Positions 1 to 64,000 of a stretch of DNA of 64,000 nucleotides are shown piece by piece (position 1 is the first letter of the stretch; each line of letters opens with the position of its first letter). A program made the position numbers and the translations under genes. This DNA is from Tilletia caries (taxonomy: Eukaryota; Basidiomycota; Exobasidiomycetes; Tilletiales; Tilletiaceae). The stretch is from NCBI GenBank assembly GCA_032718865.1, contig JALUTQ010000004.1, positions 2,170,001 to 2,234,000 on the forward strand. The letters run 5' to 3'. Under the pieces are notes generated by a model. The model was not told where the DNA came from. It worked only from the letters and a program-made list of their open reading frames with translations, and ran no database searches.

Positions 1-245
1 GAGCCCATGTTGAACTCATTTCATGACACCCCGGAGTACCCCGGAGTCTGCGGAGCTATTTTGCGGAGCACGGAGTCCGTCTGTGAAAAATATACGGAGC
101 ACGGAGTAGATTCTTGCGCGCAACCGCGACTTCGACGGAGCACGGAGTGCTCGCCAGCTGATTACCAGAAATTTTGCGGAGCGCGGAGCTGGCCAGAGCT
201 CAGACGGAGCTGAGCGGAGCGTCGCCCCGGAGTCCGGGCTCCGGG
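1..245. repeat. CGGAG/CGGAGT array, truncated by window start
   Basis: About 240 bases consisting largely of variants of CGGAGCACGGAGT and CCGGAGT. Composition and motif match the element at 36809-37579. The left end lies outside the window or is nested, so termini and target duplication cannot be defined. Open frames across it are repeat translations (RST/APRS-rich), not genes. Confidence 0.6.
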
Positions 246-249
246 GATC

Positions 250-587
250 TACTCCGAGAAGATCCTTACTTTGAACTCGTGTGAGTAACTGAACGTAACT
301 GTACGTGGCTGTCAGTGGCTGTAAGTGCTTTCTCAAACTGAAAGTGGCTGCCAGTTATTTTTTTGATTTAAACAGTGCTGTATAGTCATACGAAGTTTGA
401 ATAGTTTGGGGCCCGAAAAAATTCCAACTTAATCAACTGTACAGTTGACTGTACCCGGGCCCTACAGTTACAGTCAACTATTTTTTTTTTGGCGGCTCCG
501 CCGCCTACAGTACAGTTACAGTTATGAGTTATTAAGTCAACCTACCTACAGTCACAGTGGGAACAATTATACAGTCGCCGAGCCTTG
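250..587 (+). repeat. CAGTTACAGT-type repeat ending in GCCGAGCCTTG
   Basis: The interior is built from CAGTTACAGT/GTAACTG words around a GC-rich palindrome (GGCGGCTCCGCCGCC near 491) and ends at 577-587 with GCCGAGCCTTG. The same 3' terminus ends repeats at 29420, 30086, 30813, 34963 and, with one change, 55915. No matching left terminus is visible, so this is 5'-truncated or its left end is hidden by the CGGAG array. Confidence 0.55.
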
Positions 588-777
588 TGTGGCGCAACCT
601 TAACACACAAATATTGCATTCTTCACTCCTACGCAACCGCTAGCCACCGATGAGTAGGTTTTGTCGATTTTTTTAATTTTTTTTTTTAATTCATTTTTTT
701 CACCTTGAACCAACGGCTCAATTTGTCAATCGCCAGGGAGGAAGTCAAGATCATTACTCTGCGGGAGTGGAAGTGGA

Positions 778-960
778 TCAACAAAACGAAGAGCAATGCC
801 CAGCCAAGGCCTTTCCGGGACGCGAAGCGAGTGTAAATCTTTGACGGCCAAGGTCCAGAGGAAGACAAGAAGTACCGATGGCGCGAGGTTCAAGGGGCGC
901 GGCCAGGCTGAGGGTCGCAGTACCGGCTGTGAAGAGGAGCGTAAGAATTTGGTGCTTCAT
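778..960 (-). CDS. candidate small secreted peptide
   Basis: A 60-residue frame starting MKHQILTLLFTAGTATLSLA. The start shows a basic residue, a hydrophobic stretch and an Ala-rich signal-peptidase-like site before PLEPRA. The longer upstream frame (to 1320) is low complexity and lacks these signs, so the internal ATG is preferred. The mature part contains a Cys (GTSC) and then reads through to an unremarkable tail, so an intron after about residue 30 is possible. I do not recognise the family. It could be a chance signal-like segment in repeat-flanked DNA. Confidence 0.25.
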   Translation of the reverse strand: MKHQILTLLFTAGTATLSLAAPLEPRAIGTSCLPLDLGRQRFTLASRPGKALAGHCSSFC

Positions 961-999
961 TCTGCTGAAAGAAAGGAAGGAGAGGATAGGAAGTGCGGA

Positions 1000-1994
1000 A
1001 AGGATGCAGAGGAAGAGCGTTCGTAGCCTGCGGCTGTGGCATGACGGCTGCTGTTCAGAAGGAGATGGAGGAGGGTGGGTCAGTTCGTTAGACAGGAAGA
1101 TCTGAACAAGGAGCGGCGGTGAGTGCTTAGCCTTGTGAGTCCGACATGGTTGGGAGTGCAGTGTGATGATCAGCGCCCGCAGTCCTGGGCCACCGCCGTC
1201 CTGGTCGTCGTCGTCGCGCTCGTGCTCATCGTGGTCAAGTTGGCTGCCGTGTGCGAAGAGCTTCCTTGAGCTTGGTTGCAGTGCTTCAACGTGCTTCCAC
1301 GGGCTTCGATAGTGTTCCATGTCTGTGCGTTGGTCACATTGTTCATTACGTCATGGCTGCCCTTCCCCCGCACCCACGCAGCTATATAACAAGGCACCTC
1401 CCACCACCTGCAGAGCCCCCGGGGGGGGGCGCTTCGGCTGTTCGCCCTCTTGTGGTCTTATAGCTAGTAGCATTTGCCACCTGACTGGTTGTCAATTACA
1501 CGTATCTTCGGCATTGGCATCCGCCCCTCGCTGGAAGTATAAGGCGAGTGTTTTTCCGATTTGGAAGGTGAGAATTCGATCCCCATTGGAGTATGGCGTC
1601 TAACGAACAAAGAGCTGGACCTCATATTTCTTCACGGCGGCGATGTAATAACGCACTTGTACGTTGAGAAGTCCGGTTTTGGCCGCCGCAGCGGAAAGCT
1701 CCTCGTCCGTGGTACAGGCTCCAGTCAGAGACTTGAGGACGAGGGGGAGGGGAGCATAATGTAGCGTTGCTCCAGGGTGTGGAGAGGGCGATCAGCCGGC
1801 TCGGTGTTTCGGTAGTGATGAGACCGAGCGAACTATATAAAGGAATGGGCCGACGAGGCACAAGATGAGATGTAGATAATAAACAGAGGGGGTTGAGTTA
1901 GGTACAGCATGTCGTCTTTGGAAAGGGGAGAAGACAGGGGATGAGGAAATGAGAAGGCTGAATGGATGTGATGAGTAAAAAACGTTGATGATCA
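1000..1994. other. intergenic, no gene recognised
   Basis: About 1 kb. TATA-like ACTATATAAAGG sits on the + strand near 1830 and CTATATAAC near 1382, but no convincing + strand coding frame follows either. Reading frames here show no family signature. Confidence 0.5.
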
Positions 1995-3109
1995 TCACAA
2001 ACTGTTGATCACTTGTTCCACACAAATAACGTCTTGTTTGTCGCGGAAAAAAGACTTCGTGTTGTCGCCGAGAATGATCGATGGACCTAAAGCTCGGGAA
2101 GGCGGCTTATAGGATGTCGAGATAAACCCGATACAGACGTATGCGCTGATATCAGTTATGATGCGGTGTGAGGCGGAAGGAATGAAGGGGGGGCCGTCCT
2201 GTTTGTTTTTCCTTGTTTTTGGTCTGTAAGGTTTCAAGACGTCCTTCAATGCCAGGTCCGATTTGATGGCTTCTTCCAAATTTCGGCAGATGCGTCCGAC
2301 CGAGACATGCTGTATTGGTCGAGCCTTAAGCGTCTTGACGAACAGTTTGCATAAGGGGGCCAATTCGCCGTCCATGGTTTCTTGACGAGGTACATCCTGA
2401 TAAGGAATGATGGTTCGGGGTGGTGGCGGTGTGGTGATCATGTCGTCGACCGTATAAGGCAGATCAAATAAATTGACGAGACCTGGTTGGTGTTGAAGGA
2501 TGAGCTTGCAATGTTGTAATGGGAGTTGGATGAAGTTGAGGAGACCGGGGCAGCGTCGTAGACGTTGGCAATGCGATCAACCATATAAAGGAGGTTGGAT
2601 GAAGTTGAGGTGACCGGGGCAGTGTTATGGACGTTGGCAATACTATGCATTGTAATAGGGAGGGTTGGATGAAGTTGAAGCGACCGGGCCGTTGAGAAAG
2701 ACAGGCGCGTTGGTAAATATCGTTTGTTTCGAGTTCAAATTATTGATGTATTCGATTGCTTCCATACATTGAAGAGCGATGTCTTCCTCTTGGGGTAAGG
2801 ATTGCGAAAATGACGTTGTGTCATGTTTTTCGACGGGAACCTTGGGGTCCGATGTCTGCCAGTGGCACTCTTGATCCCACGCAGAAGATTTATCGAAGTC
2901 CGAAACGTACTGTTGATTATAAACGATGTTGGCGTTCGGTGACACAGGACGAGGAAATCGACGCTTTGGAAATGGAGTGTTGTTATCCAAACAGGACATG
3001 AGTTCGACAAAGTCGGCTGCGTATACCGGCCATAGCTGTACAGCCTCCTTGGCGAGCGCAACGAGGTCCTGGTATGCATAAATGTGATTCATGGAGGAGG
3101 TCGCCATTG
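1995..3109 (-). CDS. hypothetical protein, frame-broken
   Basis: Codon-like sequence runs on the minus strand in three successive frames: 3109-2643 (starts MATSSMNHIYAYQDLVALAK), 2650-2438, and 2441-1995 (contains GELAPLCKLFVKTLKARPIQ). The middle part consists of a tandem repeat encoding A/GPVxSTSSN units. The last frame stays open upstream of its first ATG, so the pieces probably belonged to one gene now separated by frameshifts or unrecognised introns. No known domain recognised. Most likely a decayed species-specific gene. Confidence 0.35.
2519..2690. repeat. about 70-bp tandem repeat inside hypothetical gene
   Basis: Three imperfect units share TTGGATGAAGTTGAGG and GACCGGGGCAG, beginning near 2525, 2593 and 2664. 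On the minus strand they encode repeated STSSN segments, so the array is a coding minisatellite. Confidence 0.7.
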
Positions 3110-3420
3110 AAGTTAAAGGGGATTGGATGTAAGGTATAACGAAGGCGAAAGCAGGTGTGTGGGTGTTTGTAAAGTACATGGCGATGTTCTACAATTTTTT
3201 GAGCCTGTAAGCATCGTGATTCGTGATTCCTCGAGCTCTGCTCGGTGCTCTGCCTACATTGCATTGCCGAACTCGCCTTTGCGCTATAGATTGATGACCA
3301 GGGTCACCTTGCCAGCAAGAGAGGCTGCACTACTGGTATCGCCACTGCGAAGCTCCAAGGCGCGACCGTCAAGTCGCTGAAAGAACATTTTCGTTATCGA
3401 CCTACGTCTATCGCAACCAG

Positions 3421-3804
3421 TCAGCGCACGCGAGCTGGAGCTGGCACATGGGCGCGTCTTTTTGCTCGGCACCGTCGACCAAAACTATCCGCAAGCGTTC
3501 TGCCTCTGCCTGACGGGTTTTCTGACGTTACTCCTGCCGTGTGGATGACATCAAACACTCTCCTAAACATCGGGGAATCCTCTTCCGGAAGCTCGTCGAG
3601 ATTGCAGTTCGCCTGTATTGCCATGCACCAGACCCAAAAATCAGGAAGCGGCTTCAGGACTATCTCGTTCACTATATCAACGGACCCAACAAAGCTGAAA
3701 GGATGCTTTCGGATGCGTGCATCTGTGTAGACTTCCAAATCGAGAAGGGCTTGACACCAAGAGTCAAAAGGTTTCAAGACAAGATCACCCTGCCCGACAA
3801 GAAC
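3421..3804 (-). CDS. orphan coding exon, hypothetical
   Basis: The minus-strand frame reads ...VLKPFDSWCQALLDLEVYTD...DFWVWCMAIQANCNLDELPE and then turns Arg-rich. There is no ATG at its 5' end. A stop immediately upstream, followed by GGTCAG, suggests a 3' splice acceptor, so this is an internal or terminal exon whose partner exons are absent. The first ~85 residues look like real protein; the Arg-rich tail is probably read-through. Family not recognised. Confidence 0.3.
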   Translation of the reverse strand, partial: VLVGQGDLVLKPFDSWCQALLDLEVYTDARIRKHPFSFVGSVDIVNEIVLKPLPDFWVWCMAIQANCNLDELPEEDSPMFRRVFDVIHTAGVTSENPSGRGRTLADSFGRRCRAKRRAHVPAPARVR

Positions 3805-4123
3805 TGACCATTACCACAAGGAAGCCCAGAAGCCGCAACGATTTGACTGTGAACAGTAGACGCTAGTCTATAACTGCGTGTTTTGTAGTACATAACCTAA
3901 TGCAAGTAAATAGCAGAATAGGGGTGTTTAGCAACATACCCAGGGAGCAGAGAAGGCATAATTTAGACACCCTTCATTTTAGCCATGACGCTCTGCCCAA
4001 AATCCTGGACCTTGACCTAAATGAGTGATCACGCAACAAAGATCATGCGATCATGCTGAACATCAAGAAGAAAAAAATAATTCTCGAACTTCTCCTGCTG
4101 GACAACTTGGATTTAAAGTGCTT

Positions 4124-4627
4124 TGCAATATAGATGAGACAATTGATTTTATCTGGATTGCCGGTCTATGAATTATTTTTCCAGAGAAGTTCGTTCCAGA
4201 TAATTAATTTTTCTTTTGCGCGCAGCCCACCCGCGCGGCGCGCACCCACCACGCGGCAGTTTTTTGCCATGAGGTGGAAGCAGCGGCAGCTCCACCCTGG
4301 CTCTGCTAGGTGCTTGCCAGTCAGGCTTCGTCCGATCTACGAGCTTCACTCATGATTGCTTTTCGGCCCAAGTCCATAGGCACGCTCTCTCTCTTCTGTT
4401 CTCACCTCTCTCTCTGGAGCGAGCAAGTGAGGTGTCTAACGGTGTTGAGTAAGAATTGCCAACAAACGCGACATGCCCGGAAACGGGGCGAGATGCTGGA
4501 TCGCGTCGAGCTGGAACGGAGGGGTGTGAAGATTTTCAGAAAATAAACGCGCAAGGTGCAACCAAAAAATGAACTAATCCACGCCCCCGGCAATCCAAAA
4601 CAAATTAATTGTCTCATTTACATTGCA
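4124..4627. mobile_element. short TIR element (MITE-like), 504 bp
   Basis: The left end TGCAATATAGATGAGACAAT and the reverse complement of the right end (TGCAATGTAAATGAGACAAT) match over about 38 bp, including GGATTGCCGG. The two ends therefore encode near-identical peptides, MRQLILSGLP and MRQLICFGLP, on opposite strands; these are TIR artefacts, not genes. No transposase inside. A target duplication is not obvious. Confidence 0.75.
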
Positions 4628-4639
4628 TCTAATCACGTC

Positions 4640-6470
4640 AACACCTCCTTTTCCATGGTATCTACTCGGCACTCGATTTGCTGCCGTTCTCTGTTGAGTG
4701 CTTTCGATCACCGTTGCCAGTAGTTTAATCTTTCTTCATACTCATGTAGACTGTGGACGTTTCCGCCGGCCTGTGATCGCTCCATTATCCACAAAAGAAA
4801 TTTCTAACGAGCTGCTTTCGCCTTCTCCTTCTCAACCAAGACGCAATAATTCTCAATCGTAGCGAACCAAACACAGGAGCCATTCTGATGGAACAATGTT
4901 CAGAGCTCGGTGCTGTCAGTCCAAGCACCAGAGCAATGATGCAGTATTTTATCGGCCGAAAGGCTTCATATGTTCAAGCCGTATCGGCAACAATTCGTCC
5001 AAGCCAAGCTGATGGAAATCGGAATGAAATCCAAGGACGTCCTCTTACAGTCGCGATCATGTGCAGTGTGCACTTCTGGTTGCACCATCACGGTGCTAAA
5101 CACAATCGGCTTCAGAACTTCAAATTTGTGGCGACTTGGCTTTCCGTTCCCGTAAAGTGAACCCGCGTGAGCTCTCGGTTGACATCAGGATTCCCAACGT
5201 CCCGCTTGGTTTAAGCCAACGTACCTTCTCGGAGCTCCACAACCCCAAGTGGATCACGTGCGCCAACATTCTAACCCAAATTCTGGTCTCATCCTCGCGC
5301 TCGGAGGTGTTTTACACCAGGTCTTATCAAGAAAATTTTTCTGAACAACGCTCATCCCAGCCACGTGAATGTACTTTGAGCAATATTTACGGCCAACGTT
5401 CAAACCTCGCTCAGATTTCGGATCGTAATGTTCAGTACAAGCCGTTCACTCACTTCATTTTTCGGCAGAGTCTGCAACACATTTTCTTCCGTTCTCCGGA
5501 ATGGAGGCGGTCGGCTTTGCTACCACGGGCATTTTCACCACCACCGGTTCAACGACTGGTGAGCGATGAACTTCATGTAAGCAGCAACTCACATCCAAAC
5601 GTTTCGATTTTCGTTGGCCGCAAGCAGTTAGCAAACTGGAGGCCTTTATTGCCCTACGGACCCCGGTTTAATCAAACTTCCTCACTTCCGACCTTATTTC
5701 CGTGTTCAATGAACACGACTACCAAATCTTGTTCCTGGTTTAGCCAAGCTTTTGGACGTTCTGCGACCGCTGATTAACATTGACATTGTGCGCCACGGAG
5801 CGTGTCGTCCGAGTCACTTTAATTACCATTTTGCCGTCAACATCGTCTTCTACCGCCCGTCGACCCTGCGTTTAGCCGTCCTGGGCATTGGAAGTGCAAG
5901 CACAGCTTGTTCAGTGTTTACAACGACTTTGATACGCATAGCAGGGAGTTTGTGCATCAGGCCGTACAGTCGCGTAACACAGACACGTGCCCCGATCCGG
6001 CGTCAGCTTTTTAATGCAGAGATGCGGACGAAGATATATCGATTGAATCTAGCCAAGGATACAGGCAGTGATGGGAGCGATGTTGGAAAAATCCCACAGG
6101 CCATTTGTTGGCGCGCCGTGCGGGCTATACAGCACCCAATTCTCAATTTACCATAGCATTTATATGACATGTTACATCCTCCCTTTCGGAAGTGACTCAA
6201 TAGTGGTCAGTCTATAATGCAAGGCGCACGCACAAGATGACAGGATCAGCGCTTCTTGTTTAATGTGTGCATGGAAACTAAAATTGGAAAGGATGAACGA
6301 CGAACAGGAAGTGCAATGCAGTGTCGCCAAAGATGAAGGTCACTCCTGACTGCTGAGCGGTGATGCGAGATGATGGTGCTTTTTTCGAATCTCGGTCTCC
6401 TTTTGAGTCCGCAGTTTAGTTTGGTTGCAGTTGGAACCCGGCGCCGCAGCCCTGGCTCCACCTTTATTCA
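4640..6470 (+). other. unassigned region with a 213-codon open frame
   Basis: The longest frame (5136-5777, +) contains PNVPLGLSQRTFSELHNPKW and continues without recognisable domains. Codon use is not clearly fungal-coding and neighbouring frames (4970-5155, 5752-6156) do not join cleanly. It may be a decayed gene. I assign no function. Confidence 0.25.
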
Positions 6471-6477
6471 ACCATTA

Positions 6478-6509
6478 AGGTTCTGGGAAGCACTAAGTGT
6501 TTGATAGCT
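6478..6509 (+). repeat. left TIR of the giant element
   Basis: 32 bp, identical to the reverse complement of 29140-29171. Begins AGGTTCTGGGAAGCAC and ends TTTGATAGCT. The inner flank is rich in CCTCCGTC, as is the right end. Confidence 0.8.
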
Positions 6510-7796
6510 AAGAGGTTGCAGGCGGATGGCTCTCACACGATTTGGCTCCTCCGTCGGGTCCTCACTCCTCCGTCTGGCAACATTTCCACAGTTCCTCGCT
6601 CCGCATGCACCGGAACAGTGTACAAACCGTCTCCAGCACTTCCGGACTGTGGATGGATTTCCAAGGCACGTGACGGCCCCGAGCTCACTGCTCACGTGTG
6701 CTCGTCATGACATGCTCGCTCGCCTTCCTTGATTCCTTCCCTTTTGCTTATCGGTGGTCGACCAGCTTGGACACCATCTACCTCAAATATAACAGGATCT
6801 TCCTCTGACTACACCCCCAAAATTTTAAGAGGACCCGGGATCCTCCTGACTGAAATCCTCTCCTGTAAACTTTGGGGATTGTCAGGGATGCTCTTCAAGA
6901 TGAAATTTTACAATTCTGGAAATTTACATGTCCAGGAGTCTCCTGTGGATCTCCTGGGGTATCCTGAGCCAGGATTTCCGAAGAGACTCCTCCGAGACTT
7001 CGCAACACCGTGTTGCGAGTTGATCGACCCCGTGTCGCGAAGTGTGCGACACGGTGTCGCGAGAATTTCTGCCTTAGAAAATTTTCACCGTCCACACACG
7101 CACCCTGACCTCCCTCCACAGCCTCAGATCTCTGCTCACCATTCTTCATCCCCCCTTCCCATGCACCCGGGCGATAGCATGCTCATGCGTATCAGCACCC
7201 GAGCATCAGTGTCCTCCCTGCGCTCGCCCACAGCAGCACCAGCTTCTTCCCTAGCCCACCCACTCCCATCCGCACCCGCATCCGCCATCTGACACCATCA
7301 CTGACTTTTTCACACCGCGTCACCGCCGTCTGACTAATCACTCATCCTTCTTTTTTCCAGAGCAGTCAGCACAGCTTGCCTTCGTTCTCGTCTCTTCCGG
7401 CATTGACTGCTGACTTCTGTCTTCCCTTCCGCTGCTGATTTTTCTTCACACACCCACCCTGTCCTCACTCCTCATGTGCAGATTTCCCAACACCTTCTAT
7501 TTTTTCTCACTTTCTTCCCCTATGACCTCTGTCCTCGTCTCACCGTACAGTCACAGTCCTTGATCCGACACGTACGCGCTGTCCCGGATCAAGCAGTTCT
7601 CTTCTGTCCTTGTTTCTACGTTGTTATGTTATGTATAATGTATCATATGTCCTTCCTGTCCTTTTTCCTCACGCACAATTCCACATCATGGTATCTGTAC
7701 ATATCATAGTGTCGTCAGTCTGATTGAAAGGTAGCATGAGGAGGATGAAGGGAAATTCTGCCGCTTCTATTATAGGCCTCAGGATCATCCCTGACA

Positions 7797-8952
7797 CTCA
7801 GTGGAAAACGAAATGGACGAAACAAAGAATGTAAAGCTCAGAAATGAATGTGTGTGCAGTTTTGGCAATTTATTCTCCATTTCCCAGCTTTCGAAATCGA
7901 GCTTGAAACGAGGGTAGGATCAGGCTGGGAGCTACCGGCCGAGAAAAGTAAGAGAGCAAAAGACCATATCGATTCCAGTGTCTAACATAACATATCTAAC
8001 AGACCAACGAGAGGGGGAAGTAATTGATGGAATGTCGTCGCCCGTCGGCACGTCGACATGTTGCCGCGTAATGTGTCCTGTGAGACTGCTGTCAGGGAAC
8101 CGAATCGCAGACAGGGAGGGGGGCAGAAGAGAGGCAGACGGGCAAAGCAGCAGACGGGGAAGAGAAGCAGACGGGGAAGGAAAGCATACGAGGGAAGGGA
8201 GAAGCAAAAAGGGGGAAAGCAGAAAGAACGAAAGCAGGAAAGACCAAAGGGGAGGGAAGCAGACTGGAGAAGCAGAAAAGGGGAGGCAGCAGACAGGGAG
8301 GGTGGCAGACGGGGAGGGTGCAAAGCTGGGAGGGCAGAAGACGTGGGAAAGCAGAAGGAGGGAGGGGGCAGCAGACGGGGGGAAGTAGAGGGAGAGAGGG
8401 CATCAAAGGGGGCAAAGAGAGAGGGAGAGAGACCGGGGGAGGGGGGGGGGGGGGGGTGACATCAGACGGAGTGAGGGCAGCAGACGGGGAGGGCCGGAGG
8501 GGTCAGCAGAAGGAGGGTTAGCATCAGAAGGAGGGCAGCGGAGGGAAGCGGCAGACCGAGGCTGGAAGTGGCGGAAGGGTCGTCCAGGTTGGTGTCGAAG
8601 TCGGCCTTGTCGTCGAGACCGAGTGCATCTGTGGTGCGGACGTGTGGTGCGTGTGGTGGAAGAGAAGAAAATTTTCACTGTCTTGAGCTTCGCTGTGTTG
8701 TATTGGGATCGGGAGCTTTGTAAGCCCGGCTAATGACTACAAATTCAATGACGCGATGCCGCTCAGTTGAAATTGCCACATGGGAAACAGTGGATCGGGA
8801 CGAAATGAACCAAAACCTTAATTTGGAAATAAGGTTGGCGTCAAAGCTCCGGGATTGAAACTGGCCATATTCATTTCCGGCCCATTTTCGGACCATTTCC
8901 ACCTTTTTATCCATTTTTCATCCATATATCGTCCATTTCGTTTTCCACTGAG
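7797..8952. mobile_element. nested TIR element CTCAGTGGAAAACG, 1156 bp
   Basis: The left end CTCAGTGGAAAACGAAATGG is perfectly inverted at the right end (8930-8952). The 7-bp direct repeat CCTGACA occurs at 7790-7796 and 8953-8959, as expected for a target duplication in the surrounding element. The interior is dominated by a purine-rich minisatellite and has no transposase. Confidence 0.8.
8100..8545. repeat. purine-rich minisatellite (GCAGACGGGGAGG-like)
   Basis: Degenerate units of GCAGACGGGGAAGGA/GGAGGGCAGCAGACGGGG on the + strand, with a G-run at 8443-8457. Long open frames on both strands here (Gly/Arg/Lys-rich and Pro/Leu/Ser-rich) are repeat artefacts. Confidence 0.75.
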
Positions 8953-9547
8953 CCTGACATTTTATCCTCCTCGACATGTTGAGGATAGGGTCTAAAGCAT
9001 GTCAAGGATGATCCTCCCGCCTATGGCCACCACTGAGGCTGAGGAGGCTCCTCAAAAATTCTCAAGATGAAATTTAAAAATCCCCAGACTTTGGGGGTGT
9101 AGTCCCGTCTTCTCGACCACGGCCATCCCACGTAGTGCTTGGTTCCGCCGCCGCCGGCGCTCGTGCTCGAAACGCTTCAGGGCTCAGGCTGAGGAAGGGT
9201 GCAGAAGCATCGGGATACACTCGAGCACGAGCTGGCGAAGAAGTGTAGGACTTCTTCTCGATCCCCTCGGGCGTTTGAGGGACAAGCATTGTGGTGAGTA
9301 GTCGGTTTTCTCATCATCATCACTAGGTAGGAGCTCCGGGACTAAATGCGCCGTGCGCGACTTCTTGGATTCCCACAGCGCAGCAGGGCACACGTTGACT
9401 TCGACGCTGTAACGAAGTGAGATTGAGATGCGCACAGCCTTGACTCGCCTCTTCCCCCGCCATTCCCGCCTCGCCTCGACCTTGAAGCCCAGCCCGCGCG
9501 CCTCCACGCCCTTCGCCGCGTACCTCCACACGACACCCTCGCCCCAG

Positions 9548-10060
9548 ATGAAGATCGTCCCCGTCCTTGTCCGGTAGGACAAATATGCCTACCTCGTCAT
9601 CGACAGCGCCCACCCTACCAAGGGCGTCTTCGTTGATCCGTACACCCTCAGCACCGTCCAGGATTGAGCGAGGGAGGAGGCTGTTGAAGATGTCGTTGGT
9701 GAGTCTCGCTCTTTCTCTCTCCCGTTCAGTTGGAGGCGAGAAGGCTGATCAGTTTCTTTTTGCTCGTTGCTTGATAAGGCTGCATCACCACGCACCACCA
9801 TCACGACCACTCCGGCGGCAATGCCGACTTTGTGCGTCTTCTCTCCTGCGCAATGTAGGCCCCCCTCGCTCCTGTCCTTTCGTACGCTACCTACCCGCTC
9901 TCGAATCCACCAAACCAGGCAAACGCATACCCCTCCGCGCCCATCTACGGCGGCTCCGACCAAGTGCCCAAGCGGGCCTACCCCGTCCAAGACGGCTCCA
10001 GCTTCCCGCTCTTCCCCGGCTCGAGCATCAACGCCCTTGACGCTCGGTTTGGGGCTTGGG
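9548..10060 (+). pseudogene. glyoxalase II (hydroxyacylglutathione hydrolase) pseudogene, N-terminal part
   Basis: The ATG at 9548 opens MKIVPVLVR, then TAG (9575-9577), then DKYAYLVIDSAHPTKGVFVD, then TGA (9665-9667). An intron-like GTGAGT...AG (9699-9778) follows, then GCITTHHHHDHSGGNADF, the metallo-beta-lactamase HxHxDH zinc motif of glyoxalase II (hydrolysis of S-lactoylglutathione). A third piece reads AYPSAPIYGGSDQV, also characteristic of the family. Homology ends near SSINAL, so about half the usual ~255 residues is present. With two stops and a frame problem before exon 3 it cannot encode the enzyme. It lies tail-to-tail with the 10239-12740 gene inside the giant element, consistent with a captured host-gene fragment. 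Confidence 0.85.
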
Positions 10061-10238
10061 CGTCCGAGCACGTCGTCGGCCAACCCGCCCATCACGAAGT
10101 TGTTGAGGAAGGTCGCAAGCGGACGACGAGGATTGTCGAGGAGAATCTCTTTGAGCGTAACCAGGCCCGGTCTTTGTTCCTCTCCGCCTCTTTCACAACC
10201 ATTGTATTCATCAGGAATGAGGAAACCAGTTCATTGCT

Positions 10239-12740
10239 TTAGTCATCGTCTGAGGTAGCGGTTTCCCGAATAAAGCGTCTAGGTTGTGGGCGTATTCCAT
10301 GTCCATGGTCATCATCTTCTCCCTCCTGAGTCTGCCCCGCCCTTGCATCCGTCCTAATCGCATGAAGACTGACTGGGTCGTCTCCACTGCTGCTGTCAGA
10401 ATCACTCTGCGGAATGTATGCAATCTTGATCGTCTTGTTGCGGACGGCGGCGTCCACTGCGTATAACGGATCCCGTTTCCAGTCTCGGCCGCTCTTCAAC
10501 GACCCTCTGGTGATGCAGACACCACCGTCTACACGAGTGGTTCTCACATCGTCGGCGAACAACTCCGCAGCCACTCCCGATGGCCAGCCTTCGACCTGAA
10601 GTTGCATTCTTTTTAAGAGCGTGAAAAAGTCCTTCAAAGGTAGTCGCGGGGCCTTCTGTTTTTCAAACCTCTTCTTCGGTGGTCCAGTGCGAGAAGCTGC
10701 CAGCCATGCCTTTGATGGTTCCAAGCTGTTCTTTTTCAAAGCATCAGCTGTATGAAGTTATGATCAGTTACCACCCATTGTCCATGGCCGCACGAGACTT
10801 CAGACGATCAATACACTCACCGACTGCGCCCAACAGGTATTGTCGAACGTTGAGATCGGCGTCGGCACTGTCCTTGTCCGTCCTTGGCCGCACATCATCC
10901 GAACTGCCCGTACCCCGCTGCCGTTTCCGTCGCCTGAGGCTACCGTCTGCGTCCTCGGCGTCCTCGTCGGCATCGCCTTCTTCGCTTTCTTCTTCTGGTC
11001 TCGTGTCGCGCGCCTCTTCCTCCTCTTCCGGATCTTGCACTTCGTCCGAGTCGTCACCATCGTCCGCTTCTCGATGTTCGTCGGGCAACCGCATCGACCG
11101 GGGCGGGTTCCAACGGACGTAGCTGTCGAAGTAAGAGACCAGTTTGGCTAAGTTCCGAGACCTGGTGACACAGCGCTTTGCCACCCGTTCCGTATGGGAC
11201 GTGGCGACAATGAAACCGTTGACCTCGGGATGCGGATGCGTGACGATCACGATCGAGCAGATGCCCTTGGATTCCTCGGCTTGAACGGTGAGCTTCAGCG
11301 CACGTCGTTCGTGTTCCGCCAACGCCTCTCGCACGGACTCGATCTTGTTTGCCCTGCTACTATCCAGCTCCCATTTCTTGACCGCTTCCATCGTTGTCTG
11401 CATTCGTTCGCCGTCGGTCTTGAGGTCGTCCCATGCGGCCTTGAGCTCGGTCATGAATGATCCGTGTCCCTCTATTGAGTATCGGAGGAGCAGTCAGAAA
11501 CTCCACATAAGATGCTGACCGATTCTCTGGTCTGATCGCTGGTTTGATCTCTGGTCTGAATGGCTACTCACTTGCACCAGATTTCCCTCCCGAACCTGAG
11601 AACCAGTTTTGGAAGCGATTGATGTTGTTACTCTCCCGCACAACTTGTTCACCAAACCCCAGAAAAGCGCGCACGTCGGCGGGATGCACGCCGTGATCCT
11701 TGCAGATCTGAGAGATCTGCTCAGACAGCTCCTGGCGCAATGCAGCTATAGCAGACTCTGCATCTGCTGGGACTTTACCTCGCCGAGGTTTGATAGGTAC
11801 CTGATCTCCGGCGGTCAAGGTGACTCCGATTGCGGTATGATCCGTGTCGTTGATCGCACTCAATCGTGAGTGGTGGACCGTAACGAGGTCGGGCTGATGG
11901 CGCATGAACTTGCGCAGCGGTAACGACGGGCGTGGCGGGTGACTCCGAAGGCACGGAGGTATGCGCGTTGAAAGCCGCATCGCTTAGTAGTGCCGGGCTG
12001 GCCTGTCGTAGCTGGGCGTCAACTTCCTCTTGATAAGCGGTGAGTTGCTGCCGAAGGTCTCGGATCGATGCCAGTCGTGCCGTTTTGGCCTCTAGAAGTA
12101 ATCGGCCGTGCTCCAGAGCGACGGTCTCTGCGGTTTGCTCCAGTGACACGCTTTCGAGCTCTGCGTCTTGAGCGCCTTGGGCGAAGGTTTGCGCAGCGAC
12201 CCGAAGTTGATGAGTGTTTGCCTGGAGACCACGGAGCCTGCCCTGCAATCCACGGACGTACTGGATCTGCGGGTCGAACAGGAGGTTCCCTTGTTCTGTG
12301 TGCTGCTTCCAGGTGTCCAGTTCCTGACGGACTTCGTCGGCGGCCGCCTGAGATTGATCCGCTCGGGCTGTAGTTGCTGCTGTTTGTTCTTGGAGCGACA
12401 AAGCTCGCGCTCTATGCACCGATGCTTTGTTCCTGGAGGTCTCGATACGATGTCGCACACGCTCCAGAGTCGCTGCTTCTTCGATTGACAGACCCGCATA
12501 TGGACCTTCCGAGGCGAGGTCAACGCTTGTTTGGGCAGACGACCCAATAGCAGTACGAGGCATTAAGCCGTTCTGGGTATGTGTCCTGCTTCCGGCCTCT
12601 GGGATTGATGCCGTTGGACGGTGGACCTTCTCGGTTTTCTCATTTTTTGCCTTGCTGTCGTTACTCGTTCCCGATATCGACACGTGGTACTCTTCTTGCG
12701 CGTGTGATGGGACGATCAACCATGGATCCTCCGTCCTCAC
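10239..12740 (-). CDS. coiled-coil / acidic partner gene divergent from KDZ transposase
   Basis: Multi-exon gene starting at ATG 12740, 439 bp from and divergent to the transposase start at 13179. Exon 1 encodes a long Ala/Gln/Glu-rich coiled coil (SIEEAATLERVRHRIETSRN ... LRQQLTAYQEEVDAQLRQ). The frame changes between about 11860 and 11980, then continues AAIRQELSEQISQ-like sequence. A GTGAGT intron near 11570-11474 joins GGKSGA to KGHGSFMTELK. The middle exon has an E/D-rich stretch (DPEEEEEARD). A 75-nt intron near 10822-10748 joins LLGAV to ADALKKNSLEP. The stop follows ATSDDD at 10239. No enzymatic domain recognised. Its fixed divergent position suggests an accessory protein of the element (inference). 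The exon-1/2 frame change may be decay. Confidence 0.6.
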
Positions 12741-13178
12741 CGCCTCACCGCCTCACCGCTGGATACCAGCCGCATTACCCTTGGCAAGACCACGTCAGTA
12801 CCCTCCTCTTACCCTTATCAGTCATAACCCAGATACATACCTGGTCGCTGTTCAGACTTCACTGCACTGAAGTGGATCGCAGGCCCGCGGGATCGTGGCT
12901 GGTGGCAGCGTACTGGCAGTAGGTCAGTTTCACCCCACTGCGCGTGCGTACCGAGTCTCTGACTGCTGACATGCGCCTTGAATCTTGATGCTTTCACTTC
13001 CAGCAAGTACCATCAACGTTCTACGTTCATGCCTTCGGCCCCTCCCACTTAACCCGTCTCGCTCGTCTTGGGCTCGCCTCGGTCTCTTTCGGTGACACTA
13101 TTCCCCTCACCAGTCACCACCTTCCTTCAGCTCGGTGAAGATCCCCACCGTCTCTTCATCACCACTTGTAGCCTTCCG

Positions 13179-16100
13179 ATGGCGCGCAAACGCATCGGTC
13201 GGCGCAAACATGACCGACCTGCCTTACGGAACGTTGCCCCGGGAAGGAGTTCACGCAGCGATCTGCTCCCAATCATCGAGCCACCGCAGAGCCGTCAGAG
13301 CTCTACTCGCCATCTCTCTCACGCTATTTTGGGTTCCCGAGATCGAGGTGCCGACCCAGCTCTGGAAGATGAAGGGTTGGATGGCTGGGGTGGTACGGCG
13401 CTATTCTTCGACGATAACGGCGGCCCTGACGCTTACGACCAAGGCGACCTCAACGAGCCACAGGACGACCCCTTTTCGTACCAGTCTCCATTTCTGGCCA
13501 CAGCTTCAACACTCCAGCGTCGGCAATGGTGATTGCGCATGCTATCCCCAAGCCTCTTGTTCGGTTTTGGGCCTGGCACCGACGCGTCAACGAGCTCGCT
13601 CCCCTGGTTCCGGACCTTCCCAACGCATTGCAGATGCGGTCAGCTTTAGCATGCAGCTGCGACCTCCCCACCCAGAACGGCTACGACATACGGATAGTCA
13701 GCCAGGATGGTATGCATCAACGCCGAGTCCGTTCATGCAAAGATCATCTCTTATCCACTCTCCTTCGCGGCGGAATGTTTCCTGCGTCGCCAGTTCTTCC
13801 CCGCATCGCCATCGACATCTCAGTACTACGAATGTATACAGCGGCGAGTAACTGGTCAAACGCCAGTGCCTTTGGCTATGCGCATGCGCTGCATGAAGTG
13901 TCTGGGGCCATGTTTTACAACGACGGACTACGCAAGTTACTTCAATCGGCCTCCCTATGGTATTCAGTTCTTCGACACTACGCCCACCAAATCGAAATCA
14001 ACGGCTCCCGATGCTGGTCCCCGACACGGTCACCAATCACCCAGGACGGCCTCAGCCTAACCTTTGCTGATCTCCTCAGCCATTGTCCTTCTTGCTTCTA
14101 CAGCCTCTCCGACGTTGCCCGGTCCGACAAGCAGTTGTCTCATCACAAGCGGCATCCACAGCTCATTGTAGCTATCGATGGCAACTTCACGCAAAGAAGG
14201 CTCGCCAACTTGGGTCTGGTAGGGCGCAGTGCCCTTCCGCCCGCCTTTTTTCTATCCGAGAACCAAGTACAGGGTGTGGAAGAGATGATGAACAGCGAGA
14301 CCGGGGACAACGACCCTCACGACGGCAATGAGACCAGCCCTCCGAATCTGCATGCTTGCTCGTCGAACATTCTCGCAGCTGATGAGCGAGCCGCCAAATC
14401 AGCTCGTGGTCCATGCGACATTACGGGGCTGATGGGATTATGTTGTCGTCATGACATCCCTCTCGTGTTTTGCGATATTGTAACGCCCGGTGAGTCTCCC
14501 CCTCACCCTCGTACCTCCCGTTACCTTCCCTGGCAGCATCGCTGACGAAGAACGTATACTCACACGCAGGCGAGAGCAGGGCTCGGCAAAACTAAGGCGA
14601 CTAAGAAACTAAGACTATCCGACTAAGCCTTAGTCCCGACTAGACTAGACTATGACTAAGGGGTTTTGGCATCTGACTATGACTATGACTAAGGCCCCGT
14701 CAGGTCCGACTATAGTCGGTCTTAGTCTGTTAGTCAGACCCATTTTTGGGTTTTCGTCCGGGCTGAGATGCCTGGAAGGTCCTCCTTTGCATTCACAAAC
14801 TATTCCGAGTCGTGCCTTTTGAATTAGTAGGAACACATAATTGTGACAGATATCTCAGACTAACATCCGACGATTAATCGGATTAGTCCGACAAATAGTT
14901 TGACGTGTCCGACATCTGACTAACATCCGCATAGGCAGTTAGCTGAGTTTCTAATCTCTATTCCATAATGTGTTATGTACACAGCTTCCCGGGTGTGGTA
15001 CCGGTCGTGTCTATTGGCCGACCCCGGTCGGTTTAGGTCGACGGGCCGACCCCGGCACTAGAGCAGTCAGAGCTCTAAAACCACAAAACTTCCACTTTTC
15101 GCCTCTTTAAGCCAAAGAAAACGGCTCCTCCCTTACTTTCAACAGCAATTCTGCATCGATTGACCTCAAATCTCGCATGAGTACGCGTACAGGTATCCTT
15201 GACATCCATGCAAAATTTGAGCCCGCTTTATTAAGTAGGTTGCTGGGACGGTCAAGGAGGGTAACTCAGAGGGGTCGAGTACCGACCGGGGTCGGCCAAT
15301 AGACAAAACCGTGTGGTACCACTCCCACCTCTGCACGTCGGCTTGCAAACGGTACGGGGGTCATACTCTTTATACGACGATCTCAGCACCAGTATCCAGT
15401 GGCCAGTGCTATACTAGGACTATAGTACCAACTACCAATGTTCAGTGCTATAGTAATTGGTAGGACTATAGTAGGACTATAGTACCACTGGCCGGTGCTA
15501 TAGTAGGACTATAGTATCTGTAACCAGTCATCAGTGTGATAGTAAGTATTACAGTCTTACAGACAGAAGTGCTATATAGGTCCCATAGAAGTGCTATGGG
15601 AGATACTATAGTAGTGCTATAGTACTGTCTGTCAATATCAGGTGTCTGAAAATGGCTGCAAAACAATATGAGAACGGCTCAAGAATGGCCTGTGATTCAG
15701 GATCCCGAATCACAGGCCATTCTCAACCCGTTCCGCAGTATCGGCCGTAAGTCTCAAGACTATTTGTCGATCAATAGTCTCATAGTCGGACTTAGTCTAA
15801 CTAAGGAAACTAATAGTCGGTTAGTGACACGTTAGTCACACGCTAGTCAGGTCCCCTTTCGACTAAGCCAAACTAAGAAACTTAAGTGACTATTAGTCCC
15901 GATTAGACTAGACTAACGGACGGTCCAGGTCAATGTGACTATGACTATGACTAAGGATTTCAGAAAAGCACCGACTATTAGTCGTTGCCGAGGCCTGGGC
16001 GGAAGACATCATTACGCAGTCGCTCTACTCAAATACTTGGTTGACGCTGTTCCAAACTTACACCGCATTGGCGTGCTGTACGATATTGGATGTCGCTTTC

Positions 16101-17353
16101 CCGCTAAAAAGAAAGTGTTGCAGATAATTCTCAGCGACATCACCTGGGCGGTCTCCGTCTTCCACGTGTTCGGTCACTCCTATCAGTGCCAAATGCTGTA
16201 CAGTCCCAGACGAAAGCTTGGCTTTGGATGGTCGGACGGCGAGGGAATGGAACGAATCTGGTCAGCCCTCTCGACTCTGATTGTCTCTGCGCGGTCTATG
16301 TCTCACGGTGAACGGGGTCAGGTGCTCGAACAACGGCTGCAGCATCACGCACGTCAATCGCGAGCAGGATTGCTCCGAACACTCACCGCGCGAGTTGCCT
16401 CGATAGCGAGCGTCAAGTCAGAAGCTAAGGCAACCATTTCGTCCAAAACAGTTCGTGCCCCTCTGCTGCCTCGATACGAAGCCATGTCACTGGCCAAGAA
16501 GAAGGAGTGGGTGCGCTCAACAGCACATCAGGGTCTGGATCACGGCATTTGTCACGTCCTGTCCAGTATGTCCATTTTGCGCCGCAGAAAGTTCACCCAA
16601 CCTATTCCTCCCGAAAGCGACCTCCCTCTGCACCAAACATTGGCCATGCAGCTTCTCGCCCGCCTTGGTTCGATCCGCCAAGGACATCAGCAGATTCAGG
16701 GCCGGAACAATCGAGGCGAACGGGGCACCGCCATGATCAAGAATATCAACAAGAATTTGACCAAAGCCAGGACAGCGGCATACGAGCTGTTGCCCAAGCT
16801 CAACGAGGCAGTACGAGTTCGGTCGCGTTCCAGGTTGGAGCCTTTCACACCACTACGAAAGGACGAATTGTTCTCTGATGCCGCGTATCGATGGGTGGCC
16901 CGCGAAACCCAGCAGTACTCGGCGTGGTGGTCCAACCCTGTTGTTTCCGCCGCTCTTGAAGCCTTCGAGGAGCTGGCGAGATTGGAAGAAAAGGTCGGTA
17001 GGGTTCGTTTGGAAATCAAGTCCGCCCTTCTATGGTTAAAGGCAGAGATCCAGAACGCTTTTTCCACCTCCTCACCATCTTCCCTTACCTCCCGACTCGA
17101 TCTAATGCGCATTTATCTGGCCTGGTATCCTCCCCATGCCCGGAAAAAACTCGCTCTCCCTTCGGCGCAGGACAAGTTCCCTTGGGGACTACCGGCTGGT
17201 GCACAAGAGATCGTTTGCGATTCCATCAAAGTAGCGCCTAGTAACATGGAGGGCGACGTTAAGGACGATCCCCGCTTGGTCCAAGAGGCCGTTGATCTGC
17301 TACACGCAGGTGTTCTCACCTCCTCCGATGTTCGTTCTCATGCTGAATGCTGA
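13179..17353 (+). pseudogene. KDZ (Kyakuja-Dileera-Zisupton) transposase, disrupted
   Basis: Starts MARKRIGRRKHDRPALRNV at 13179. Near 13526 the frame slips (RRQW then VIAHAIPKPLVRFW), consistent with a 1-nt loss. The continuing frame has the Cys-rich N-terminus (LACSC, RVRSC, HCPSC), then VAIDGNFTQRR, GLCCRHDIPLVFCDIVTPG and an 80-nt intron (14490-14569). A 1.4-kb element then interrupts the exon. The C-terminal half resumes at about 16002 with RHHYAVALLKYL, VLYDIGCRF, FHVFGHSYQCQMLYSPRR and GFGWSDGEGMERIWSAL, the family signature. D of IDGN, D of YDIGC and E of DGEGMER are the likely acidic catalytic residues of the RNase-H-like core (family knowledge). A coiled C-terminal region follows to the stop at 17353. 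The frameshift plus the insertion make it non-functional. Confidence 0.88.
14577..15997 (+). mobile_element. TIR element CAGGGCTCGGC, 1421 bp, inserted in KDZ transposase exon
   Basis: Left end CAGGGCTCGGCAA; reverse complement of right end CAGGCCTCGGCAA. Flanks GGCGAGAG (14569-14576) and GGCGGAAG (15998-16005) resemble a diverged 8-bp target duplication, the hAT-type length. The interior is built from GACTAAG/CTTAGTC and ACTATAGTA words, with an inverted pair GGTCGGCC...GGCCGACCC around 15010-15300. It carries no transposase. Removing it would place GGCGAG next to AGACATCATTAC, the expected GERHHYA-type junction of the family. Confidence 0.78.
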
Positions 17354-18041
17354 TCGGTAGTTGCCGTGGCCACCGACGATATGTGGGTACACTGCGGGTG
17401 CCGGGTACACTCAGGGTAATGAAAGGGTTCCACGCTGACTGCTCCTCGTCGTCTCCTTCCCTATGAATAGATTCCTACCATCTTCTTCGACCCATCATCT
17501 CCTTCTGTTTGGATTCCAATCCTTCCACCTCCTACGCACGCAGCTCAACGCCGCACTCCAGAACAATACCCCCTCACCCCCTCAACCAGCATCCTCCGTC
17601 AGTCGCCGCCAAGGCTCCCTCTCCACGTGATCCTCAAAGACAACCGACATTGCCCGCATCTGCGCCGCTGCGGTCTCGCAAAGCTCGTCCGTCGTACCGA
17701 GCGCGGCATCGCATATGTCATCACTCTCGCTCCTGACTCGGACCTCTCGCTCGAGACCATCGCCAGCAGCGAGGCCACCACTGCATTGCTCCATGACCGC
17801 ATGACACAGGTCATCGCAACGACCTTGCCCTCCCACGCTCCGATCCTGCACCGCTCCGACATGTCGACCTTATCGGCGATAGCTCCGTAACCCTCACCGT
17901 GCCTGAGCCTTCATCACAGTCAAGAAACCGAACAAGCCATCGCGACCCAGATCGGCACGCACGCTCAACGTCTTGATCGATTGCCTACGGCGGGATTCAT
18001 TGGTAAAGGGTGGGTTGTGGACTGTGGTACAATGGGTGGGG
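17354..18041 (+). other. region 3' of KDZ gene, decayed coding-like sequence
   Basis: On the + strand, 17627-17890 reads ERGIAYVITLAPDSDLSLET and a frame upstream encodes ICAAAVSQSSSVVPSAAS. Stops interrupt each frame. Another host-gene fragment is possible, but I do not recognise the family. Confidence 0.3.
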
Positions 18042-18911
18042 TCAAAGAGAGTTCTTTGATTTCTTCATGAAGATGGGGAAGGATTGGCCTCCTGTACCCT
18101 TCACGTAGCACACTTTGCGCTTGACGGCCGTGATCGTGAAGTCGCTGCAATCGGACAGGGGGAAGGTCGATCGGCGTTTGCCAGAGGCGGTCACGAGCTC
18201 GGGGGCGGCAAGGTCCTCTTCGTCGAGGTCCTCTTCGTCGGAGGAGACGATGATGTGGGTGTCGACTCCGAAGCCATGGAGCTCTTCGTGCTCCGCGACG
18301 TGGGCCGCGACCTCGAGAACATCGTCATCGAGGAAGTTGAGGAACGCGACATCCTCGCCGAGGTCGCTGGTGACGCCGTCGTCATCTTCTTCGACATTGT
18401 CGGCATCGTTCTCTGCGGGGCCGTCGTCATCCTCGTCGACGTCGTCATCGTCGTCGGCTTCTTCGTGTTCTTCAGGGCCGATGACACCCGGAGGCAGGTA
18501 GTCGCCGTCCGGGTTTTCCTCGAGGACGAGGGCGTCGTCCGCCGAAGACTGGGTGGCTTGAGAAAACACCGCGCTCTCTTCGCCAGCAGACGAGGTGCCC
18601 TGCGAGACGGGCACGCCGGGGGGAACAACAAACTCGATGAGGTCGGCGCCGTTATCTTCGCCATCGGAGGAACGGACTTCGTCTCCGACTTCGTCGGCGT
18701 CGACTGGTTCGTCGTCCCCAGGTCCATCTTCCTCGGGATCTTCCTCGACTTCCGCCGCCTGGTCCGCAGGGAAGCCGGCGTTGAAGGGCTCGAGACGAGG
18801 AGGCGACGACACCGGCGAGGAAGACATCGAAGACTTTCTTGAGGACGGCGACGACGGCAGCGGAGATGACAGGACGATGCACCTGCCGGCGCGGAAGTGT
18901 ACACCTGGCAT
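18042..18911 (-). CDS. acidic (Asp/Glu-rich) protein, 289 aa
   Basis: An intact single frame from ATG 18911 to 18042, convergent with the transposase. Ser/Pro-rich N-terminus (SSPLPSSPSSRKSS), a long acidic middle (EEDPEEDGPGDDEP; DDDDDVDEDDDG), and a basic C-terminus ending VKGTGGQSFPIFMKKSKNSL. No catalytic motif. Strong third-position C/G bias supports real coding. Acidic accessory proteins are common in fungal DNA transposons, and histone or transposase binding would be a guess. One of the few uninterrupted frames of the giant element. Confidence 0.6.
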   Translation of the reverse strand: MPGVHFRAGRCIVLSSPLPSSPSSRKSSMSSSPVSSPPRLEPFNAGFPADQAAEVEEDPEEDGPGDDEPVDADEVGDEVRSSDGEDNGADLIEFVVPPGVPVSQGTSSAGEESAVFSQATQSSADDALVLEENPDGDYLPPGVIGPEEHEEADDDDDVDEDDDGPAENDADNVEEDDDGVTSDLGEDVAFLNFLDDDVLEVAAHVAEHEELHGFGVDTHIIVSSDEEDLDEEDLAAPELVTASGKRRSTFPLSDCSDFTITAVKRKVCYVKGTGGQSFPIFMKKSKNSL

Positions 18912-19511
18912 GGCGAGGCGATGGAAAGTGTCGGTTGAGTTGGTCGGGATATGTCAGACCGCAGACGTGAGGGCGAAGATGATGTGGGGGGGGGGGGGGG
19001 TAAAACGTACCCGCTGTCGTCTTTATACTTCCCAAATCGATGCGTTGAGGTTGCTTATCCTATGGGGTGATGCTATTCAGAAGGGTGTGCATAGCTCCCT
19101 GACATGCGACATGCGAGATGCCACATGCCTCTTTGAGACTGCGTCGAGAGCGGTTCAGACGCAAGTCAGACCCAGATCAAGACTCATTCGACGGCCATTC
19201 ATAGGCAAGTCATACGCAAATCAGACGCCAGTCAAGTAGGAATCAAAGGCCAGAGCAAAGACGACGCTCAATGGTGAATCATTATCGTCTTCGTGTCTAT
19301 CCATCAACCACTCTTCGCATGATCTGACAAGCTGGCATACACTGCAGAGACGCGCTCAAAGAGGAGCAGGATGCAGACGAGTACTGCGCTGACCACTGGG
19401 CACTGAGGGCTGAGGCGTGTGTACGACGACAGGGGAAAGTAGGGAGAATACGATGCATTCGGCGTGGCGATATGCAGTAAACGTAATGACAGACAGAAAG
19501 AGGTGCACATC

Positions 19512-20280
19512 TAAGGTTGTCCCCGGAGTAACGCGGAGGGCTCCGCCTCCGCACTTCCAAATTCCGCCGGAATTTTGACCTTTTGAGGCGAGCTCCGCCT
19601 CCGCAGACTAAGACAGAGCTGAAAAAAACCAGCTCCGCGTTCCGACGGAATTTTGCCAAAGTTGAAATCCCAGCTCCGCGCTCCGCGTTTTTTCTGTGCG
19701 TTTTCATAATGCTCCTCCGTGCTCCGTGTATGCGGAGCTCGGAATTCCGCGGAACTCCGTCGGAGCGCAGTGGTGGTATAAGTTGCTCTCAGAATGACTC
19801 TAATACAATCAGAGCTACAAATTCACCGTCCGACACTGTTGCGGTATTGACTCCAGTGCTATTTTGAAGCTCTCAACGGATGATGATGCCTGTCTTATCC
19901 CCTGAGCGTGTCTCGACGATGCCTATTTTCTCGGAATTCCGCACATTTCCGCGGAACTGCGCACCCAAATTGAGGTCATGTGACCCCTATTTTCGACTAT
20001 CACGTGACCTCACAGCTCCGTCGGAATTCCGCGGAAATTCCGCCGGAATCGTCACACCATTTGGACGACTCCGTGCTCTGCACTTTTGACCAGTGGGCCC
20101 AGCATTGGGCTCCGCGCTCCGCGTAAATTCCGGCGGAGTCCTCCAGGCGGACTCCGTGCTTTCAAAGATCAAAAATGTCTCAAAAGTGAGTTCCGCGCTC
20201 CGCCTCCGGCGGAGCCCTCCGTCGGAGGAGTGCGGAGTCCGCAAAACCCCAGCTCCGCGTCAGCTCCGGGGACAACCTTA
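19512..20280. mobile_element. hAT-like MITE, TIR TAAGGTTGTCCCCGGAG, copy 1 (769 bp)
   Basis: A perfect 17-bp TIR flanked by the 8-bp direct repeat TGCACATC (19504-19511 and 20281-20288), the target duplication length of hAT transposons. The interior is full of CTCCGCG, GGAATTCCGCGG and CCGCCGGAATTTT words. A second, inverted copy lies at 51511-52252. The insertion is 5 bp beyond the stop codon of the BED-finger gene at 20294. Open frames in it (such as RRAPPPQTKTELKKTSSAFR) recur in both copies but show no domain and are probably non-coding. Confidence 0.92.
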
Positions 20281-20293
20281 TGCACATCACGCC

Positions 20294-21695
20294 CTAGCAG
20301 TCCTCGGGGCTTGGATTGGCTGCTACGATCCCGGTGTGGGGAGCAGTGATTGCTTGGGTTGACGCCGATGAAGTTCCGCCGCTCGTACGATGTTGGCTGG
20401 AGGAGGTACGTGGCGTCGGTCTGTACGGAGCCAATCCTGGGGTCCGGGGCTCCTCTCGGTCCGGACAGTTTTTGAGGTGACGAGACAGGTTAGTTGTGGA
20501 CCCACTTGCCTGATTGGTTGGCCAGAAACAGCACCGACACATCCATTCGTGCCTCCACCGTGAGCCGCGCGGCGAGCGTCCCATCAAGTCAAAGTACCGA
20601 AGGGCTGCGAGGCTGGAGAGGTTGTTGAGGGCCTGACTGCGCCAGTCATCCAAGCCGTTGACGAACACGGTAGGAACACCTACTCTATCCTTCGCTGCGG
20701 CTCGGGCTGAGATGATTTCCTTGGACCCACTCCCGTCGTAGCGGGGACGCTGGATAGCTGGCTGGGTAGGTTGGGTAGATGGCTGGGTAGATGTACCACC
20801 TCTCGGCGGCGATGAAGGCGGAGGCGTATGTTGGTCGACCTTCATGTTTGCTGACGGTTCGAAGCTCGGGAGACCGTGGTCTGACGCTGTCGAACTACCC
20901 TCTTCGCTCTCCTCATCCTCGCTGTCCTCGTCAGACGACGTTGTCCTATAGCTGAGGTCGTCCGGGTCGTCGTATTCGTCGCCGCCAAGACCAAGCCCCT
21001 CGTCATCCGGCAAGACCAGATCAGCCGACGACGCACCCTCCACGCTCCTCTCTTCTTCGCTTGAGTCATCAGAATGCGCGTCGTGTTCTTCCGGCAATTC
21101 CATCGAGCTGTCCAGGATGTCCGCCAGTGGCGAGCGTGCTGCGCGTTGGACTGGAAACAAAGGCGAATCGGGCGGATCCTCGAACGGGTCGTCGGGGAGG
21201 ATGCGAAGGGTGGCGGAGTTGCTGCTGGCTGTCGGTGCGGAGCTTGCTGTTCCGTAGAATGACCGGGTGGGAGCTGCGGGAACGGCCGGGGGCGCCAGAG
21301 GTACCTGACGATACAGTTGCTTGAGTAGGCCGGCATGGTACCCCTGGGTTACTTTGCCTGCGAACTTTCTGAACGCGACGCGAATATGCTTGTCTTTGAT
21401 CGAAGGCTGAAGACAAAATGGGAAGCAACGAGTGATGAGTGGAAGCCAGAGGGAATACCGTACCAAACCCTTGACTCACCATCTCTGTGATAGCGAAGGA
21501 CCTGATCGGCATGTCCTCGTCTACGCGTTTCTCACCGTATGGAAAGAAGAAGTCCCGCCAACGTTGCTGCTCGTGGATGTTAAGGTCGAGAGAAGAGAGC
21601 TTGACCTCAAGGTCGTGGAAGCTGAAGGTTTGGTCCATGAGAAACCAGCGGCCGGCGACAGCAAATAGCTCCAGTTCCCCGTACGACGATGGCAT
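20294..21695 (-). CDS. BED-type zinc-finger protein, transposon-associated
   Basis: Exon 1 (21695-21480) starts MPSSYGELELFAVAGRWFLM. A 73-nt GTGAGT intron (21407-21479) joins ITEM to PSIKDKHIRVAFRKFAGKVT. Exon 2 has a D/E-rich segment (DDSSEEERSVEG, SDEDSEDEESEEG), a Ser/Pro linker, and a BED-like finger WMCRCCFWPTNQ...NLSRHLKNC (Cys-x2-Cys ... His-x4-Cys). It ends SPEDC. BED fingers bind DNA and usually sit at the N-terminus of hAT transposases. Here no RNase-H core follows, because the frame stops and the MITE begins 5 bp later. Either the catalytic exons were lost, or this is a stand-alone DNA-binding regulator. Confidence 0.65.
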
Positions 21696-21971
21696 CTCTG
21701 GTGAGTAAGGGCATAGACAGAAGAGGATGGCAAGGAAGGAAAGAATGCGATAGATGCCTGAGGAGCAGCGACGTCTGTAGATAATCCGGTAGACAGTAGA
21801 CCGCTATCCAGCGTTGTCACGTGGACGATACATTTACGTGGGGATCAAGACGTTCAGCGGAAGACCAGGGCACGCAGATGGAAACGAAGATGGTAGGGAA
21901 CGTCGACGATTGTATTCCGTTACGATTCTGAGGAAGGGATACATGGTCCTACACGGCATACGCCACACGTA

Positions 21972-23015
21972 TCAGGCGTCGTATCGGGTCGTGGCTTCGC
22001 AGCGGATCGGCTTTCCTTCTCCGTCGAGCTCGAGACCGGGAAGCGGCTCTGCGGGTTTATGAGCCTTCTTTTGTAGGCATCCGCCGAGGCGAGTGGGTGT
22101 TCCGAATAGATGGGCCCCAAGATTGGAGACCTTGTGCTTGGGCACATGAAGGACTTTGTGGCAGGCGCGACACTTCCATGCCTCTCGCGTAGCCGATCGA
22201 TCGCCGGTTTTGTCGAGTGGTCGCTTCACGGCAGGCACTGGGCGACGGAAGCTTGGACGTTGGCGATTGGCTGGAGGAGGCTCCATGCCGATAAAGTGGA
22301 AAAACTCGATATATCCCGACGACGAGCCTTCGAGCGAGTCGCGCGCGTTTTGACTGATTGGAGAGGAGAGAAGATGCTGAAGGTCGTTCTGGGAGAGCGG
22401 GCCGCAGTAGGCGTGCGGGGAGGCAGACAAAGAAGCAAGTGCTGGGAATGGCCACGAATGAAGACCTTTGACCGGCTCCCCGCCCTCAATGGCCAGGCTT
22501 GCGGCCGGGCTGTGTCCTTCTCGCTCCGACAGGTTCGCAGCCGCGCGCCGAGTGAGTATTGGCTGTGCCGTAAGACCGGCAGCGGGAGGGTCAACGCTGG
22601 CAACTGCGGCGGGAGGAGGAGCTTGCGCGCTGGACGGAAGCTGGTGAGAGTTCGAAGAAGCTGCGGCAGGGGGTTGCGCGCTGGAGGGAAGCTGCAGAGG
22701 GTTCGAAGTAGCTGCTGGGGGGGAACTGCTGCCCCACAGCAACGAGGCGGTACTGGAGAGCGTGTTGCTGACAGGAGGCATCAGAGGCATCACATCCTCG
22801 TCCTCGTCGCCGGAGTCGTCGGAGGGATCTTGGAGCCGCCAAGATTCTCCTTGCGTTGAAACTATTTGCGACAAGCCTGGTCCGACTGTGTCCCGGTGAA
22901 GTCCCGACTTGGTGTAGGTTGTTCCTCCTTGAGTAAGGGTCTCGACGAATCCATCAGCATTGACCGTCCGGGAGACGACGCGTTGTGAGAGTCTCGGCTT
23001 GTAGATGGCAGCCAT
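21972..23015 (-). CDS. second BED-type zinc-finger protein
   Basis: The ATG at 23015 (MAAIYKPRLSQRVVSRTVNA) is preferred over an in-frame GTG 34 codons upstream. Order: Gly/Thr-rich N-terminus, acidic DDSGDEDEDV, two LPSSAQ-type Pro/Ala/Ser repeats, a conserved-looking PFPALASLSASPHAYCGPLS segment, then a BED-like finger WKCRACHKVLHVPKHKVSN...H followed by a basic tail, ending TTRYDA. 347 residues in one intact frame. In tandem, same strand, with the BED gene 276 bp downstream. Neither has a transposase core. An accessory gene of the giant element, or the remains of a hAT inserted into it. Confidence 0.6.
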   Translation of the reverse strand: MAAIYKPRLSQRVVSRTVNADGFVETLTQGGTTYTKSGLHRDTVGPGLSQIVSTQGESWRLQDPSDDSGDEDEDVMPLMPPVSNTLSSTASLLWGSSSPPAATSNPLQLPSSAQPPAAASSNSHQLPSSAQAPPPAAVASVDPPAAGLTAQPILTRRAAANLSEREGHSPAASLAIEGGEPVKGLHSWPFPALASLSASPHAYCGPLSQNDLQHLLSSPISQNARDSLEGSSSGYIEFFHFIGMEPPPANRQRPSFRRPVPAVKRPLDKTGDRSATREAWKCRACHKVLHVPKHKVSNLGAHLFGTPTRLGGCLQKKAHKPAEPLPGLELDGEGKPIRCEATTRYDA

Positions 23016-23363
23016 GAGGATTGGTCTGGTGGTCGGACACGTCAAAGCTCGACGCGTCAGACGCGCACTTTCGCGTCGGGGGGATAAAGTAGCGTGGTCA
23101 CACCCGACCGTTCCCACGTGATTTACCGTGAAAGAGTTACGATTTCTGATGTGACCACTAAATTCACTTAGTATCCCTACCAGTATCCTCTTTCACAACA
23201 TCCCCAAGAAGCACCGTGACCAGCTCCCGTTCCGTATCAAGAGGATTGTCGTCGAGCCCAAGTAACCCCTCCATCGCACACCACCTCATCGACCAGCCTA
23301 CAAGAAGGCCAGCGTTCTCCCTAATCCGTTGAACCAAGAACGAGGTCATACGGAGCTTCACGG

Positions 23364-23698
23364 TCTCGGTCAGGGCCCGCGGGCAGGTACCTGCTCTCCC
23401 AGGCAGTCAACATTTGCTCCCTCGAGCCCGTCCACTTCCGGCCTGTCTTCAAGCTGCTTCCCCGATCCATGATTGCTGAGGCTACGGCCCAGTGCCAGTG
23501 AGTAAGAACCCCCCCCTCCCCCCCCCCCTCTCGCTCCACATTCAGACACCGTGGGCTGTGCTTTTACTAACCCTCGACGGTATTCTGCTCTTCGTCTTCG
23601 CCGTTCTCAACCCGGTCAAAGCTGTCAGCTGGTTCCAGTCCCATCTCGCCAAGTTGCACATGCAGCTCAGCGGTGAACAGGACGACGAGGATCCCTAA
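23364..23698 (+). pseudogene. membrane-protein gene fragment
   Basis: The first part reads GRYLLSQAVNICSLEPVHFR up to a GTGAGT donor at 23498. After a 48-nt intron-like stretch rich in C, the second part reads TPWAVLLLTLDGILLFVFAV (one membrane segment) and ends GEQDDEDP-stop. The two parts are out of phase by one base across the canonical splice, so the gene appears broken. An upstream frame on the same strand ends FRIKRIVVEPK. Family not recognised. Together with the adjacent AlaRS piece it looks like captured host sequence. Confidence 0.4.
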
Positions 23699-23838
23699 CC
23701 CAGATCGCGTACCACACGCGTCCACCGTTGGCGGCGGATCCATTTCTGTCACCGTCGCCAGGTTCACCAGCCCCGTATCCGCAGCGGTTGGCTCGCCAAT
23801 GGCTGCCGGACTGATCACTATGTTTTGGTTTCATGCAG

Positions 23839-24615
23839 GCACGTCGCGAAGACTGGCGTCATCAAGGACGTTGTCATCATTGAGGAGAGCAGAGCGGTAT
23901 CGCGAAGGGCATCCGCAGAATCATAGCGGTTACGGGCGAGGAGGCCGCGCAAGTGAACCGGCTGGCGGCTGACGCCCAGCGGAAGCTCGAGACTATCAAT
24001 GCGGGGACGGACCGTGCCAAGAAGGACGCTGCGCTCAAGGCGTTCTCGACCGAGTTGAACCAACTGGAGATGTCCGTTCTGAGCAAGGCGGAACTCAACG
24101 AGGCGTTCTCTACCATCTGGAAGAAGCACGGTGCCGAGGTGAAGGCGAAGCGAAACGCAGAGACCAAGCTCGTCCAGGACACGGTGACACCGTACTTCTC
24201 CACCGAGCGACCGAACGCGACCTTCCTGGCCCGACACTTCCTCGTAGGCTCCAACACGAAGGCGCTCCAGGCGGGCATCCTCGTCGCGAAGCAGCTGAAC
24301 AAGGCCATCTACTTGTTCAGCGAGGAAGCCCTTCCCTCCGACTCCGAGGCTCAACCGCAAGCGGCAGAAGAGGACGCAGGCAGGCACACGCGTCAAGGCG
24401 CGCGTGGCGCATCTCAACTTTGTGCCAAAGCAGGTCCTCGAACGTGGACTGAAGGCCAAGGAGTGGGCGGAGGTGATCACGAAGAGCATCGGTGGCCGGG
24501 CGGGTGGGAAAGACGATGGTGTGGAGGGTGTGGGTGAGGATGGGGGGACTGCGCGTGGGGATGCGCTGATTGCTGCGGAACAGTTCGTGGTGCTTCAGAC
24601 GAAGGAGAGCAAGAT
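23839..24615 (+). pseudogene. alanyl-tRNA synthetase C-terminal fragment
   Basis: After an acceptor (TCATGCAG) the frame reads HVAKTGVIKDVVIIEES. It shifts to IAKGIRRIIAVTGEEAAQVN and runs through NRLAADAQRKLETI...FLARHFLVGSNTKALQAGIL. It shifts again to VAHLNFVPKQVLERGLKAKEWAEVI...RAGGKDDGVEG. This order (HVA-TG-IKD, RRI-AVTG, C-terminal GGKAGGKDD-like motif) is that of the post-editing and C-Ala part of cytosolic AlaRS, which is normally ~950 residues. The aminoacylation and editing domains are absent. Two frame breaks and truncation make it non-functional; the essential gene must be elsewhere. Likely a cargo fragment. Confidence 0.82.
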
Positions 24616-25390
24616 GCCGATGCAGGGAGGGATTCCCCTCCTTCTTCGATCTTACACGGGGCACTCCGGAGGCTCGATTCGATTCAATTTTCCGCCTACA
24701 ACGAGGGTCGTCTTCGGATTTTTTTTCCTCAGTGGCATGCTCCTCGTCAGCAGAAACCATGGCTATTACTACCCCCTTCGATTGCAGGCCAACATCAACG
24801 GCTCTTCTTCCTATGGGTGTATGATGAAAATATGGCTTCCCTGTCGGCACCCAGTACATCACATAGGCAGTCCCGCAGTCCTGCAAGCTATTACTGGATA
24901 CAGCAACGACAGCCTCACTCCGGAGACGAGTTTGGGTGGACCTTCGACAATATCGATGTGAGGTCCCTCGACGACGGTCTCCGTTTCTACTTCTTCTCTC
25001 TCACACATTTATCTCTGAATCGTGACACTCATGACTCAATCGAAAGGACATTCATTCCTTCCTCTTCATCTATCTGACCCTGGAGCCTAGAGAGCCTTCA
25101 GCCAGCCAGCGCACGGGTGTCGAGATCAGCAGCGAGGCGCAAGCAGAGAGGAATCGGTCGGCGTGACGCTTGCGGGTGCGGGTCCAGGCGGGGCCCATCG
25201 ATCTGAGAGGGTCCAAACGAAGCACTGCCCCTCTCTGCCCCTCTATCAGCAGCCCTCCCCTACAAGCACCTACAAGCAGAATCGCATCAGAGAAGTTTCA
25301 GTGTGTAGGCATGCATCTCGTCGGTAACCCCATGCTTGTGTCCCTGCGTTGCTGTGCGCTGATCGCTACACTCGTGTTTGCTGACTTCAG
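24616..25390 (+). other. intergenic with no assignable gene
   Basis: The AlaRS reading frame stays open to 24961, but the extension has no family similarity. The rest contains only short frames. Confidence 0.5.
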
Positions 25391-25395
25391 AGACA

Positions 25396-25403
25396 TATAA
25401 AAA
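25396..25403 (+). promoter_or_regulatory. TATA box for the 25494 gene
   Basis: TATAAAAA lies 98 bp upstream of the ATG at 25494. Pyrimidine-rich sequence (TCTTTTCCCTCTTC, CCCCCTCTTCTTCTT) between TATA and ATG is typical of fungal core promoters. Confidence 0.5.
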
Positions 25404-25493
25404 GTCGTTCTCTTTTCCCTCTTCAGCGGACCCCCTATTCAATCAAGCCCCTTTCCACACATTCTTCCTTCAGTCATCCCCCTCTTCTTCTTA

Positions 25494-26138
25494 ATGCCTG
25501 CTCAGCGAGTCATCCCCCACGCGCCCAATCGTAGCTGGGGAGTTAACAACATCATCGGCTACCGAATCAGTCCGACGACGCACGAGGAAGAGCCTCTCTG
25601 CGAGTGGGATAACACCTACATAGCATACGGAAAGTTTTCCAACCCAGACCAGGCCCGCCGCGACGTCGCGGCGATCAAGCGACGACGAAGAAGCTCGCCC
25701 CCACATCCTAACTCCGACCTACCGCCGCCTCCGGGGCAGGCGCTTCCGGTGCCACTCTCTGACCCAACGCCCAATCCCCCCCTTCGCTCGACATTGCCTT
25801 GCCGTCCTCCGCCTCCGCCCTCCGACCCAGCGCCCGATACCCCCATTTGCTCGACATCGCTTTGCCGTCCTCCGCTCTCCCCTAACCCTCCAGCCCTGCC
25901 CCTCCGTCCGCTTCACATGTTGCCGCCCCGGCCCAAGCACCGGGGAAAGCGAGGCGGCGGGCTGGAACACCAGCAGCGATCGCAGGACATCTTGAAGAAG
26001 GTGAGTTTCTCGAGACCCTCCCCCTCTCCCACGCGCTTGCGCGAGACCCTGCCACTCTCCCACGCGCTTGCGCGAGACCCCGACATCCTTCCCCCTCTGC
26101 ATTTAGGGCTCCCAACTCCCTCTTTCCTTCGGCACTGA
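25494..26138 (+). CDS. Pro-rich hypothetical protein
   Basis: The ATG at 25494 follows a TATA box and pyrimidine tract. The first ~60 residues ([40 protein letters not shown]) look like a folded segment. The rest is Pro/Leu/Arg-rich and contains an imperfect ~66-bp tandem duplication around DPxPxxPxxSTxxCRPP. A GTGAGT donor occurs just after ILKK near 26001, so the frame beyond it is probably intronic. Family not recognised. It sits directly upstream of an H2B-like fragment on the same strand. Confidence 0.45.
26019..26080. repeat. 31-bp tandem duplication with CCCACGCGCTTGCG
   Basis: Two units of GAGACCCTSCCMCTCTCCCA followed by CGCGCTTGCGC. The core CCCACGCGCTTGCG recurs twice in inverted orientation at about 27254-27294, bracketing 1.2 kb that includes the H2B fragment. 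Confidence 0.7.
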
Positions 26139-26304
26139 CTGATTACAATCTCCTTTTGTCAATACAAATGCAAGTTAACCCCTCGCCCGCTCGCGCCCGC
26201 TCCGAATCCTTTGCCCCCCCCCCCCCCCCTTCCGTACTTTGCCAAGAAACTTCTCTCGCCCGCGGCCACGATGAGTCCCGCTGCGGCCAGTCTGGGCATC
26301 CTCG

Positions 26305-26497
26305 GCCCTACGGAATCGAACGACTCGCTCAGCGCATCGGCTCCGGGGCCTCCAAGCCTGCATCCTACAACAGGGAGTCGACCATTACTGCCCGCGAGAT
26401 CCAAACGGCCGTCCGGCTGATCCTCCCCGGTGAACTGTACAAGCACGCCATCTCCGAGGGTACCAAGTCGGTCACCAAGTACTCATGGAGCAAGTAA
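26305..26497 (+). pseudogene. histone H2B C-terminal fragment
   Basis: The frame ending at 26497 reads [20 protein letters not shown], then [20 protein letters not shown], then [18 protein letters not shown]. It matches the H2B C-terminal half, including the [19 protein letters not shown] signature and the AVTK-SSK tail. The normal N-terminal tail and first helices are missing and the upstream frame is Pro/Ser-rich non-histone sequence. Several substitutions occur at positions normally invariant in H2B (for example KLA to KPA). A captured and diverging fragment rather than a working histone gene. Confidence 0.85.
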
Positions 26498-26729
26498 ACG
26501 CGCGGGTCTTTCCAACCTCGTCTTTACTTCTCATCCGCTCCAGGCTTCCTCTCGACTCGGCCGTCCAATGCGGGACGATGGGTCTCGACATCAGGCTTCT
26601 ACCTCATTCATTCCTGCTTGTACCTCCTTTATGAAACGCGTCTGCCTCTCACTCTCCATGTACCACTAGTCCACAGCAACACACACTTGTTTCTCATACT
26701 TGTTCTGCACTGAACTGGGCTGGCTTCCC

Positions 26730-27033
26730 CTTGTCAGAGCAGACGTGATGATGAGGGGACACGAAACGCGTCGAGACGCGACGGTACCCAGGGTCGACGC
26801 GAAGTACGCTGGAAATCTTGAAGAGCAACCACCAACTGATCCACGAAGTACAGATACGATACGAACAAGGCCCCGAGACGCTAAAGGAGACGCGCGGACG
26901 GAGCGTGCACCATGAACAGCGCCAGCTCGACCCGGACGATGCGCGGCTCACGCTCGCCAAATGGTGTTGGACTTGGCCTCCAATTCTCAACGTCCTCCCC
27001 GGGCAGGTCGCCTCTGTGCAGACGACGCAGTGA
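26730..27033 (+). other. coding-like fragment, unassigned
   Basis: The + strand frame contains STLEILKSNHQLIHEVQIRY and LDPDDARLTLAKWC, which read like a helical, charged protein segment, with no ATG. The opposite strand is low complexity. Possibly another captured exon. Family not recognised. Confidence 0.3.
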
Positions 27034-27342
27034 GACGAAAAGCGACGATGACGGCGAGGGGAGCTCACAGGTGGACGGCGCCGCCGCTGCTGCTGCTCTT
27101 GTTCCTCTGGCTCCTGCTGCTGTCGGTCCGGCCGCTGCATCGCGCTCTTCCAACGGGCGCGCATCTGCATCACGCTCTGCCAGGACGAGGAGACTGCGGA
27201 ACAGGAGGTGCGGGAGATGGCTGAGTAAGGGCACGAAGGAGCGTGAAGAGAATCGCGCAAGCGCGTGGGAGAGTTCGCGCAAGCGCGTGGGCCTGCCACG
27301 TCCGAAGCTATACTTATGTGCGTGTGCGAGAGAGAGAGGTGC

Positions 27343-28445
27343 TCACATCGTACCCCTGCCCGCCTCCCAGAATCCCTTCTCCAAATTGACGACCTGCCTC
27401 CAAACTCCCTGCACACGCGCCAGCATGTCCGAGTCCAGCCTGGTGATGTCCCCACTTCCACCATAGCCGTCGAGGAGGTCTCCGAGGATTTCGACGAAAC
27501 TTGCGAATTCGGCGGCGGACCAGTTGTTGATGAGGAGTGTGAGGGCTTCCGATTGGGATTGGGTGAAGGAGGCGGCTTGGGACCAGGCGCGGTAGTAGAG
27601 CTGCAGGAGATAAAGGGAATGAATGGTCAGTTCCGGCATCTAAAAAAAAAGAAGTGCAGGGAGAAAATACTCAGGACGATCTCCATAGCCCACAGGAGGG
27701 TGAGTTGCTCCAAGAAGGTGCCCGTGTGCGCGACGCGGGACATGTAGTTCAGATAGGCGTCCGTCTCCGGTGCCAGCGGGTGGAACGACAGCGCGGTTGT
27801 GCCTTGTTGCTGCTGGGTTCCGTCTGGTTTCGTGCTTGGGCGGGGTGGACCGACGGAGAGGTCGAAGCCTGCGTCGGCGGCTGTCTTCTCGACGAACTTG
27901 GCTTCGCGGATTGCGTTCTGTGGATGGGAAGAGAGAGAGAGAGTCAGGTCAGAGCGTAGAGAAACAGAGAGAGAGAGGGAGAGAGAGAGAGAGTAGTAGT
28001 ACGCACACTGATGGCATCACCCATGACCTTCACCGTCCGCATATACCTCCCACTCTCGTCTGCATTCGGCCCCAGATGGTGCCCGACCCCCGTAGGCGGC
28101 AAGGGGACCTTGGACAACATGCTACCCATGAGCGGCAGGTATCCCCTGAGGATGTAGTGTCTGTCCTGTGCGAGCCATGCCTCGAGACGGTCCGGGTGGA
28201 TGGTGCCGCGGTTGATGAAGGTGATGAAGGGGTGCGTTGTCGTTGCGCGGTCGGCCTCGGCGGGGCAGAGGGAGAGCAGGTGGTGGGTCAGCTTGGACTC
28301 GATCTTTGTTGTCTATCAGGCGGGCCTCTGCAGCGTCGTAGGCCTTGAGGTGTTCGAGGGCCTGGGAAGGGTCGAGGTGTGGGCCGGTGTGAGAGATGGC
28401 ATTGGAGAGCGGCGGTGGTCAAGCTGGCGTCTGCGATGGGAGCAG
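27343..28445 (-). pseudogene. TENA/THI-4 family (haem-oxygenase-like fold) gene, broken
   Basis: Minus-strand exons. About 28445-28300 encodes HLDPSQALEHLKAYDAAEAR and then breaks frame. 28306-28007 encodes THPFITFINRGTIHPDRLEA and WLAQDRHYILRGYLPLMGSM. An 89-nt intron with GA repeats follows, then 27917-27678 (NAIREAKFVEKTAADAGF ... LEQLTLLWAMEI), then 27600-27343 (LYYRAWSQAASF, LINNWSAAEFASFVEILGDL, stop). The WLxQDxxY, LLWAME-xYxxAW and NWSxxEFxxFV motifs are those of fungal TENA/THI-4 proteins, related to thiamine-salvage thiaminase II. The final exon lacks a strong donor partner (GTCCTG) and the 28300 frame break removes the start. I regard it as a decayed copy. Confidence 0.75.
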
Positions 28446-28504
28446 GATACTTTATGGAAGAGGGAAGGGCGTATGGGTGAGGAGGTGAAAGGGACCAGGA
28501 CCAC

Positions 28505-28790
28505 GAGTTAACCGCGGTGTCGTCGCCAGCGCGGGCGAGGTTGCAGGGGCCGAGCTACATCATAAGACCGGGGAGAGGAGAGAAGCCGGGATCTGAATGA
28601 GCGTAAAGGGGGGGTCAATGTCTCGGGTATCTGTGCAAGATTAAGAAACGAAGGAGCACTCACCTCCTATGAGCATGAGGCAGAGGGCATAGAAGTCTGT
28701 GACTGGATTGGAATGGTGACTGGATTGGAATGTGACTCGAAGAGCCAGATGGAGAAGTGTTCGGTGATGCCTGTGGCGAGATCATGGGCG
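28505..28790 (-). pseudogene. serine carboxypeptidase (S10) fragment
   Basis: The minus strand reads TGITEHFSIWLFESHSNPVT and, after an internal short duplication (TGGATTGGAATG twice), TDFYALCLMLIGG to a GTGAGT donor. After an intron-like gap it continues PGFSSLPGLMM, TAG, LGPCNLARAGDDTAVNSWSW. This parallels the S10 block H-F-WxFES-xxP..DPLxLWLxGGPGCSS-GLxxELGPC...N-YSW. Only the oxyanion-hole region is present. GPGCSS is changed to PGFSS and a stop replaces the acidic residue before LGPC. Non-functional fragment adjacent to the TENA copy, near the right TIR. Confidence 0.6.
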
Positions 28791-29139
28791 CGGGCAATGT
28801 GGATCGTTATGCTGCTGGCGGTGCTGGTGGTGGAGACGCCAAGGTGTCCACTTCAGGAGCGCGCGCCCTTTGTGGGTGTCGCAGAGGTACGAAGCAGACA
28901 GATAGCAGGCAGAAGGCAACGAGGAGGAGAAGGGGGGTTCAATCGGCCTTGGACGCGATCAGGCACGGTGATCGCGTCTGGGCCTGACCTTTCGGCCGAT
29001 AGAAGCGGGACAGGGTTGCGGGTTTTTGGAAGGGGTCCACCGCAGCACGATCGCCGGAGCGGCGATTGGGAGGTTGGTCCGCGAGAAGGTATTGGCGGAC
29101 GGAGGAGTGGGCAGAAGGAGGCGTCTCCCTCTACCTACA

Positions 29140-29171
29140 AGCTATCAAACACTTAGTGCTTCCCAGAACCT
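29140..29171 (-). repeat. right TIR of the giant element
   Basis: 32 bp, exact reverse complement of 6478-6509. Inner flank contains GGACGGAGGAGTG, the complement of the CACTCCTCCGTC near the left TIR. Confidence 0.8.
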
Positions 29172-29184
29172 AATAGGCAATAAA

Positions 29185-29420
29185 ATGATGAGCCACAGGT
29201 GAGCTGGAGCTACTACATAGTGACTATCTAGTGGCTATATCAGCCAAATGGAATTTTTCATAACTATTTCAACTATTAGTTACTCCGCGCCGATCTGAAA
29301 AAGTTATAGCTACTATTTTTTCTAGACGGCTTCGCCGCCCAAAGTATAGTCAAGTTATCACTATAAGTTATAACTATATAGTTATCATAGTTACATAGTG
29401 AAGATAGTTGCCGAGCCTTG
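29185..29420 (+). repeat. ACTATAG/AGTTATAAC-type repeat ending GCCGAGCCTTG
   Basis: Contains ACTACATAGTGACTATCTAG and a GC palindrome (CGGCTTCGCCG) near 29327, then TATAAGTTATAACTATATAG, ending GTTGCCGAGCCTTG at 29420. Same 3' terminus and orientation as 587, 30086, 30813, 34963 and 55915. Confidence 0.6.
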
Positions 29421-29589
29421 AACTCTACTTACCATAATGAAGATGAACATGTGTCTTTGGAATTGAACAAAGGAGAGAAGGACTGTTGGTGAAATTGTGA
29501 AGAAAAGGCGCAGGACAAAACGAGTCGCTGAAAAAAAAAACAAAGAGGGTGAAGCAGAAACCACGTGAATTTGGCGACCGAGACACCGT

Positions 29590-30086
29590 TTTTAACAGCA
29601 AAGTAGCTACAAGTAACTGAAATTGACTGTAGTACTGTAAGTGGCTAAAATGCAACTAAAATAAACTGTGGGCGCCGGCGCCGCTCCAGCTACTCCTAGT
29701 CACATATAGTCGCTATCTCTGTTACTCATAGCCACATATAGTGACTATTTCACCCAAATGTAACTTTTTGTGTTGGACAGGGGCTGGCTGAGACAGCTGC
29801 TGAATAGTTACTATATAGTAGTGCCAGTCACTTATAGCCACATATAGTGACTATGTCGATCTCACTTTTTGCTGAAACAGCCACAGGTAGCTACTGGAAG
29901 TGACTATAGTGGCTATTTCAGCGAAAAGCCAACGAAAATTTTGCATGGCTGAAATAGTAACTATTAGTTTTTATAGTAGCTATATCCCACTTGACTATAC
30001 TATTTCCCGTCGAGGTGACAACTCACTATAACTTGACTATACTATTTCGCAGAAAAGTGGTAACTCTAGTAGCTTGCCGAGCCTTG
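29590..30086 (+). repeat. ACTATAGTGGC-type repeat, subfamily 1 copy a
   Basis: The last ~200 bp (29880-30086) match 34773-34963 and 55700-55915, sharing GGCTATTTCAGCGAAAAGCC, GCTGAAATAGTAACTATTAG, CACTTGACTATACTATTTC and AACTCTAGTAGCTTGCCGAG. Non-coding. Confidence 0.7.
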
Positions 30087-30109
30087 GTAGAGTTACTTTC
30101 TGATGGTCG

Positions 30110-30268
30110 CTCAGTTTCCAGACTTCGCTCTGATAATCTGGTCCACAGCATTTTTCTCACCTCCTTGACAGCAGCAGCACGGGCCACAGAGTAGGGGTCT
30201 TCGTCAGTCCAAGGTAGTTGATGAAGTGCTGCAACAATATCGCCAAAGCAGCAGGCCCGAATGAACAC
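30110..30268 (-). other. orphan coding-like exon
   Basis: The minus strand reads FIRACCFGDIVAALHQLPWT, then DEDPYSVARAAAVKEVRKML, followed by repeat-derived sequence. No start codon of its own is convincing. Family not recognised. Confidence 0.25.
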
Positions 30269-30559
30269 CTCCGATGTAGAAGGGGCTAAAGATGAAGTTG
30301 ATATGAAGAGAAATGAGGTAACCCGGGGAGCAGTTGGCTAGAAGATGAAGCAAAAGTGCGCTGAAGGGGAAGATGAAGTAGATCAAGTGGGTCAACCCTA
30401 GTCGCGACCAGGGTTTTGTCCCAACAATTTTGATATCGTGGCTCAACTGGGGAAATAAAACGGGATCTGATCTGAACCGCCGAAACGCCATGTTGTGCTG
30501 CAACATTGACGAAGTTGTTGTAGTACCACTGCCTAGAGCGACGAGAACCCCAGTTACCG

Positions 30560-30813
30560 GGCGCACTATGAGTAGCTGTAATTAACTACACTATAAGTTT
30601 GCACTGTGAGTAACTATAACTAACCATAAGTTAGCTCAAGCCTTCGGCTTGTGAACGGCAACTTCAAGTGCCTATCAGTTACCGTGGCCGGGCCCATACA
30701 GTTCAAATTGACTTCATTTTCTGCTTGTTTTGCCGCCCCCAGTTTAGTCACAGTTTGACAAAATTAAGCTGACATGCCTGCAGTTAGGTAAGTTGGTAAG
30801 TTCCCGAGCCTTG
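30560..30813 (+). repeat. CAGTTAGG-type repeat ending CCCGAGCCTTG
   Basis: Words such as AACTATAACTAACCATAAGT and CAGTTTAGTCACAGTTTG around GCTCAAGCCTTCGGCTTG, ending TTCCCGAGCCTTG. A diverged relative of 250-587. Confidence 0.5.
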
Positions 30814-31199
30814 CTAGTGGTGACCGCCGAACTTGTGGAGGCAGTACCGGTCGGCTGGATTCTATCGTAGGAAGGGGTGGTTGAGATTTTCGTCGGCGGC
30901 GACTATAAATTGAGATGCCATACTTTAGTCTTCTTCAATGCTGAGGCGCAAAAAAACTGGAGGAAGCAAGAAATTGGAAAAAAAAATATGGGGTCATGGT
31001 TGGCGGTTGCATCACTCAGTCGGAAGATTAGGAAATTTTATTGGTTTATTCTGACTATTTGACACCACCAAGTGAATTGAACTTCGGGCCTTTGATATTG
31101 AATATTTGCTGATTAAACCTTCCCGCGCAGGGAGTAACCATTCTTCCTGAGCGTGCCTGAAGTCAGACAGATAGAGGAGGAAAAATCCAAGCTGTCATG

Positions 31200-31480
31200 G
31201 CCCATTGGGAAGCTTTCATAAACATGAGATGTGTTGGCAAAGCCAAGAACGGTACTGTGTTATGTGTAGCGAGCAGCCAGCTGAGTAAAGAACAAGTGCA
31301 GAGTGAAGAGTATGTGAATGGCAAGGGAAGAAGTCTAAGTGCAGTGAGGAGTGCGGGGGAAAAGATGTGATCTTGAGCGAAGCGCGTGGGAAATTTGGAG
31401 GGTGCTACTATTGCTATGCGAATGCGTGGGAAATGGCGTGAGAGAGAGAGGGGAGTGATAAGATAAGGGCCACGTGGGGC
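31200..31480 (+). repeat. dispersed purine-rich repeat, copy 1
   Basis: Shares with 40060-40310 and 56090-56330 the ordered words GTTGGCAAAG/GTAAG...GTGCAGAGTGAAGAG, TTGCTATGCG, GGGAGTGATAAGATAAG and CCACGTGG. No coding potential on either strand. May be the flank of a repeated gene or a SINE-like unit. Confidence 0.45.
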
Positions 31481-31869
31481 CTGCCAGGTGCTGCCTGCCA
31501 GCACATGAGAAGACTAGTGAGTAGGGACTAAGGACAAGCAGTCTGCAGTAGTGATAAACCAGGATCTGAGAAGTGAGGGAAGGAGGATAGCAATGAACAG
31601 CATAGAGTAAAAATGAGCGGAACGTAAGAGACGAGAAGAAAATAAAATATGAGACATGAGAGGAGGTGACGGGGCGAGGCGAGGGGAAATGAGAGATGCG
31701 AAACGGCCATGGCATTTTTCGGCACCGGGCTGCACTATTTAAGGCAAAGGCAGCTCGAATGAACCTAAATGATGGCATCGATAAGTCTAACGCAGTCAAC
31801 AAAGATATCCAAGGCCGCTCGAAACGCGTTGACCAAGGATAACTGTTCACACTGTCGACCTTAATCTAC

Positions 31870-32061
31870 GTGGCCGGCCTTCTGAATCCGGCGAACATGA
31901 TCGACGAGCCTTGGATTTTGGATTCGACTCTCAACACGGCAATGAATGTCTTCGAGCTATGGATGCGACTTGAACAGGCACAGTCACGTAAATATGAAGG
32001 CGTGGTGGGAAGTGTATCGGAAGAGCCTCAAGACCCTTGGGGAAAATTATGGACGCATTAA
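31870..32061 (+). other. orphan coding-like exon
   Basis: The + frame reads LLNPANMIDEPWILDSTLNT, then AMNVFELWMRLEQAQSRKYE, then a stop. It looks like protein but lacks partners. Neighbouring + strand frames (32442-32651) do not extend it. Not recognised. Confidence 0.3.
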
Positions 32062-32864
32062 CTCCCCACCCGAACCCCAGGTTGAGCGCAGCCCTACAAC
32101 AACAAATCAGTGAGCCACCACGACCAGTAACACCTGGTCTAACAGGTATACCGATCGGGAATTTCAGGAAGCTGGTCTTCTGGCTGGAAACGACAGCCTA
32201 CACGAGGCGTCGACTTCGAGATTGACAGAGATCCAGCGCTGGGACAAGACCGTCGAAGTGCCCTGTACTCGCACCCGGATGCTGCTCCAGCCCTCGACCT
32301 GACAGTCCCAATCTTGAAGATTCTTCTTGAAGATCGAGCCTTCGTGGGCGCTGTAAACCAGCCTGCAGGATCAAGGAGCTATGAAAATTGAAATCTCCGC
32401 AACACGCGGCTTGACATACCACAGGGCCAACAATCTCCGACGTGCCGACGCTCAACGTGCCGATTCCGATAGGAAGTATGTTGTTAATAGCACTTCATAC
32501 TGTGCATGTGTGTAGCCTCGTAAATAATATTGACTTCTATCAACCGAATTCCATTACTACAGACAAGAGATGGTCTTTTACACTCTGTACAAAATGGTGG
32601 TCAGCGCAACCAACCGCGCCGACGTCACGTCGGAGAGCGCCCACCTCGTAGCCAGGTTCAAGCCTGGAACCAGCACACGATTTGTAAGATGTCCAGAGAC
32701 CAGAGACCATAGACACTTGTACCTGACCTCATTCGATTGACAATTTACAGCGCGCATACCTGTCAATGACTTTGGACGTGGACGTCCAGGGGGTCATCCT
32801 GTTTGGAGGAGAGAGGAAGGAGTTGATTACAGCACCGGCCATGCTTGCGGCGCCCTGAGAGCCG

Positions 32865-33260
32865 TTGACGCCAAAGGAGGTCGCAGAGGCGGAAGAAAAG
32901 GAGTCGATTCTCAAGGAGACGGAAGCAGCATTCAAGGCGGCTTCGGGTGCGGAACGACAGCGGCTGTACCTGATGTGGATCCGCAAGTGCGCATATATTC
33001 GGCGCGAGGCCGGCAGAGCCAAAAATATCAACGCCGCCAGCAGCTCAAGTACTGCCGTAGTGAGCTGGAGTCGGATCGAGCTACATTTTGGAAGCATAGT
33101 TGATGAAAGCGTTCCAGATGTTCGACGCCTCAAGAAAATCACTGACAGCAAGCCTTCTGCCCAGTATTTCCCATCGAGAGACGGCTATCCGAACTGGTCC
33201 ATCAGCTCTTGTGGTCAAGAGCATACGACGTTTCACCGAGTCGAGTTGCGAAATACGTAA
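32865..33260 (+). other. orphan coding-like exon, helical charged segment
   Basis: The + frame contains PKEVAEAEEKESILKETEAA and GAERQRLYLMWIRKCAYIRR, giving strong amphipathic-helix character, then degenerates after SRIELHFGS. The start at 32865 is not ATG. Decayed gene; function unknown. Confidence 0.35.
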
Positions 33261-33649
33261 GGCAGAGTCTTGCAGCCGGAGTTGACGCTGAGTGGACTTG
33301 TTTGCCAGGAAAGCCTCTCCACAACGAAAGCAAGATGCAGAAGATATTGGATCGATAAAGCTGTGCGCTGCAAGCTGTCTGAGAGGGTCATCGTGCGACA
33401 CAGCCATCAGGACCGTCTTGCGCTTGATGGACAATGCACCCGGGCCATGCGTCTCTTGTGAATGTATGCTTGCAAACCGAAGTCGTCTTAACCTTCATCG
33501 AGATCTTGGCGGTCAGCGTCGTTAGCTCCAGCGGCCGGAACGAGGTCCACGTTTTCTTTCTGACTCGTCAGCCAAGCCTTGTGGGCCTCGCTGAATGAAG
33601 CCAATAAAGAGGGGCACGGCATGTCGGATGTTTTTGCCGTGATTGTCAA

Positions 33650-34075
33650 TCGGCTCGGTGCTTTTGCAGCGTATATTTACCATCGCACTTCACGGGTGTT
33701 CGACCAAGGACCTTCCAAAGCTTTGACATGTAGGAGATGCGCCGCTCGCACGCGTGCCGAGCTCTTTTTGGACGAGGGCAGCGGAAGTGGCTCTGGCGGA
33801 CTTGCAGACAACAAATTTCGATTCCGAAGTGCTCAGATGGGGCAAGAATTTCGCCGCTGCTCCTTGACGCGGACATCTCGCCTTGAGCCTCGCTTAGAGC
33901 TATGAGAGCCTCCCGTTTTCGAAGGTATTGAGACCAGCTGATACCAAAATTTTGGCTGAACACAGTAAAAGCATGGATAAATAAAGGAGTCGAGAGCTGT
34001 GGCGAATTTCACGACGCCGGGGTGCAGTGGCAGAATTACTATCCCTGTAGCCTCTCGTTGTGCAGGCGGTATAGG
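33650..34075 (-). pseudogene. HPGVVK-containing fragment (SDR-like), copy A
   Basis: The minus strand reads ATGIVILPLHPGVVKFATAL, and the whole segment is clearly homologous at the nucleotide level to 56372-56690 on the + strand. The ...V.xLHPGVVK.. motif resembles the C-terminal part of short-chain dehydrogenases, but no Rossmann or YxxxK region is present. Downstream frames differ between copies, so neither is under protein-level constraint now. Confidence 0.4.
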
Positions 34076-34079
34076 TAAA

Positions 34080-34770
34080 TTTTGCACGGTCGCTCCAGCG
34101 ATCCCGCTAGGGGCAAATAATTCCAGTCCACATCCTCGAATGCGGCCGGATTGAAGACCTGGCCAGATATGAAAAGGGTTGCCATCTTGGACTACTCGAC
34201 TCGAACTATAGCGGGTTTGGCGATTCCCATAATATGAAGAAGAAACGCGGCGTGAAGGCTCACGCGAAAGTGTACCGGTGATAGTTGGCTACTTTCGGCA
34301 GCCAGAATCCTGCAATTGCACATGCTAAAGGACAATTCACCGTTCACAGTCTATTATACTTACCAAAGTCGCCCTTAAAACATGAAATCTCGTAGAGAGC
34401 CGGTGCTGCTTGGGGATGAACAAGTGTGTCAATTGCCTTCTGAAAATACAATTCCAGGGCAGTACCAGGACCGCATGTCGACTAAACATTGTTAGTCGAG
34501 TATCGAAGCGGTCAACACTTCGCGAGGTACATCTTTTGTGATGATCAATGAAGCGGGCTGGGTGGAAGCCGAGAAGGGTTTCTGCATGTATTCCTTCAGC
34601 TGGGAAATGTGTCGCAATTACCGCTCTGAAGCGGCATTCGCGCACATTTGTGGAGTGCAAAGTGCTTTACTAGCAGAAAGTGGGCAAAACACCTAATCGC
34701 CGAAACGTGGTCAACGGTTTGCTCGCTCGAAAAGTACTTCTCCTAACGGCCTTCCACCTGCGAAACACCC
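34080..34770. other. intergenic, nothing recognised
   Basis: AT-balanced sequence with only short frames. No TIRs or gene signatures seen. Confidence 0.5.
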
Positions 34771-34772
34771 TA

Positions 34773-34963
34773 CTGGAAGTGACTATAGTGGCTTTTTCAG
34801 CGAAAAGCCATCGAAAATTTTGCCTGGCTGAAATAGTAACTGTTATTTTTTTACAGTAGCTATATCTCACTTGATTATACTATTTGGCGCCGAGGTGACC
34901 CACTATGACTTGACTATACTATTTCGTGGAAAATTATTAACTCTAGTAGCTTGCCGAGCCTTG
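34773..34963 (+). repeat. ACTATAGTGGC-type repeat, subfamily 1 copy b
   Basis: Homologous along its length to 29880-30086, ending GCTTGCCGAGCCTTG. The 5' boundary begins abruptly at TACTGGAAGTGACTATAG with no partner TIR. Confidence 0.7.
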
Positions 34964-35360
34964 GAGCCACTCACTCAGCCCATAACCATCTACCGTATGC
35001 CCCACAACGCAGGGCACTGACCCATAAAAGGCGCCACCGGAAATATTTTATTGCCCCGAAAAACGTTGCTGCCACCGGTACGCGTACGCAAACTTCCGCA
35101 CGCTTGTATCACACTTTTACCGCGTACATCACCATGAGCAAGGCGATGAGGAAGATCAACCCCCAAGAAAGTACCGGCGCATGAACAACGTCAAAGAGCA
35201 GGCAGGCCCTATCGGATCCTCGCGCTCGGTAGAAACTAGAAAACCCCAAGCCCCTTAGATTTTAAGAGTGCGGATGCAACAAACGGTATCAAGGCTAGAG
35301 TCTAAACAGGGCTGGCAAAAGATCTTCGGACTCGACATACTTCGGCTGCGGTAGATTAAA

Positions 35361-35800
35361 AGATATGTTCTACTGCTCAGACTGTCCGAAGGCGTACACC
35401 AACGCCACAGGTCTATCGACGCACTGAGCAACGCGTCACAGTGACACCAAGCTACCATATGCTTGCGATTGCGAAGGATGCGATAAGGTGTACTCGACAA
35501 CAACCGGCTAAAAGGTGCACAAGAAACAGAAACACAGCGGCAACTCTTCACGCTTCCTTTACAACAAAAATGCGACTGTATTTCCAGACGCCGCATGGGC
35601 ATGGCCTGAAGCGGTACTACCGACAGATTCACTCGGGCAATCCAGAGTCCTTTTCGTGCAAGAAAATAGGCTGCGCTTCCATGTACGGTGTACGCCAGCA
35701 ATGCTGGTCTGAAGTCACACATGCGCAAACACAGCAGCGATCCTCACTACCACTGCTCCAACTGCATTCTGCAAAGCCAGGTTCCTGGCCCCTGCCTCGC
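35361..35800 (+). pseudogene. C2H2 zinc-finger array gene, decayed
   Basis: Successive finger remnants on the + strand: FYCSDCPKAYTNATGLSTH followed by TGA; YACDCEGCDKVYSTTTG followed by TAA and KVHKKQKHSG; GLKRYYRQIHSGNPESFSC; CKKIGCASMY; then AGLKSHMRKHSSDPHYHC. The spacing and linkers (TxxPYxC, HSGxP) fit a TFIIIA-type DNA-binding protein with about five fingers. At least two stops and two frame changes interrupt it, so no functional protein remains. Confidence 0.75.
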
Positions 35801-36408
35801 TCAGACTCCATACCGCAAAGCACAAATAGTCATGTCACCTCATCTCACTTTCCTTCTTCTTCATCTCTCCCACTTCCCCCTCCTACAGTCCTACCAGCGC
35901 AAAGTTTCCCTCCTAAGAATGACTCGGTGCTTTACGCTCTTTCGAGGAAAACGGATTGCAAAGTTCTTCACATGTCGTCAATCAAGACCCTTCGGCCCCG
36001 CGTATCCTCAAGGCCTCAACAGAATAACAGATCACCCACATCTGCTTGCACCTGTCGCATCGCCCGCTTGCTTGTAGGCTGTAGCTGTACAATTCGAACG
36101 TCTGATTGAATCCTGAAATGCACCATGCCTTCAGTCTTCCTCCTGATCTCTTCTCCGCCTTCCTTCTCCCTAAGTCATCGATTCTTCATTAATTGTTCAA
36201 GCATGTCTCCACCGAAATGTTACAGGCTTGCGGAGAATCTTCGCCGGGCAGCTTTGTGGATTGAGGGCGGTGAGAATCTTCCTCTCATCCCACTGCACGG
36301 TGAGATGACTGTAAAACAGCACGAGAAAGGAGACCAGCCTGACGGGGACGAATGCCACGGCGATGGTATTTTTGACAAAAGCGTAGAAAGAGGTCGACAA
36401 ATTTAGAG

Positions 36409-36625
36409 ATGCACTGCGGAGTTCCGCCGGAACTCCCCTCCTCCGCGACAATCTCTGCGGCATCTCCGCCGTGTCTTTTCAAAATAAAATCTCCCTCCCC
36501 GTCGCTGAAAGTGGTCAACCCGAGGGGGCATTTTCCTACCCCATTTGCGGCGGAGATGACCCGTAGCTCCGCCAATCTCCGCCCGTCTCCGCGGCATGTC
36601 CACCGGAACTCCCCTCCTCCGCTAC
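36409..36625. repeat. short CGGAG/CTCCGCC repeat, about 217 bp
   Basis: Both ends contain ...CCGCCGGAACTCCCCTCCTCCGC / CACCGGAACTCCCCTCCTCCGC as direct rather than inverted copies, with GGCGGAGAT words inside. It resembles a remnant of the CGGAG family. Termini not defined. Confidence 0.4.
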
Positions 36626-36808
36626 GAAGTGACTCATCTCCCGGCTCCCCCGAAGTCGACGACGCAATTACAGCTCTAATCATCAGCATCGTCCTTGTGA
36701 GCACTGTAGGAGCCTTCCTTGACCGTTCTGGAAGAGAAGCTGGTGAAGATTCGGTGCCAGTGAACCGTGAGGGTGCGTCAGAGATCATTCAGGAGGAAGG
36801 ATCGGCGT

Positions 36809-37579
36809 AAGGATGAGCACGGAGTAAGCTCCGGAGCGGCTTTGCCGGAGCGCCCCGGTTATCCGGGGTCGCACTCCGGGGGAGCCGGGAGTTCGCAGTG
36901 AGAATCAGGAGGTTACCTCAAGGTTGCCGGAGTACGGAGCTGGCGTTTGGGTATCGCAGGAAATTTCCCGGAGCACGGAGCTGACCTTCGGGCGTTGCGG
37001 AAACTTCCCCGGAGTACGGAGTAAGCACCTGTGATATGTGACGGAGTGCGGAGTTGACCCCTGAGTCCGGGGCGCTCCGGGACTTCCACGTTTTTTTTTT
37101 CATAAGGAAGATACTTTTCTATAAACATGGATATTTTGACGGTATTTTGGAGTCAGTTCTCAAAATTTGTTTCACAAATCTCATCTCGCAGTCTAAATCT
37201 GACCAAAACAGCTCTTCAAGCGCTCTCAGACTGTCCTCTTAAGCACAGATGTTACAAGCTTGATTACGAGCATACACATTTCTGGAATTGTACCATATTT
37301 CGAGATCTGTGAGATCATCTCCCGGAGTACGGAGCTCCCCCGGAATATCCGGGCTTCGTATCTGCGGAGTACGGAGAAGACTTTCTGAAACACTCTGCAA
37401 TTTGACGGAGCACGGAGTAATTTCCTGTGGCGCTCCCTATCTTGACGGGGTACGGAGTAAGATGCTAGGGTAACTCTAAAAAGAAGACGGAGCACGGAAC
37501 ACCACAGAAAGTCAGCGGAGCGCCTCGGATTATAGGCCCCGGAGTACGAAGCACTCCGGGGCGCTCCGGGCTCATCCTT
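36809..37579. mobile_element. CGGAG-array element with AAGGATGAGC ends, 771 bp
   Basis: Left end AAGGATGAGCACGGAG; reverse complement of right end AAGGATGAGCCCGGAG. Almost the entire interior except an AT-rich core (37090-37310) is CCGGAG(T/C)ACGGAGT in both orientations. No transposase. A target duplication is not visible (GGCGT versus GCGGT). Confidence 0.65.
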
Positions 37580-37592
37580 GCGGTGAGGCGCA

Positions 37593-37870
37593 GTGCGGCT
37601 CGAAGATGTGCACGTCGGTATGCATCTTATCGACGAGCAGGATCTCGAGGCCGAGGTGCTCCATGCTGATTCAACGACTGACCGCAAGCCCCAGCCCGCT
37701 CTGAAGCTTTCTTACGGCACTTGGCAGGGCCGCCACAAATTTGAACAAAACATCGGATGCACACCGGTCCAAAAGATCAAGATCGTAGCCCCCAAGACAC
37801 AGGTTCGTATATACACCCTCAAGCACAACTTTCACCAAGTACATTGGATCACCAGATGCAATGGCAGGAC
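37593..37870 (+). other. coding-like fragment, unassigned
   Basis: The + strand reads MHLIDEQDLEAEVLHADSTT, then PALKLSYGTWQGRHKFEQNI. Likely an exon of a decayed gene. Not recognised. Confidence 0.3.
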
Positions 37871-38159
37871 AGCTACTTCTAGCTTGCGATCAAAGTAAGG
37901 ACGGCCCCGGGGGCCGGGGTACATTGTCGGAGCACGTAGTCGGGGGTGGAGCTCCGTGCGAAGCTGGACCAATTCCGGCTGGCTCCATGTACGAGGAATT
38001 TAGATACCATTCCTGCGGAGTGCCTCGTCATTACCCGGGGCTGTACTTCTCAAAATTATTGCTCCGCGCTCCGGAAACAGACGTTCGCTTTGAAGAAGCG
38101 CCCCGTGCTTCGTCGGTTCGGAGCGCGCAGTTCCGCTAGAATTCCGCGACTGAAAAATG

Positions 38160-38250
38160 GTCCGGCCAAAAATCTCACCTGTCGGGTTCGATGCTGTGCC
38201 CACATTCTCAACCTCATCACGAAGGCGGTGTTGAAGGATTTTGGATTCTG
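38160..38250 (+). pseudogene. hAT transposase remnant
   Basis: Reads CRVRCCAHILNLITKAVLKD and then stop. It matches the highly conserved (I/V)RCxxHxLNLxxKA block that lies after the second catalytic Asp of hAT transposases. The rest of the protein is absent; upstream sequence is CTCCGCG-type repeat. Confidence 0.6.
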
Positions 38251-38560
38251 AAACGAAGACAAAGACAAGCACCGCAGCGTTCAGCGATCACGACGGCGAT
38301 GACGACGACAGGTCACAGGATCGATTGGAGTAAGTCAATTCTGATCCGAGTAGAAGCCAGAAGAACTTCGGTATTTCGCGTTTTGGCAGGATAATAAGTC
38401 ACAAACAAGAGGCTCGGCAATCAGCGCGAGGAAGAACGAGAGAGAAGCGGGCGGGGAGAAAATGGTTTTGGTTTTTTGACTATTGACATCACTAATACTG
38501 GCCTTGTCAGAGTGCCTTTGAGAATACCCCCCTGGAACCTGTGAAGAGCCTCTCCCATGG

Positions 38561-39020
38561 ATGTCTGACCACGACGTCATTGCTTACTTGGATTTGATGG
38601 CGCTGGATGGCTTGGACACAAGTAACCCTTCCAGCGGCAAGCGTCCCCGCCGCAACTATTTCCAGCTCTCGGACAGCGAAATGGATGGACGAGATCTACG
38701 AAGACAAGGACGAATATGGCCCCAGCTTCGATAGGCCCAGCAACCCCCGCACATCGGAAGACGATACCCGAGCGGCGTTCAGTCGCATGTAAACAAAGCG
38801 TCGTGTGAAAACTCCGTCACCCCCACCACCTCCGACGGACGAACTCCACGCTTTCGTGCGCACAGCCATCCTCGCCATGCTTCAGATGTTGGGTTACGGC
38901 CCCAAAGACACAGCGGTCATCGCCGACAATGGGTTCTTCTGCTTGATTCCCCTTCAATTCATCAATGCGGACCGCACCGAAGATAAGACGCAGGGCGGCG
39001 GGGCTCCATCCGTTGCTTGA
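38561..39020 (+). pseudogene. hypothetical gene with frameshift and stop
   Basis: The ATG at 38561 opens MSDHDVIAYLDLMALDGLDT, followed by SGKRPRRNYFQLSDSEMD. The frame then shifts to WMDEIYEDKDEYGPSFDRPS, stops (TAA near 38792), and continues PSPPPPPTDELHAFVRTAIL, then GPKDTAVIADNGFF, to a stop at 39020. The three segments are coherent in order, so I read one decayed gene. Family not recognised. Confidence 0.45.
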
Positions 39021-39089
39021 GTCCCTTCACATAATCGCCCACACTCTCACTAACTCACGATGAGCCGAACACTCCAGATGTTCATCGAC

Positions 39090-39937
39090 ACCGCCGCTTT
39101 TTTGGAATCGCACCGTACAAGGCAGAAGGAAATCTCTCGGAAATCTCTCGGAAATCAGACTTGGGAAGTGAAATCAATGAAATGAATGCGCCAGCACAGT
39201 GCGAACTGAATTGTTGGATCAGAAGAGACGACAAAAGAAGATGGAACAACGGGGGAGAGACAGTGATACTGCGGGGGGAGAGAGATGCGAACGACGTGTT
39301 TGTTGAAGAAGAAGAGTGAGAGAACTGCTGTGGGAGGGAAGGTCGGGTAAGCAACGGAAGATAAGACGATTCAGACGAGTGTGCTTACCTTCAGAGTCTT
39401 GATGTTGGCGAGCATGTTCTCAGCGGCTGCGACCGCTCCGTCCTTGATGTGGGTGAGCGCGTCAGACAAACGATTGATGCTGGCGCCTTGTTCCGCGATC
39501 GTAGTCTGAGCCTTGGCGAGCTCGGTCTTGAGGGTCTCGTTGTCTTTGATCATCGCGGCGATTTTGCTGTGAAGGTGAGAACAGACAGCGGGAGAAAGAA
39601 GTGTCCGAGAGGGAAGGAGGGGAACTCACGTCGACTGGCCGGAGATGGTTAGCCGTGCTTGCTCGTATTTGGCCGCAAGGTTGAAGAGGTGCTCGTACGA
39701 GCTCTTCGCGTCCGGTTCAGCGGTGTCGGGCAGCTTGGGTCAACGGAGATTGATGCTGCCGGCGTTGCTGGGGACGTTGACGATGAGGCCGTTCGACGCC
39801 TCGTTCGAGGCGTCGTAGTCGGAGATGTATGGGCCGGCGTTGCGGAAGAGAGGGGGGACACGAGGGGTGAAGGACTGCGGAGGAGTCTTGCGCTTGCCAG
39901 GGACGAGAGTGGAGGGCTTGTGATAAGCGCCCGACAT
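39090..39937 (-). pseudogene. coiled-coil hypothetical gene with premature TGA
   Basis: Starts MSGAYHKPSTLVPGKRKTPP at 39937 and runs to VPSNAGSINLR, then TGA, then PKLPDTAEPDAKSSYEHLFN and ARLTISGQST. A 62-nt GTGAGT intron leads to KIAAMIKDNETLKTELAKAQ and NRLSDALTHIKDGAVAAAEN, a clear coiled coil, ending at a GTAAGC donor after IKTLK. A short last exon near 39150-39090 is possible. Apart from the TGA everything is consistent, so decay is recent, or the stop marks an assembly or base error. Family unknown. Confidence 0.55.
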
Positions 39938-40059
39938 GATGGTTCTTGTGACTTGTCTGTGTGCTGCTGAAAGAGGTCCGAGCGGGATGTGGGGGTGAGG
40001 AATCTCATATCTTTTTTATAGGCTCTTCATTTCTTCCCGACTGCTCTCTTGTGTTCCCG

Positions 40060-40310
40060 AGGGAATGTACTGGGTAGCCTGTTAGTAAGGACAACCCAGC
40101 AAGTGAAAAGTGAGCAAGATGCAAGAGTGAATCGATGGCAAGAGGGAAGAATGCTAAGTACAAAGGACGTGCGAGAAGAGAAGGTGTGACTGAGGAAGAT
40201 GCGTGAGAAAGTGGAGGGACTGGTGTTGCTATGCAGAGGATAGTGGAAAAGAGAGGGAAAAGAGGTAAGGGCAGAAGATAAGATAATGACCACGTGGGTA
40301 AGACGCGTGG
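40060..40310 (+). repeat. dispersed purine-rich repeat, copy 2
   Basis: Related to 31200-31480 and 56090-56330; includes GGTGTTGCTATGCAGAGG, AAGATAAGATAATG and CCACGTGG in the same order. Confidence 0.45.
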
Positions 40311-41119
40311 TACCAGCACAGGGAATCGTTGCGCAACGATTCTCTTCAGCCCGCGGCCTTCAAAAAAAGTAATTCAAACTCCGCCTCGACTCTGCAGTTC
40401 GCACAGACTCCCCTGATACGATGACCTCTCGCCACCGGTCGTCTCCGTGACCAAAACACAGCATCAGTCATGAGCCACGCGCCCAAGTATCGTAATATTC
40501 CGCCGAAATTCTTCCGGGAAAGCCATGACGCTGATTAAGCTCTTCATCCTGCTCCGCCCTCCGTCTCTGTACGTATCTGACCTCGGACCATGCAGACTTC
40601 GGGAACTCGTCTTAGTGTCAATCCTCTCTTCCATTTTCTGCATCAATTACAGCGGTCGAAGCGGCAAGAGTTGCGAGTAGAGAATAAGCGGCTTGGCCGG
40701 CTGAATATCGCCTTAGCAAAACAATGAAATGCTCTGCTAAAACCGGATTGGATCTTGCTGGAGTCAGCGAGGGCCTGTCTCCAAAGCCACCGCCTACCAT
40801 TTGAGACACTCTTCAAAACGCCAAAATCGGAATTGGGGAGCTGCACCCGTTCATGCCACACGTGGTCATCGTTTTGTAACCAGCTATCCTCCTTGGCTTC
40901 AACACCAGGAAAGAGCACTTGTTGCGGCGAATGTACTGCCAGAAAACGATCTCGTCAACGCGCCCAGGCGACCAGGCATTGTATCTGGGCAACCCGGCGT
41001 GTTCAGCCGTACCAGAACTCCGTGGTCTTATTTTCGATGACAAAAATGCTTCATTCAAGCGGCGTCCCTACGCACAGGGCCTTTTTTCCTTCGGCTTTTG
41101 TCCCTGCATTCATCATTTG

Positions 41120-41590
41120 TAAGGAAAGGCGTCAACTCCGCGCTCTCGGCGGAGTTCCGGGTCCTCTGAGCCTCTGTACCGCGAAAACTCCGCCGATTTT
41201 CCTCCGCCGGAGGAGTGATCCGTACCGCAAAGGCTGACGGCGGAGTGGCGGACGAAAGTCAGAAGGGTTTGGCCTCCCGGGCCCTGAGCGCAGACGGAGG
41301 GGCCAACGGCCTCAGATTTGGCCTTTTTGCCGACTTAAGCATGTAATTCCAAAGTCTGAGACCAAGACTTCAGCCAGCAAGTTGGAATCGCAGAGGCGCG
41401 GAACTCCGCCGGAGGAAGCCGGACGGAGGAGACGGCCTCGGTGAAGACCATCCTGCTACGGCGGACGGAATGATACCGGCCTTGCTGACACCGCTGTCTT
41501 GGGGGGACGGAATGTTCCGCCCAAACATGAGCGCGAATTTTTGGCGGAGGTGGGCGAACGGAGGCGCGGAGTTCTCCGCGCCTTTCCTTA
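41120..41590. mobile_element. hAT-like MITE, TIR TAAGGAAAGGCG, 471 bp
   Basis: Perfect 12-bp TIR (TAAGGAAAGGCG / CGCCTTTCCTTA) followed by CTCCGCGC near each end. Flanks ATCATTTG (41112-41119) and TTCATTTG (41591-41598) form a 7-of-8 target duplication. Interior rich in CCGCCGGAGGA. No coding. Confidence 0.82.
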
Positions 41591-41598
41591 TTCATTTG

Positions 41599-42540
41599 CG
41601 GAGCCGGCTCCGCGCAAAGCCCCTACCAGACGAGCGTAAACACAGAGGTTTCTGCTCCGGTCCCCGCCTCTGCTCCCGTCCCGGTTTCGCCTCTTGCTTC
41701 TGTTCCGGCTCCATCTCGGTTTCACTTTTTATGGTAATAAAAGGTATCTCATCATAAGGGAGATGAGATTAAATATGGCGATGCAAAATAATCATGTTTA
41801 GGAACGTAGCTTAATTTGTTAATGTCTTAAATGACCAGTTTGGTGCATGCCAGTCTGAGTTCGCTCATTCTCGAGTGTGTGGTTAAATTAGGTTCGAAAG
41901 TGTTATGCCCCTCATTCCAGATACCTTCTTATTATATATAAAAAGAAAAGGGTAAGGGCACAGCCTTCCCCTGGTATTTGATTTTTATGAATTTACACAT
42001 TATTTTTTTACCTTAAAAAGTACCTGCCACAGCAAACCATGAAAGCGACAGGATTGCGGATGGGTTGAGGGTGGAAAATAAGGATAAGCCTCAAGTGCAG
42101 CTGGGTTGCGGCGCCATGAGACGACTGTGAAGCCGGCTTCTGCCCCCAGTTTTGTAGTTTTAGGTTATAGTCGGATTGCGGTTCGGTTGCGGTCCCATGC
42201 CAAGTCGAAAAGCTTTGTATGAGCAGCTGACCACAAAAATGCCATATACAATGTAGGCCGAGATTAATTTTGGAAGCAAAAATGCTTCTGTAGCATGCTG
42301 TTCAAAACACTTAGTTCACCTGTACGGCTCACTTGCTCGACCCTCGGCTGCGGCGATCTTTTTGTGGCGCCCTTTTAAAGTTAACCACAAGCAATAACCC
42401 ATTTTAACCGCCGCTCCACCGCAATCAAGCCGCATCTCACGGCTTACCGAGGTACCTACGCCCTTTACTCTTCATCATCATATGATAAAATGTGATAGTG
42501 TCTTAATGTATAACTTATATATGGCTTCATACGTTCTTTT
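41599..42540. other. AT-rich intergenic region
   Basis: Contains several GGATTGCGG/GGTTGCGG words (for example 42052, 42104, 42174 to 42196) that may mark another small repeat. No gene recognised. Confidence 0.45.
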
Positions 42541-43942
42541 TTAATGTCGCTTCTTCCGTTCTTTTTTGTTATCATGTGTCGATAAGATCATTACATTTAG
42601 GTCGGCTTTCCAAATTCCCATAATGCACCCTTTATACTGGTATAATATGAAGTCCTCGTATGTTTCGTCCGCTCCAGCCTCTCTGAAGGGCTCCGATAAC
42701 CTTGACAGGACACCCTTGCGGCGCCAATTCGATTGCCTAGGAGACCGTGGGATAGAAAGAATAGAAAAAGAGTAAGCGTCATTAGTCCGCCCAAGCCCCA
42801 AAAATATGTCCCAGCATGTACTCACAGCTCAGCCCAGTGGGCGGAAGCCCTTGGCTTTGAGCGCTTCGTTTCTACTACTGACGCATCAGCAGCAGTAGGA
42901 GCGGACGGCTAGGCCAGTTCAGGCCCAGGAAGCGGAGCTTCCGGTGCCGCCGAGATGGGCGGTGGTGGGTCTCGGGAGGCAGGCACAAGCGCGGAGGTGG
43001 CAGTCTCTCCTGTGTTGATAGGTGGGGGGTTGATGGACGACATGTAGGCTGGATGAGGTTGAAGAGGTGGTAAAAGCCAAGAACTTGGCCACGTCCTCGC
43101 CCGCGTCTTGGATCAGCCTGCGCACCGCCTCTACAATCCCAGCGTGGATCTCCGAAGGGTCGAACGAGCCCAGATCGATCGAGCCAGGGTCGGCCTGCAC
43201 GAGCACCGATCCAGGGTTGTGGATCAAGTCCGTCGCCGTCTTGAGATCGACGCCGTCCAAGAGGACGAGCCAGCGCGTCTTGCGAAGCCAAGGTGAGTTC
43301 GTCCCACAAGCAGCCGGGGCAGACGGGGCCACCATGGCCAATGTCGAAGGGTCGAGGCCCGCAGACGCTGCCGAGGCTGCAAAGGCAGACTCCAGGTGTC
43401 TCCGACCCGACTCCGGAACGAGAGAGCGGGAGGACGAAGAGTCGTGTTGAGGATGCGAGAGGGAGACCGGGAACCAATGCGACCGCTCAAACCAGGTCTG
43501 CACGGCGCAGCTCCGGTACGAGCCGTCCGTACACTCTTGACGGTGCACCGCAGCTTTGTCCCGGTCGACCTCCGCAACTCCGCACGAGCACAACCAGCCC
43601 GAGTACTTCTTGAGCAGCGCGTGTGGTGGGCCCGTGGGAGGCAGCGGAGCGAGATTCCCAGGTCCTCTGACATCCAACCTCGCCACGAGAGCACGGAGCT
43701 CCTTCCAATGAGCGGATACGTCGATCCCAGCATAGCCTGTAGTGATAGAAGGGAGTCGTGTGAGAAGGCGGCAGGGAGAAAGAAGAAGAAGAAGAAGGAA
43801 AGTCAGGCTGTGTATCGAAGTTCGCAGCTGAGCCAATGTATAATAACTTACCTGGAGCTAGTGGGCGGAGGTGTTGGATCCAGTCGGAGAGTAAAAGGAG
43901 CGAAGCAAAATGTGTGAAGGGTGTGGGATTTTCTGCGAGCTG
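42541..43942 (-). pseudogene. zinc-finger-like hypothetical gene, 5' end missing
   Basis: An upstream exon (43942-43852) reads AENPTPFTHFASLLLLSDWI. A 115-nt intron (43737-43851) joins it to GYAGIDVSAHWKELRALVAR. Next come YSGWLCSCG...HRQEC (Cys-x-Cys ... His-x3-Cys) and VQTWFERSHWFPV, an arrangement seen in transposon-linked fungal proteins with a degenerate C2H2 finger (tentative). After further sequence comes NTGETATSALVPASRDPPPP ... PELA, TAG, PSAPTAADASVVETKRSK, then a GTGAGT intron into the 42825-42541 exon. No start exon is present. The copia element lies 0.3 kb upstream and may have separated it. Confidence 0.45.
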
Positions 43943-44212
43943 CTAAGTACACCGAGGAATTATATACGAGGTGGGTACCAAAGAAAATGTACACCCCCCC
44001 CCCCTAAAATTTTGAAATGAACCAACACCATGCCACCATCACCACCACTCATTCTTTTAACCCACACCTGCTGCACCTCACACAACATACAAACACACAC
44101 ACACTTTTTATACACACACATAATGTCACCTTTCACTCCTCCGAACACATACGAGCATCGTTCTTCTAAGTTTGCCGAGTTAGGAAATTTCCAAAGTATT
44201 AAAAGCGCAGTA

Positions 44213-44217
44213 CAGAA
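44213..44217. other. 5-bp target duplication (left), CAGAA
   Basis: CAGAA immediately before the 5' LTR, matched by CAGAA at 49867-49871 directly after the 3' LTR. Confidence 0.85.
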
Positions 44218-44460
44218 AGTTGGAAACCAGAGTCTGTCGAGCACAGTTACTTAGTCTCTCTATCCCGATCTGTTCTGCAGGGCCTTCCTTCTGTTCCTTC
44301 ACCCCATGCCTGTGACCCTTGTACCCATGCTTCCTATGTTCAATCAATACTACCATCAAGCGGTCAATCAGCTATTGCAGTGATCTTCTGAGAACCACAG
44401 TCAAGCATACAGGTCAGTCCTCCTCCGGGCCCATGCCCGGGGCGGCGGAGATATCTAACT
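44218..44460 (+). repeat. 5' LTR
   Basis: Begins AGTTGGAAACC and ends ATATCTAACT. The ends AGTT...AACT are inverted but are not the usual TG...CA. It contains CGGGCCCATGCCCGGGG near the 3' end and GTTCAATCAATAC in the middle. Confidence 0.95.
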
Positions 44461-44470
44461 GGTTATGAGC
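44461..44470 (+). promoter_or_regulatory. primer-binding site, initiator tRNA-Met half-molecule type
   Basis: GGTTATGAGC follows the LTR directly. Its complement GCTCATAACC is the anticodon-loop and 3' anticodon-stem sequence of eukaryotic initiator tRNA-Met, not a CCA 3' end. This matches the half-tRNA priming known for Drosophila copia and yeast Ty5. Confidence 0.75.
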
Positions 44471-45730
44471 TCAACACTCTCCCGGCTGCCCATACAGGAC
44501 TTACCCAAGATGGACAACCTGAATCAAGTCGATAACGTCGGACAAGGCGCTCAAGGCACCTCGACCACACACGCCAGACAAGACCACGCTGGCGTAGAGG
44601 ACCTGGAGACGCTCGCGCTCTTCCTCCAGCGCACTCAGGATCTCTCGCGCTCGGAGGCCGTGGACAAGGCCGCGCAGCTGTACATATCCAGCAAGATCAA
44701 GAGCGAGTCGGGATCCGATCGCGTCCCGACCCCGGCACCCAAGGACTGGGACGTCGCTTTCAAGGACCACAAGAAGATCGCCGGCAACATCACCAAGTTG
44801 ACCAACGACAACTTCATCGTGTGGTTGATGAAGTTCCGCAACCTCATCAACAACGTCCCTCGAGCCCAAGAGCATCTAGAAGGCATCGAGCACGATCTCG
44901 ACTTCCCGGACCGGCCTATGCGCACCGCGCACTACGATACCGACCTGGACATCGAGCTCGGGCGCGTTCTCCTACAGACACTCGACGAGGACGTGTCGCT
45001 CATTCTGCTCCCGCACCACACACTCGGAGAGACGAGGGCATCGATGCTCTTCAACATCCTCCGCAAGTCCCTGATCCGTGATGATCCAGCGTCCCAAGAC
45101 CGCGTCCGCGACACGATTCAGAATCTCAAACAGAAGGATCGAGACGTCACCTCCTTGGCCAAAGTATTCCGGTACTACTTCACGTACTCCACCCTCCTCG
45201 GCAATCCCATCAGTGACGCCGAGCAGTGCCGGTACCTCCTCAACTCTCTCCATTCACGGTACGACGTCTTCAAGCAAAGCGCAGCCTTCCATCGCAGCAC
45301 ATCAGACGGCAAGAACGCAGGCTTCGAGTACTTCGTCCGACAGCTACTCCTCGCCGAAGCCAGCAAGGAAGGAGGCACCAGCACCGAGCAAGCCTTCGCC
45401 GTCGCGCTGCAAGCATCCGGATCGTCTGTCCCCCTCGGTCAAGCCCTCGTCGCAAGCGCCAGCTCTTCCAAGAGTGGCCAAAGCAAGCAGCTCGGCCCGA
45501 AGTTCACCAAGTCGCGAGGACGAGGTGGATCACAGGCAGGCCGTGGTGGAAACCGACCTGCTAATTCATGCAGGCGGTGTCACCAGATGGGACACTACGC
45601 AGGCGACTGCAAGCTCTCATGGGACGATGCGATGTCATCCAAGCATCAGAACCCAGTCGCTACGTCCAGCACGGTAGCACTCGCGACTCAAGAGCAGCAA
45701 GCGCTCTATACGGCTCAGCGTCAAGACTAG
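44465..45730 (+). CDS. gag: Gag polyprotein
   Basis: 421 codons. The first ATG (44465) lies inside the primer site, and a second Met at residue 16 (MDNLNQ) is an alternative start. The middle region (LTNDNFIVWLMKFRNLINNV through KFR/YYFTYSTLLGNP) corresponds to the copia Gag capsid-like domain. The C-terminus carries a zinc knuckle CRRCHQMGHYAGDC (C-x2-C-x4-H-x4-C, residues about 369-382) preceded by an RGRGGSQAGRGG basic tract, for RNA binding and packaging in the virus-like particle. It ends at TAG 45728-45730 in the same frame as pol. Confidence 0.92.
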   Translation: MSSTLSRLPIQDLPKMDNLNQVDNVGQGAQGTSTTHARQDHAGVEDLETLALFLQRTQDLSRSEAVDKAAQLYISSKIKSESGSDRVPTPAPKDWDVAFKDHKKIAGNITKLTNDNFIVWLMKFRNLINNVPRAQEHLEGIEHDLDFPDRPMRTAHYDTDLDIELGRVLLQTLDEDVSLILLPHHTLGETRASMLFNILRKSLIRDDPASQDRVRDTIQNLKQKDRDVTSLAKVFRYYFTYSTLLGNPISDAEQCRYLLNSLHSRYDVFKQSAAFHRSTSDGKNAGFEYFVRQLLLAEASKEGGTSTEQAFAVALQASGSSVPLGQALVASASSSKSGQSKQLGPKFTKSRGRGGSQAGRGGNRPANSCRRCHQMGHYAGDCKLSWDDAMSSKHQNPVATSSTVALATQEQQALYTAQRQD

Positions 45731-45742
45731 GATGAGGTCGGA

Positions 45743-48700
45743 ATGCTTCCTCTGTTTGCACTATGCGCCGGAAAGGGACCCTCCGTGTTAATCAACTCGG
45801 TACGGTGGATTCTCGATTCCGGTGCGTCGCATCACATGTGTCCAAATAGAGCAGCATTCCGAGACTATCAGGAGATTGGAGAGGGGAAGAGGAGTGTGGC
45901 AGTGGCAAATGGCGATTCAATCAAGGTGGTTGGCATGGGAACGATTGAGCTGGCGTTCCCGGTAAACGGCAAGAGCAGGGTATTCACTCTTCGCCACGCA
46001 CTTCATGTGCCCGACCTTGCGGTGAACTTGGTCTCGATACCAGTGCTCCAACTCGAGGACATATCGGTACTGTTCACGCGCAAAGGTGCAACAATCTTAA
46101 CGAAACATAATGAAATACACGCAAAGATGGGCCCAGATCACAAATCGACCGTGATCGAAGTCCCTAACGACCACCCAACATCATACACAGTCCGAGGCGA
46201 GAACGCAGGATCGCAACCTCACTCGCCCGGGCAACCGACCAATCGTGGATCGGGGCCCAGCACGGGAAGCGGAAACCAGGGTGCCGCTAATGCTGGGAGG
46301 GCTGGTACTCAAGTCATGTCGGGAGGCAAGGCAAGCAGTGGCAGCGATATCGGTGGGGAAGGCGGACCGGAAACACCCGCCAACGCCGATACGGGCGACA
46401 CAGGGGGCAATCAGCCAGTCGACCCGGGCGCCGAGCAGACATGGGCCGACGGGCCAATGGAAGCTGGCGTTACTCGTAAGGCATCCGACACGATTCCCGT
46501 CGGAGCCGATAGGACGGTCGAGTTCACCGTCCAGACGGCCAGAGGTAAAGAAGGCACTCACCTCCTCTGGTACCGTCGCCTTGCACACCCCGGGAACGAT
46601 TCCATTGCCGCGTGCGCCAAGCGTGGCAAGATTGTCGGTCTCACGGAGTCTCAAGTTCGTTCGATGGGCAAACGCATGCAGCTCTGCAACACTTGCGTGG
46701 AAACGAGGCAGTCTAGGACCCGGTTCCGCAAGAAGAGCAAGAGCAAGATGAAGGCGCCCAACGAGCTCATCCTCATCAACATAGTCGGTCCGTTCGTCGA
46801 GATCGCCGGGTTCAAGTACTTCTTGACGATCGTGGACGCCTATTCGAGGAGGAACTGGGTCTTCATGATGAAGTCTAAGGCGGAGGCATTCGAGATCCTC
46901 CGCGCCCACTGTGGCTTCATGGAACGACAACGGGGGAACAAGGTCCGAACGATCCGTTCCGACAACGGCGGAGAGTTCACGTCCAATGAGGCAAAGGCTT
47001 GGGCGAAGGAGAGTGGGATTGAATGGCAGTACACGACGCCATACACCAGCATCCAGAATGGCATTGCGGAGCGCATGAACCGGACAATCCAAAAAGAAGG
47101 CGCGGGCCATCATGCACGCGTCTGGAGTCGTCAGCGGGATGTGGCCCAGCGCCATGCATGCAGCCAGCTACATCGTCAACCACTTGCCGACCAAGGCGCT
47201 CGGTGGCAAGATTCCCCAGGAACGGTGGGAGGGAAAGGATGTCGACATCTCCCATTTCCGAGTCTGGGGATGCGTAGCTTGGATCAAGGTCCACGATCAG
47301 CAGCGTACGAATGGGAAGCTGTCTGATCGAGGTCTCCGCGGGATGTTCATGGGATATGCGGAAGATCGCAAGGCGTGGATGGTTCTCACTCCTTCGCACC
47401 CAACGAAGAAGATACATTACTCCCGTGATGTACGCTTCGACGAGGGTACAAGGTTTGTGGACACTGTGCTCAGCGAGAAGAACCCGCTGATGCCATCGGC
47501 TCTCAGCTATGCGGATATGCTGGAGATGGAGTGGAATGACACGCTGATACCAGAATTGCAGTCATTGACACAGAGATCCCACAGTCAAGCCAAAACGCCC
47601 AAGCACCCATCCAGGAGTCACTAGGATCGGACACTGGATGGAAAGAGGTGGAAGCGCCAAGGGAAAGCACGCCTATGGCACCACCGACGTCGCCAAGTCT
47701 GCTCGATATCGGCATGCTGCTCTCACCTAGGGAATTCCTTGCAACACCCATTCCCGACGCGTCATTGGAGGTTCCTTCGATAGCGTCCACCCCTTCCCCG
47801 TCACCAGTACCGTCGCTCCGATCTCCAGACACCCCTGCCGTACCTCCGGCACCGCACACCGGAAACCACCAGCGAGCAGGACCGATGACGGAACGCGAAT
47901 TGCGGGCGCAGAAGAGGCACTTTGCTCGATTCAAGCGGCCGCAGTCTCCAGGATTCTTCGCCCTGTCGGTGTCACTGCAGGAGTCAGTGGACATGCGCTT
48001 GAGTGCAGACGGACAGGAACTGGAGCCGGCGACGTACTGGGAGGCGAAAAGGAGAAGGGATTGGGATAAGTGGAGCACAGCGATGGACGAGCAGATGAAT
48101 GCGCTCGTGGGCATGCACACATGGGACTTGGTCGAGCTTCCTGCAGGGAGGAAGGCGATCGGTTCCCGATGGGTGTATAAGTTGAAGTTGAACGAGGACG
48201 GTATGGCGGATAGGTGGAAAGCGAGGTTGGTGGCTCAGGGTTTCACACAGGTGGCCGGTGTTGACTACTTCGAAACGTTCGCACCGGTGGCCCGTTTGGA
48301 CAGCCTTCGAGTCATACTCGCGCTGGCGGCTCACTTTGGATGGGTGATACATCAAGTGGATGTTGTCACGGCCTATCTCAATGGGGATCTTGAGGAGGAA
48401 GTATACATTCGGCAGCCACCAGGGTACGAGAAGGGAGGACCGAACAAGAACTTGGTTTGTCGGTTACGTCTCCCTCTCTATGGACTCAAGCAATCAGGAC
48501 GGCAGTGGAACACAAAGTTTCACAAGCAGCTCGTCAAACGCGGCTACGTCCAATGCAAATCGGAGCCATGCGTATACGTCCGCAGGACCGGTGGGAGCAT
48601 TCGGATTGCTCTCATCTATGTGGACGACGTTCTGATTGTGGCGCCGACGGAGGCAGAGGTTGCTATCGAGAAGAAGTGGCTCAAATCAACCTTCGACGTC

Positions 48701-49579
48701 ACAGATGGTGGACCCCTCCGACACTTCCTCGGTCTCAAGATTACCCGAGAAGGCAACAAGATCATCATGTCCCAGCGGTCATACATCAAGGCGGTTCTCG
48801 AACGTTTCAACCTCAGCTTCGAGAAGCCTGCAAGTACCCCGACTGTGGACAAGGTTCCTCTGCGTGCTCCAGCAGATTACGAGCCAACCCGGGAGATGGT
48901 CCGGATCTTCGCCGCAATGGTCGGCTGCCTCAAGTGGATCGCGCAGACTATGCGACCGGATCTCATGTTCGCGTGCGGCGTCCTCAGCCGATTCCAGGCT
49001 AGGCCGATGCCAGAGCATATGGATGCCGCCAAGCGGCTGATGCGGTTCCTGCGGAAGACAGGGGACGAAGACCTGGTATACCAACCAGGTACGGATGGCA
49101 TCCCTCGGTTGGCTGGCTTCGCCGACGCCGACTTCGCCGGTGACTCCGAGACATCGAGGTCGACGACTGGGTTCGTGTTCTATATCCACGGCAACCCGGT
49201 CAGTTGGGCCTCAAGACTTCAAACGTCGGTCTCAATGAGCACGGTTGAAGCCGAGTACATTGCGTTGGCAGAAGGGTTGCGAGAAGGTCTTTGGCTTCGG
49301 AATCTCCTGTCCGAGCTCGGTTACCCGGCTCAACAGCCATTCGAGCTCCATACGGACAACGAGGGGACACGATCCATTGCGGAGAACCCTGAAGCACACA
49401 AGAGGACCAAGCATATCGCCCTGCATTATCACGCCGTTCGAGAGCGGGTGAATCAGGGTGAGATTGCAGTCGTTCGGGTCAACACCGACGACAACCCGGC
49501 AGATGTGTTCACCAAGCATCTACCGGGCTCGAAGTTACTCGATGCGCGACTCAAGCTCCACGTCGTCGCACTCGACTAG
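45743..49579 (+). pseudogene. pol: Pol polyprotein (protease, integrase, RT, RNase H), frameshifted
   Basis: Same frame as gag after one TAG. Protease: WILDSGASHHMCP (Asp of DSGA). Integrase: zinc region with LLWYRRLAHPG and LCNTC, where the first His of the usual HxRLxH is Tyr; then DDE residues in VDAYSR, RSDNGGEF and NGIAERMNR. At the A-run 47091-47095 the frame moves +1 (ARAIMHASGVVSGMWP ... FRVWGCVAWIKV). Between about 47540 and 47624 it returns to the original frame. RT: SRWVYKLKLNEDG, KARLVAQGFTQ, VTAYLNGDLEEEVYIRQPPG, LYGLKQ, IYVDDVLI (catalytic YVDD). RNase H: GFADADFAGD, STVEAEYIAL, LHTDNEGTRSI, RTKHIALHYHAVRE. Ends at 49579. Confidence 0.92.
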
Positions 49580-49611
49580 GAACAGGCCCTTCACGCGGCG
49601 TCCGGCCCATT

Positions 49612-49623
49612 AGAAGGTGGGAG
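49612..49623 (+). other. polypurine tract
   Basis: AGAAGGTGGGAG immediately before the 3' LTR; the plus-strand primer site of LTR elements. Confidence 0.85.
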
Positions 49624-49866
49624 AGTTGGAAACCAGAGTCTGTCGAGCACAGTTACTTAGTCTCTCTATCCCGATCTGTTCTGCAGGGCCTTCCTTCTGT
49701 TCCTTCACCCCATGCCTGTGACCCTTGTACCCATGCTTCCTATGTTCAATCAATACTACCATCAAGCGGTCAATCAGCTATTGCAGTGATCTTCTGAGAA
49801 CCACAGTCAAGCATACAGGTCAGTCCTCCTCCGGGCCCATGCCCGGGGCGGCGGAGATATCTAACT
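49624..49866 (+). repeat. 3' LTR
   Basis: 243 bp, identical to 44218-44460 on visual comparison, followed by the CAGAA target duplication (49867-49871). Confidence 0.95.
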
Positions 49867-49919
49867 CAGAATGAGCAACAACAGCTCCACTGTCAGGCGC
49901 TACTTATTGCAAAGGGAAT

Positions 49920-50060
49920 ATCGGAGGCAGTGACCATTATGATGCATATATGACAATTTTTTGGGCGATGTCATATATCTGCATTATAACAATCTCATTT
50001 TGGGAGGGCGATGTCATATATATGCATTATGCAAATGTTATTTTTCTGTCATATAACGTA
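49920..50060. repeat. imperfect tandem repeat GGGCGATGTCATATAT
   Basis: Units GGGCGATGTCATATATCTGC (49962) and GGGCGATGTCATATATATGC (50005), with further ATATGACA/TGTCATAT inverted words around them. Probably the decayed end of a small element. Confidence 0.6.
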
Positions 50061-50290
50061 AGCAAAATTTCCGCCTTTGGGTTGACCTTAATATCGCGTG
50101 GCGAAGCGCGTCTCGCCATGTGGTGAGCCGCAAAGCGCGTCAAGCCGCGTTGCCGCGTTCCTTCTTTCAGGTTGGCGCAATTTCACCTCATATGCAGCCA
50201 TCCAGGACAGCTCACTGCTCAACGTTATCGGTCATCGCTCTCTGCTCTCTTTCGCCTTTAGAGTTCCCACCAACCGCTTCCACATCCGCC

Positions 50291-50551
50291 ATGACTGAGG
50301 CCGTCGAGGGTCCGCCTCTCGACGCGGAGCTCCTCGCCGTGGACACGATCGCACAATTCATGTATACCGATATGAAGATCTTTCAGTTCAGCCAGGCCAT
50401 CGACGTCATCGACGCCGTCGGGGACGGACTATGGGATGTATCTAGGATCATTGCAAAGAGCTGGTTGTATACTAAAGTTACTGTTTATGTGCTAGAGTAT
50501 ACTTCTAGTGCATTATGTATGTCATATAGACATACCAACTCTATCCTATAA
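50291..50551 (+). CDS. hypothetical protein, 3' end overrun by repeat
   Basis: The ATG at 50291 (CCGCCATGAC context) opens MTEAVEGPPLDAELLAVDTI, then MYTDMKIFQFSQAIDVIDAV. From about 50437 (GATGTATCTAGGATCATTGC) the sequence is the TATACTATAG-type repeat also found inverted at 61789-62250. The last ~38 residues are therefore repeat-derived and the original C-terminus is lost. Function unknown. Confidence 0.4.
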   Translation: MTEAVEGPPLDAELLAVDTIAQFMYTDMKIFQFSQAIDVIDAVGDGLWDVSRIIAKSWLYTKVTVYVLEYTSSALCMSYRHTNSIL

Positions 50552-51502
50552 TACACTTTTGGTGTCATGCTAAGGCACGATTCGGCCGGAATAGCACAGG
50601 GCTCAGCACGACTATGGGATTTTACGACTATTACGACTATAGCCTCATACAACTATGAGCGACTATAGCCATAGCCGCTGATAGTCGAACTTACGACTAT
50701 GACTATGACTATGCTCCAGAAAATGTAAGACAATAGTCGCCATAGTCGCTAAAAATCTGGTCTAAGATTGATTTTGCGACTATAGTCGGACAATAGCTGG
50801 ACGTCAAGGCTATAGTCGCAGCAAACAATTCGGCTATAGTCCGACTATAGTATGTTATGGTCTGACTATAGCTTGGAGTTGCGACTATAGCCGCAGGCCC
50901 GACCGCCACCGCTATAGTCAGACTATGGCATCCATTGCTCATGAAACACTATAGCCAGTCATAGTGCGAATATTATCGTTGGATAGTCGAACCATCGCCT
51001 GACTATATCCGATTTTAGACAATTAAAAGCGACCTACACTATAACTATTTATAGTCTGAAATTTGACGTGCAACTATAGTGCGAAAATCATTGTCCCAAA
51101 GTCCGACTATAGTGGCGCACAGGTGTTACAATTTTGGCTATAGTCACACTATAGTGCAAAACTTGGCTGCGCAAAAGCCTGCGACTATAGTCGACTATGC
51201 CACTATAGTCAGACTTACGACTATGACTATTTCGGATTTCCAAAAAACGCCTACGACTACGACTATGACGATGCCAAAAAACGTGCGACTATAGTCGGAG
51301 CCGAGCCCTGGAATAGCATGAATATAGTAGACTTCAAGTACCATATAATTTACGCCGCATAATGTAGTATACTATCAGCCATCAGGAGATGGTATATCCT
51401 TTTTGCATACTATAGATAGTATGTGGCTCAAATTCAAAAACATACTATATAGTGTGGTATATAGTACATTTTGCTTCAAAAGTGACATACTATAGTATAA
51501 CA
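50437..51502. mobile_element. TATACTATAG-type element, left copy, split by a MITE
   Basis: The segments 50437-50596 and 51319-51502 are jointly homologous, in inverted order, to 61789-62140. Shared blocks include GATGTATCTAGGAT, TATACTTCTAGTGCATTATG, CCTATAATACACTTTTGGTG, GACTTCAAGTACCA and GTGACATACTATAGTATAAC. No coding. Confidence 0.75.
50597..51310. mobile_element. hAT-like MITE, CAGGGCTC(A/G)GC ends, 714 bp
   Basis: Left CAGGGCTCAGCACGACTAT and reverse complement of right CAGGGCTCGGCTCCGACTAT, with perfect 8-bp target duplications GAATAGCA (50589-50596, 51311-51318). The interior is an array of GACTATAGTCGGACTATAG words. A near-identical inverted copy lies at 62254-62982. Same terminal type as the KDZ-exon insertion at 14577. 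Confidence 0.95.
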
Positions 51503-51510
51503 TGCACGAC

Positions 51511-52252
51511 TAAGGTTGTCCCCGGAATTGACGCGTAGCTGGGGTTTTGCGGACTCCGTACTCCTCCGACGAAGGGCTCCGCCGGAGGCGGAGCGCGGAG
51601 CTCACTTTTGAGAATTTTTGATCTTTAAAAAAGCACGGAGTCCGCCTGGAGGACTCCGCCAGAATTTAAGCGGAGCGCGGAGCCCAATTCTGGCCCACTA
51701 GCCAAAAGTGCGGAGCGCGGAGTTGTCAAAATGGTGTGAAAACTCCGGCGGAATTTCCGCGGAATTCCGACGCAGTTGTGAGGTCACGTGATAGTCTAAA
51801 ATTGGGGTCACGTCACCTCATTTTGGGTGCGCTCCGCCGGAATTCCGCAAAGTTCCGCAGAAATGTGCGGAATTCCGAGAAAATAGGCATCCTCGAGACA
51901 TCCGCAGGGGATAAAACAGGCATTATCATCCGTTGAGAACTTCAAAATAGCACTGGAGTCAATACCACGACAATGTCGGACGATGAAAGTAAAGCTCTGA
52001 TTGTATTAGAGCCATTCTGAAAGCAATTCATACCACCACTGCTGACTGCGGCCCGACGAAATTCCTTGGAATTCCGAGCTCCGCATACACGGAGCACGGA
52101 GGAGCATTATCAAAACGCACAGAAAAGACGCGGAGCGCGGAGCTGGGATTTCAACTTTTGCAAAATTCCGTCGGAACGCGGAGCTGGTTTTTTTCAGTTC
52201 TGTCTTAGTCTGCGGAGGCGGAGCCCTCCGCGTTACTCCGGGGACAACCTTA
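51511..52252. mobile_element. hAT-like MITE, TIR TAAGGTTGTCCCCGGA, copy 2 inverted (742 bp)
   Basis: Perfect 8-bp target duplications TGCACGAC (51503-51510, 52253-52260). The reverse complement aligns end-to-end with 19512-20280, with a few small indels. It interrupts the 3' part of the hAT transposase gene on its right. Confidence 0.95.
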
Positions 52253-52260
52253 TGCACGAC

Positions 52261-55200
52261 TGCCTCCACCTTTGCGGGAGATCAGACTGGCGCCTTGACA
52301 AACCTGCGACGGCGGGCTCGGAAGGACCAGAAGGGCTGTCGGAGAGCGCCCGCACCCCGTCGTTCAGCAGCTGCTTGACGTGATCCACCTGGTCGGCATA
52401 GTCGGCCTTGAAGGTGTTGAGCCGATAGCGGGGATGCAAGTTGCTTGCGAGAAGCAATGTCTTGTTCTGGCTGGCGGCCCCCTAATAGCACTAAATATTG
52501 CATCGCATCTGCTGGAGGCCCATCTTAAGCTTGGCAGCGACCTCGCCCGACTTGCTGCTGGCCATTCCGATTTCCACAGTCAGGATGTGTACCAGGTCTC
52601 CAAACCCGTTAAGCACCAAGCACCCATTGCTGGCGCTCTTCTCGAAGAGCAACGTCTGGCGATGCACGTACAAGGATACCAGCCTGATGTGCTGATAAAT
52701 CTCAAAGTCACGATCCGTGAGACCGATAGCCGTAACATTCGGCCGTTTGGAGTTCTTGCTGTATATCAGGAGCCCTTCTTTGATCTCGAGGGCAGTCTGG
52801 ACCTACTTGAACCGACTGTTCCACCGAGTTTGGTTCAACTTCTGCGTAACAATAAGGGCCAGCTTGGGGTTCGGGCCGTCACGGTAAGCCATCTCCATCC
52901 ACCTCTGGAACTCCCTCAGAGCTTCGGAGGAGTTGTAAATCTGGACGACGAGGCGAGCGATCTTGTTTAGAGGGTTGGCAAGGTCCTCGTCATCATCATC
53001 TTTGACTAGCCCTCCTCCATCGCCCTGGTCTTTGCCTTGATCTCCGGCTCCGTCATTGTCATCGGTCTCGTCCTCTTCCGCCACCGTCGGCAACTTGCAG
53101 CGCATGTCCTCAAACAACTTGAGGGCCTGCTCTGCTTCCGGGTCGTCCGCAACCCCTTCTCCCGCGAGAACTCCTCCCTTCTCGGGACCCCCATCTTCTC
53201 CTTCGCCCACTCCAATTGCGTGGCCAGTCGGGGCAAGCTGGATACCGTCCCCGTGCCCGACGACATCGACCTCGTCTTCCAAAACCCCGTCGACGTCCGA
53301 CCGCGATTCGTTATCGGAGTCATCGGCGGCGGCAGCAGAGGCAGCGGGGGCCTTAACCTCGTCCGGGTTGTCCGCGGATGCACACAAAATGGTATCGTTC
53401 TCGTCAGCTTTGAGACCCATTCCCTGGTAGAAGTCGACCATGCCTCGGTTGAACACATGGTTAAAGCAAAAGATGCTGTGATCGCCGCGGCGATATTCGA
53501 CCACTGCTTGAAGATCGCTGTTTGCTTGAGAGACTTCGTACTCGAGCGCGTCACACGTGCGGGTGTTTGCCGAGCCGGCATCGCCGACCAGGATGCCCGA
53601 CCACAGATCGAGCAGACCGTGCTGCGAAAGCACCCGGATGAGGTGTCCAGCGAGAGCAGCTCCAGTATGCGGGCCCCGAAGGACGGTGAGGCTGAGCAGG
53701 AATTGCTTGTAGGACCAGTCTGAATCAACGTAATTAATCACGAAGGGGAGGAAGGTGTATCGCCGGGAGGGTGATGTCCAGCCGTCGTGCGAGACCCTAA
53801 ACGTAAGTCCGTTGCGCTCGACGTGACCAACGGCTTCTTGGAGAATCTCCTTATGGGCGGCATCGAGATCGCAACGAGCCGTCCGAGCCGAGGTGAGCGC
53901 CGGGGAGAGGGAAGGGTTGATCGCCCGGATGATGTCCCTGAAGTGAGGGTTCTGGGGCTTGGTGAACGGCTGGTTCGATACGATCACCCACTTGAGTACC
54001 AGTCGGCGTACCTCGGTGATCTTGGCCTTCGTCGCCTGAGCTTTATGTGAGCTCATTCAACCGTCGAGTCCTTGCTGACCCCGTCCCGGCCGAACCGATG
54101 GAGTCGAGAAAGATGACATGGCGGGTGAGGCTAACTTGTCCTTTCCGGTGTCTTGCTGCATTCGATGGAAGGCGCCGGCGAACGTCTTATCGATGGGATC
54201 AAAAAGCCGGCTGCAAAACGAGCCGTCGACCTTCTGATTCTGATGGAACTCTAAGTTGGAGTGGTTCTCTGGATGGGCAGTGTAATGGCCGCCGCAGAGA
54301 CGGCACTGCCACGTCTCATCGGTGCCGACGTACTTTTCGCCGCTCCGCCGAGTCTTGGGCTTCTTGGTGGAGCGGATGAGCTTGAAGTACCGTGTGGAGG
54401 TACGATTTCCATCTCTGGGAGATCGTCCTCCTCGTCGTCTCCATCCGAGCCTTTGTCCTAGTCTTGGTCGACTTCGCCGGATTTGGATAATGCAGTCTGT
54501 TTTGGCCGTGCGTGTTCAAGTCGACGGGACGGGCAGTTGCGCCTCTTCGTCAGAGCTCATTCCGCCGGGAGAACCTGGGTCTGAGACAGCCTTTACTGCC
54601 CTAGACTTGGCCATGATGCGTTTCTCGGACGCCGTAAGGGCGCGGCGCTTTTCGGAAAGCAAAGGGTTGGAAGTCTTACTCGTCGGAGGACTGAGATTTC
54701 TCGAGGGGAACCGCCTTGCCCTTCCCCTTCGAGCGCCCAGGAGGAATGGGGCGCTCGTTTTAATTCCCGTCTGAGCCGGTGGTGGCGGGGCGCCCTTCGG
54801 AGCGGCCACGTAGCGGGGCTACTTTGCTTGTCGCGTAGCCGTGGTGCTGCCAGAGCCTGCCGTTTCCTGCCGGACAGATCGCCCCTCTCCGTCGGTGACA
54901 TAGTCGGAGAGGTCGCCCGGCGCCCGACGCCGACGCTTGCCGAGTCCCGACTCGGAGGCCCCCGACTTGTACCCCTTGAGGAGCTGCCGCTGGTCGTCTA
55001 CGATGGGATCTGTCTGAAATGCGGCCCAGAGCTTGTTCCCTTCTTGCATGGCGGAAGCAGGCTGAGGGACGATCAGGGGGACAATCAGACGTGAATCGAC
55101 AGTGCAATGACCATGGCAAGAGCAGGAAAGAACTCACCACAATGGCCCAGCAATCGGACGTGGGCGTCAAGCCGTCGGTCGACTTGGCCTCGCCAAGTGC

Positions 55201-55430
55201 GCTCACGAATGTGCCGAAGTTCTTCCGGCGCAGGAGACCGAGGGATAGCGCGTCGAGTTGTTCGCCGGCCTGGAGTAATGAGAGATCGCCGAATAGGTAC
55301 GAGCAAGCGATGTCGAAGCAGCGCCGGTTTTGCTCTGCTGGCGCGATAGCGGCGGAGGCGGCGGCATTGTCCTGCTCTGCTTCCGGCTAGTCTGGTTCGG
55401 CGGTAGCCTCGCGTCGCGAATGCGCCCAAC
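52261..55430 (-). pseudogene. hAT transposase, multi-exon, decayed and 3'-truncated
   Basis: Minus strand. N-terminal exon ...RRCFDIACSYLFGDLSLLQA...TPTSDCWAIV; a 76-nt intron (55062-55137); MQEGNKLWAAFQTDPIVDDQ...; a Pro/Lys-rich part ending SSDE at a GTAAGA donor (near 54680); then a BED-like finger KYVGTDETWQCRLCGGHYTA...NHSNLEFH near 54240-54330. The core frame starts at 54056: catalytic Asp in RVSHDGWTS (residue 91) and GILVGDAGSANT (159), then FCFNH, an acidic insertion, and NQTRWNSRFK. TAG at 52803 follows. The same frame resumes VQTALEIKEGLLIY, has two more stops near 52490, then LLASNLHPRYRLNTFKADYA. The C-terminal dimerisation part is replaced by the MITE. It cannot make active transposase. 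Confidence 0.85.
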
Positions 55431-55699
55431 GACCTGGGTGTCGAGTGACGAGCTGGAGCAGGGCCCGCTCCTTGCTCGTCATGTCGTTGATGCCAGTCTT
55501 GGGCTAGTCGAGAGAGTAAAGAGAGGATGCGGTGAGAGGGGATATGGAGCTGCAGAAGAGTGGCAAGGTGTGGCAGCTTGTGGACTCTGGGAGACCGAGG
55601 ATCCGCGTAAAAAGTTTCAGGTAAGAAGCCACAGACTGCGACGTGACTCGGTGGTCACTTGGAGTCACTGTAGCCGCTAGTTCACGTGATCGTACTTTG

Positions 55700-55915
55700 G
55701 ACTGGAATAGTTACTAGGAGTTACTACGAGTCACTACGGCGACTATTTCACCAAAAAGCCAGCCAAGATTTTGCATATCTGAAATAGTAACCATTAGTTT
55801 TTATAGTGGCTAGGTCTCACTTGACTATACTATGTCGCGCCGAGGCAACCACTCCGCAACCACTCACTATAAGTTGAACAAAAAAACGGTAACTCTAGAA
55901 GCTTGCCGAGTCTTG
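55700..55915 (+). repeat. ACTATAGTGGC-type repeat, subfamily 1 copy c
   Basis: Homologous to 29880-30086 and 34773-34963 (CGACTATTTCACCAAAAAGC, CTGAAATAGTAACCATTAG, CACTTGACTATACTATG), ending GCTTGCCGAGTCTTG. Confidence 0.65.
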
Positions 55916-56035
55916 GGTGCGCTCTCCAGAGTGGAGCGGGGCAGACCCTGCGCACAGCCGGCATACCGGGTGATGAAGGGCTCAAGACCTGTTTAGGGGA
56001 GCTTCCTCTTTTTCTTGTTTTTCTTTGTTATCGAT

Positions 56036-56066
56036 GGTGGTGGTGGTGGTGGTGGTGGTGGTGGTG
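56036..56066 (+). repeat. GGT trinucleotide microsatellite
   Basis: About ten consecutive GGT units ending GGTGATG; no coding frame around it. Confidence 0.9.
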
Positions 56067-56089
56067 ATGTATCCTAGCGAGCCTGTGTA

Positions 56090-56330
56090 GGGAGCCAGTA
56101 AGAAGAGTAATGTGTGCAAGTAGCAGAGATTGAAGAGTAAGTAAATGACAATGGAGAGAGAACCAAGTACAAGGGATGAGCTCCATTCTCGAGAAGGATG
56201 ACTATGAGAGCGAGGGAAAGCTGTGACGTGGGAAAAATGGAGGGAAGTGGAGGAACTGAGGAAGTGGTGTTGCTATGCGGTATGCGTGAGGCCGTGAGAG
56301 GAAAAGGGAAAGGAAGATAAGAAAACGAGA
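56090..56330 (+). repeat. dispersed purine-rich repeat, copy 3
   Basis: Related to 31200-31480 and 40060-40310; shares AGTACAAGGGATGAG, GTGGTGTTGCTATGCGG and AAGGAAGATAAG in order. Confidence 0.45.
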
Positions 56331-56371
56331 TAAGACCTCTGGATCGAGTGACTGTGCCGAATCACCTATAC

Positions 56372-56690
56372 CCCCTGCACGACGACGAGGATATAGGGGC
56401 AGTAATTATGTCACTGCATCCCGGAGTCGTTAAATACGATCCTGTATTCGCTCGCCAAAGGTCTCGACTCCTTTATCTTTTCATGCTTCTACAGTGTGGA
56501 GCCGGAATTTTGGCATCAGCTGTTTCAATGCCGTCAAGATTCGAAAGTCTCTCATGGCTCAAAAGTCAAGAAGAGATTCAAGGCGAGATTTCCCGCGTCA
56601 TGAAGGAGCTGCGGAGTCTTTCTGACCCCATGTCCCCATCTGGGCACTTCGCAATCGGAATTCGGAATCACCGTCAAAGCCACCTCTGAC
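56372..56690 (+). pseudogene. HPGVVK-containing fragment (SDR-like), copy B
   Basis: Reads DIGAVIMSLHPGVVKYDPVF and then a different protein from copy A although the DNA stays alignable (GGTATCAGCTG/GGCATCAGCTG, CTCAAGGCGAGAT/TTCAAGGCGAGAT, CCCCATCTGGGCACTTC). It lies right after dispersed repeat copy 3. Function not assignable beyond the HPG motif. Confidence 0.4.
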
Positions 56691-57154
56691 CGTCTTTTTG
56701 CCGATTACCCAAGTAAGTTGCCTCCAGTAAGCGGCTGATCTGGCCTTTCTGAGCCTGCTGAATCGACTGACCACCATAAACCCATGCATAGACATAGCCC
56801 AGTCGGATTACGGGCAGTCAACTACCGTACGCCACCACTTCACGGCCCAGTTCTTACGGTCTGTGCTCAGCATTCTTCATTGCGCATGAAGTTTCAAAAG
56901 TTATATGGATTACCTGTAAATTGAGTAGACCGCTCGGACATCCTACCCGTTTTGGAAAGGGAGGAGCGCAGTGCTGGGTGCGCTTTCTGACTAAGTTGAG
57001 GTGTGAGGCGTCAGGCGCCGCGCTGCTCAGGAACGATTTTAGGAACGACCTATAGAAAGCTGGTCCTGGAGCGGTGTCAATTGTCTGGGATACGGTGGTG
57101 TTTGCCTCCATGAGTCTTCTAAGTTAGCAACCATCCTCTGGAGGGTAGCCCGTC

Positions 57155-57540
57155 ATGGCTGCAGCTGGCTCAGAAGAATCGTCACCCCTCACACGTCAAC
57201 GCATGCAGCAGCAGCAAGTTCCCCCTGCGAGAGGCACTGTCCCCGCCTCCCGAACCGTGATCCCAGAAGACGAACGAGCCGAAGCCCTCCGCGCAGATTC
57301 TTGGCAGGTGGCGAACCGGCCCCCACAGCTCCCTCAACAGCAGCAAATGCCTCAGCCCCAGCAAATCCTTTACCAGCAGCAACAGCCCATGGAGGTAGCC
57401 GAGGTGAAGTTTGCAGAAGCGACCTGCGATCTCTTTCGCTCCGCCTGCGAGGCTTGCTACATTCTTTGCTGGACTGCAATGATCGACGCAGCCATCCGCG
57501 ACCCTCTTAACCCCGTAGATCCCCACCGGAAGCCGCGATG
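57155..57540 (+). CDS. Gln-rich hypothetical protein
   Basis: The ATG at 57155 opens MAAAGSEESSPLTRQRMQQQ; three poly-Gln tracts follow, then FAEATCDLFRSACEACYILC, a Cys-rich helical segment. After about residue 128 the frame becomes low-complexity and homology between frames (57538-57786) suggests a frameshift near 57540. Not recognised. Possibly a transcription-factor-like fragment because of the poly-Q. Confidence 0.4.
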
Positions 57541-58012
57541 GTACCTCCCTTCAGCCCGGTCTACGAGCCTCCACGCAGCCCTGCAGCTCCAGCACCCTCT
57601 GCCACTCGCCGTGCATCGCACTCGCCACCCGCTCAAGTCTGGCGGACGTCCACTCGCCGGTGGTCGAACGTTCTAACCTTGACCCTCCCCCCCCCCCTCC
57701 TTAAGAGTGCTCTCTCAGCAATCTCAAAACCCAAGACCTCCTCCTCGTGTTTTGGATATGTTAAACAGCTACAAGGAGAGGAGTGAGGGACTGGCGGTGC
57801 AACCCATTTTGACCGGAAAGTACCTTCTGGAGGCGTCAGAAAGGACAAGAGAAAGTGACAGGAAGACAATTTTGATTTTAGCTGCGAAGAGGAAGCGAGG
57901 AATAGATGGGGATGTTACACAAGCGAGAGGATATTTCGAGCGGGAATGCGGGATTGCGAGAGTACAAGGGGGATGTTACACAGGGCTTGCAAGGCGGATG
58001 CGAGGGCGAGGA

Positions 58013-58015
<3 letters not shown>

Positions 58016-58085
<70 letters not shown>
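58016..58085 (+). repeat. GA dinucleotide microsatellite (about 34 units)
   Basis: Uninterrupted (GA)n of about 70 bp. Poly-SerLeu and poly-ArgGlu frames over it are artefacts. Confidence 0.95.
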
Positions 58086-58091
<6 letters not shown>

Positions 58092-58186
58092 TTGTGAGCG
58101 GTGAATGGTGAGTGGTCCAAGGATTGCGAGAGAAGGTACACGAGCCGGAAGAGATATGCCGCTAGGGATTGGGGAGGATTCAAACT

Positions 58187-58440
58187 TCAGCCGAAGGAGG
58201 TAGTGACAGCGAAGCGCGGACCGAGGTGCGAATGGTGTCGAGGTCGGCCTTCGTGGTCGCGTGTGGCCTCCTTCACCGCGTCGGGGTTGGCCTGGGAGAA
58301 GACCTCTAGCAGGGCGAGCTGTTGCTTCGTGTGAAGGTGGGCCGCCTGCTCGCCGCGCAGGATGGTCCGCTCGCTGCGCAGGGCTTGAACCTGCTCGACT
58401 TCGCGGGACAAGGGCGTTGCATCTAACTCCACTGGAAGGG
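58187..58440 (-). CDS. coiled-coil exon of an unrecognised gene
   Basis: After an acceptor-like CCTTCCAG the minus strand reads ELDATPLSREVEQVQALRSE, then LHTKQQLALLEVFSQANPDA, and stops after TSFG at 58187. Heptad-like leucines suggest a coiled coil. The 5' exon is uncertain (sequence upstream, MACNLKPWIMSTN..., is not convincing). Confidence 0.4.
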
Positions 58441-58615
58441 GAGCCGTCAGTGATGTACTTGAGCACAGCAACAGCAACACGGATGCAGATGAACAAATTG
58501 ATGCGCTCGAGATTCGTGTGTTCAATCCACACGCAATTACATTTCTGTAACAACTGAGCCAGGAATGCCTACGCGTGTTGGTGGACATGATCCAAGGTTT
58601 CAAATTACATGCCAT

Positions 58616-59637
58616 GCGTGTTCAGCAGCGCGTTCCGCTGACCGTCGTTGCTGGGCGCCTGCTCGAATATTCTTGCGTGGATCGCAGTAGTCTGATCGAC
58701 GGAGGAGGTTCAGGCAAGCGTTGTGCTCACGACCCACGGCTTCTTGAGGCTTGACTGCGAAGGATGAGAACGCTGCTGTGCTGAAAGGACTATGCTACCG
58801 AAGGGTAAGACTGGACAGCTGGAGACAACGGGGTATACAGTGGTCGCCGCCTTGATTAAAAAAAGTAGCCAGTGCTCGTAGTTCGTACTGGTGCGATCGC
58901 GATAGAGGTAAGGTACCGGCGTACCGCCTATGAAACTATCGCCGTACTCTTTAATTCACCCATTGGTAGAAAGTCAACGATCACATTGAGTATTGAATGC
59001 AACACAATTCATGTCATTGGTCAGAATGGGTTGGCCGTGGCAATCGATATGGCGTGCTCAGATGTGAATATGCGATCTCCCCAAAGGGGCGACTCAGATG
59101 GTAGACAAAGGGGGAATCATCAATCATGAAAGGGGCTCCGTTTGAAGCCTGCTTTCCTCTGTCCCTCTCTTTTTGCGAAGAAAGAATCATTACCTTTGGC
59201 TTCACATGGCTTCCCGATTTTGCAGAGCAAGGGTCTCTCATGGAGCGTACATCTGACATCTATGCCCATGAGCGTGAGGAGTGAGGACGTCGACAAGAAT
59301 CTGCTCGAGTACGCTGTCCATAAGTGTCGACAAGCCACCCCCTCAGAGTCTGGCGTAGAAATAGTCTCGTGGACCTACTGTTTTGCATCCCTTGAACATA
59401 TATACATCTACAGCCTGATAACCAAGGCTGTCAATCATGGTCAGGTAACGGCCATAAATATGACTCATAAATGTGTCTTTTTTGCCGAGCACTGAACGCC
59501 GTAACGGTGAAAGGGTAAAATTATCTGTTCTGTTCTGACTTCTGAGAGGAACTTGAATTTCACCCCTAGTGTGCCAATTTGATTTTTTTTTTTTTTAAAA
59601 AAAGGGTAAAATTAATGGGGTAAAAAGGGGTAGGCGC
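58616..59637. other. intergenic, no gene recognised
   Basis: Only short frames. The + strand frame 59142-59495 shows no domain. Contains T/A runs at 59580-59610. Confidence 0.45.
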
Positions 59638-59832
59638 TCAGTGTGTGAATTGGGGTCGTCGCTCGGGACTATAACGCTTGTTGGAGTTCAAATTCGGCAG
59701 GGGGGGGCGGGGTCGGACTCCCCGTGGAGGACCATTCAGGGCTGATTGACTGAGCATGTTCAGCATTGTGACCATCTCCATGTCGCATGCCGAAATCTCG
59801 GCCTCGGACGCGGTGGGAGACGGTGACCTCAT
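59638..59832 (-). CDS. small hypothetical protein, 64 aa
   Basis: The start at 59832 is chosen because ATG follows AAGAA and lies 187 bp downstream of a TATA box (60019-60025). It reads MRSPSPTASEAEISACDMEM, then VTMLNMLSQSALNGPPRGVR, and ends RRPQFTH. The frame stays open further 5' but that part overlaps the promoter. Unknown family. Resembles the short first ORFs found beside fungal DNA transposons, without proof. Confidence 0.4.
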   Translation of the reverse strand: MRSPSPTASEAEISACDMEMVTMLNMLSQSALNGPPRGVRPRPPLPNLNSNKRYSPERRPQFTH

Positions 59833-60018
59833 TTCTTGATAACCGCGCCGGAAAGATGGGCTAGAAGATCGAAATGGCTCAACAAGCAGGGTACACTGTG
59901 CGTACAGCCAGAGCGCAGCGAACCAGTGTGCTGGCTCCGCTGAGTTGGGTCCGGCTTCGAGTTCGGTCCGAGGATGATGGTGGTTGGGAAGGTGGATGGT
60001 GACGAGCCCTGACCATCT

Positions 60019-60025
60019 ATTTATA
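60019..60025 (-). promoter_or_regulatory. TATA box (TATAAAT) for the 59832 gene
   Basis: Minus strand GAGTATAAATAGATGG, a near-consensus TATA element, with no competing gene between it and 59832. Confidence 0.5.
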
Positions 60026-60251
60026 CTCAATGAGAAGTCACGTGTCGTCTTGCCTCGCAGCAACGAGAACGCTGCGGCGGCGGCGGTCTGAAGTGAGAGG
60101 CATAGATACTGTGATTGCCAGGAGGCAGTTCGTTTGCAAGGACAGGGACGAGAACCAGATAATATAGAGCGCGACCCGAGACAAGAGGGTTACGGACAAG
60201 TAGAAGGAAAATAGGAGACCGGGACACGAGAGGGTATGAGAAGGGAAACAG

Positions 60252-61781
60252 CTAATAATCGTCGTCGTCGTCATCGTCTTCGTCATCAGAGTACGCCGAG
60301 GTGGTAAGGGGCTTAAGGGTGGCCGCGGGTATGGTGGGGAGGGCGAAGTTGGGGTCTGTCTGGTGGAATTGTATATTTCGCTGGCGAAGATACTCAAGGA
60401 TCGGCACAGGAGGGAGGCCATTGATGAGGGGCAGACCGTCTTCGCAAACCTGCATAAGCGCCGCCATGTCGGCGTCATCCTCTGGGATAGAGAATTGGAG
60501 CCGATAGGATTCTCCGAAAAGTGTAGCGTCTGAGGGGTCGGGCCGCATGTTGACGGTACAGGCGTCGTCTCGAGGATTGTGAGCTGGATCGACCTCAGGG
60601 ATCTTCTTCAAAGTGAAGATGTCATTGAGGGTCTTCGAGGCCAGCTTCGCTGTGAGGTTGGGGTCCTTTTTCTTGAATCGATGATACCCCTTCGTGAGGA
60701 GCCATGGGGCGGGGAGCAGGTGCGGTTGGCGAAGACCGCCGTAGCCCGTCATGAAGCTGAAAGTAAGAGGCGGCAATCGGTTCCCATCTGAATCTTCGCG
60801 AAGGTAGCAAGGCTGAGGCTGGGGAACGGGAGGTCCGACGGCGTTAGGAGGGAGGAGAGCTACGCTGGTACTCGTGGCGGGGGGCTGAGAGTTGACGTAG
60901 ACCGTGTTTCCGATAAGCTGGCCAGGACTGGGGTTATCGTGGGCGAGGGACAGGGCAGCCATGAAGTGATTAAGAACCTTCGGAAGCACGTACTGCGCAG
61001 CGAAGATCCCGGCCTCGGCAAATCGCTTGTCTTCCGTCGACAGGTGGTCCATCTTGGGTCGCCCTCCGCGAAGGAGGAGGGAAAGCGCGGACAGTGTTTT
61101 GCTGTTTTTTCGGAGCAGCCGAGAGAGAGTCGCCGTTTTCCCACTGAGCATGAGGAAGACTGTGCAGACGGGGCTGCCGAGCACCGCGGCAAGCCCGTTT
61201 ATCCGGGCGCCGATGGTGTTGAGATGGAGAATTGTGAGCGGCGATTCCGGCGTCGTCGAGTCCCTCGTATCGCCTAGGATTGACATGGCTCCTTGGTGAA
61301 CGTTGGAGAGGAGGGGGTTGAGCGCTTGGTCGAAATCCCGACCATAAACAAAGGTGAGGCAACGGTGGATGGTGCTGAATGCCGCGGTGTCGATCATGAG
61401 TTGCAGTGTGCGTGGCACGAGAAGGAAGTGGGAACGATCTAGGTTGTGGAAACGAGTCGCCCATTCCGAAACCATGGAGTTCAACGCCAGCGGTTCGTAG
61501 ATTGATCGATGTTGCTCCCCTGACAGTTCGAGCGGCGTAGTGACGAGGACCGCCTTGTCGCTGAGCGTAGCCACGCTGCTGGGTGCATTGCCGACGATGT
61601 CGAATAAAATCTCAATGGCTTCTCGGAAGCCGAGGTAAAGACCCGAACGCAGCTTTCGCGGTGTCTTGGGCGGTTGAATCTTGAGGGGGCGGTCGGTTCG
61701 AAATCCTCCTCTTCGTCCTCCTCCTCTACGGCAGAGGGAATTTCCCGGACGAGGGGTCGCCGCCCGGGTCCAGTGGTGCAT
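60252..61781 (-). CDS. large hypothetical protein with acidic C-terminus
   Basis: A long open frame, well supported from RKLRSGLYLGFREAIEILFD (about residue 42) to the end. It includes LVPRTLQLMIDTAAFSTIHR, SPVCTVFLMLSGKTATLSRL, PTLTFSFMTGYGGLRQPHLL-like sequence, LTKGYHRFKKKDPNLTAKLA and a tail SDDEDDDDDDDY. The first ~35 residues are Arg/Gly-rich, whereas another frame there encodes VEEEDEEEDFEPTAPSRF, so the true N-terminus is probably in that frame and a frameshift or intron lies near 61660-61690. No family recognised. The repeat at 61789 abuts the 5' end and may have removed the promoter. Confidence 0.55.
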   Translation of the reverse strand: MHHWTRAATPRPGNSLCRRGGGRRGGFRTDRPLKIQPPKTPRKLRSGLYLGFREAIEILFDIVGNAPSSVATLSDKAVLVTTPLELSGEQHRSIYEPLALNSMVSEWATRFHNLDRSHFLLVPRTLQLMIDTAAFSTIHRCLTFVYGRDFDQALNPLLSNVHQGAMSILGDTRDSTTPESPLTILHLNTIGARINGLAAVLGSPVCTVFLMLSGKTATLSRLLRKNSKTLSALSLLLRGGRPKMDHLSTEDKRFAEAGIFAAQYVLPKVLNHFMAALSLAHDNPSPGQLIGNTVYVNSQPPATSTSVALLPPNAVGPPVPQPQPCYLREDSDGNRLPPLTFSFMTGYGGLRQPHLLPAPWLLTKGYHRFKKKDPNLTAKLASKTLNDIFTLKKIPEVDPAHNPRDDACTVNMRPDPSDATLFGESYRLQFSIPEDDADMAALMQVCEDGLPLINGLPPVPILEYLRQRNIQFHQTDPNFALPTIPAATLKPLTTSAYSDDEDDDDDDDY

Positions 61782-61788
61782 ATTATAC

Positions 61789-62253
61789 TATAGTATGTCA
61801 CTTTTGAAGCAGAAAGTGCTATAGTATATAGTATGGTATGTTTTTTTGAAAATGAGCCACATACTATCCATAGTATGCAAAAAGGATATACTATCTCCTG
61901 ATAGTATACTATAGTATGCGGCGTAAATTGTATGCCACTTGAAGTCTACTGTATTCATACTATAGTATACAACGACAATTCCTGGCCGAATTATGCCTTA
62001 ATATGACACTAAAAGTGTATTATAGGATAGAGCTAGTATGTTTTTATGACATACATAATGCACTAGAAGTATACTATAGCCCTTAAATAGTATACTTTAA
62101 TATACAACAAGCTCTTTGCAATCATCCTAGATACATCATATTGTGGATGTTTCTAATTTACTATTTTCATACTACTCTGAAAGTGTATCATAGTATAAAA
62201 AGAGGATTATCCAGTATACTTTTTGAGTACTATAGTACACTTGTATGCTACAG
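61789..62253. mobile_element. TATACTATAG-type element, right copy (inverted)
   Basis: Reverse-complement homology to 50437-50596 plus 51319-51502, without the MITE at the corresponding position (GGCCAGGAATTG versus GGCCGGAATAGCA). It extends ~110 bp beyond the left copy (to 62253) with further TATACT/AGTATA words and then meets the MITE. Confidence 0.75.
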
Positions 62254-62982
62254 CAGGGCTCGGCTCCGAATATGGTCGCACGTTTTTTGGCATAGTCATA
62301 GTCGTAGTCGTAGACGTTTTTTTTTTTTTTTGAAAATCCGAAATAGTCATAGTCGTAAGTCTGACTATAGTGTCATAGTCGACTATAGTCGCAGGCTTTT
62401 TGCGCAGCCAAATTGCACTATAGTGTGACTATAGCCAAGATTGGAACGCCTGTGCGCCACTATATTCGGACTTTGGGACAATAATTTTCGCACTATAGTT
62501 GCATATCAAATTTCAGACTATAAATAATTATAGTGTAGGTCGCCTTCCATTGTCCAAAATTGGATATTTTCAGGCTATGGTTCGACTATCCAGCGATATT
62601 AGTCGCACTATGACTGGCTATACTCTATAGTGCTTCATGGGAAATGGATGTCATAGTCTGACTATAGCGGTGGCGGTCGGGCCTGCGGCTATAGTCGCAA
62701 CTCAAAGCTATAGTCAGACCATGACATACTATAGTCGGACTATAGCCGAATTGTTTGCTGCGACTATAGCCTTGACGTCCAGCTATTGTCCGACTATAGT
62801 CGCAAAATCAATTTTAGACCAGATTTTTAGCGACTATGGCGACTATTGTCTTACATTTTCTGGAGCATAGTCATAGTCATAGTCGTAAGTGCGACTATCA
62901 GCGGCTATGACTATAGTCGCTCATAGTCGTATGAGGCTATAGTCGTAATAGTCGTAAAATCCCATAGTCGTGCCGAGTCCTG
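62254..62982. mobile_element. CAGGGCTCGGC MITE, inverted copy of 50597-51310 (729 bp)
   Basis: Left CAGGGCTCGGCTCCGA; right end ...GTGCCGAGTCCTG. Full-length inverted homology to 50597-51310: both encode the same fortuitous peptide LTIAVAVGPAAIVAT. Unlike the left copy, the flanks TGCTACAG and AGGGAGTT do not match, so no target duplication is visible. Confidence 0.9.
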
Positions 62983-63242
62983 AGGGAGTTTCAAAGTCAG
63001 GGTGTGAGATGTTTTTTGTGAGAAACAAAAGGGGGAAATGACGGGCTTCTCACAACAACTCTTTGAGGACCCCGCTGAGTGCCGATCGCCGTCGCTCGTG
63101 AGATGTGAGACGATGAAGAAGCACACCTGCTGCTCAACAGAGAGAAGACAGCAACATCAGCAAACAGCACCATTCACATTCCAGCTTGTCCTAACGCTGC
63201 ATCGACCCCGAGTCCCCGACCGCAATCAGCAGTGGCCAGCGC

Positions 63243-64000
63243 ATGTCTTCCACACCAGCGCCCACAAAGGAGAGACGCGCGAACCCCCCGCGCGGCACTG
63301 CCCGTCGTGTAGCTGCTGATCTCTCTCTCCCTAATACTGTCCCATCCCCCAACCCGTCTGTCTCTTTCTCCCAGCAGCTTCCCTTGCCCAACCCGACACC
63401 GCAGCCGGTTCCGCAGGCCCTTCGTCGCGTCCCATCTCCTCCCGCACCCGCTCCTGCGCCGGAAAAGGCCACGGCGGCACACACACACGTACGCACGATC
63501 TACTCACCCTACTCACCCGTGCCGGAGCTTGCTGGTCGTCAAGGAATCAATGTCGGGACGGAGACTGGTGCTGCTGGGAAGGAAACGGAACATGACATCA
63601 GTACTTCGATGCTAAACATCGATCCACGTCTGCGCTCGGAGGATCCTCACCCTTCTCACCAAGAAGAGACCAACGCGGCGAGTCTGGACGATCTTGAGGG
63701 CTTGAGCGATTACGAAAAAGAGCAGGTCAGTATTTGTCTGGATATCCTGCGCACTGAGACGAAGGCTTGGTGACTGTATACTTACGAAAAAGATTGTGAT
63801 GCCTACAGCTCTTCGCATCATCCCTTTCGCGTGCCAATGATAGTGGTGTGTCCAGCAGAGCGTCCGAGGATCCTGTTCCCGAGAAGCCAGAACTCGCTCT
63901 CGGTAGCTCGACGGCGAAAAAGGCAGCTGTCCCCCCGCCAAATCCAAGCCTTTCTTCCGCCTCGTCGTCGCCCAACAAGGAACCGCGCCACAAATGGACA
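63243..64000 (+). CDS. hypothetical protein, two exons, continues past window
   Basis: The ATG at 63243 opens MSSTPAPTKERRANPPRGTA. Pro-rich N-terminus, then ISTSMLNIDPRLRSEDPHPS and LDDLEGLSDYEKEQ. The intron is 63726-63808 (GTCAGT...CTACAG, 83 nt, phase 0). Exon 2 reads LFASSLSRANDSGVSSRASE, PEKPELALGSSTAKK, and PNKEPRHKWT at the window edge. Intact as far as seen. No domain recognised. Confidence 0.6.

What the first reader, a model, noticed from the sequence alone, without database searches (positions are those of the whole stretch)
6478..29171. Possible 22.7-kb KDZ transposon with 32-bp TIRs and a cargo of accessory genes and gene fragments
A perfect 32-bp inverted match at 6478-6509 / 29140-29171, with extra inward similarity (CACTCCTCCGTC), encloses a KDZ transposase, a divergent partner gene, an acidic protein and two BED-finger genes plus host-derived pieces. 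KDZ elements are known to be long and to carry extra genes, but a unit of this size with several captured housekeeping fragments would be a basidiomycete counterpart to cargo-carrying giant elements. What is seen: the inverted repeats and the genes. That they form one mobile unit is inference.
Basis: partly seen in the sequence, partly recalled or inferred. Interest (0 to 1): 0.88.

Follow-up and report, generated by a model that had tools for sequence, protein, structure and literature searches.

The report
Gene-fragment-collecting KDZ transposon
A large jumping gene in a fungus of the wheat-bunt kind carries a patchwork of pieces copied from other parts of its host's genome, and a second copy elsewhere carries a completely different patchwork at the same spot, so this kind of element can pick up and swap pieces of host genes.

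Summary
The 32-bp inverted repeats are real and do mark one transposon, but its ends lie 30-31 bp further out: the element is window 6447-29201 (22,755 bp, of which about 4.5 kb is nested insertions). A second copy (C19:708630-726809, 18,180 bp) has the same ends, a backbone about 97.5% identical, a KDZ transposase gene with open exons, and a perfect 8-bp target-site duplication (TATAGGTA). The window copy has no duplication and a broken transposase gene. The surprise is the cargo. From 23,692 to 29,086 the window copy is a mosaic of at least eight fragments of host loci on six contigs (alanyl-tRNA synthetase, endosulfine, TENA/THI-4 and others). The C19 copy has an unrelated 5.1-kb mosaic from other loci, starting at the same base. 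Non-coding parental sequence is kept (DNA-level capture), seven joins share 0-4 bp, and one C19 stretch leaves a template and returns to it: template-switching repair is the best mechanism. It works like Pack-TYPE elements but differs: the C19 copy keeps its transposase gene, and the superfamily is KDZ. My searches of the held papers listed no KDZ element capturing host gene fragments, but most subscription journals are not held.

The parts
6447..29201 (.). KDZ transposon, window copy (22,755 bp), corrected ends 5'-CAGCCC...CAGGTG-3'
   Evidence: Homology to the C19 copy starts and stops here; the C19 copy has an 8-bp TSD at these ends
6447..6509 (+). left terminal inverted repeat: outer 31 bp (imperfect) + inner 32 bp (perfect)
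29140..29201 (-). right terminal inverted repeat: inner 32 bp + outer 30 bp
6811..9101 (.). stretch absent from C19 copy, inverted ends CTACACCCCCAAA; no TSD seen; presumably a nested insertion
9184..12752 (-). divergent 'partner' gene region (several ORFs); relatives in Tilletia laevis and T. controversa, and about 12 kb downstream of a related KDZ gene on contig C27
13179..17353 (+). KDZ transposase gene (CxC2 + KDZ domains), here frameshifted and interrupted; open in the C19 copy (883 aa, two exons)
14577..15997 (.). 1.42-kb insertion in the transposase gene; ends CAGGGCTCGGC...GCCGAGGCCTG, flanking 8-mers agree at 6 of 8 bases
18042..18953 (-). acidic ORF (303 aa), no Pfam match
19512..20280 (.). 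769-bp insertion with exact 8-bp TSD TGCACATC; absent from C19 copy
20294..23192 (-). two ORFs (393 and 406 aa) with only sub-threshold BED-finger matches; the second is 99% identical to a Tilletia caries protein over 85% of its length
23401..23691 (.). older captured fragment shared by both copies, parent C30:1225898-1226320 (93.2 and 91.7% in two pieces)
23691..23806 (+). cargo fragment from the endosulfine-family gene at C5:33017 (87.9%)
23806..24739 (+). cargo fragment from the alanyl-tRNA synthetase gene at C23:282900 (89.9%), starting inside a predicted parental intron
25206..25718 (.). cargo fragment from C27:320894 (88.1%), gene unknown
26082..26331 (.). cargo fragment from C3:1924847 (92.2%), gene unknown
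26331..27221 (.). cargo fragment from C40:238286-239660 in three colinear pieces (94.8% in the largest)
27322..28316 (-). cargo fragment from the TENA/THI-4-like gene at C5:2184234 (94.6%), non-coding sequence between coding segments kept
28327..28885 (.). two more diverged fragments: C13:703163 (in an ORF with an IMPDH domain, upstream of the domain; 85.4%) and C5:1505615 (79.9%)
29087..29201 (.). conserved right-terminal segment (115 bp) that bounds the variable cargo
29202..29420 (+). right 219 bp of a roughly 615-bp high-copy MITE, cut exactly at the element's end; its other part is missing, so the flanks no longer come from one target

Best explanation
This is an old, two-copy KDZ DNA transposon family of a Tilletia wheat-bunt-type fungus. 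It inserts with 8-bp target duplications, as cut-and-paste elements do, and one copy keeps an open transposase gene. It has repeatedly filled the stretch just inside its right terminus with patchworks of host gene fragments. Most likely a break inside the element was repaired by DNA synthesis that jumped between unrelated host templates (template switching with 0-4 bp of matching sequence) and then rejoined the right terminus. Shown: two copies with common ends and backbone; TSD at one; different mosaic cargo at the same position; parental loci elsewhere; non-coding parental sequence kept. Inferred: that gap repair rather than another joining process made the mosaics; that the window-type cargo is in part older and the C19 lineage replaced it; that the family could still move.
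For: Second copy C19:708630-726809 with perfect 8-bp TSD TATAGGTA. Of 9,360 pairs of identical 8-mers bracketing the gene in the fetched 50 kb (simple 8-mers left out), this pair scores 60 for inverted-end similarity, the next unrelated one 28. Cargo: eight fragments of 116-995 bp from eight loci on six contigs cover 4,176 of 5,395 bp in the window copy; the C19 cargo comes from C15, C5 (two pieces), C19 (two loci) and a weak C40 match. The two cargos share only short simple-sequence matches (best E 0.002). Parents hold larger genes: tRNA-synt_2c E 7.4e-64, endosulfine 8.9e-22, MFS 5.7e-19. Non-coding parental sequence, introns by reading frame, is kept in the alanyl-tRNA synthetase, TENA and MFS pieces. 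Seven joins between pieces of different loci share 0-4 bp. C19 cargo runs C5 -> C19:989 kb -> back to the same C5 locus, colinear; these parents share only short matches (best E 0.026). Controls, scored candidates only: of two 5.4-kb stretches near the C19 copy, one showed no match beyond a MITE in its first 460 bp (40 of 76 candidates scored), the other only C19 paralogues and a MITE (40 of 52 scored).
Against: The window copy has no TSD (CGGCGCCG / AGCTGGAG). Only two copies exist, so one insertion cannot be verified by its own footprint. A third stretch searched, the window copy's left flank, is itself a patchwork of repeats, so patchy DNA is not unique to the cargo. Cargo-parent divergence (from: 4.3% pooled over the four larger C19 pieces, 8% in the fifth; in the window copy 5.3% for C40+TENA, 7.8% for C3, 10.8% for AlaRS+C27+C5:33k, 14.6% for C13, 20.1% for the second C5 piece) is at or above the 3.3-3.6% near-neutral backbone distance, which does not fit simple capture after the copies split. 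About 1.1-1.2 kb of the window cargo has no found parent. No other KDZ family here was shown to capture: the left part of one four-copy family differed only by a MITE.
Confidence: 0.8

Rival explanations
1. The unit is real but the mosaic was built in many separate steps (serial end-joining of filler DNA, decayed nested insertions, or ectopic recombination between several former copies) rather than by template switching in one or a few repair events.
For: Window cargo pieces span 79.9-94.8% identity to their parents; the older C30 fragment is shared by both copies; the window flanks come from two different sites, as expected after recombination between copies or a deletion.
Against: Four C19 pieces from three contigs share one narrow identity range (95.2-96.1%), as expected from one event, though the fifth is at 92.0%; the leave-and-return to the same C5 template and forward skips along one template are typical of polymerase jumping; no TIR or TSD was noted at the seven joins shown, though no dedicated scan was made.
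Confidence: 0.25
2. Two unrelated terminal repeats happen to flank a repeat-rich stretch; there is no single element.
For: The window copy lacks a TSD and has unlike flanks.
Against: An independent locus with the same two ends, order, backbone and a perfect TSD.
Confidence: 0.02
3. The fragments were captured from spliced transcripts (retro-capture), as reported for histone H3 in fungal hAT elements.
For: Three gaps in parent-cargo alignments looked like missing introns; cDNA capture is described for a fungal hAT (PMC6710886, passages read).
Against: The gaps lack GT..AG borders; the alanyl-tRNA synthetase, TENA and MFS pieces keep non-coding sequence of the parents.
Confidence: 0.03
4. Direction is reversed: host genes were assembled from, or copied out of, the transposon.
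For: None beyond the shared sequence.
Against: Where domains could be named, parents extend beyond the fragment as larger conserved genes, while the element holds pieces.
Confidence: 0.01

Closest known systems
Fungal KDZ elements: KDZ1-KDZ3 of Cryptococcus; Kyakuja and Zisupton elements (PMC12810828 and PMC12730594, passages read)
   Same: KDZ transposase with CxC domain, TIRs and short TSDs (KDZ1: 11 kb, 241-bp TIRs, 8-bp TSD; KDZ2/3: 4-8 bp); Zisupton 8-bp TSDs; CA..TG termini as reported for Kyakuja
   Different: 18-22.8 kb with variable mosaics of host gene fragments; the accessory genes in the passages read are whole genes (TET/JBP dioxygenases). Kyakuja there has 7-bp TSDs and no TIRs. 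No TET/JBP match among the ten ORFs scanned
Pack-TYPE / Pack-MULE elements of plants and Pack-TIRs of animals (PMC8903248, PMC8277862, passages)
   Same: Host DNA fragments between TIRs, parents elsewhere in the genome, short microhomology at joins, gap filling or template switching proposed as mechanism
   Different: Pack-TYPE elements are defined as non-autonomous; here the C19 copy keeps an open transposase gene. Different superfamily, and a basidiomycete host
Transduplicated histone H3 in hAT elements of Dothideomycetes (PMC6710886, passages)
   Same: Fungal cut-and-paste element with 8-bp TSD that captured a housekeeping gene
   Different: One gene, taken as transcript or retrocopy, amplified to many copies; here many loci, DNA level, two copies with different cargo
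Fungal Helitrons with captured gene fragments (PMC4289320, search listings with the start of the abstract only)
   Same: Capture of host gene fragments in basidiomycetes
   Different: Rolling-circle elements (recalled: no TIR, no TSD); this element has both
Giant KDZ elements of Ectocarpus and Chlamydomonas (PMC12477816, passages)
   Same: Very large KDZ elements (to 30.3 and 31.7 kb) with accessory genes and nested insertions; the paper likens transposase-less giant families to Pack-MULEs
   Different: In the passages read, no mosaics traced to host parental loci and no cargo differing between copies

Membership tests
KDZ superfamily | KDZ transposase domain | tested here: met
   PF18758 E 1.2e-13 and 8.7e-26; relatives listed carry PF18758
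KDZ superfamily | associated CxC cysteine cluster | tested here: met
   PF18803 CxC2 33.8 bits, cut-off 27; CxC1 below its cut-off
KDZ superfamily | terminal inverted repeats and TSDs of 7-8 bp (4-8 in KDZ2/3) | tested here: met
   C19 copy: 8-bp TSD TATAGGTA and ~62-bp TIR. Not met at the window copy
KDZ superfamily | catalytic residues and transposition activity | not tested
   no residue alignment made; no activity data
Pack-TYPE elements | fragments of host genes between TIRs, parents elsewhere | tested here: met
Pack-TYPE elements | non-autonomous: no transposase gene of its own | tested here: not met
   C19 copy has an open two-exon 883-aa KDZ gene; definition read in PMC8903248
Helitron | no TIR and no TSD, Rep/helicase protein (recalled) | tested here: not met
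   TIR and 8-bp TSD present; no such domain among ten ORFs scanned
Starship giant elements | tyrosine recombinase captain gene, whole passenger genes (recalled) | tested here: inconclusive
   no such domain among the ten ORFs scanned, but not all ORFs were scanned; the cargo pieces identified are fragments

The most novel reading that the evidence does not exclude
The element has a preferred cargo-exchange point just inside its right terminus: the window and C19 copies switch from shared backbone to unrelated cargo at the same base (23691|23692 and 721549|721550, both followed by TCC) and return to shared sequence 115-118 bp from the right end. If this is not coincidence, transposase-linked breakage at this point makes the KDZ element a recurrent, autonomous gene-fragment shuffler that replaces its cargo wholesale.
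Probability: 0.17. Interest if true: 0.85.

Novelty: new variant of a known kind. Interest (0 to 1): 0.64.

Why it matters
Gene-fragment shuffling by cut-and-paste elements is best known from plant Pack-TYPE elements, which lack a transposase of their own. Here a KDZ family whose second copy still has an open transposase gene holds two different host-gene mosaics, with parents found for most of the window copy's cargo. If it holds up, it gives fungi a TIR-transposon counterpart to Helitron capture and adds a superfamily to the capturers. Because the parents are known, the capture mechanism (one repair event or stepwise) becomes testable by reading the same loci in the sequenced sister bunt species.

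Tried and rejected
Retro-capture: three alignment gaps looked like lost introns, but their borders are not GT..AG and other pieces keep non-coding parental sequence. Empty site for the window copy: the joined flanks found no joint match among 40 scored of 152 candidates; the right flank is a truncated MITE and no other place was listed for the left flank. Ends of the related C27 element (KDZ 64% aa): no convincing TIR+TSD pair in 50 kb. The first TSD scan was too strict and missed even the C19 element. A second KDZ family (C30/C19/C5/C23, 98.5-99.5% alike) was looked at for variable cargo: the two copies fetched differ near the left end by a MITE; the right end was not reached. A search of plasmid records was empty and uninformative. 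Host allelic diversity as the cause of the cargo-parent divergence is unlikely: the bunt species share 98.7-99.6% identity (PMC9172201, passages). Literature: eight searches bear on KDZ or capture; only the top of most listings was seen (20 of 40, 20 of 575, 13 of 13, 15 of 25, 12 of 5,800, 12 of 446, 10 of 12 and 6 of 6 papers). None listed showed KDZ capture of host gene fragments, but most subscription journals are not held (Iyer et al. 2014, which I recall as the founding KDZ paper, was not looked up), so this is not proof of novelty.
Full report
What was checked. The 16-bp core AGGTTCTGGGAAGCAC occurs exactly twice in the 38.1-Mb, 40-contig genome, both times at this element. A 203-bp left-end query found one further place with the whole query, C19:708661, at 97%, and the KDZ protein found a 96% match 5.8 kb downstream of it.

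The unit. I fetched 50 kb around the C19 locus and compared it with the window. Both share a backbone in the same order: window 6447-6810, 9102-14576, 15998-19511, 20281-23694 and 29087-29201 match C19:708630-721552 and 726692-726809. At these outer ends the C19 copy is flanked by TATAGGTA on both sides, a perfect 8-bp target-site duplication. Among 9,360 pairs of identical 8-mers bracketing the gene in that region, this pair has by far the best inverted ends (score 60; next unrelated 28). The C19 copy is 18,180 bp, the window copy 22,755 bp.

State of the two copies. The C19 KDZ gene reads as two open exons (883 aa; intron 714392-714471 with GT..AG borders; no transcript data). In the window copy the gene is shifted in frame (compare) and interrupted by a 1.42-kb insertion whose flanking 8-mers agree at 6 of 8 bases. 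A 769-bp insertion with an exact 8-bp TSD and a 2.3-kb stretch with inverted ends add to its length. The aligned backbones are 96.0-98.9% identical per 1-kb block, about 97.5% overall without gaps. Between the copies the KDZ codons differ at 30 of 1,761 first and second positions and at 29 of 881 third positions, and three non-coding or end stretches differ by about 3.6%, so the gene was at least weakly constrained.

Host. Of 26 relatives of the KDZ protein (E <= 1e-10; 7,995 candidates scored), 23 are named Tilletia, the best being T. indica at 61% and T. caries at 59%. A partner ORF is 100% identical to a T. laevis protein over 81% of its length, and the second BED-like ORF 99% identical to a T. 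caries protein over 85%. The genome is thus probably of the T. caries/T. laevis group; its size resembles the T. caries assembly of PMC10684912 (38.18 Mb, 46 contigs; passages), but I cannot name the strain.

No TSD at the window copy. For its left flank no other place was listed (40 of 152 candidates scored). Its right flank, 29202-29420, is the last 219 bp of a MITE of about 615 bp; 38 other places were listed at 95-99%. Of four copies fetched, three carry the whole repeat and the fourth (L061) a shorter upstream part; all four continue upstream of the point where the window is cut. The rest of the MITE is not in the left flank, so the two flanks no longer come from one target. A deletion running up to the right terminus, or recombination between two copies, would explain this; I cannot tell which.

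The cargo. Between 23,694 and 29,087 the window copy and C19:721553-726691 share only short simple-sequence matches (best E 0.002). A whole-genome search of the window stretch (all 27 candidates scored), refined against fetched parents, assigns 4,176 of 5,395 bp to eight fragments of at least 100 bp from eight loci on six contigs: C5:33017, C23:282900, C27:320894, C3:1924847, C40:238820, C5:2184234, C13:703163 and C5:1505615. The same search on the C19 stretch (all 33 candidates scored) gives C15:915600 (1,268 bp), C5:2499803, C19:989717, C5:2498768, C19:145013 (with more distant relatives at several places) and a weak C40 match (75%), plus a short piece of a multicopy repeat. Of 20 parental ORFs scanned (some on the wrong strand), 6 had a Pfam match: three pieces of alanyl-tRNA synthetase, an endosulfine, an MFS transporter and an ORF with an IMPDH domain (the fragment lies upstream of that domain). 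The TENA/THI-4 match is in the window fragment itself (22.2 bits, cut-off 22).

Controls. Three 5.4-kb stretches were searched the same way. In C19:730001-735400 nothing matched beyond a MITE in the first 460 bp (40 of 76 candidates scored). C19:701501-706900 matched a C19 gene family and a MITE (40 of 52 scored). Against my reading, the window's own left flank (1000-6400) is a patchwork of repeats, one piece being 97% identical to a single place on C4 (40 of 90 scored).

How the cargo was made. Non-coding parental sequence is retained in three pieces, so the template was DNA. Seven joins between pieces of different loci show 1, 1, 1, 0, 0, 4 and 0 matching bases; other borders abut unassigned DNA and were not judged. 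One C19 stretch follows the C5 locus, changes to C19:989 kb for 631 bp, and returns to the same C5 locus in the same direction; the two parents share only short matches. In the window the C40 and C30 pieces skip 259, 193 and 141 bp of their parents without splice borders. These are features of repair synthesis that jumps between templates, the mechanism discussed for animal Pack-TIRs in PMC8277862 (passages). That this happened during transposition is inference.

Timing. Gap-excluded identity to parents is 96.1, 95.6, 95.2, 95.7 and 92.0% for the five C19 pieces. In the window it is 94.8 and 94.6% for C40 and TENA, 92.2% for C3, 89.9, 88.1 and 87.9% for AlaRS, C27 and C5:33k, and 85.4 and 79.9% for C13 and the last C5 piece. 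Four C19 pieces thus look like one event, a little older than or about as old as the split of the copies, while much of the window mosaic looks older. A fragment from C30 is shared by both copies, so capture happened before the split too. All of this exceeds the distance between the bunt species, 98.7-99.6% identical (PMC9172201, passages). Both mosaics begin at the same base after the C30 piece; this is either coincidence, one replacement that used the TCC next to an older join, or a preferred exchange point.

Comparison with the known. KDZ membership is met by domain, CxC cluster, TIR and TSD. Cryptococcus KDZ1 has 8-bp TSDs; Kyakuja elements have CA..TG ends, 7-bp TSDs and no TIRs, and Zisupton has 8-bp TSDs. 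The element works like Pack-TYPE elements but is not one by definition, because the C19 copy has a transposase gene. Fungal hAT capture of histone H3 is the nearest fungal cut-and-paste case that I read. PMC12477816 already likens some transposase-less giant algal families to Pack-MULEs. A fungal co-option screen (PMC10799480, passages) speaks of gene capture by helicase-bearing elements and has no KDZ. My literature searches listed no KDZ case like this one; their limits are given under Tried and rejected.

Limits. Two copies only; one genome; assembly not checked with reads; no expression data; the C27 relative and another KDZ family did not show the phenomenon in the sequence I could obtain.

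Noticed in passing
window 29202-29420; L060-L063: A MITE of about 615 bp (ends CAAGGCTCGGCAA) with 38 other places listed at 95-99% identity; the insertion in the KDZ gene (14577-15997) has similar ends.
   Followed up: partly
window 50428-51511 and 61772-62982: A large inverted pair of repeats (arms up to 358 bp at 97%), about 11 kb apart, possibly the ends of another element.
   Followed up: no
window 19512-20280 and 51511-52252: The 769-bp insertion in the element has an inverted, 89-94% similar copy with the same 42-bp end elsewhere in the window.
   Followed up: no
window 1000-6400: Left flank of the element is a patchwork of repeats, including a 1.28-kb piece 97% identical to C4:994734 and pieces related to places on C23 and C39.
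   Followed up: partly
C33:1327746, C20:6370, C33:1316928, C7:1739840 and C30:500688, C19:340300, C5:1640839, C23:893942: Two other KDZ families with four near-identical copies each (98.2-99.9% and 98.5-99.5% over the fetched parts), so KDZ elements seem to have been recently active in this genome.
   Followed up: partly
L065:353-391 (C19:337853): The left end of the second KDZ family, CTCCTGTGGCAGG, resembles the right end of this element, CACCTGTGGCTC: a possible common KDZ terminal motif.
   Followed up: no
C27:718841-733532: A diverged relative (KDZ 64% aa) with a match to the partner gene about 12 kb downstream instead of divergently upstream; ends not found.
   Followed up: partly
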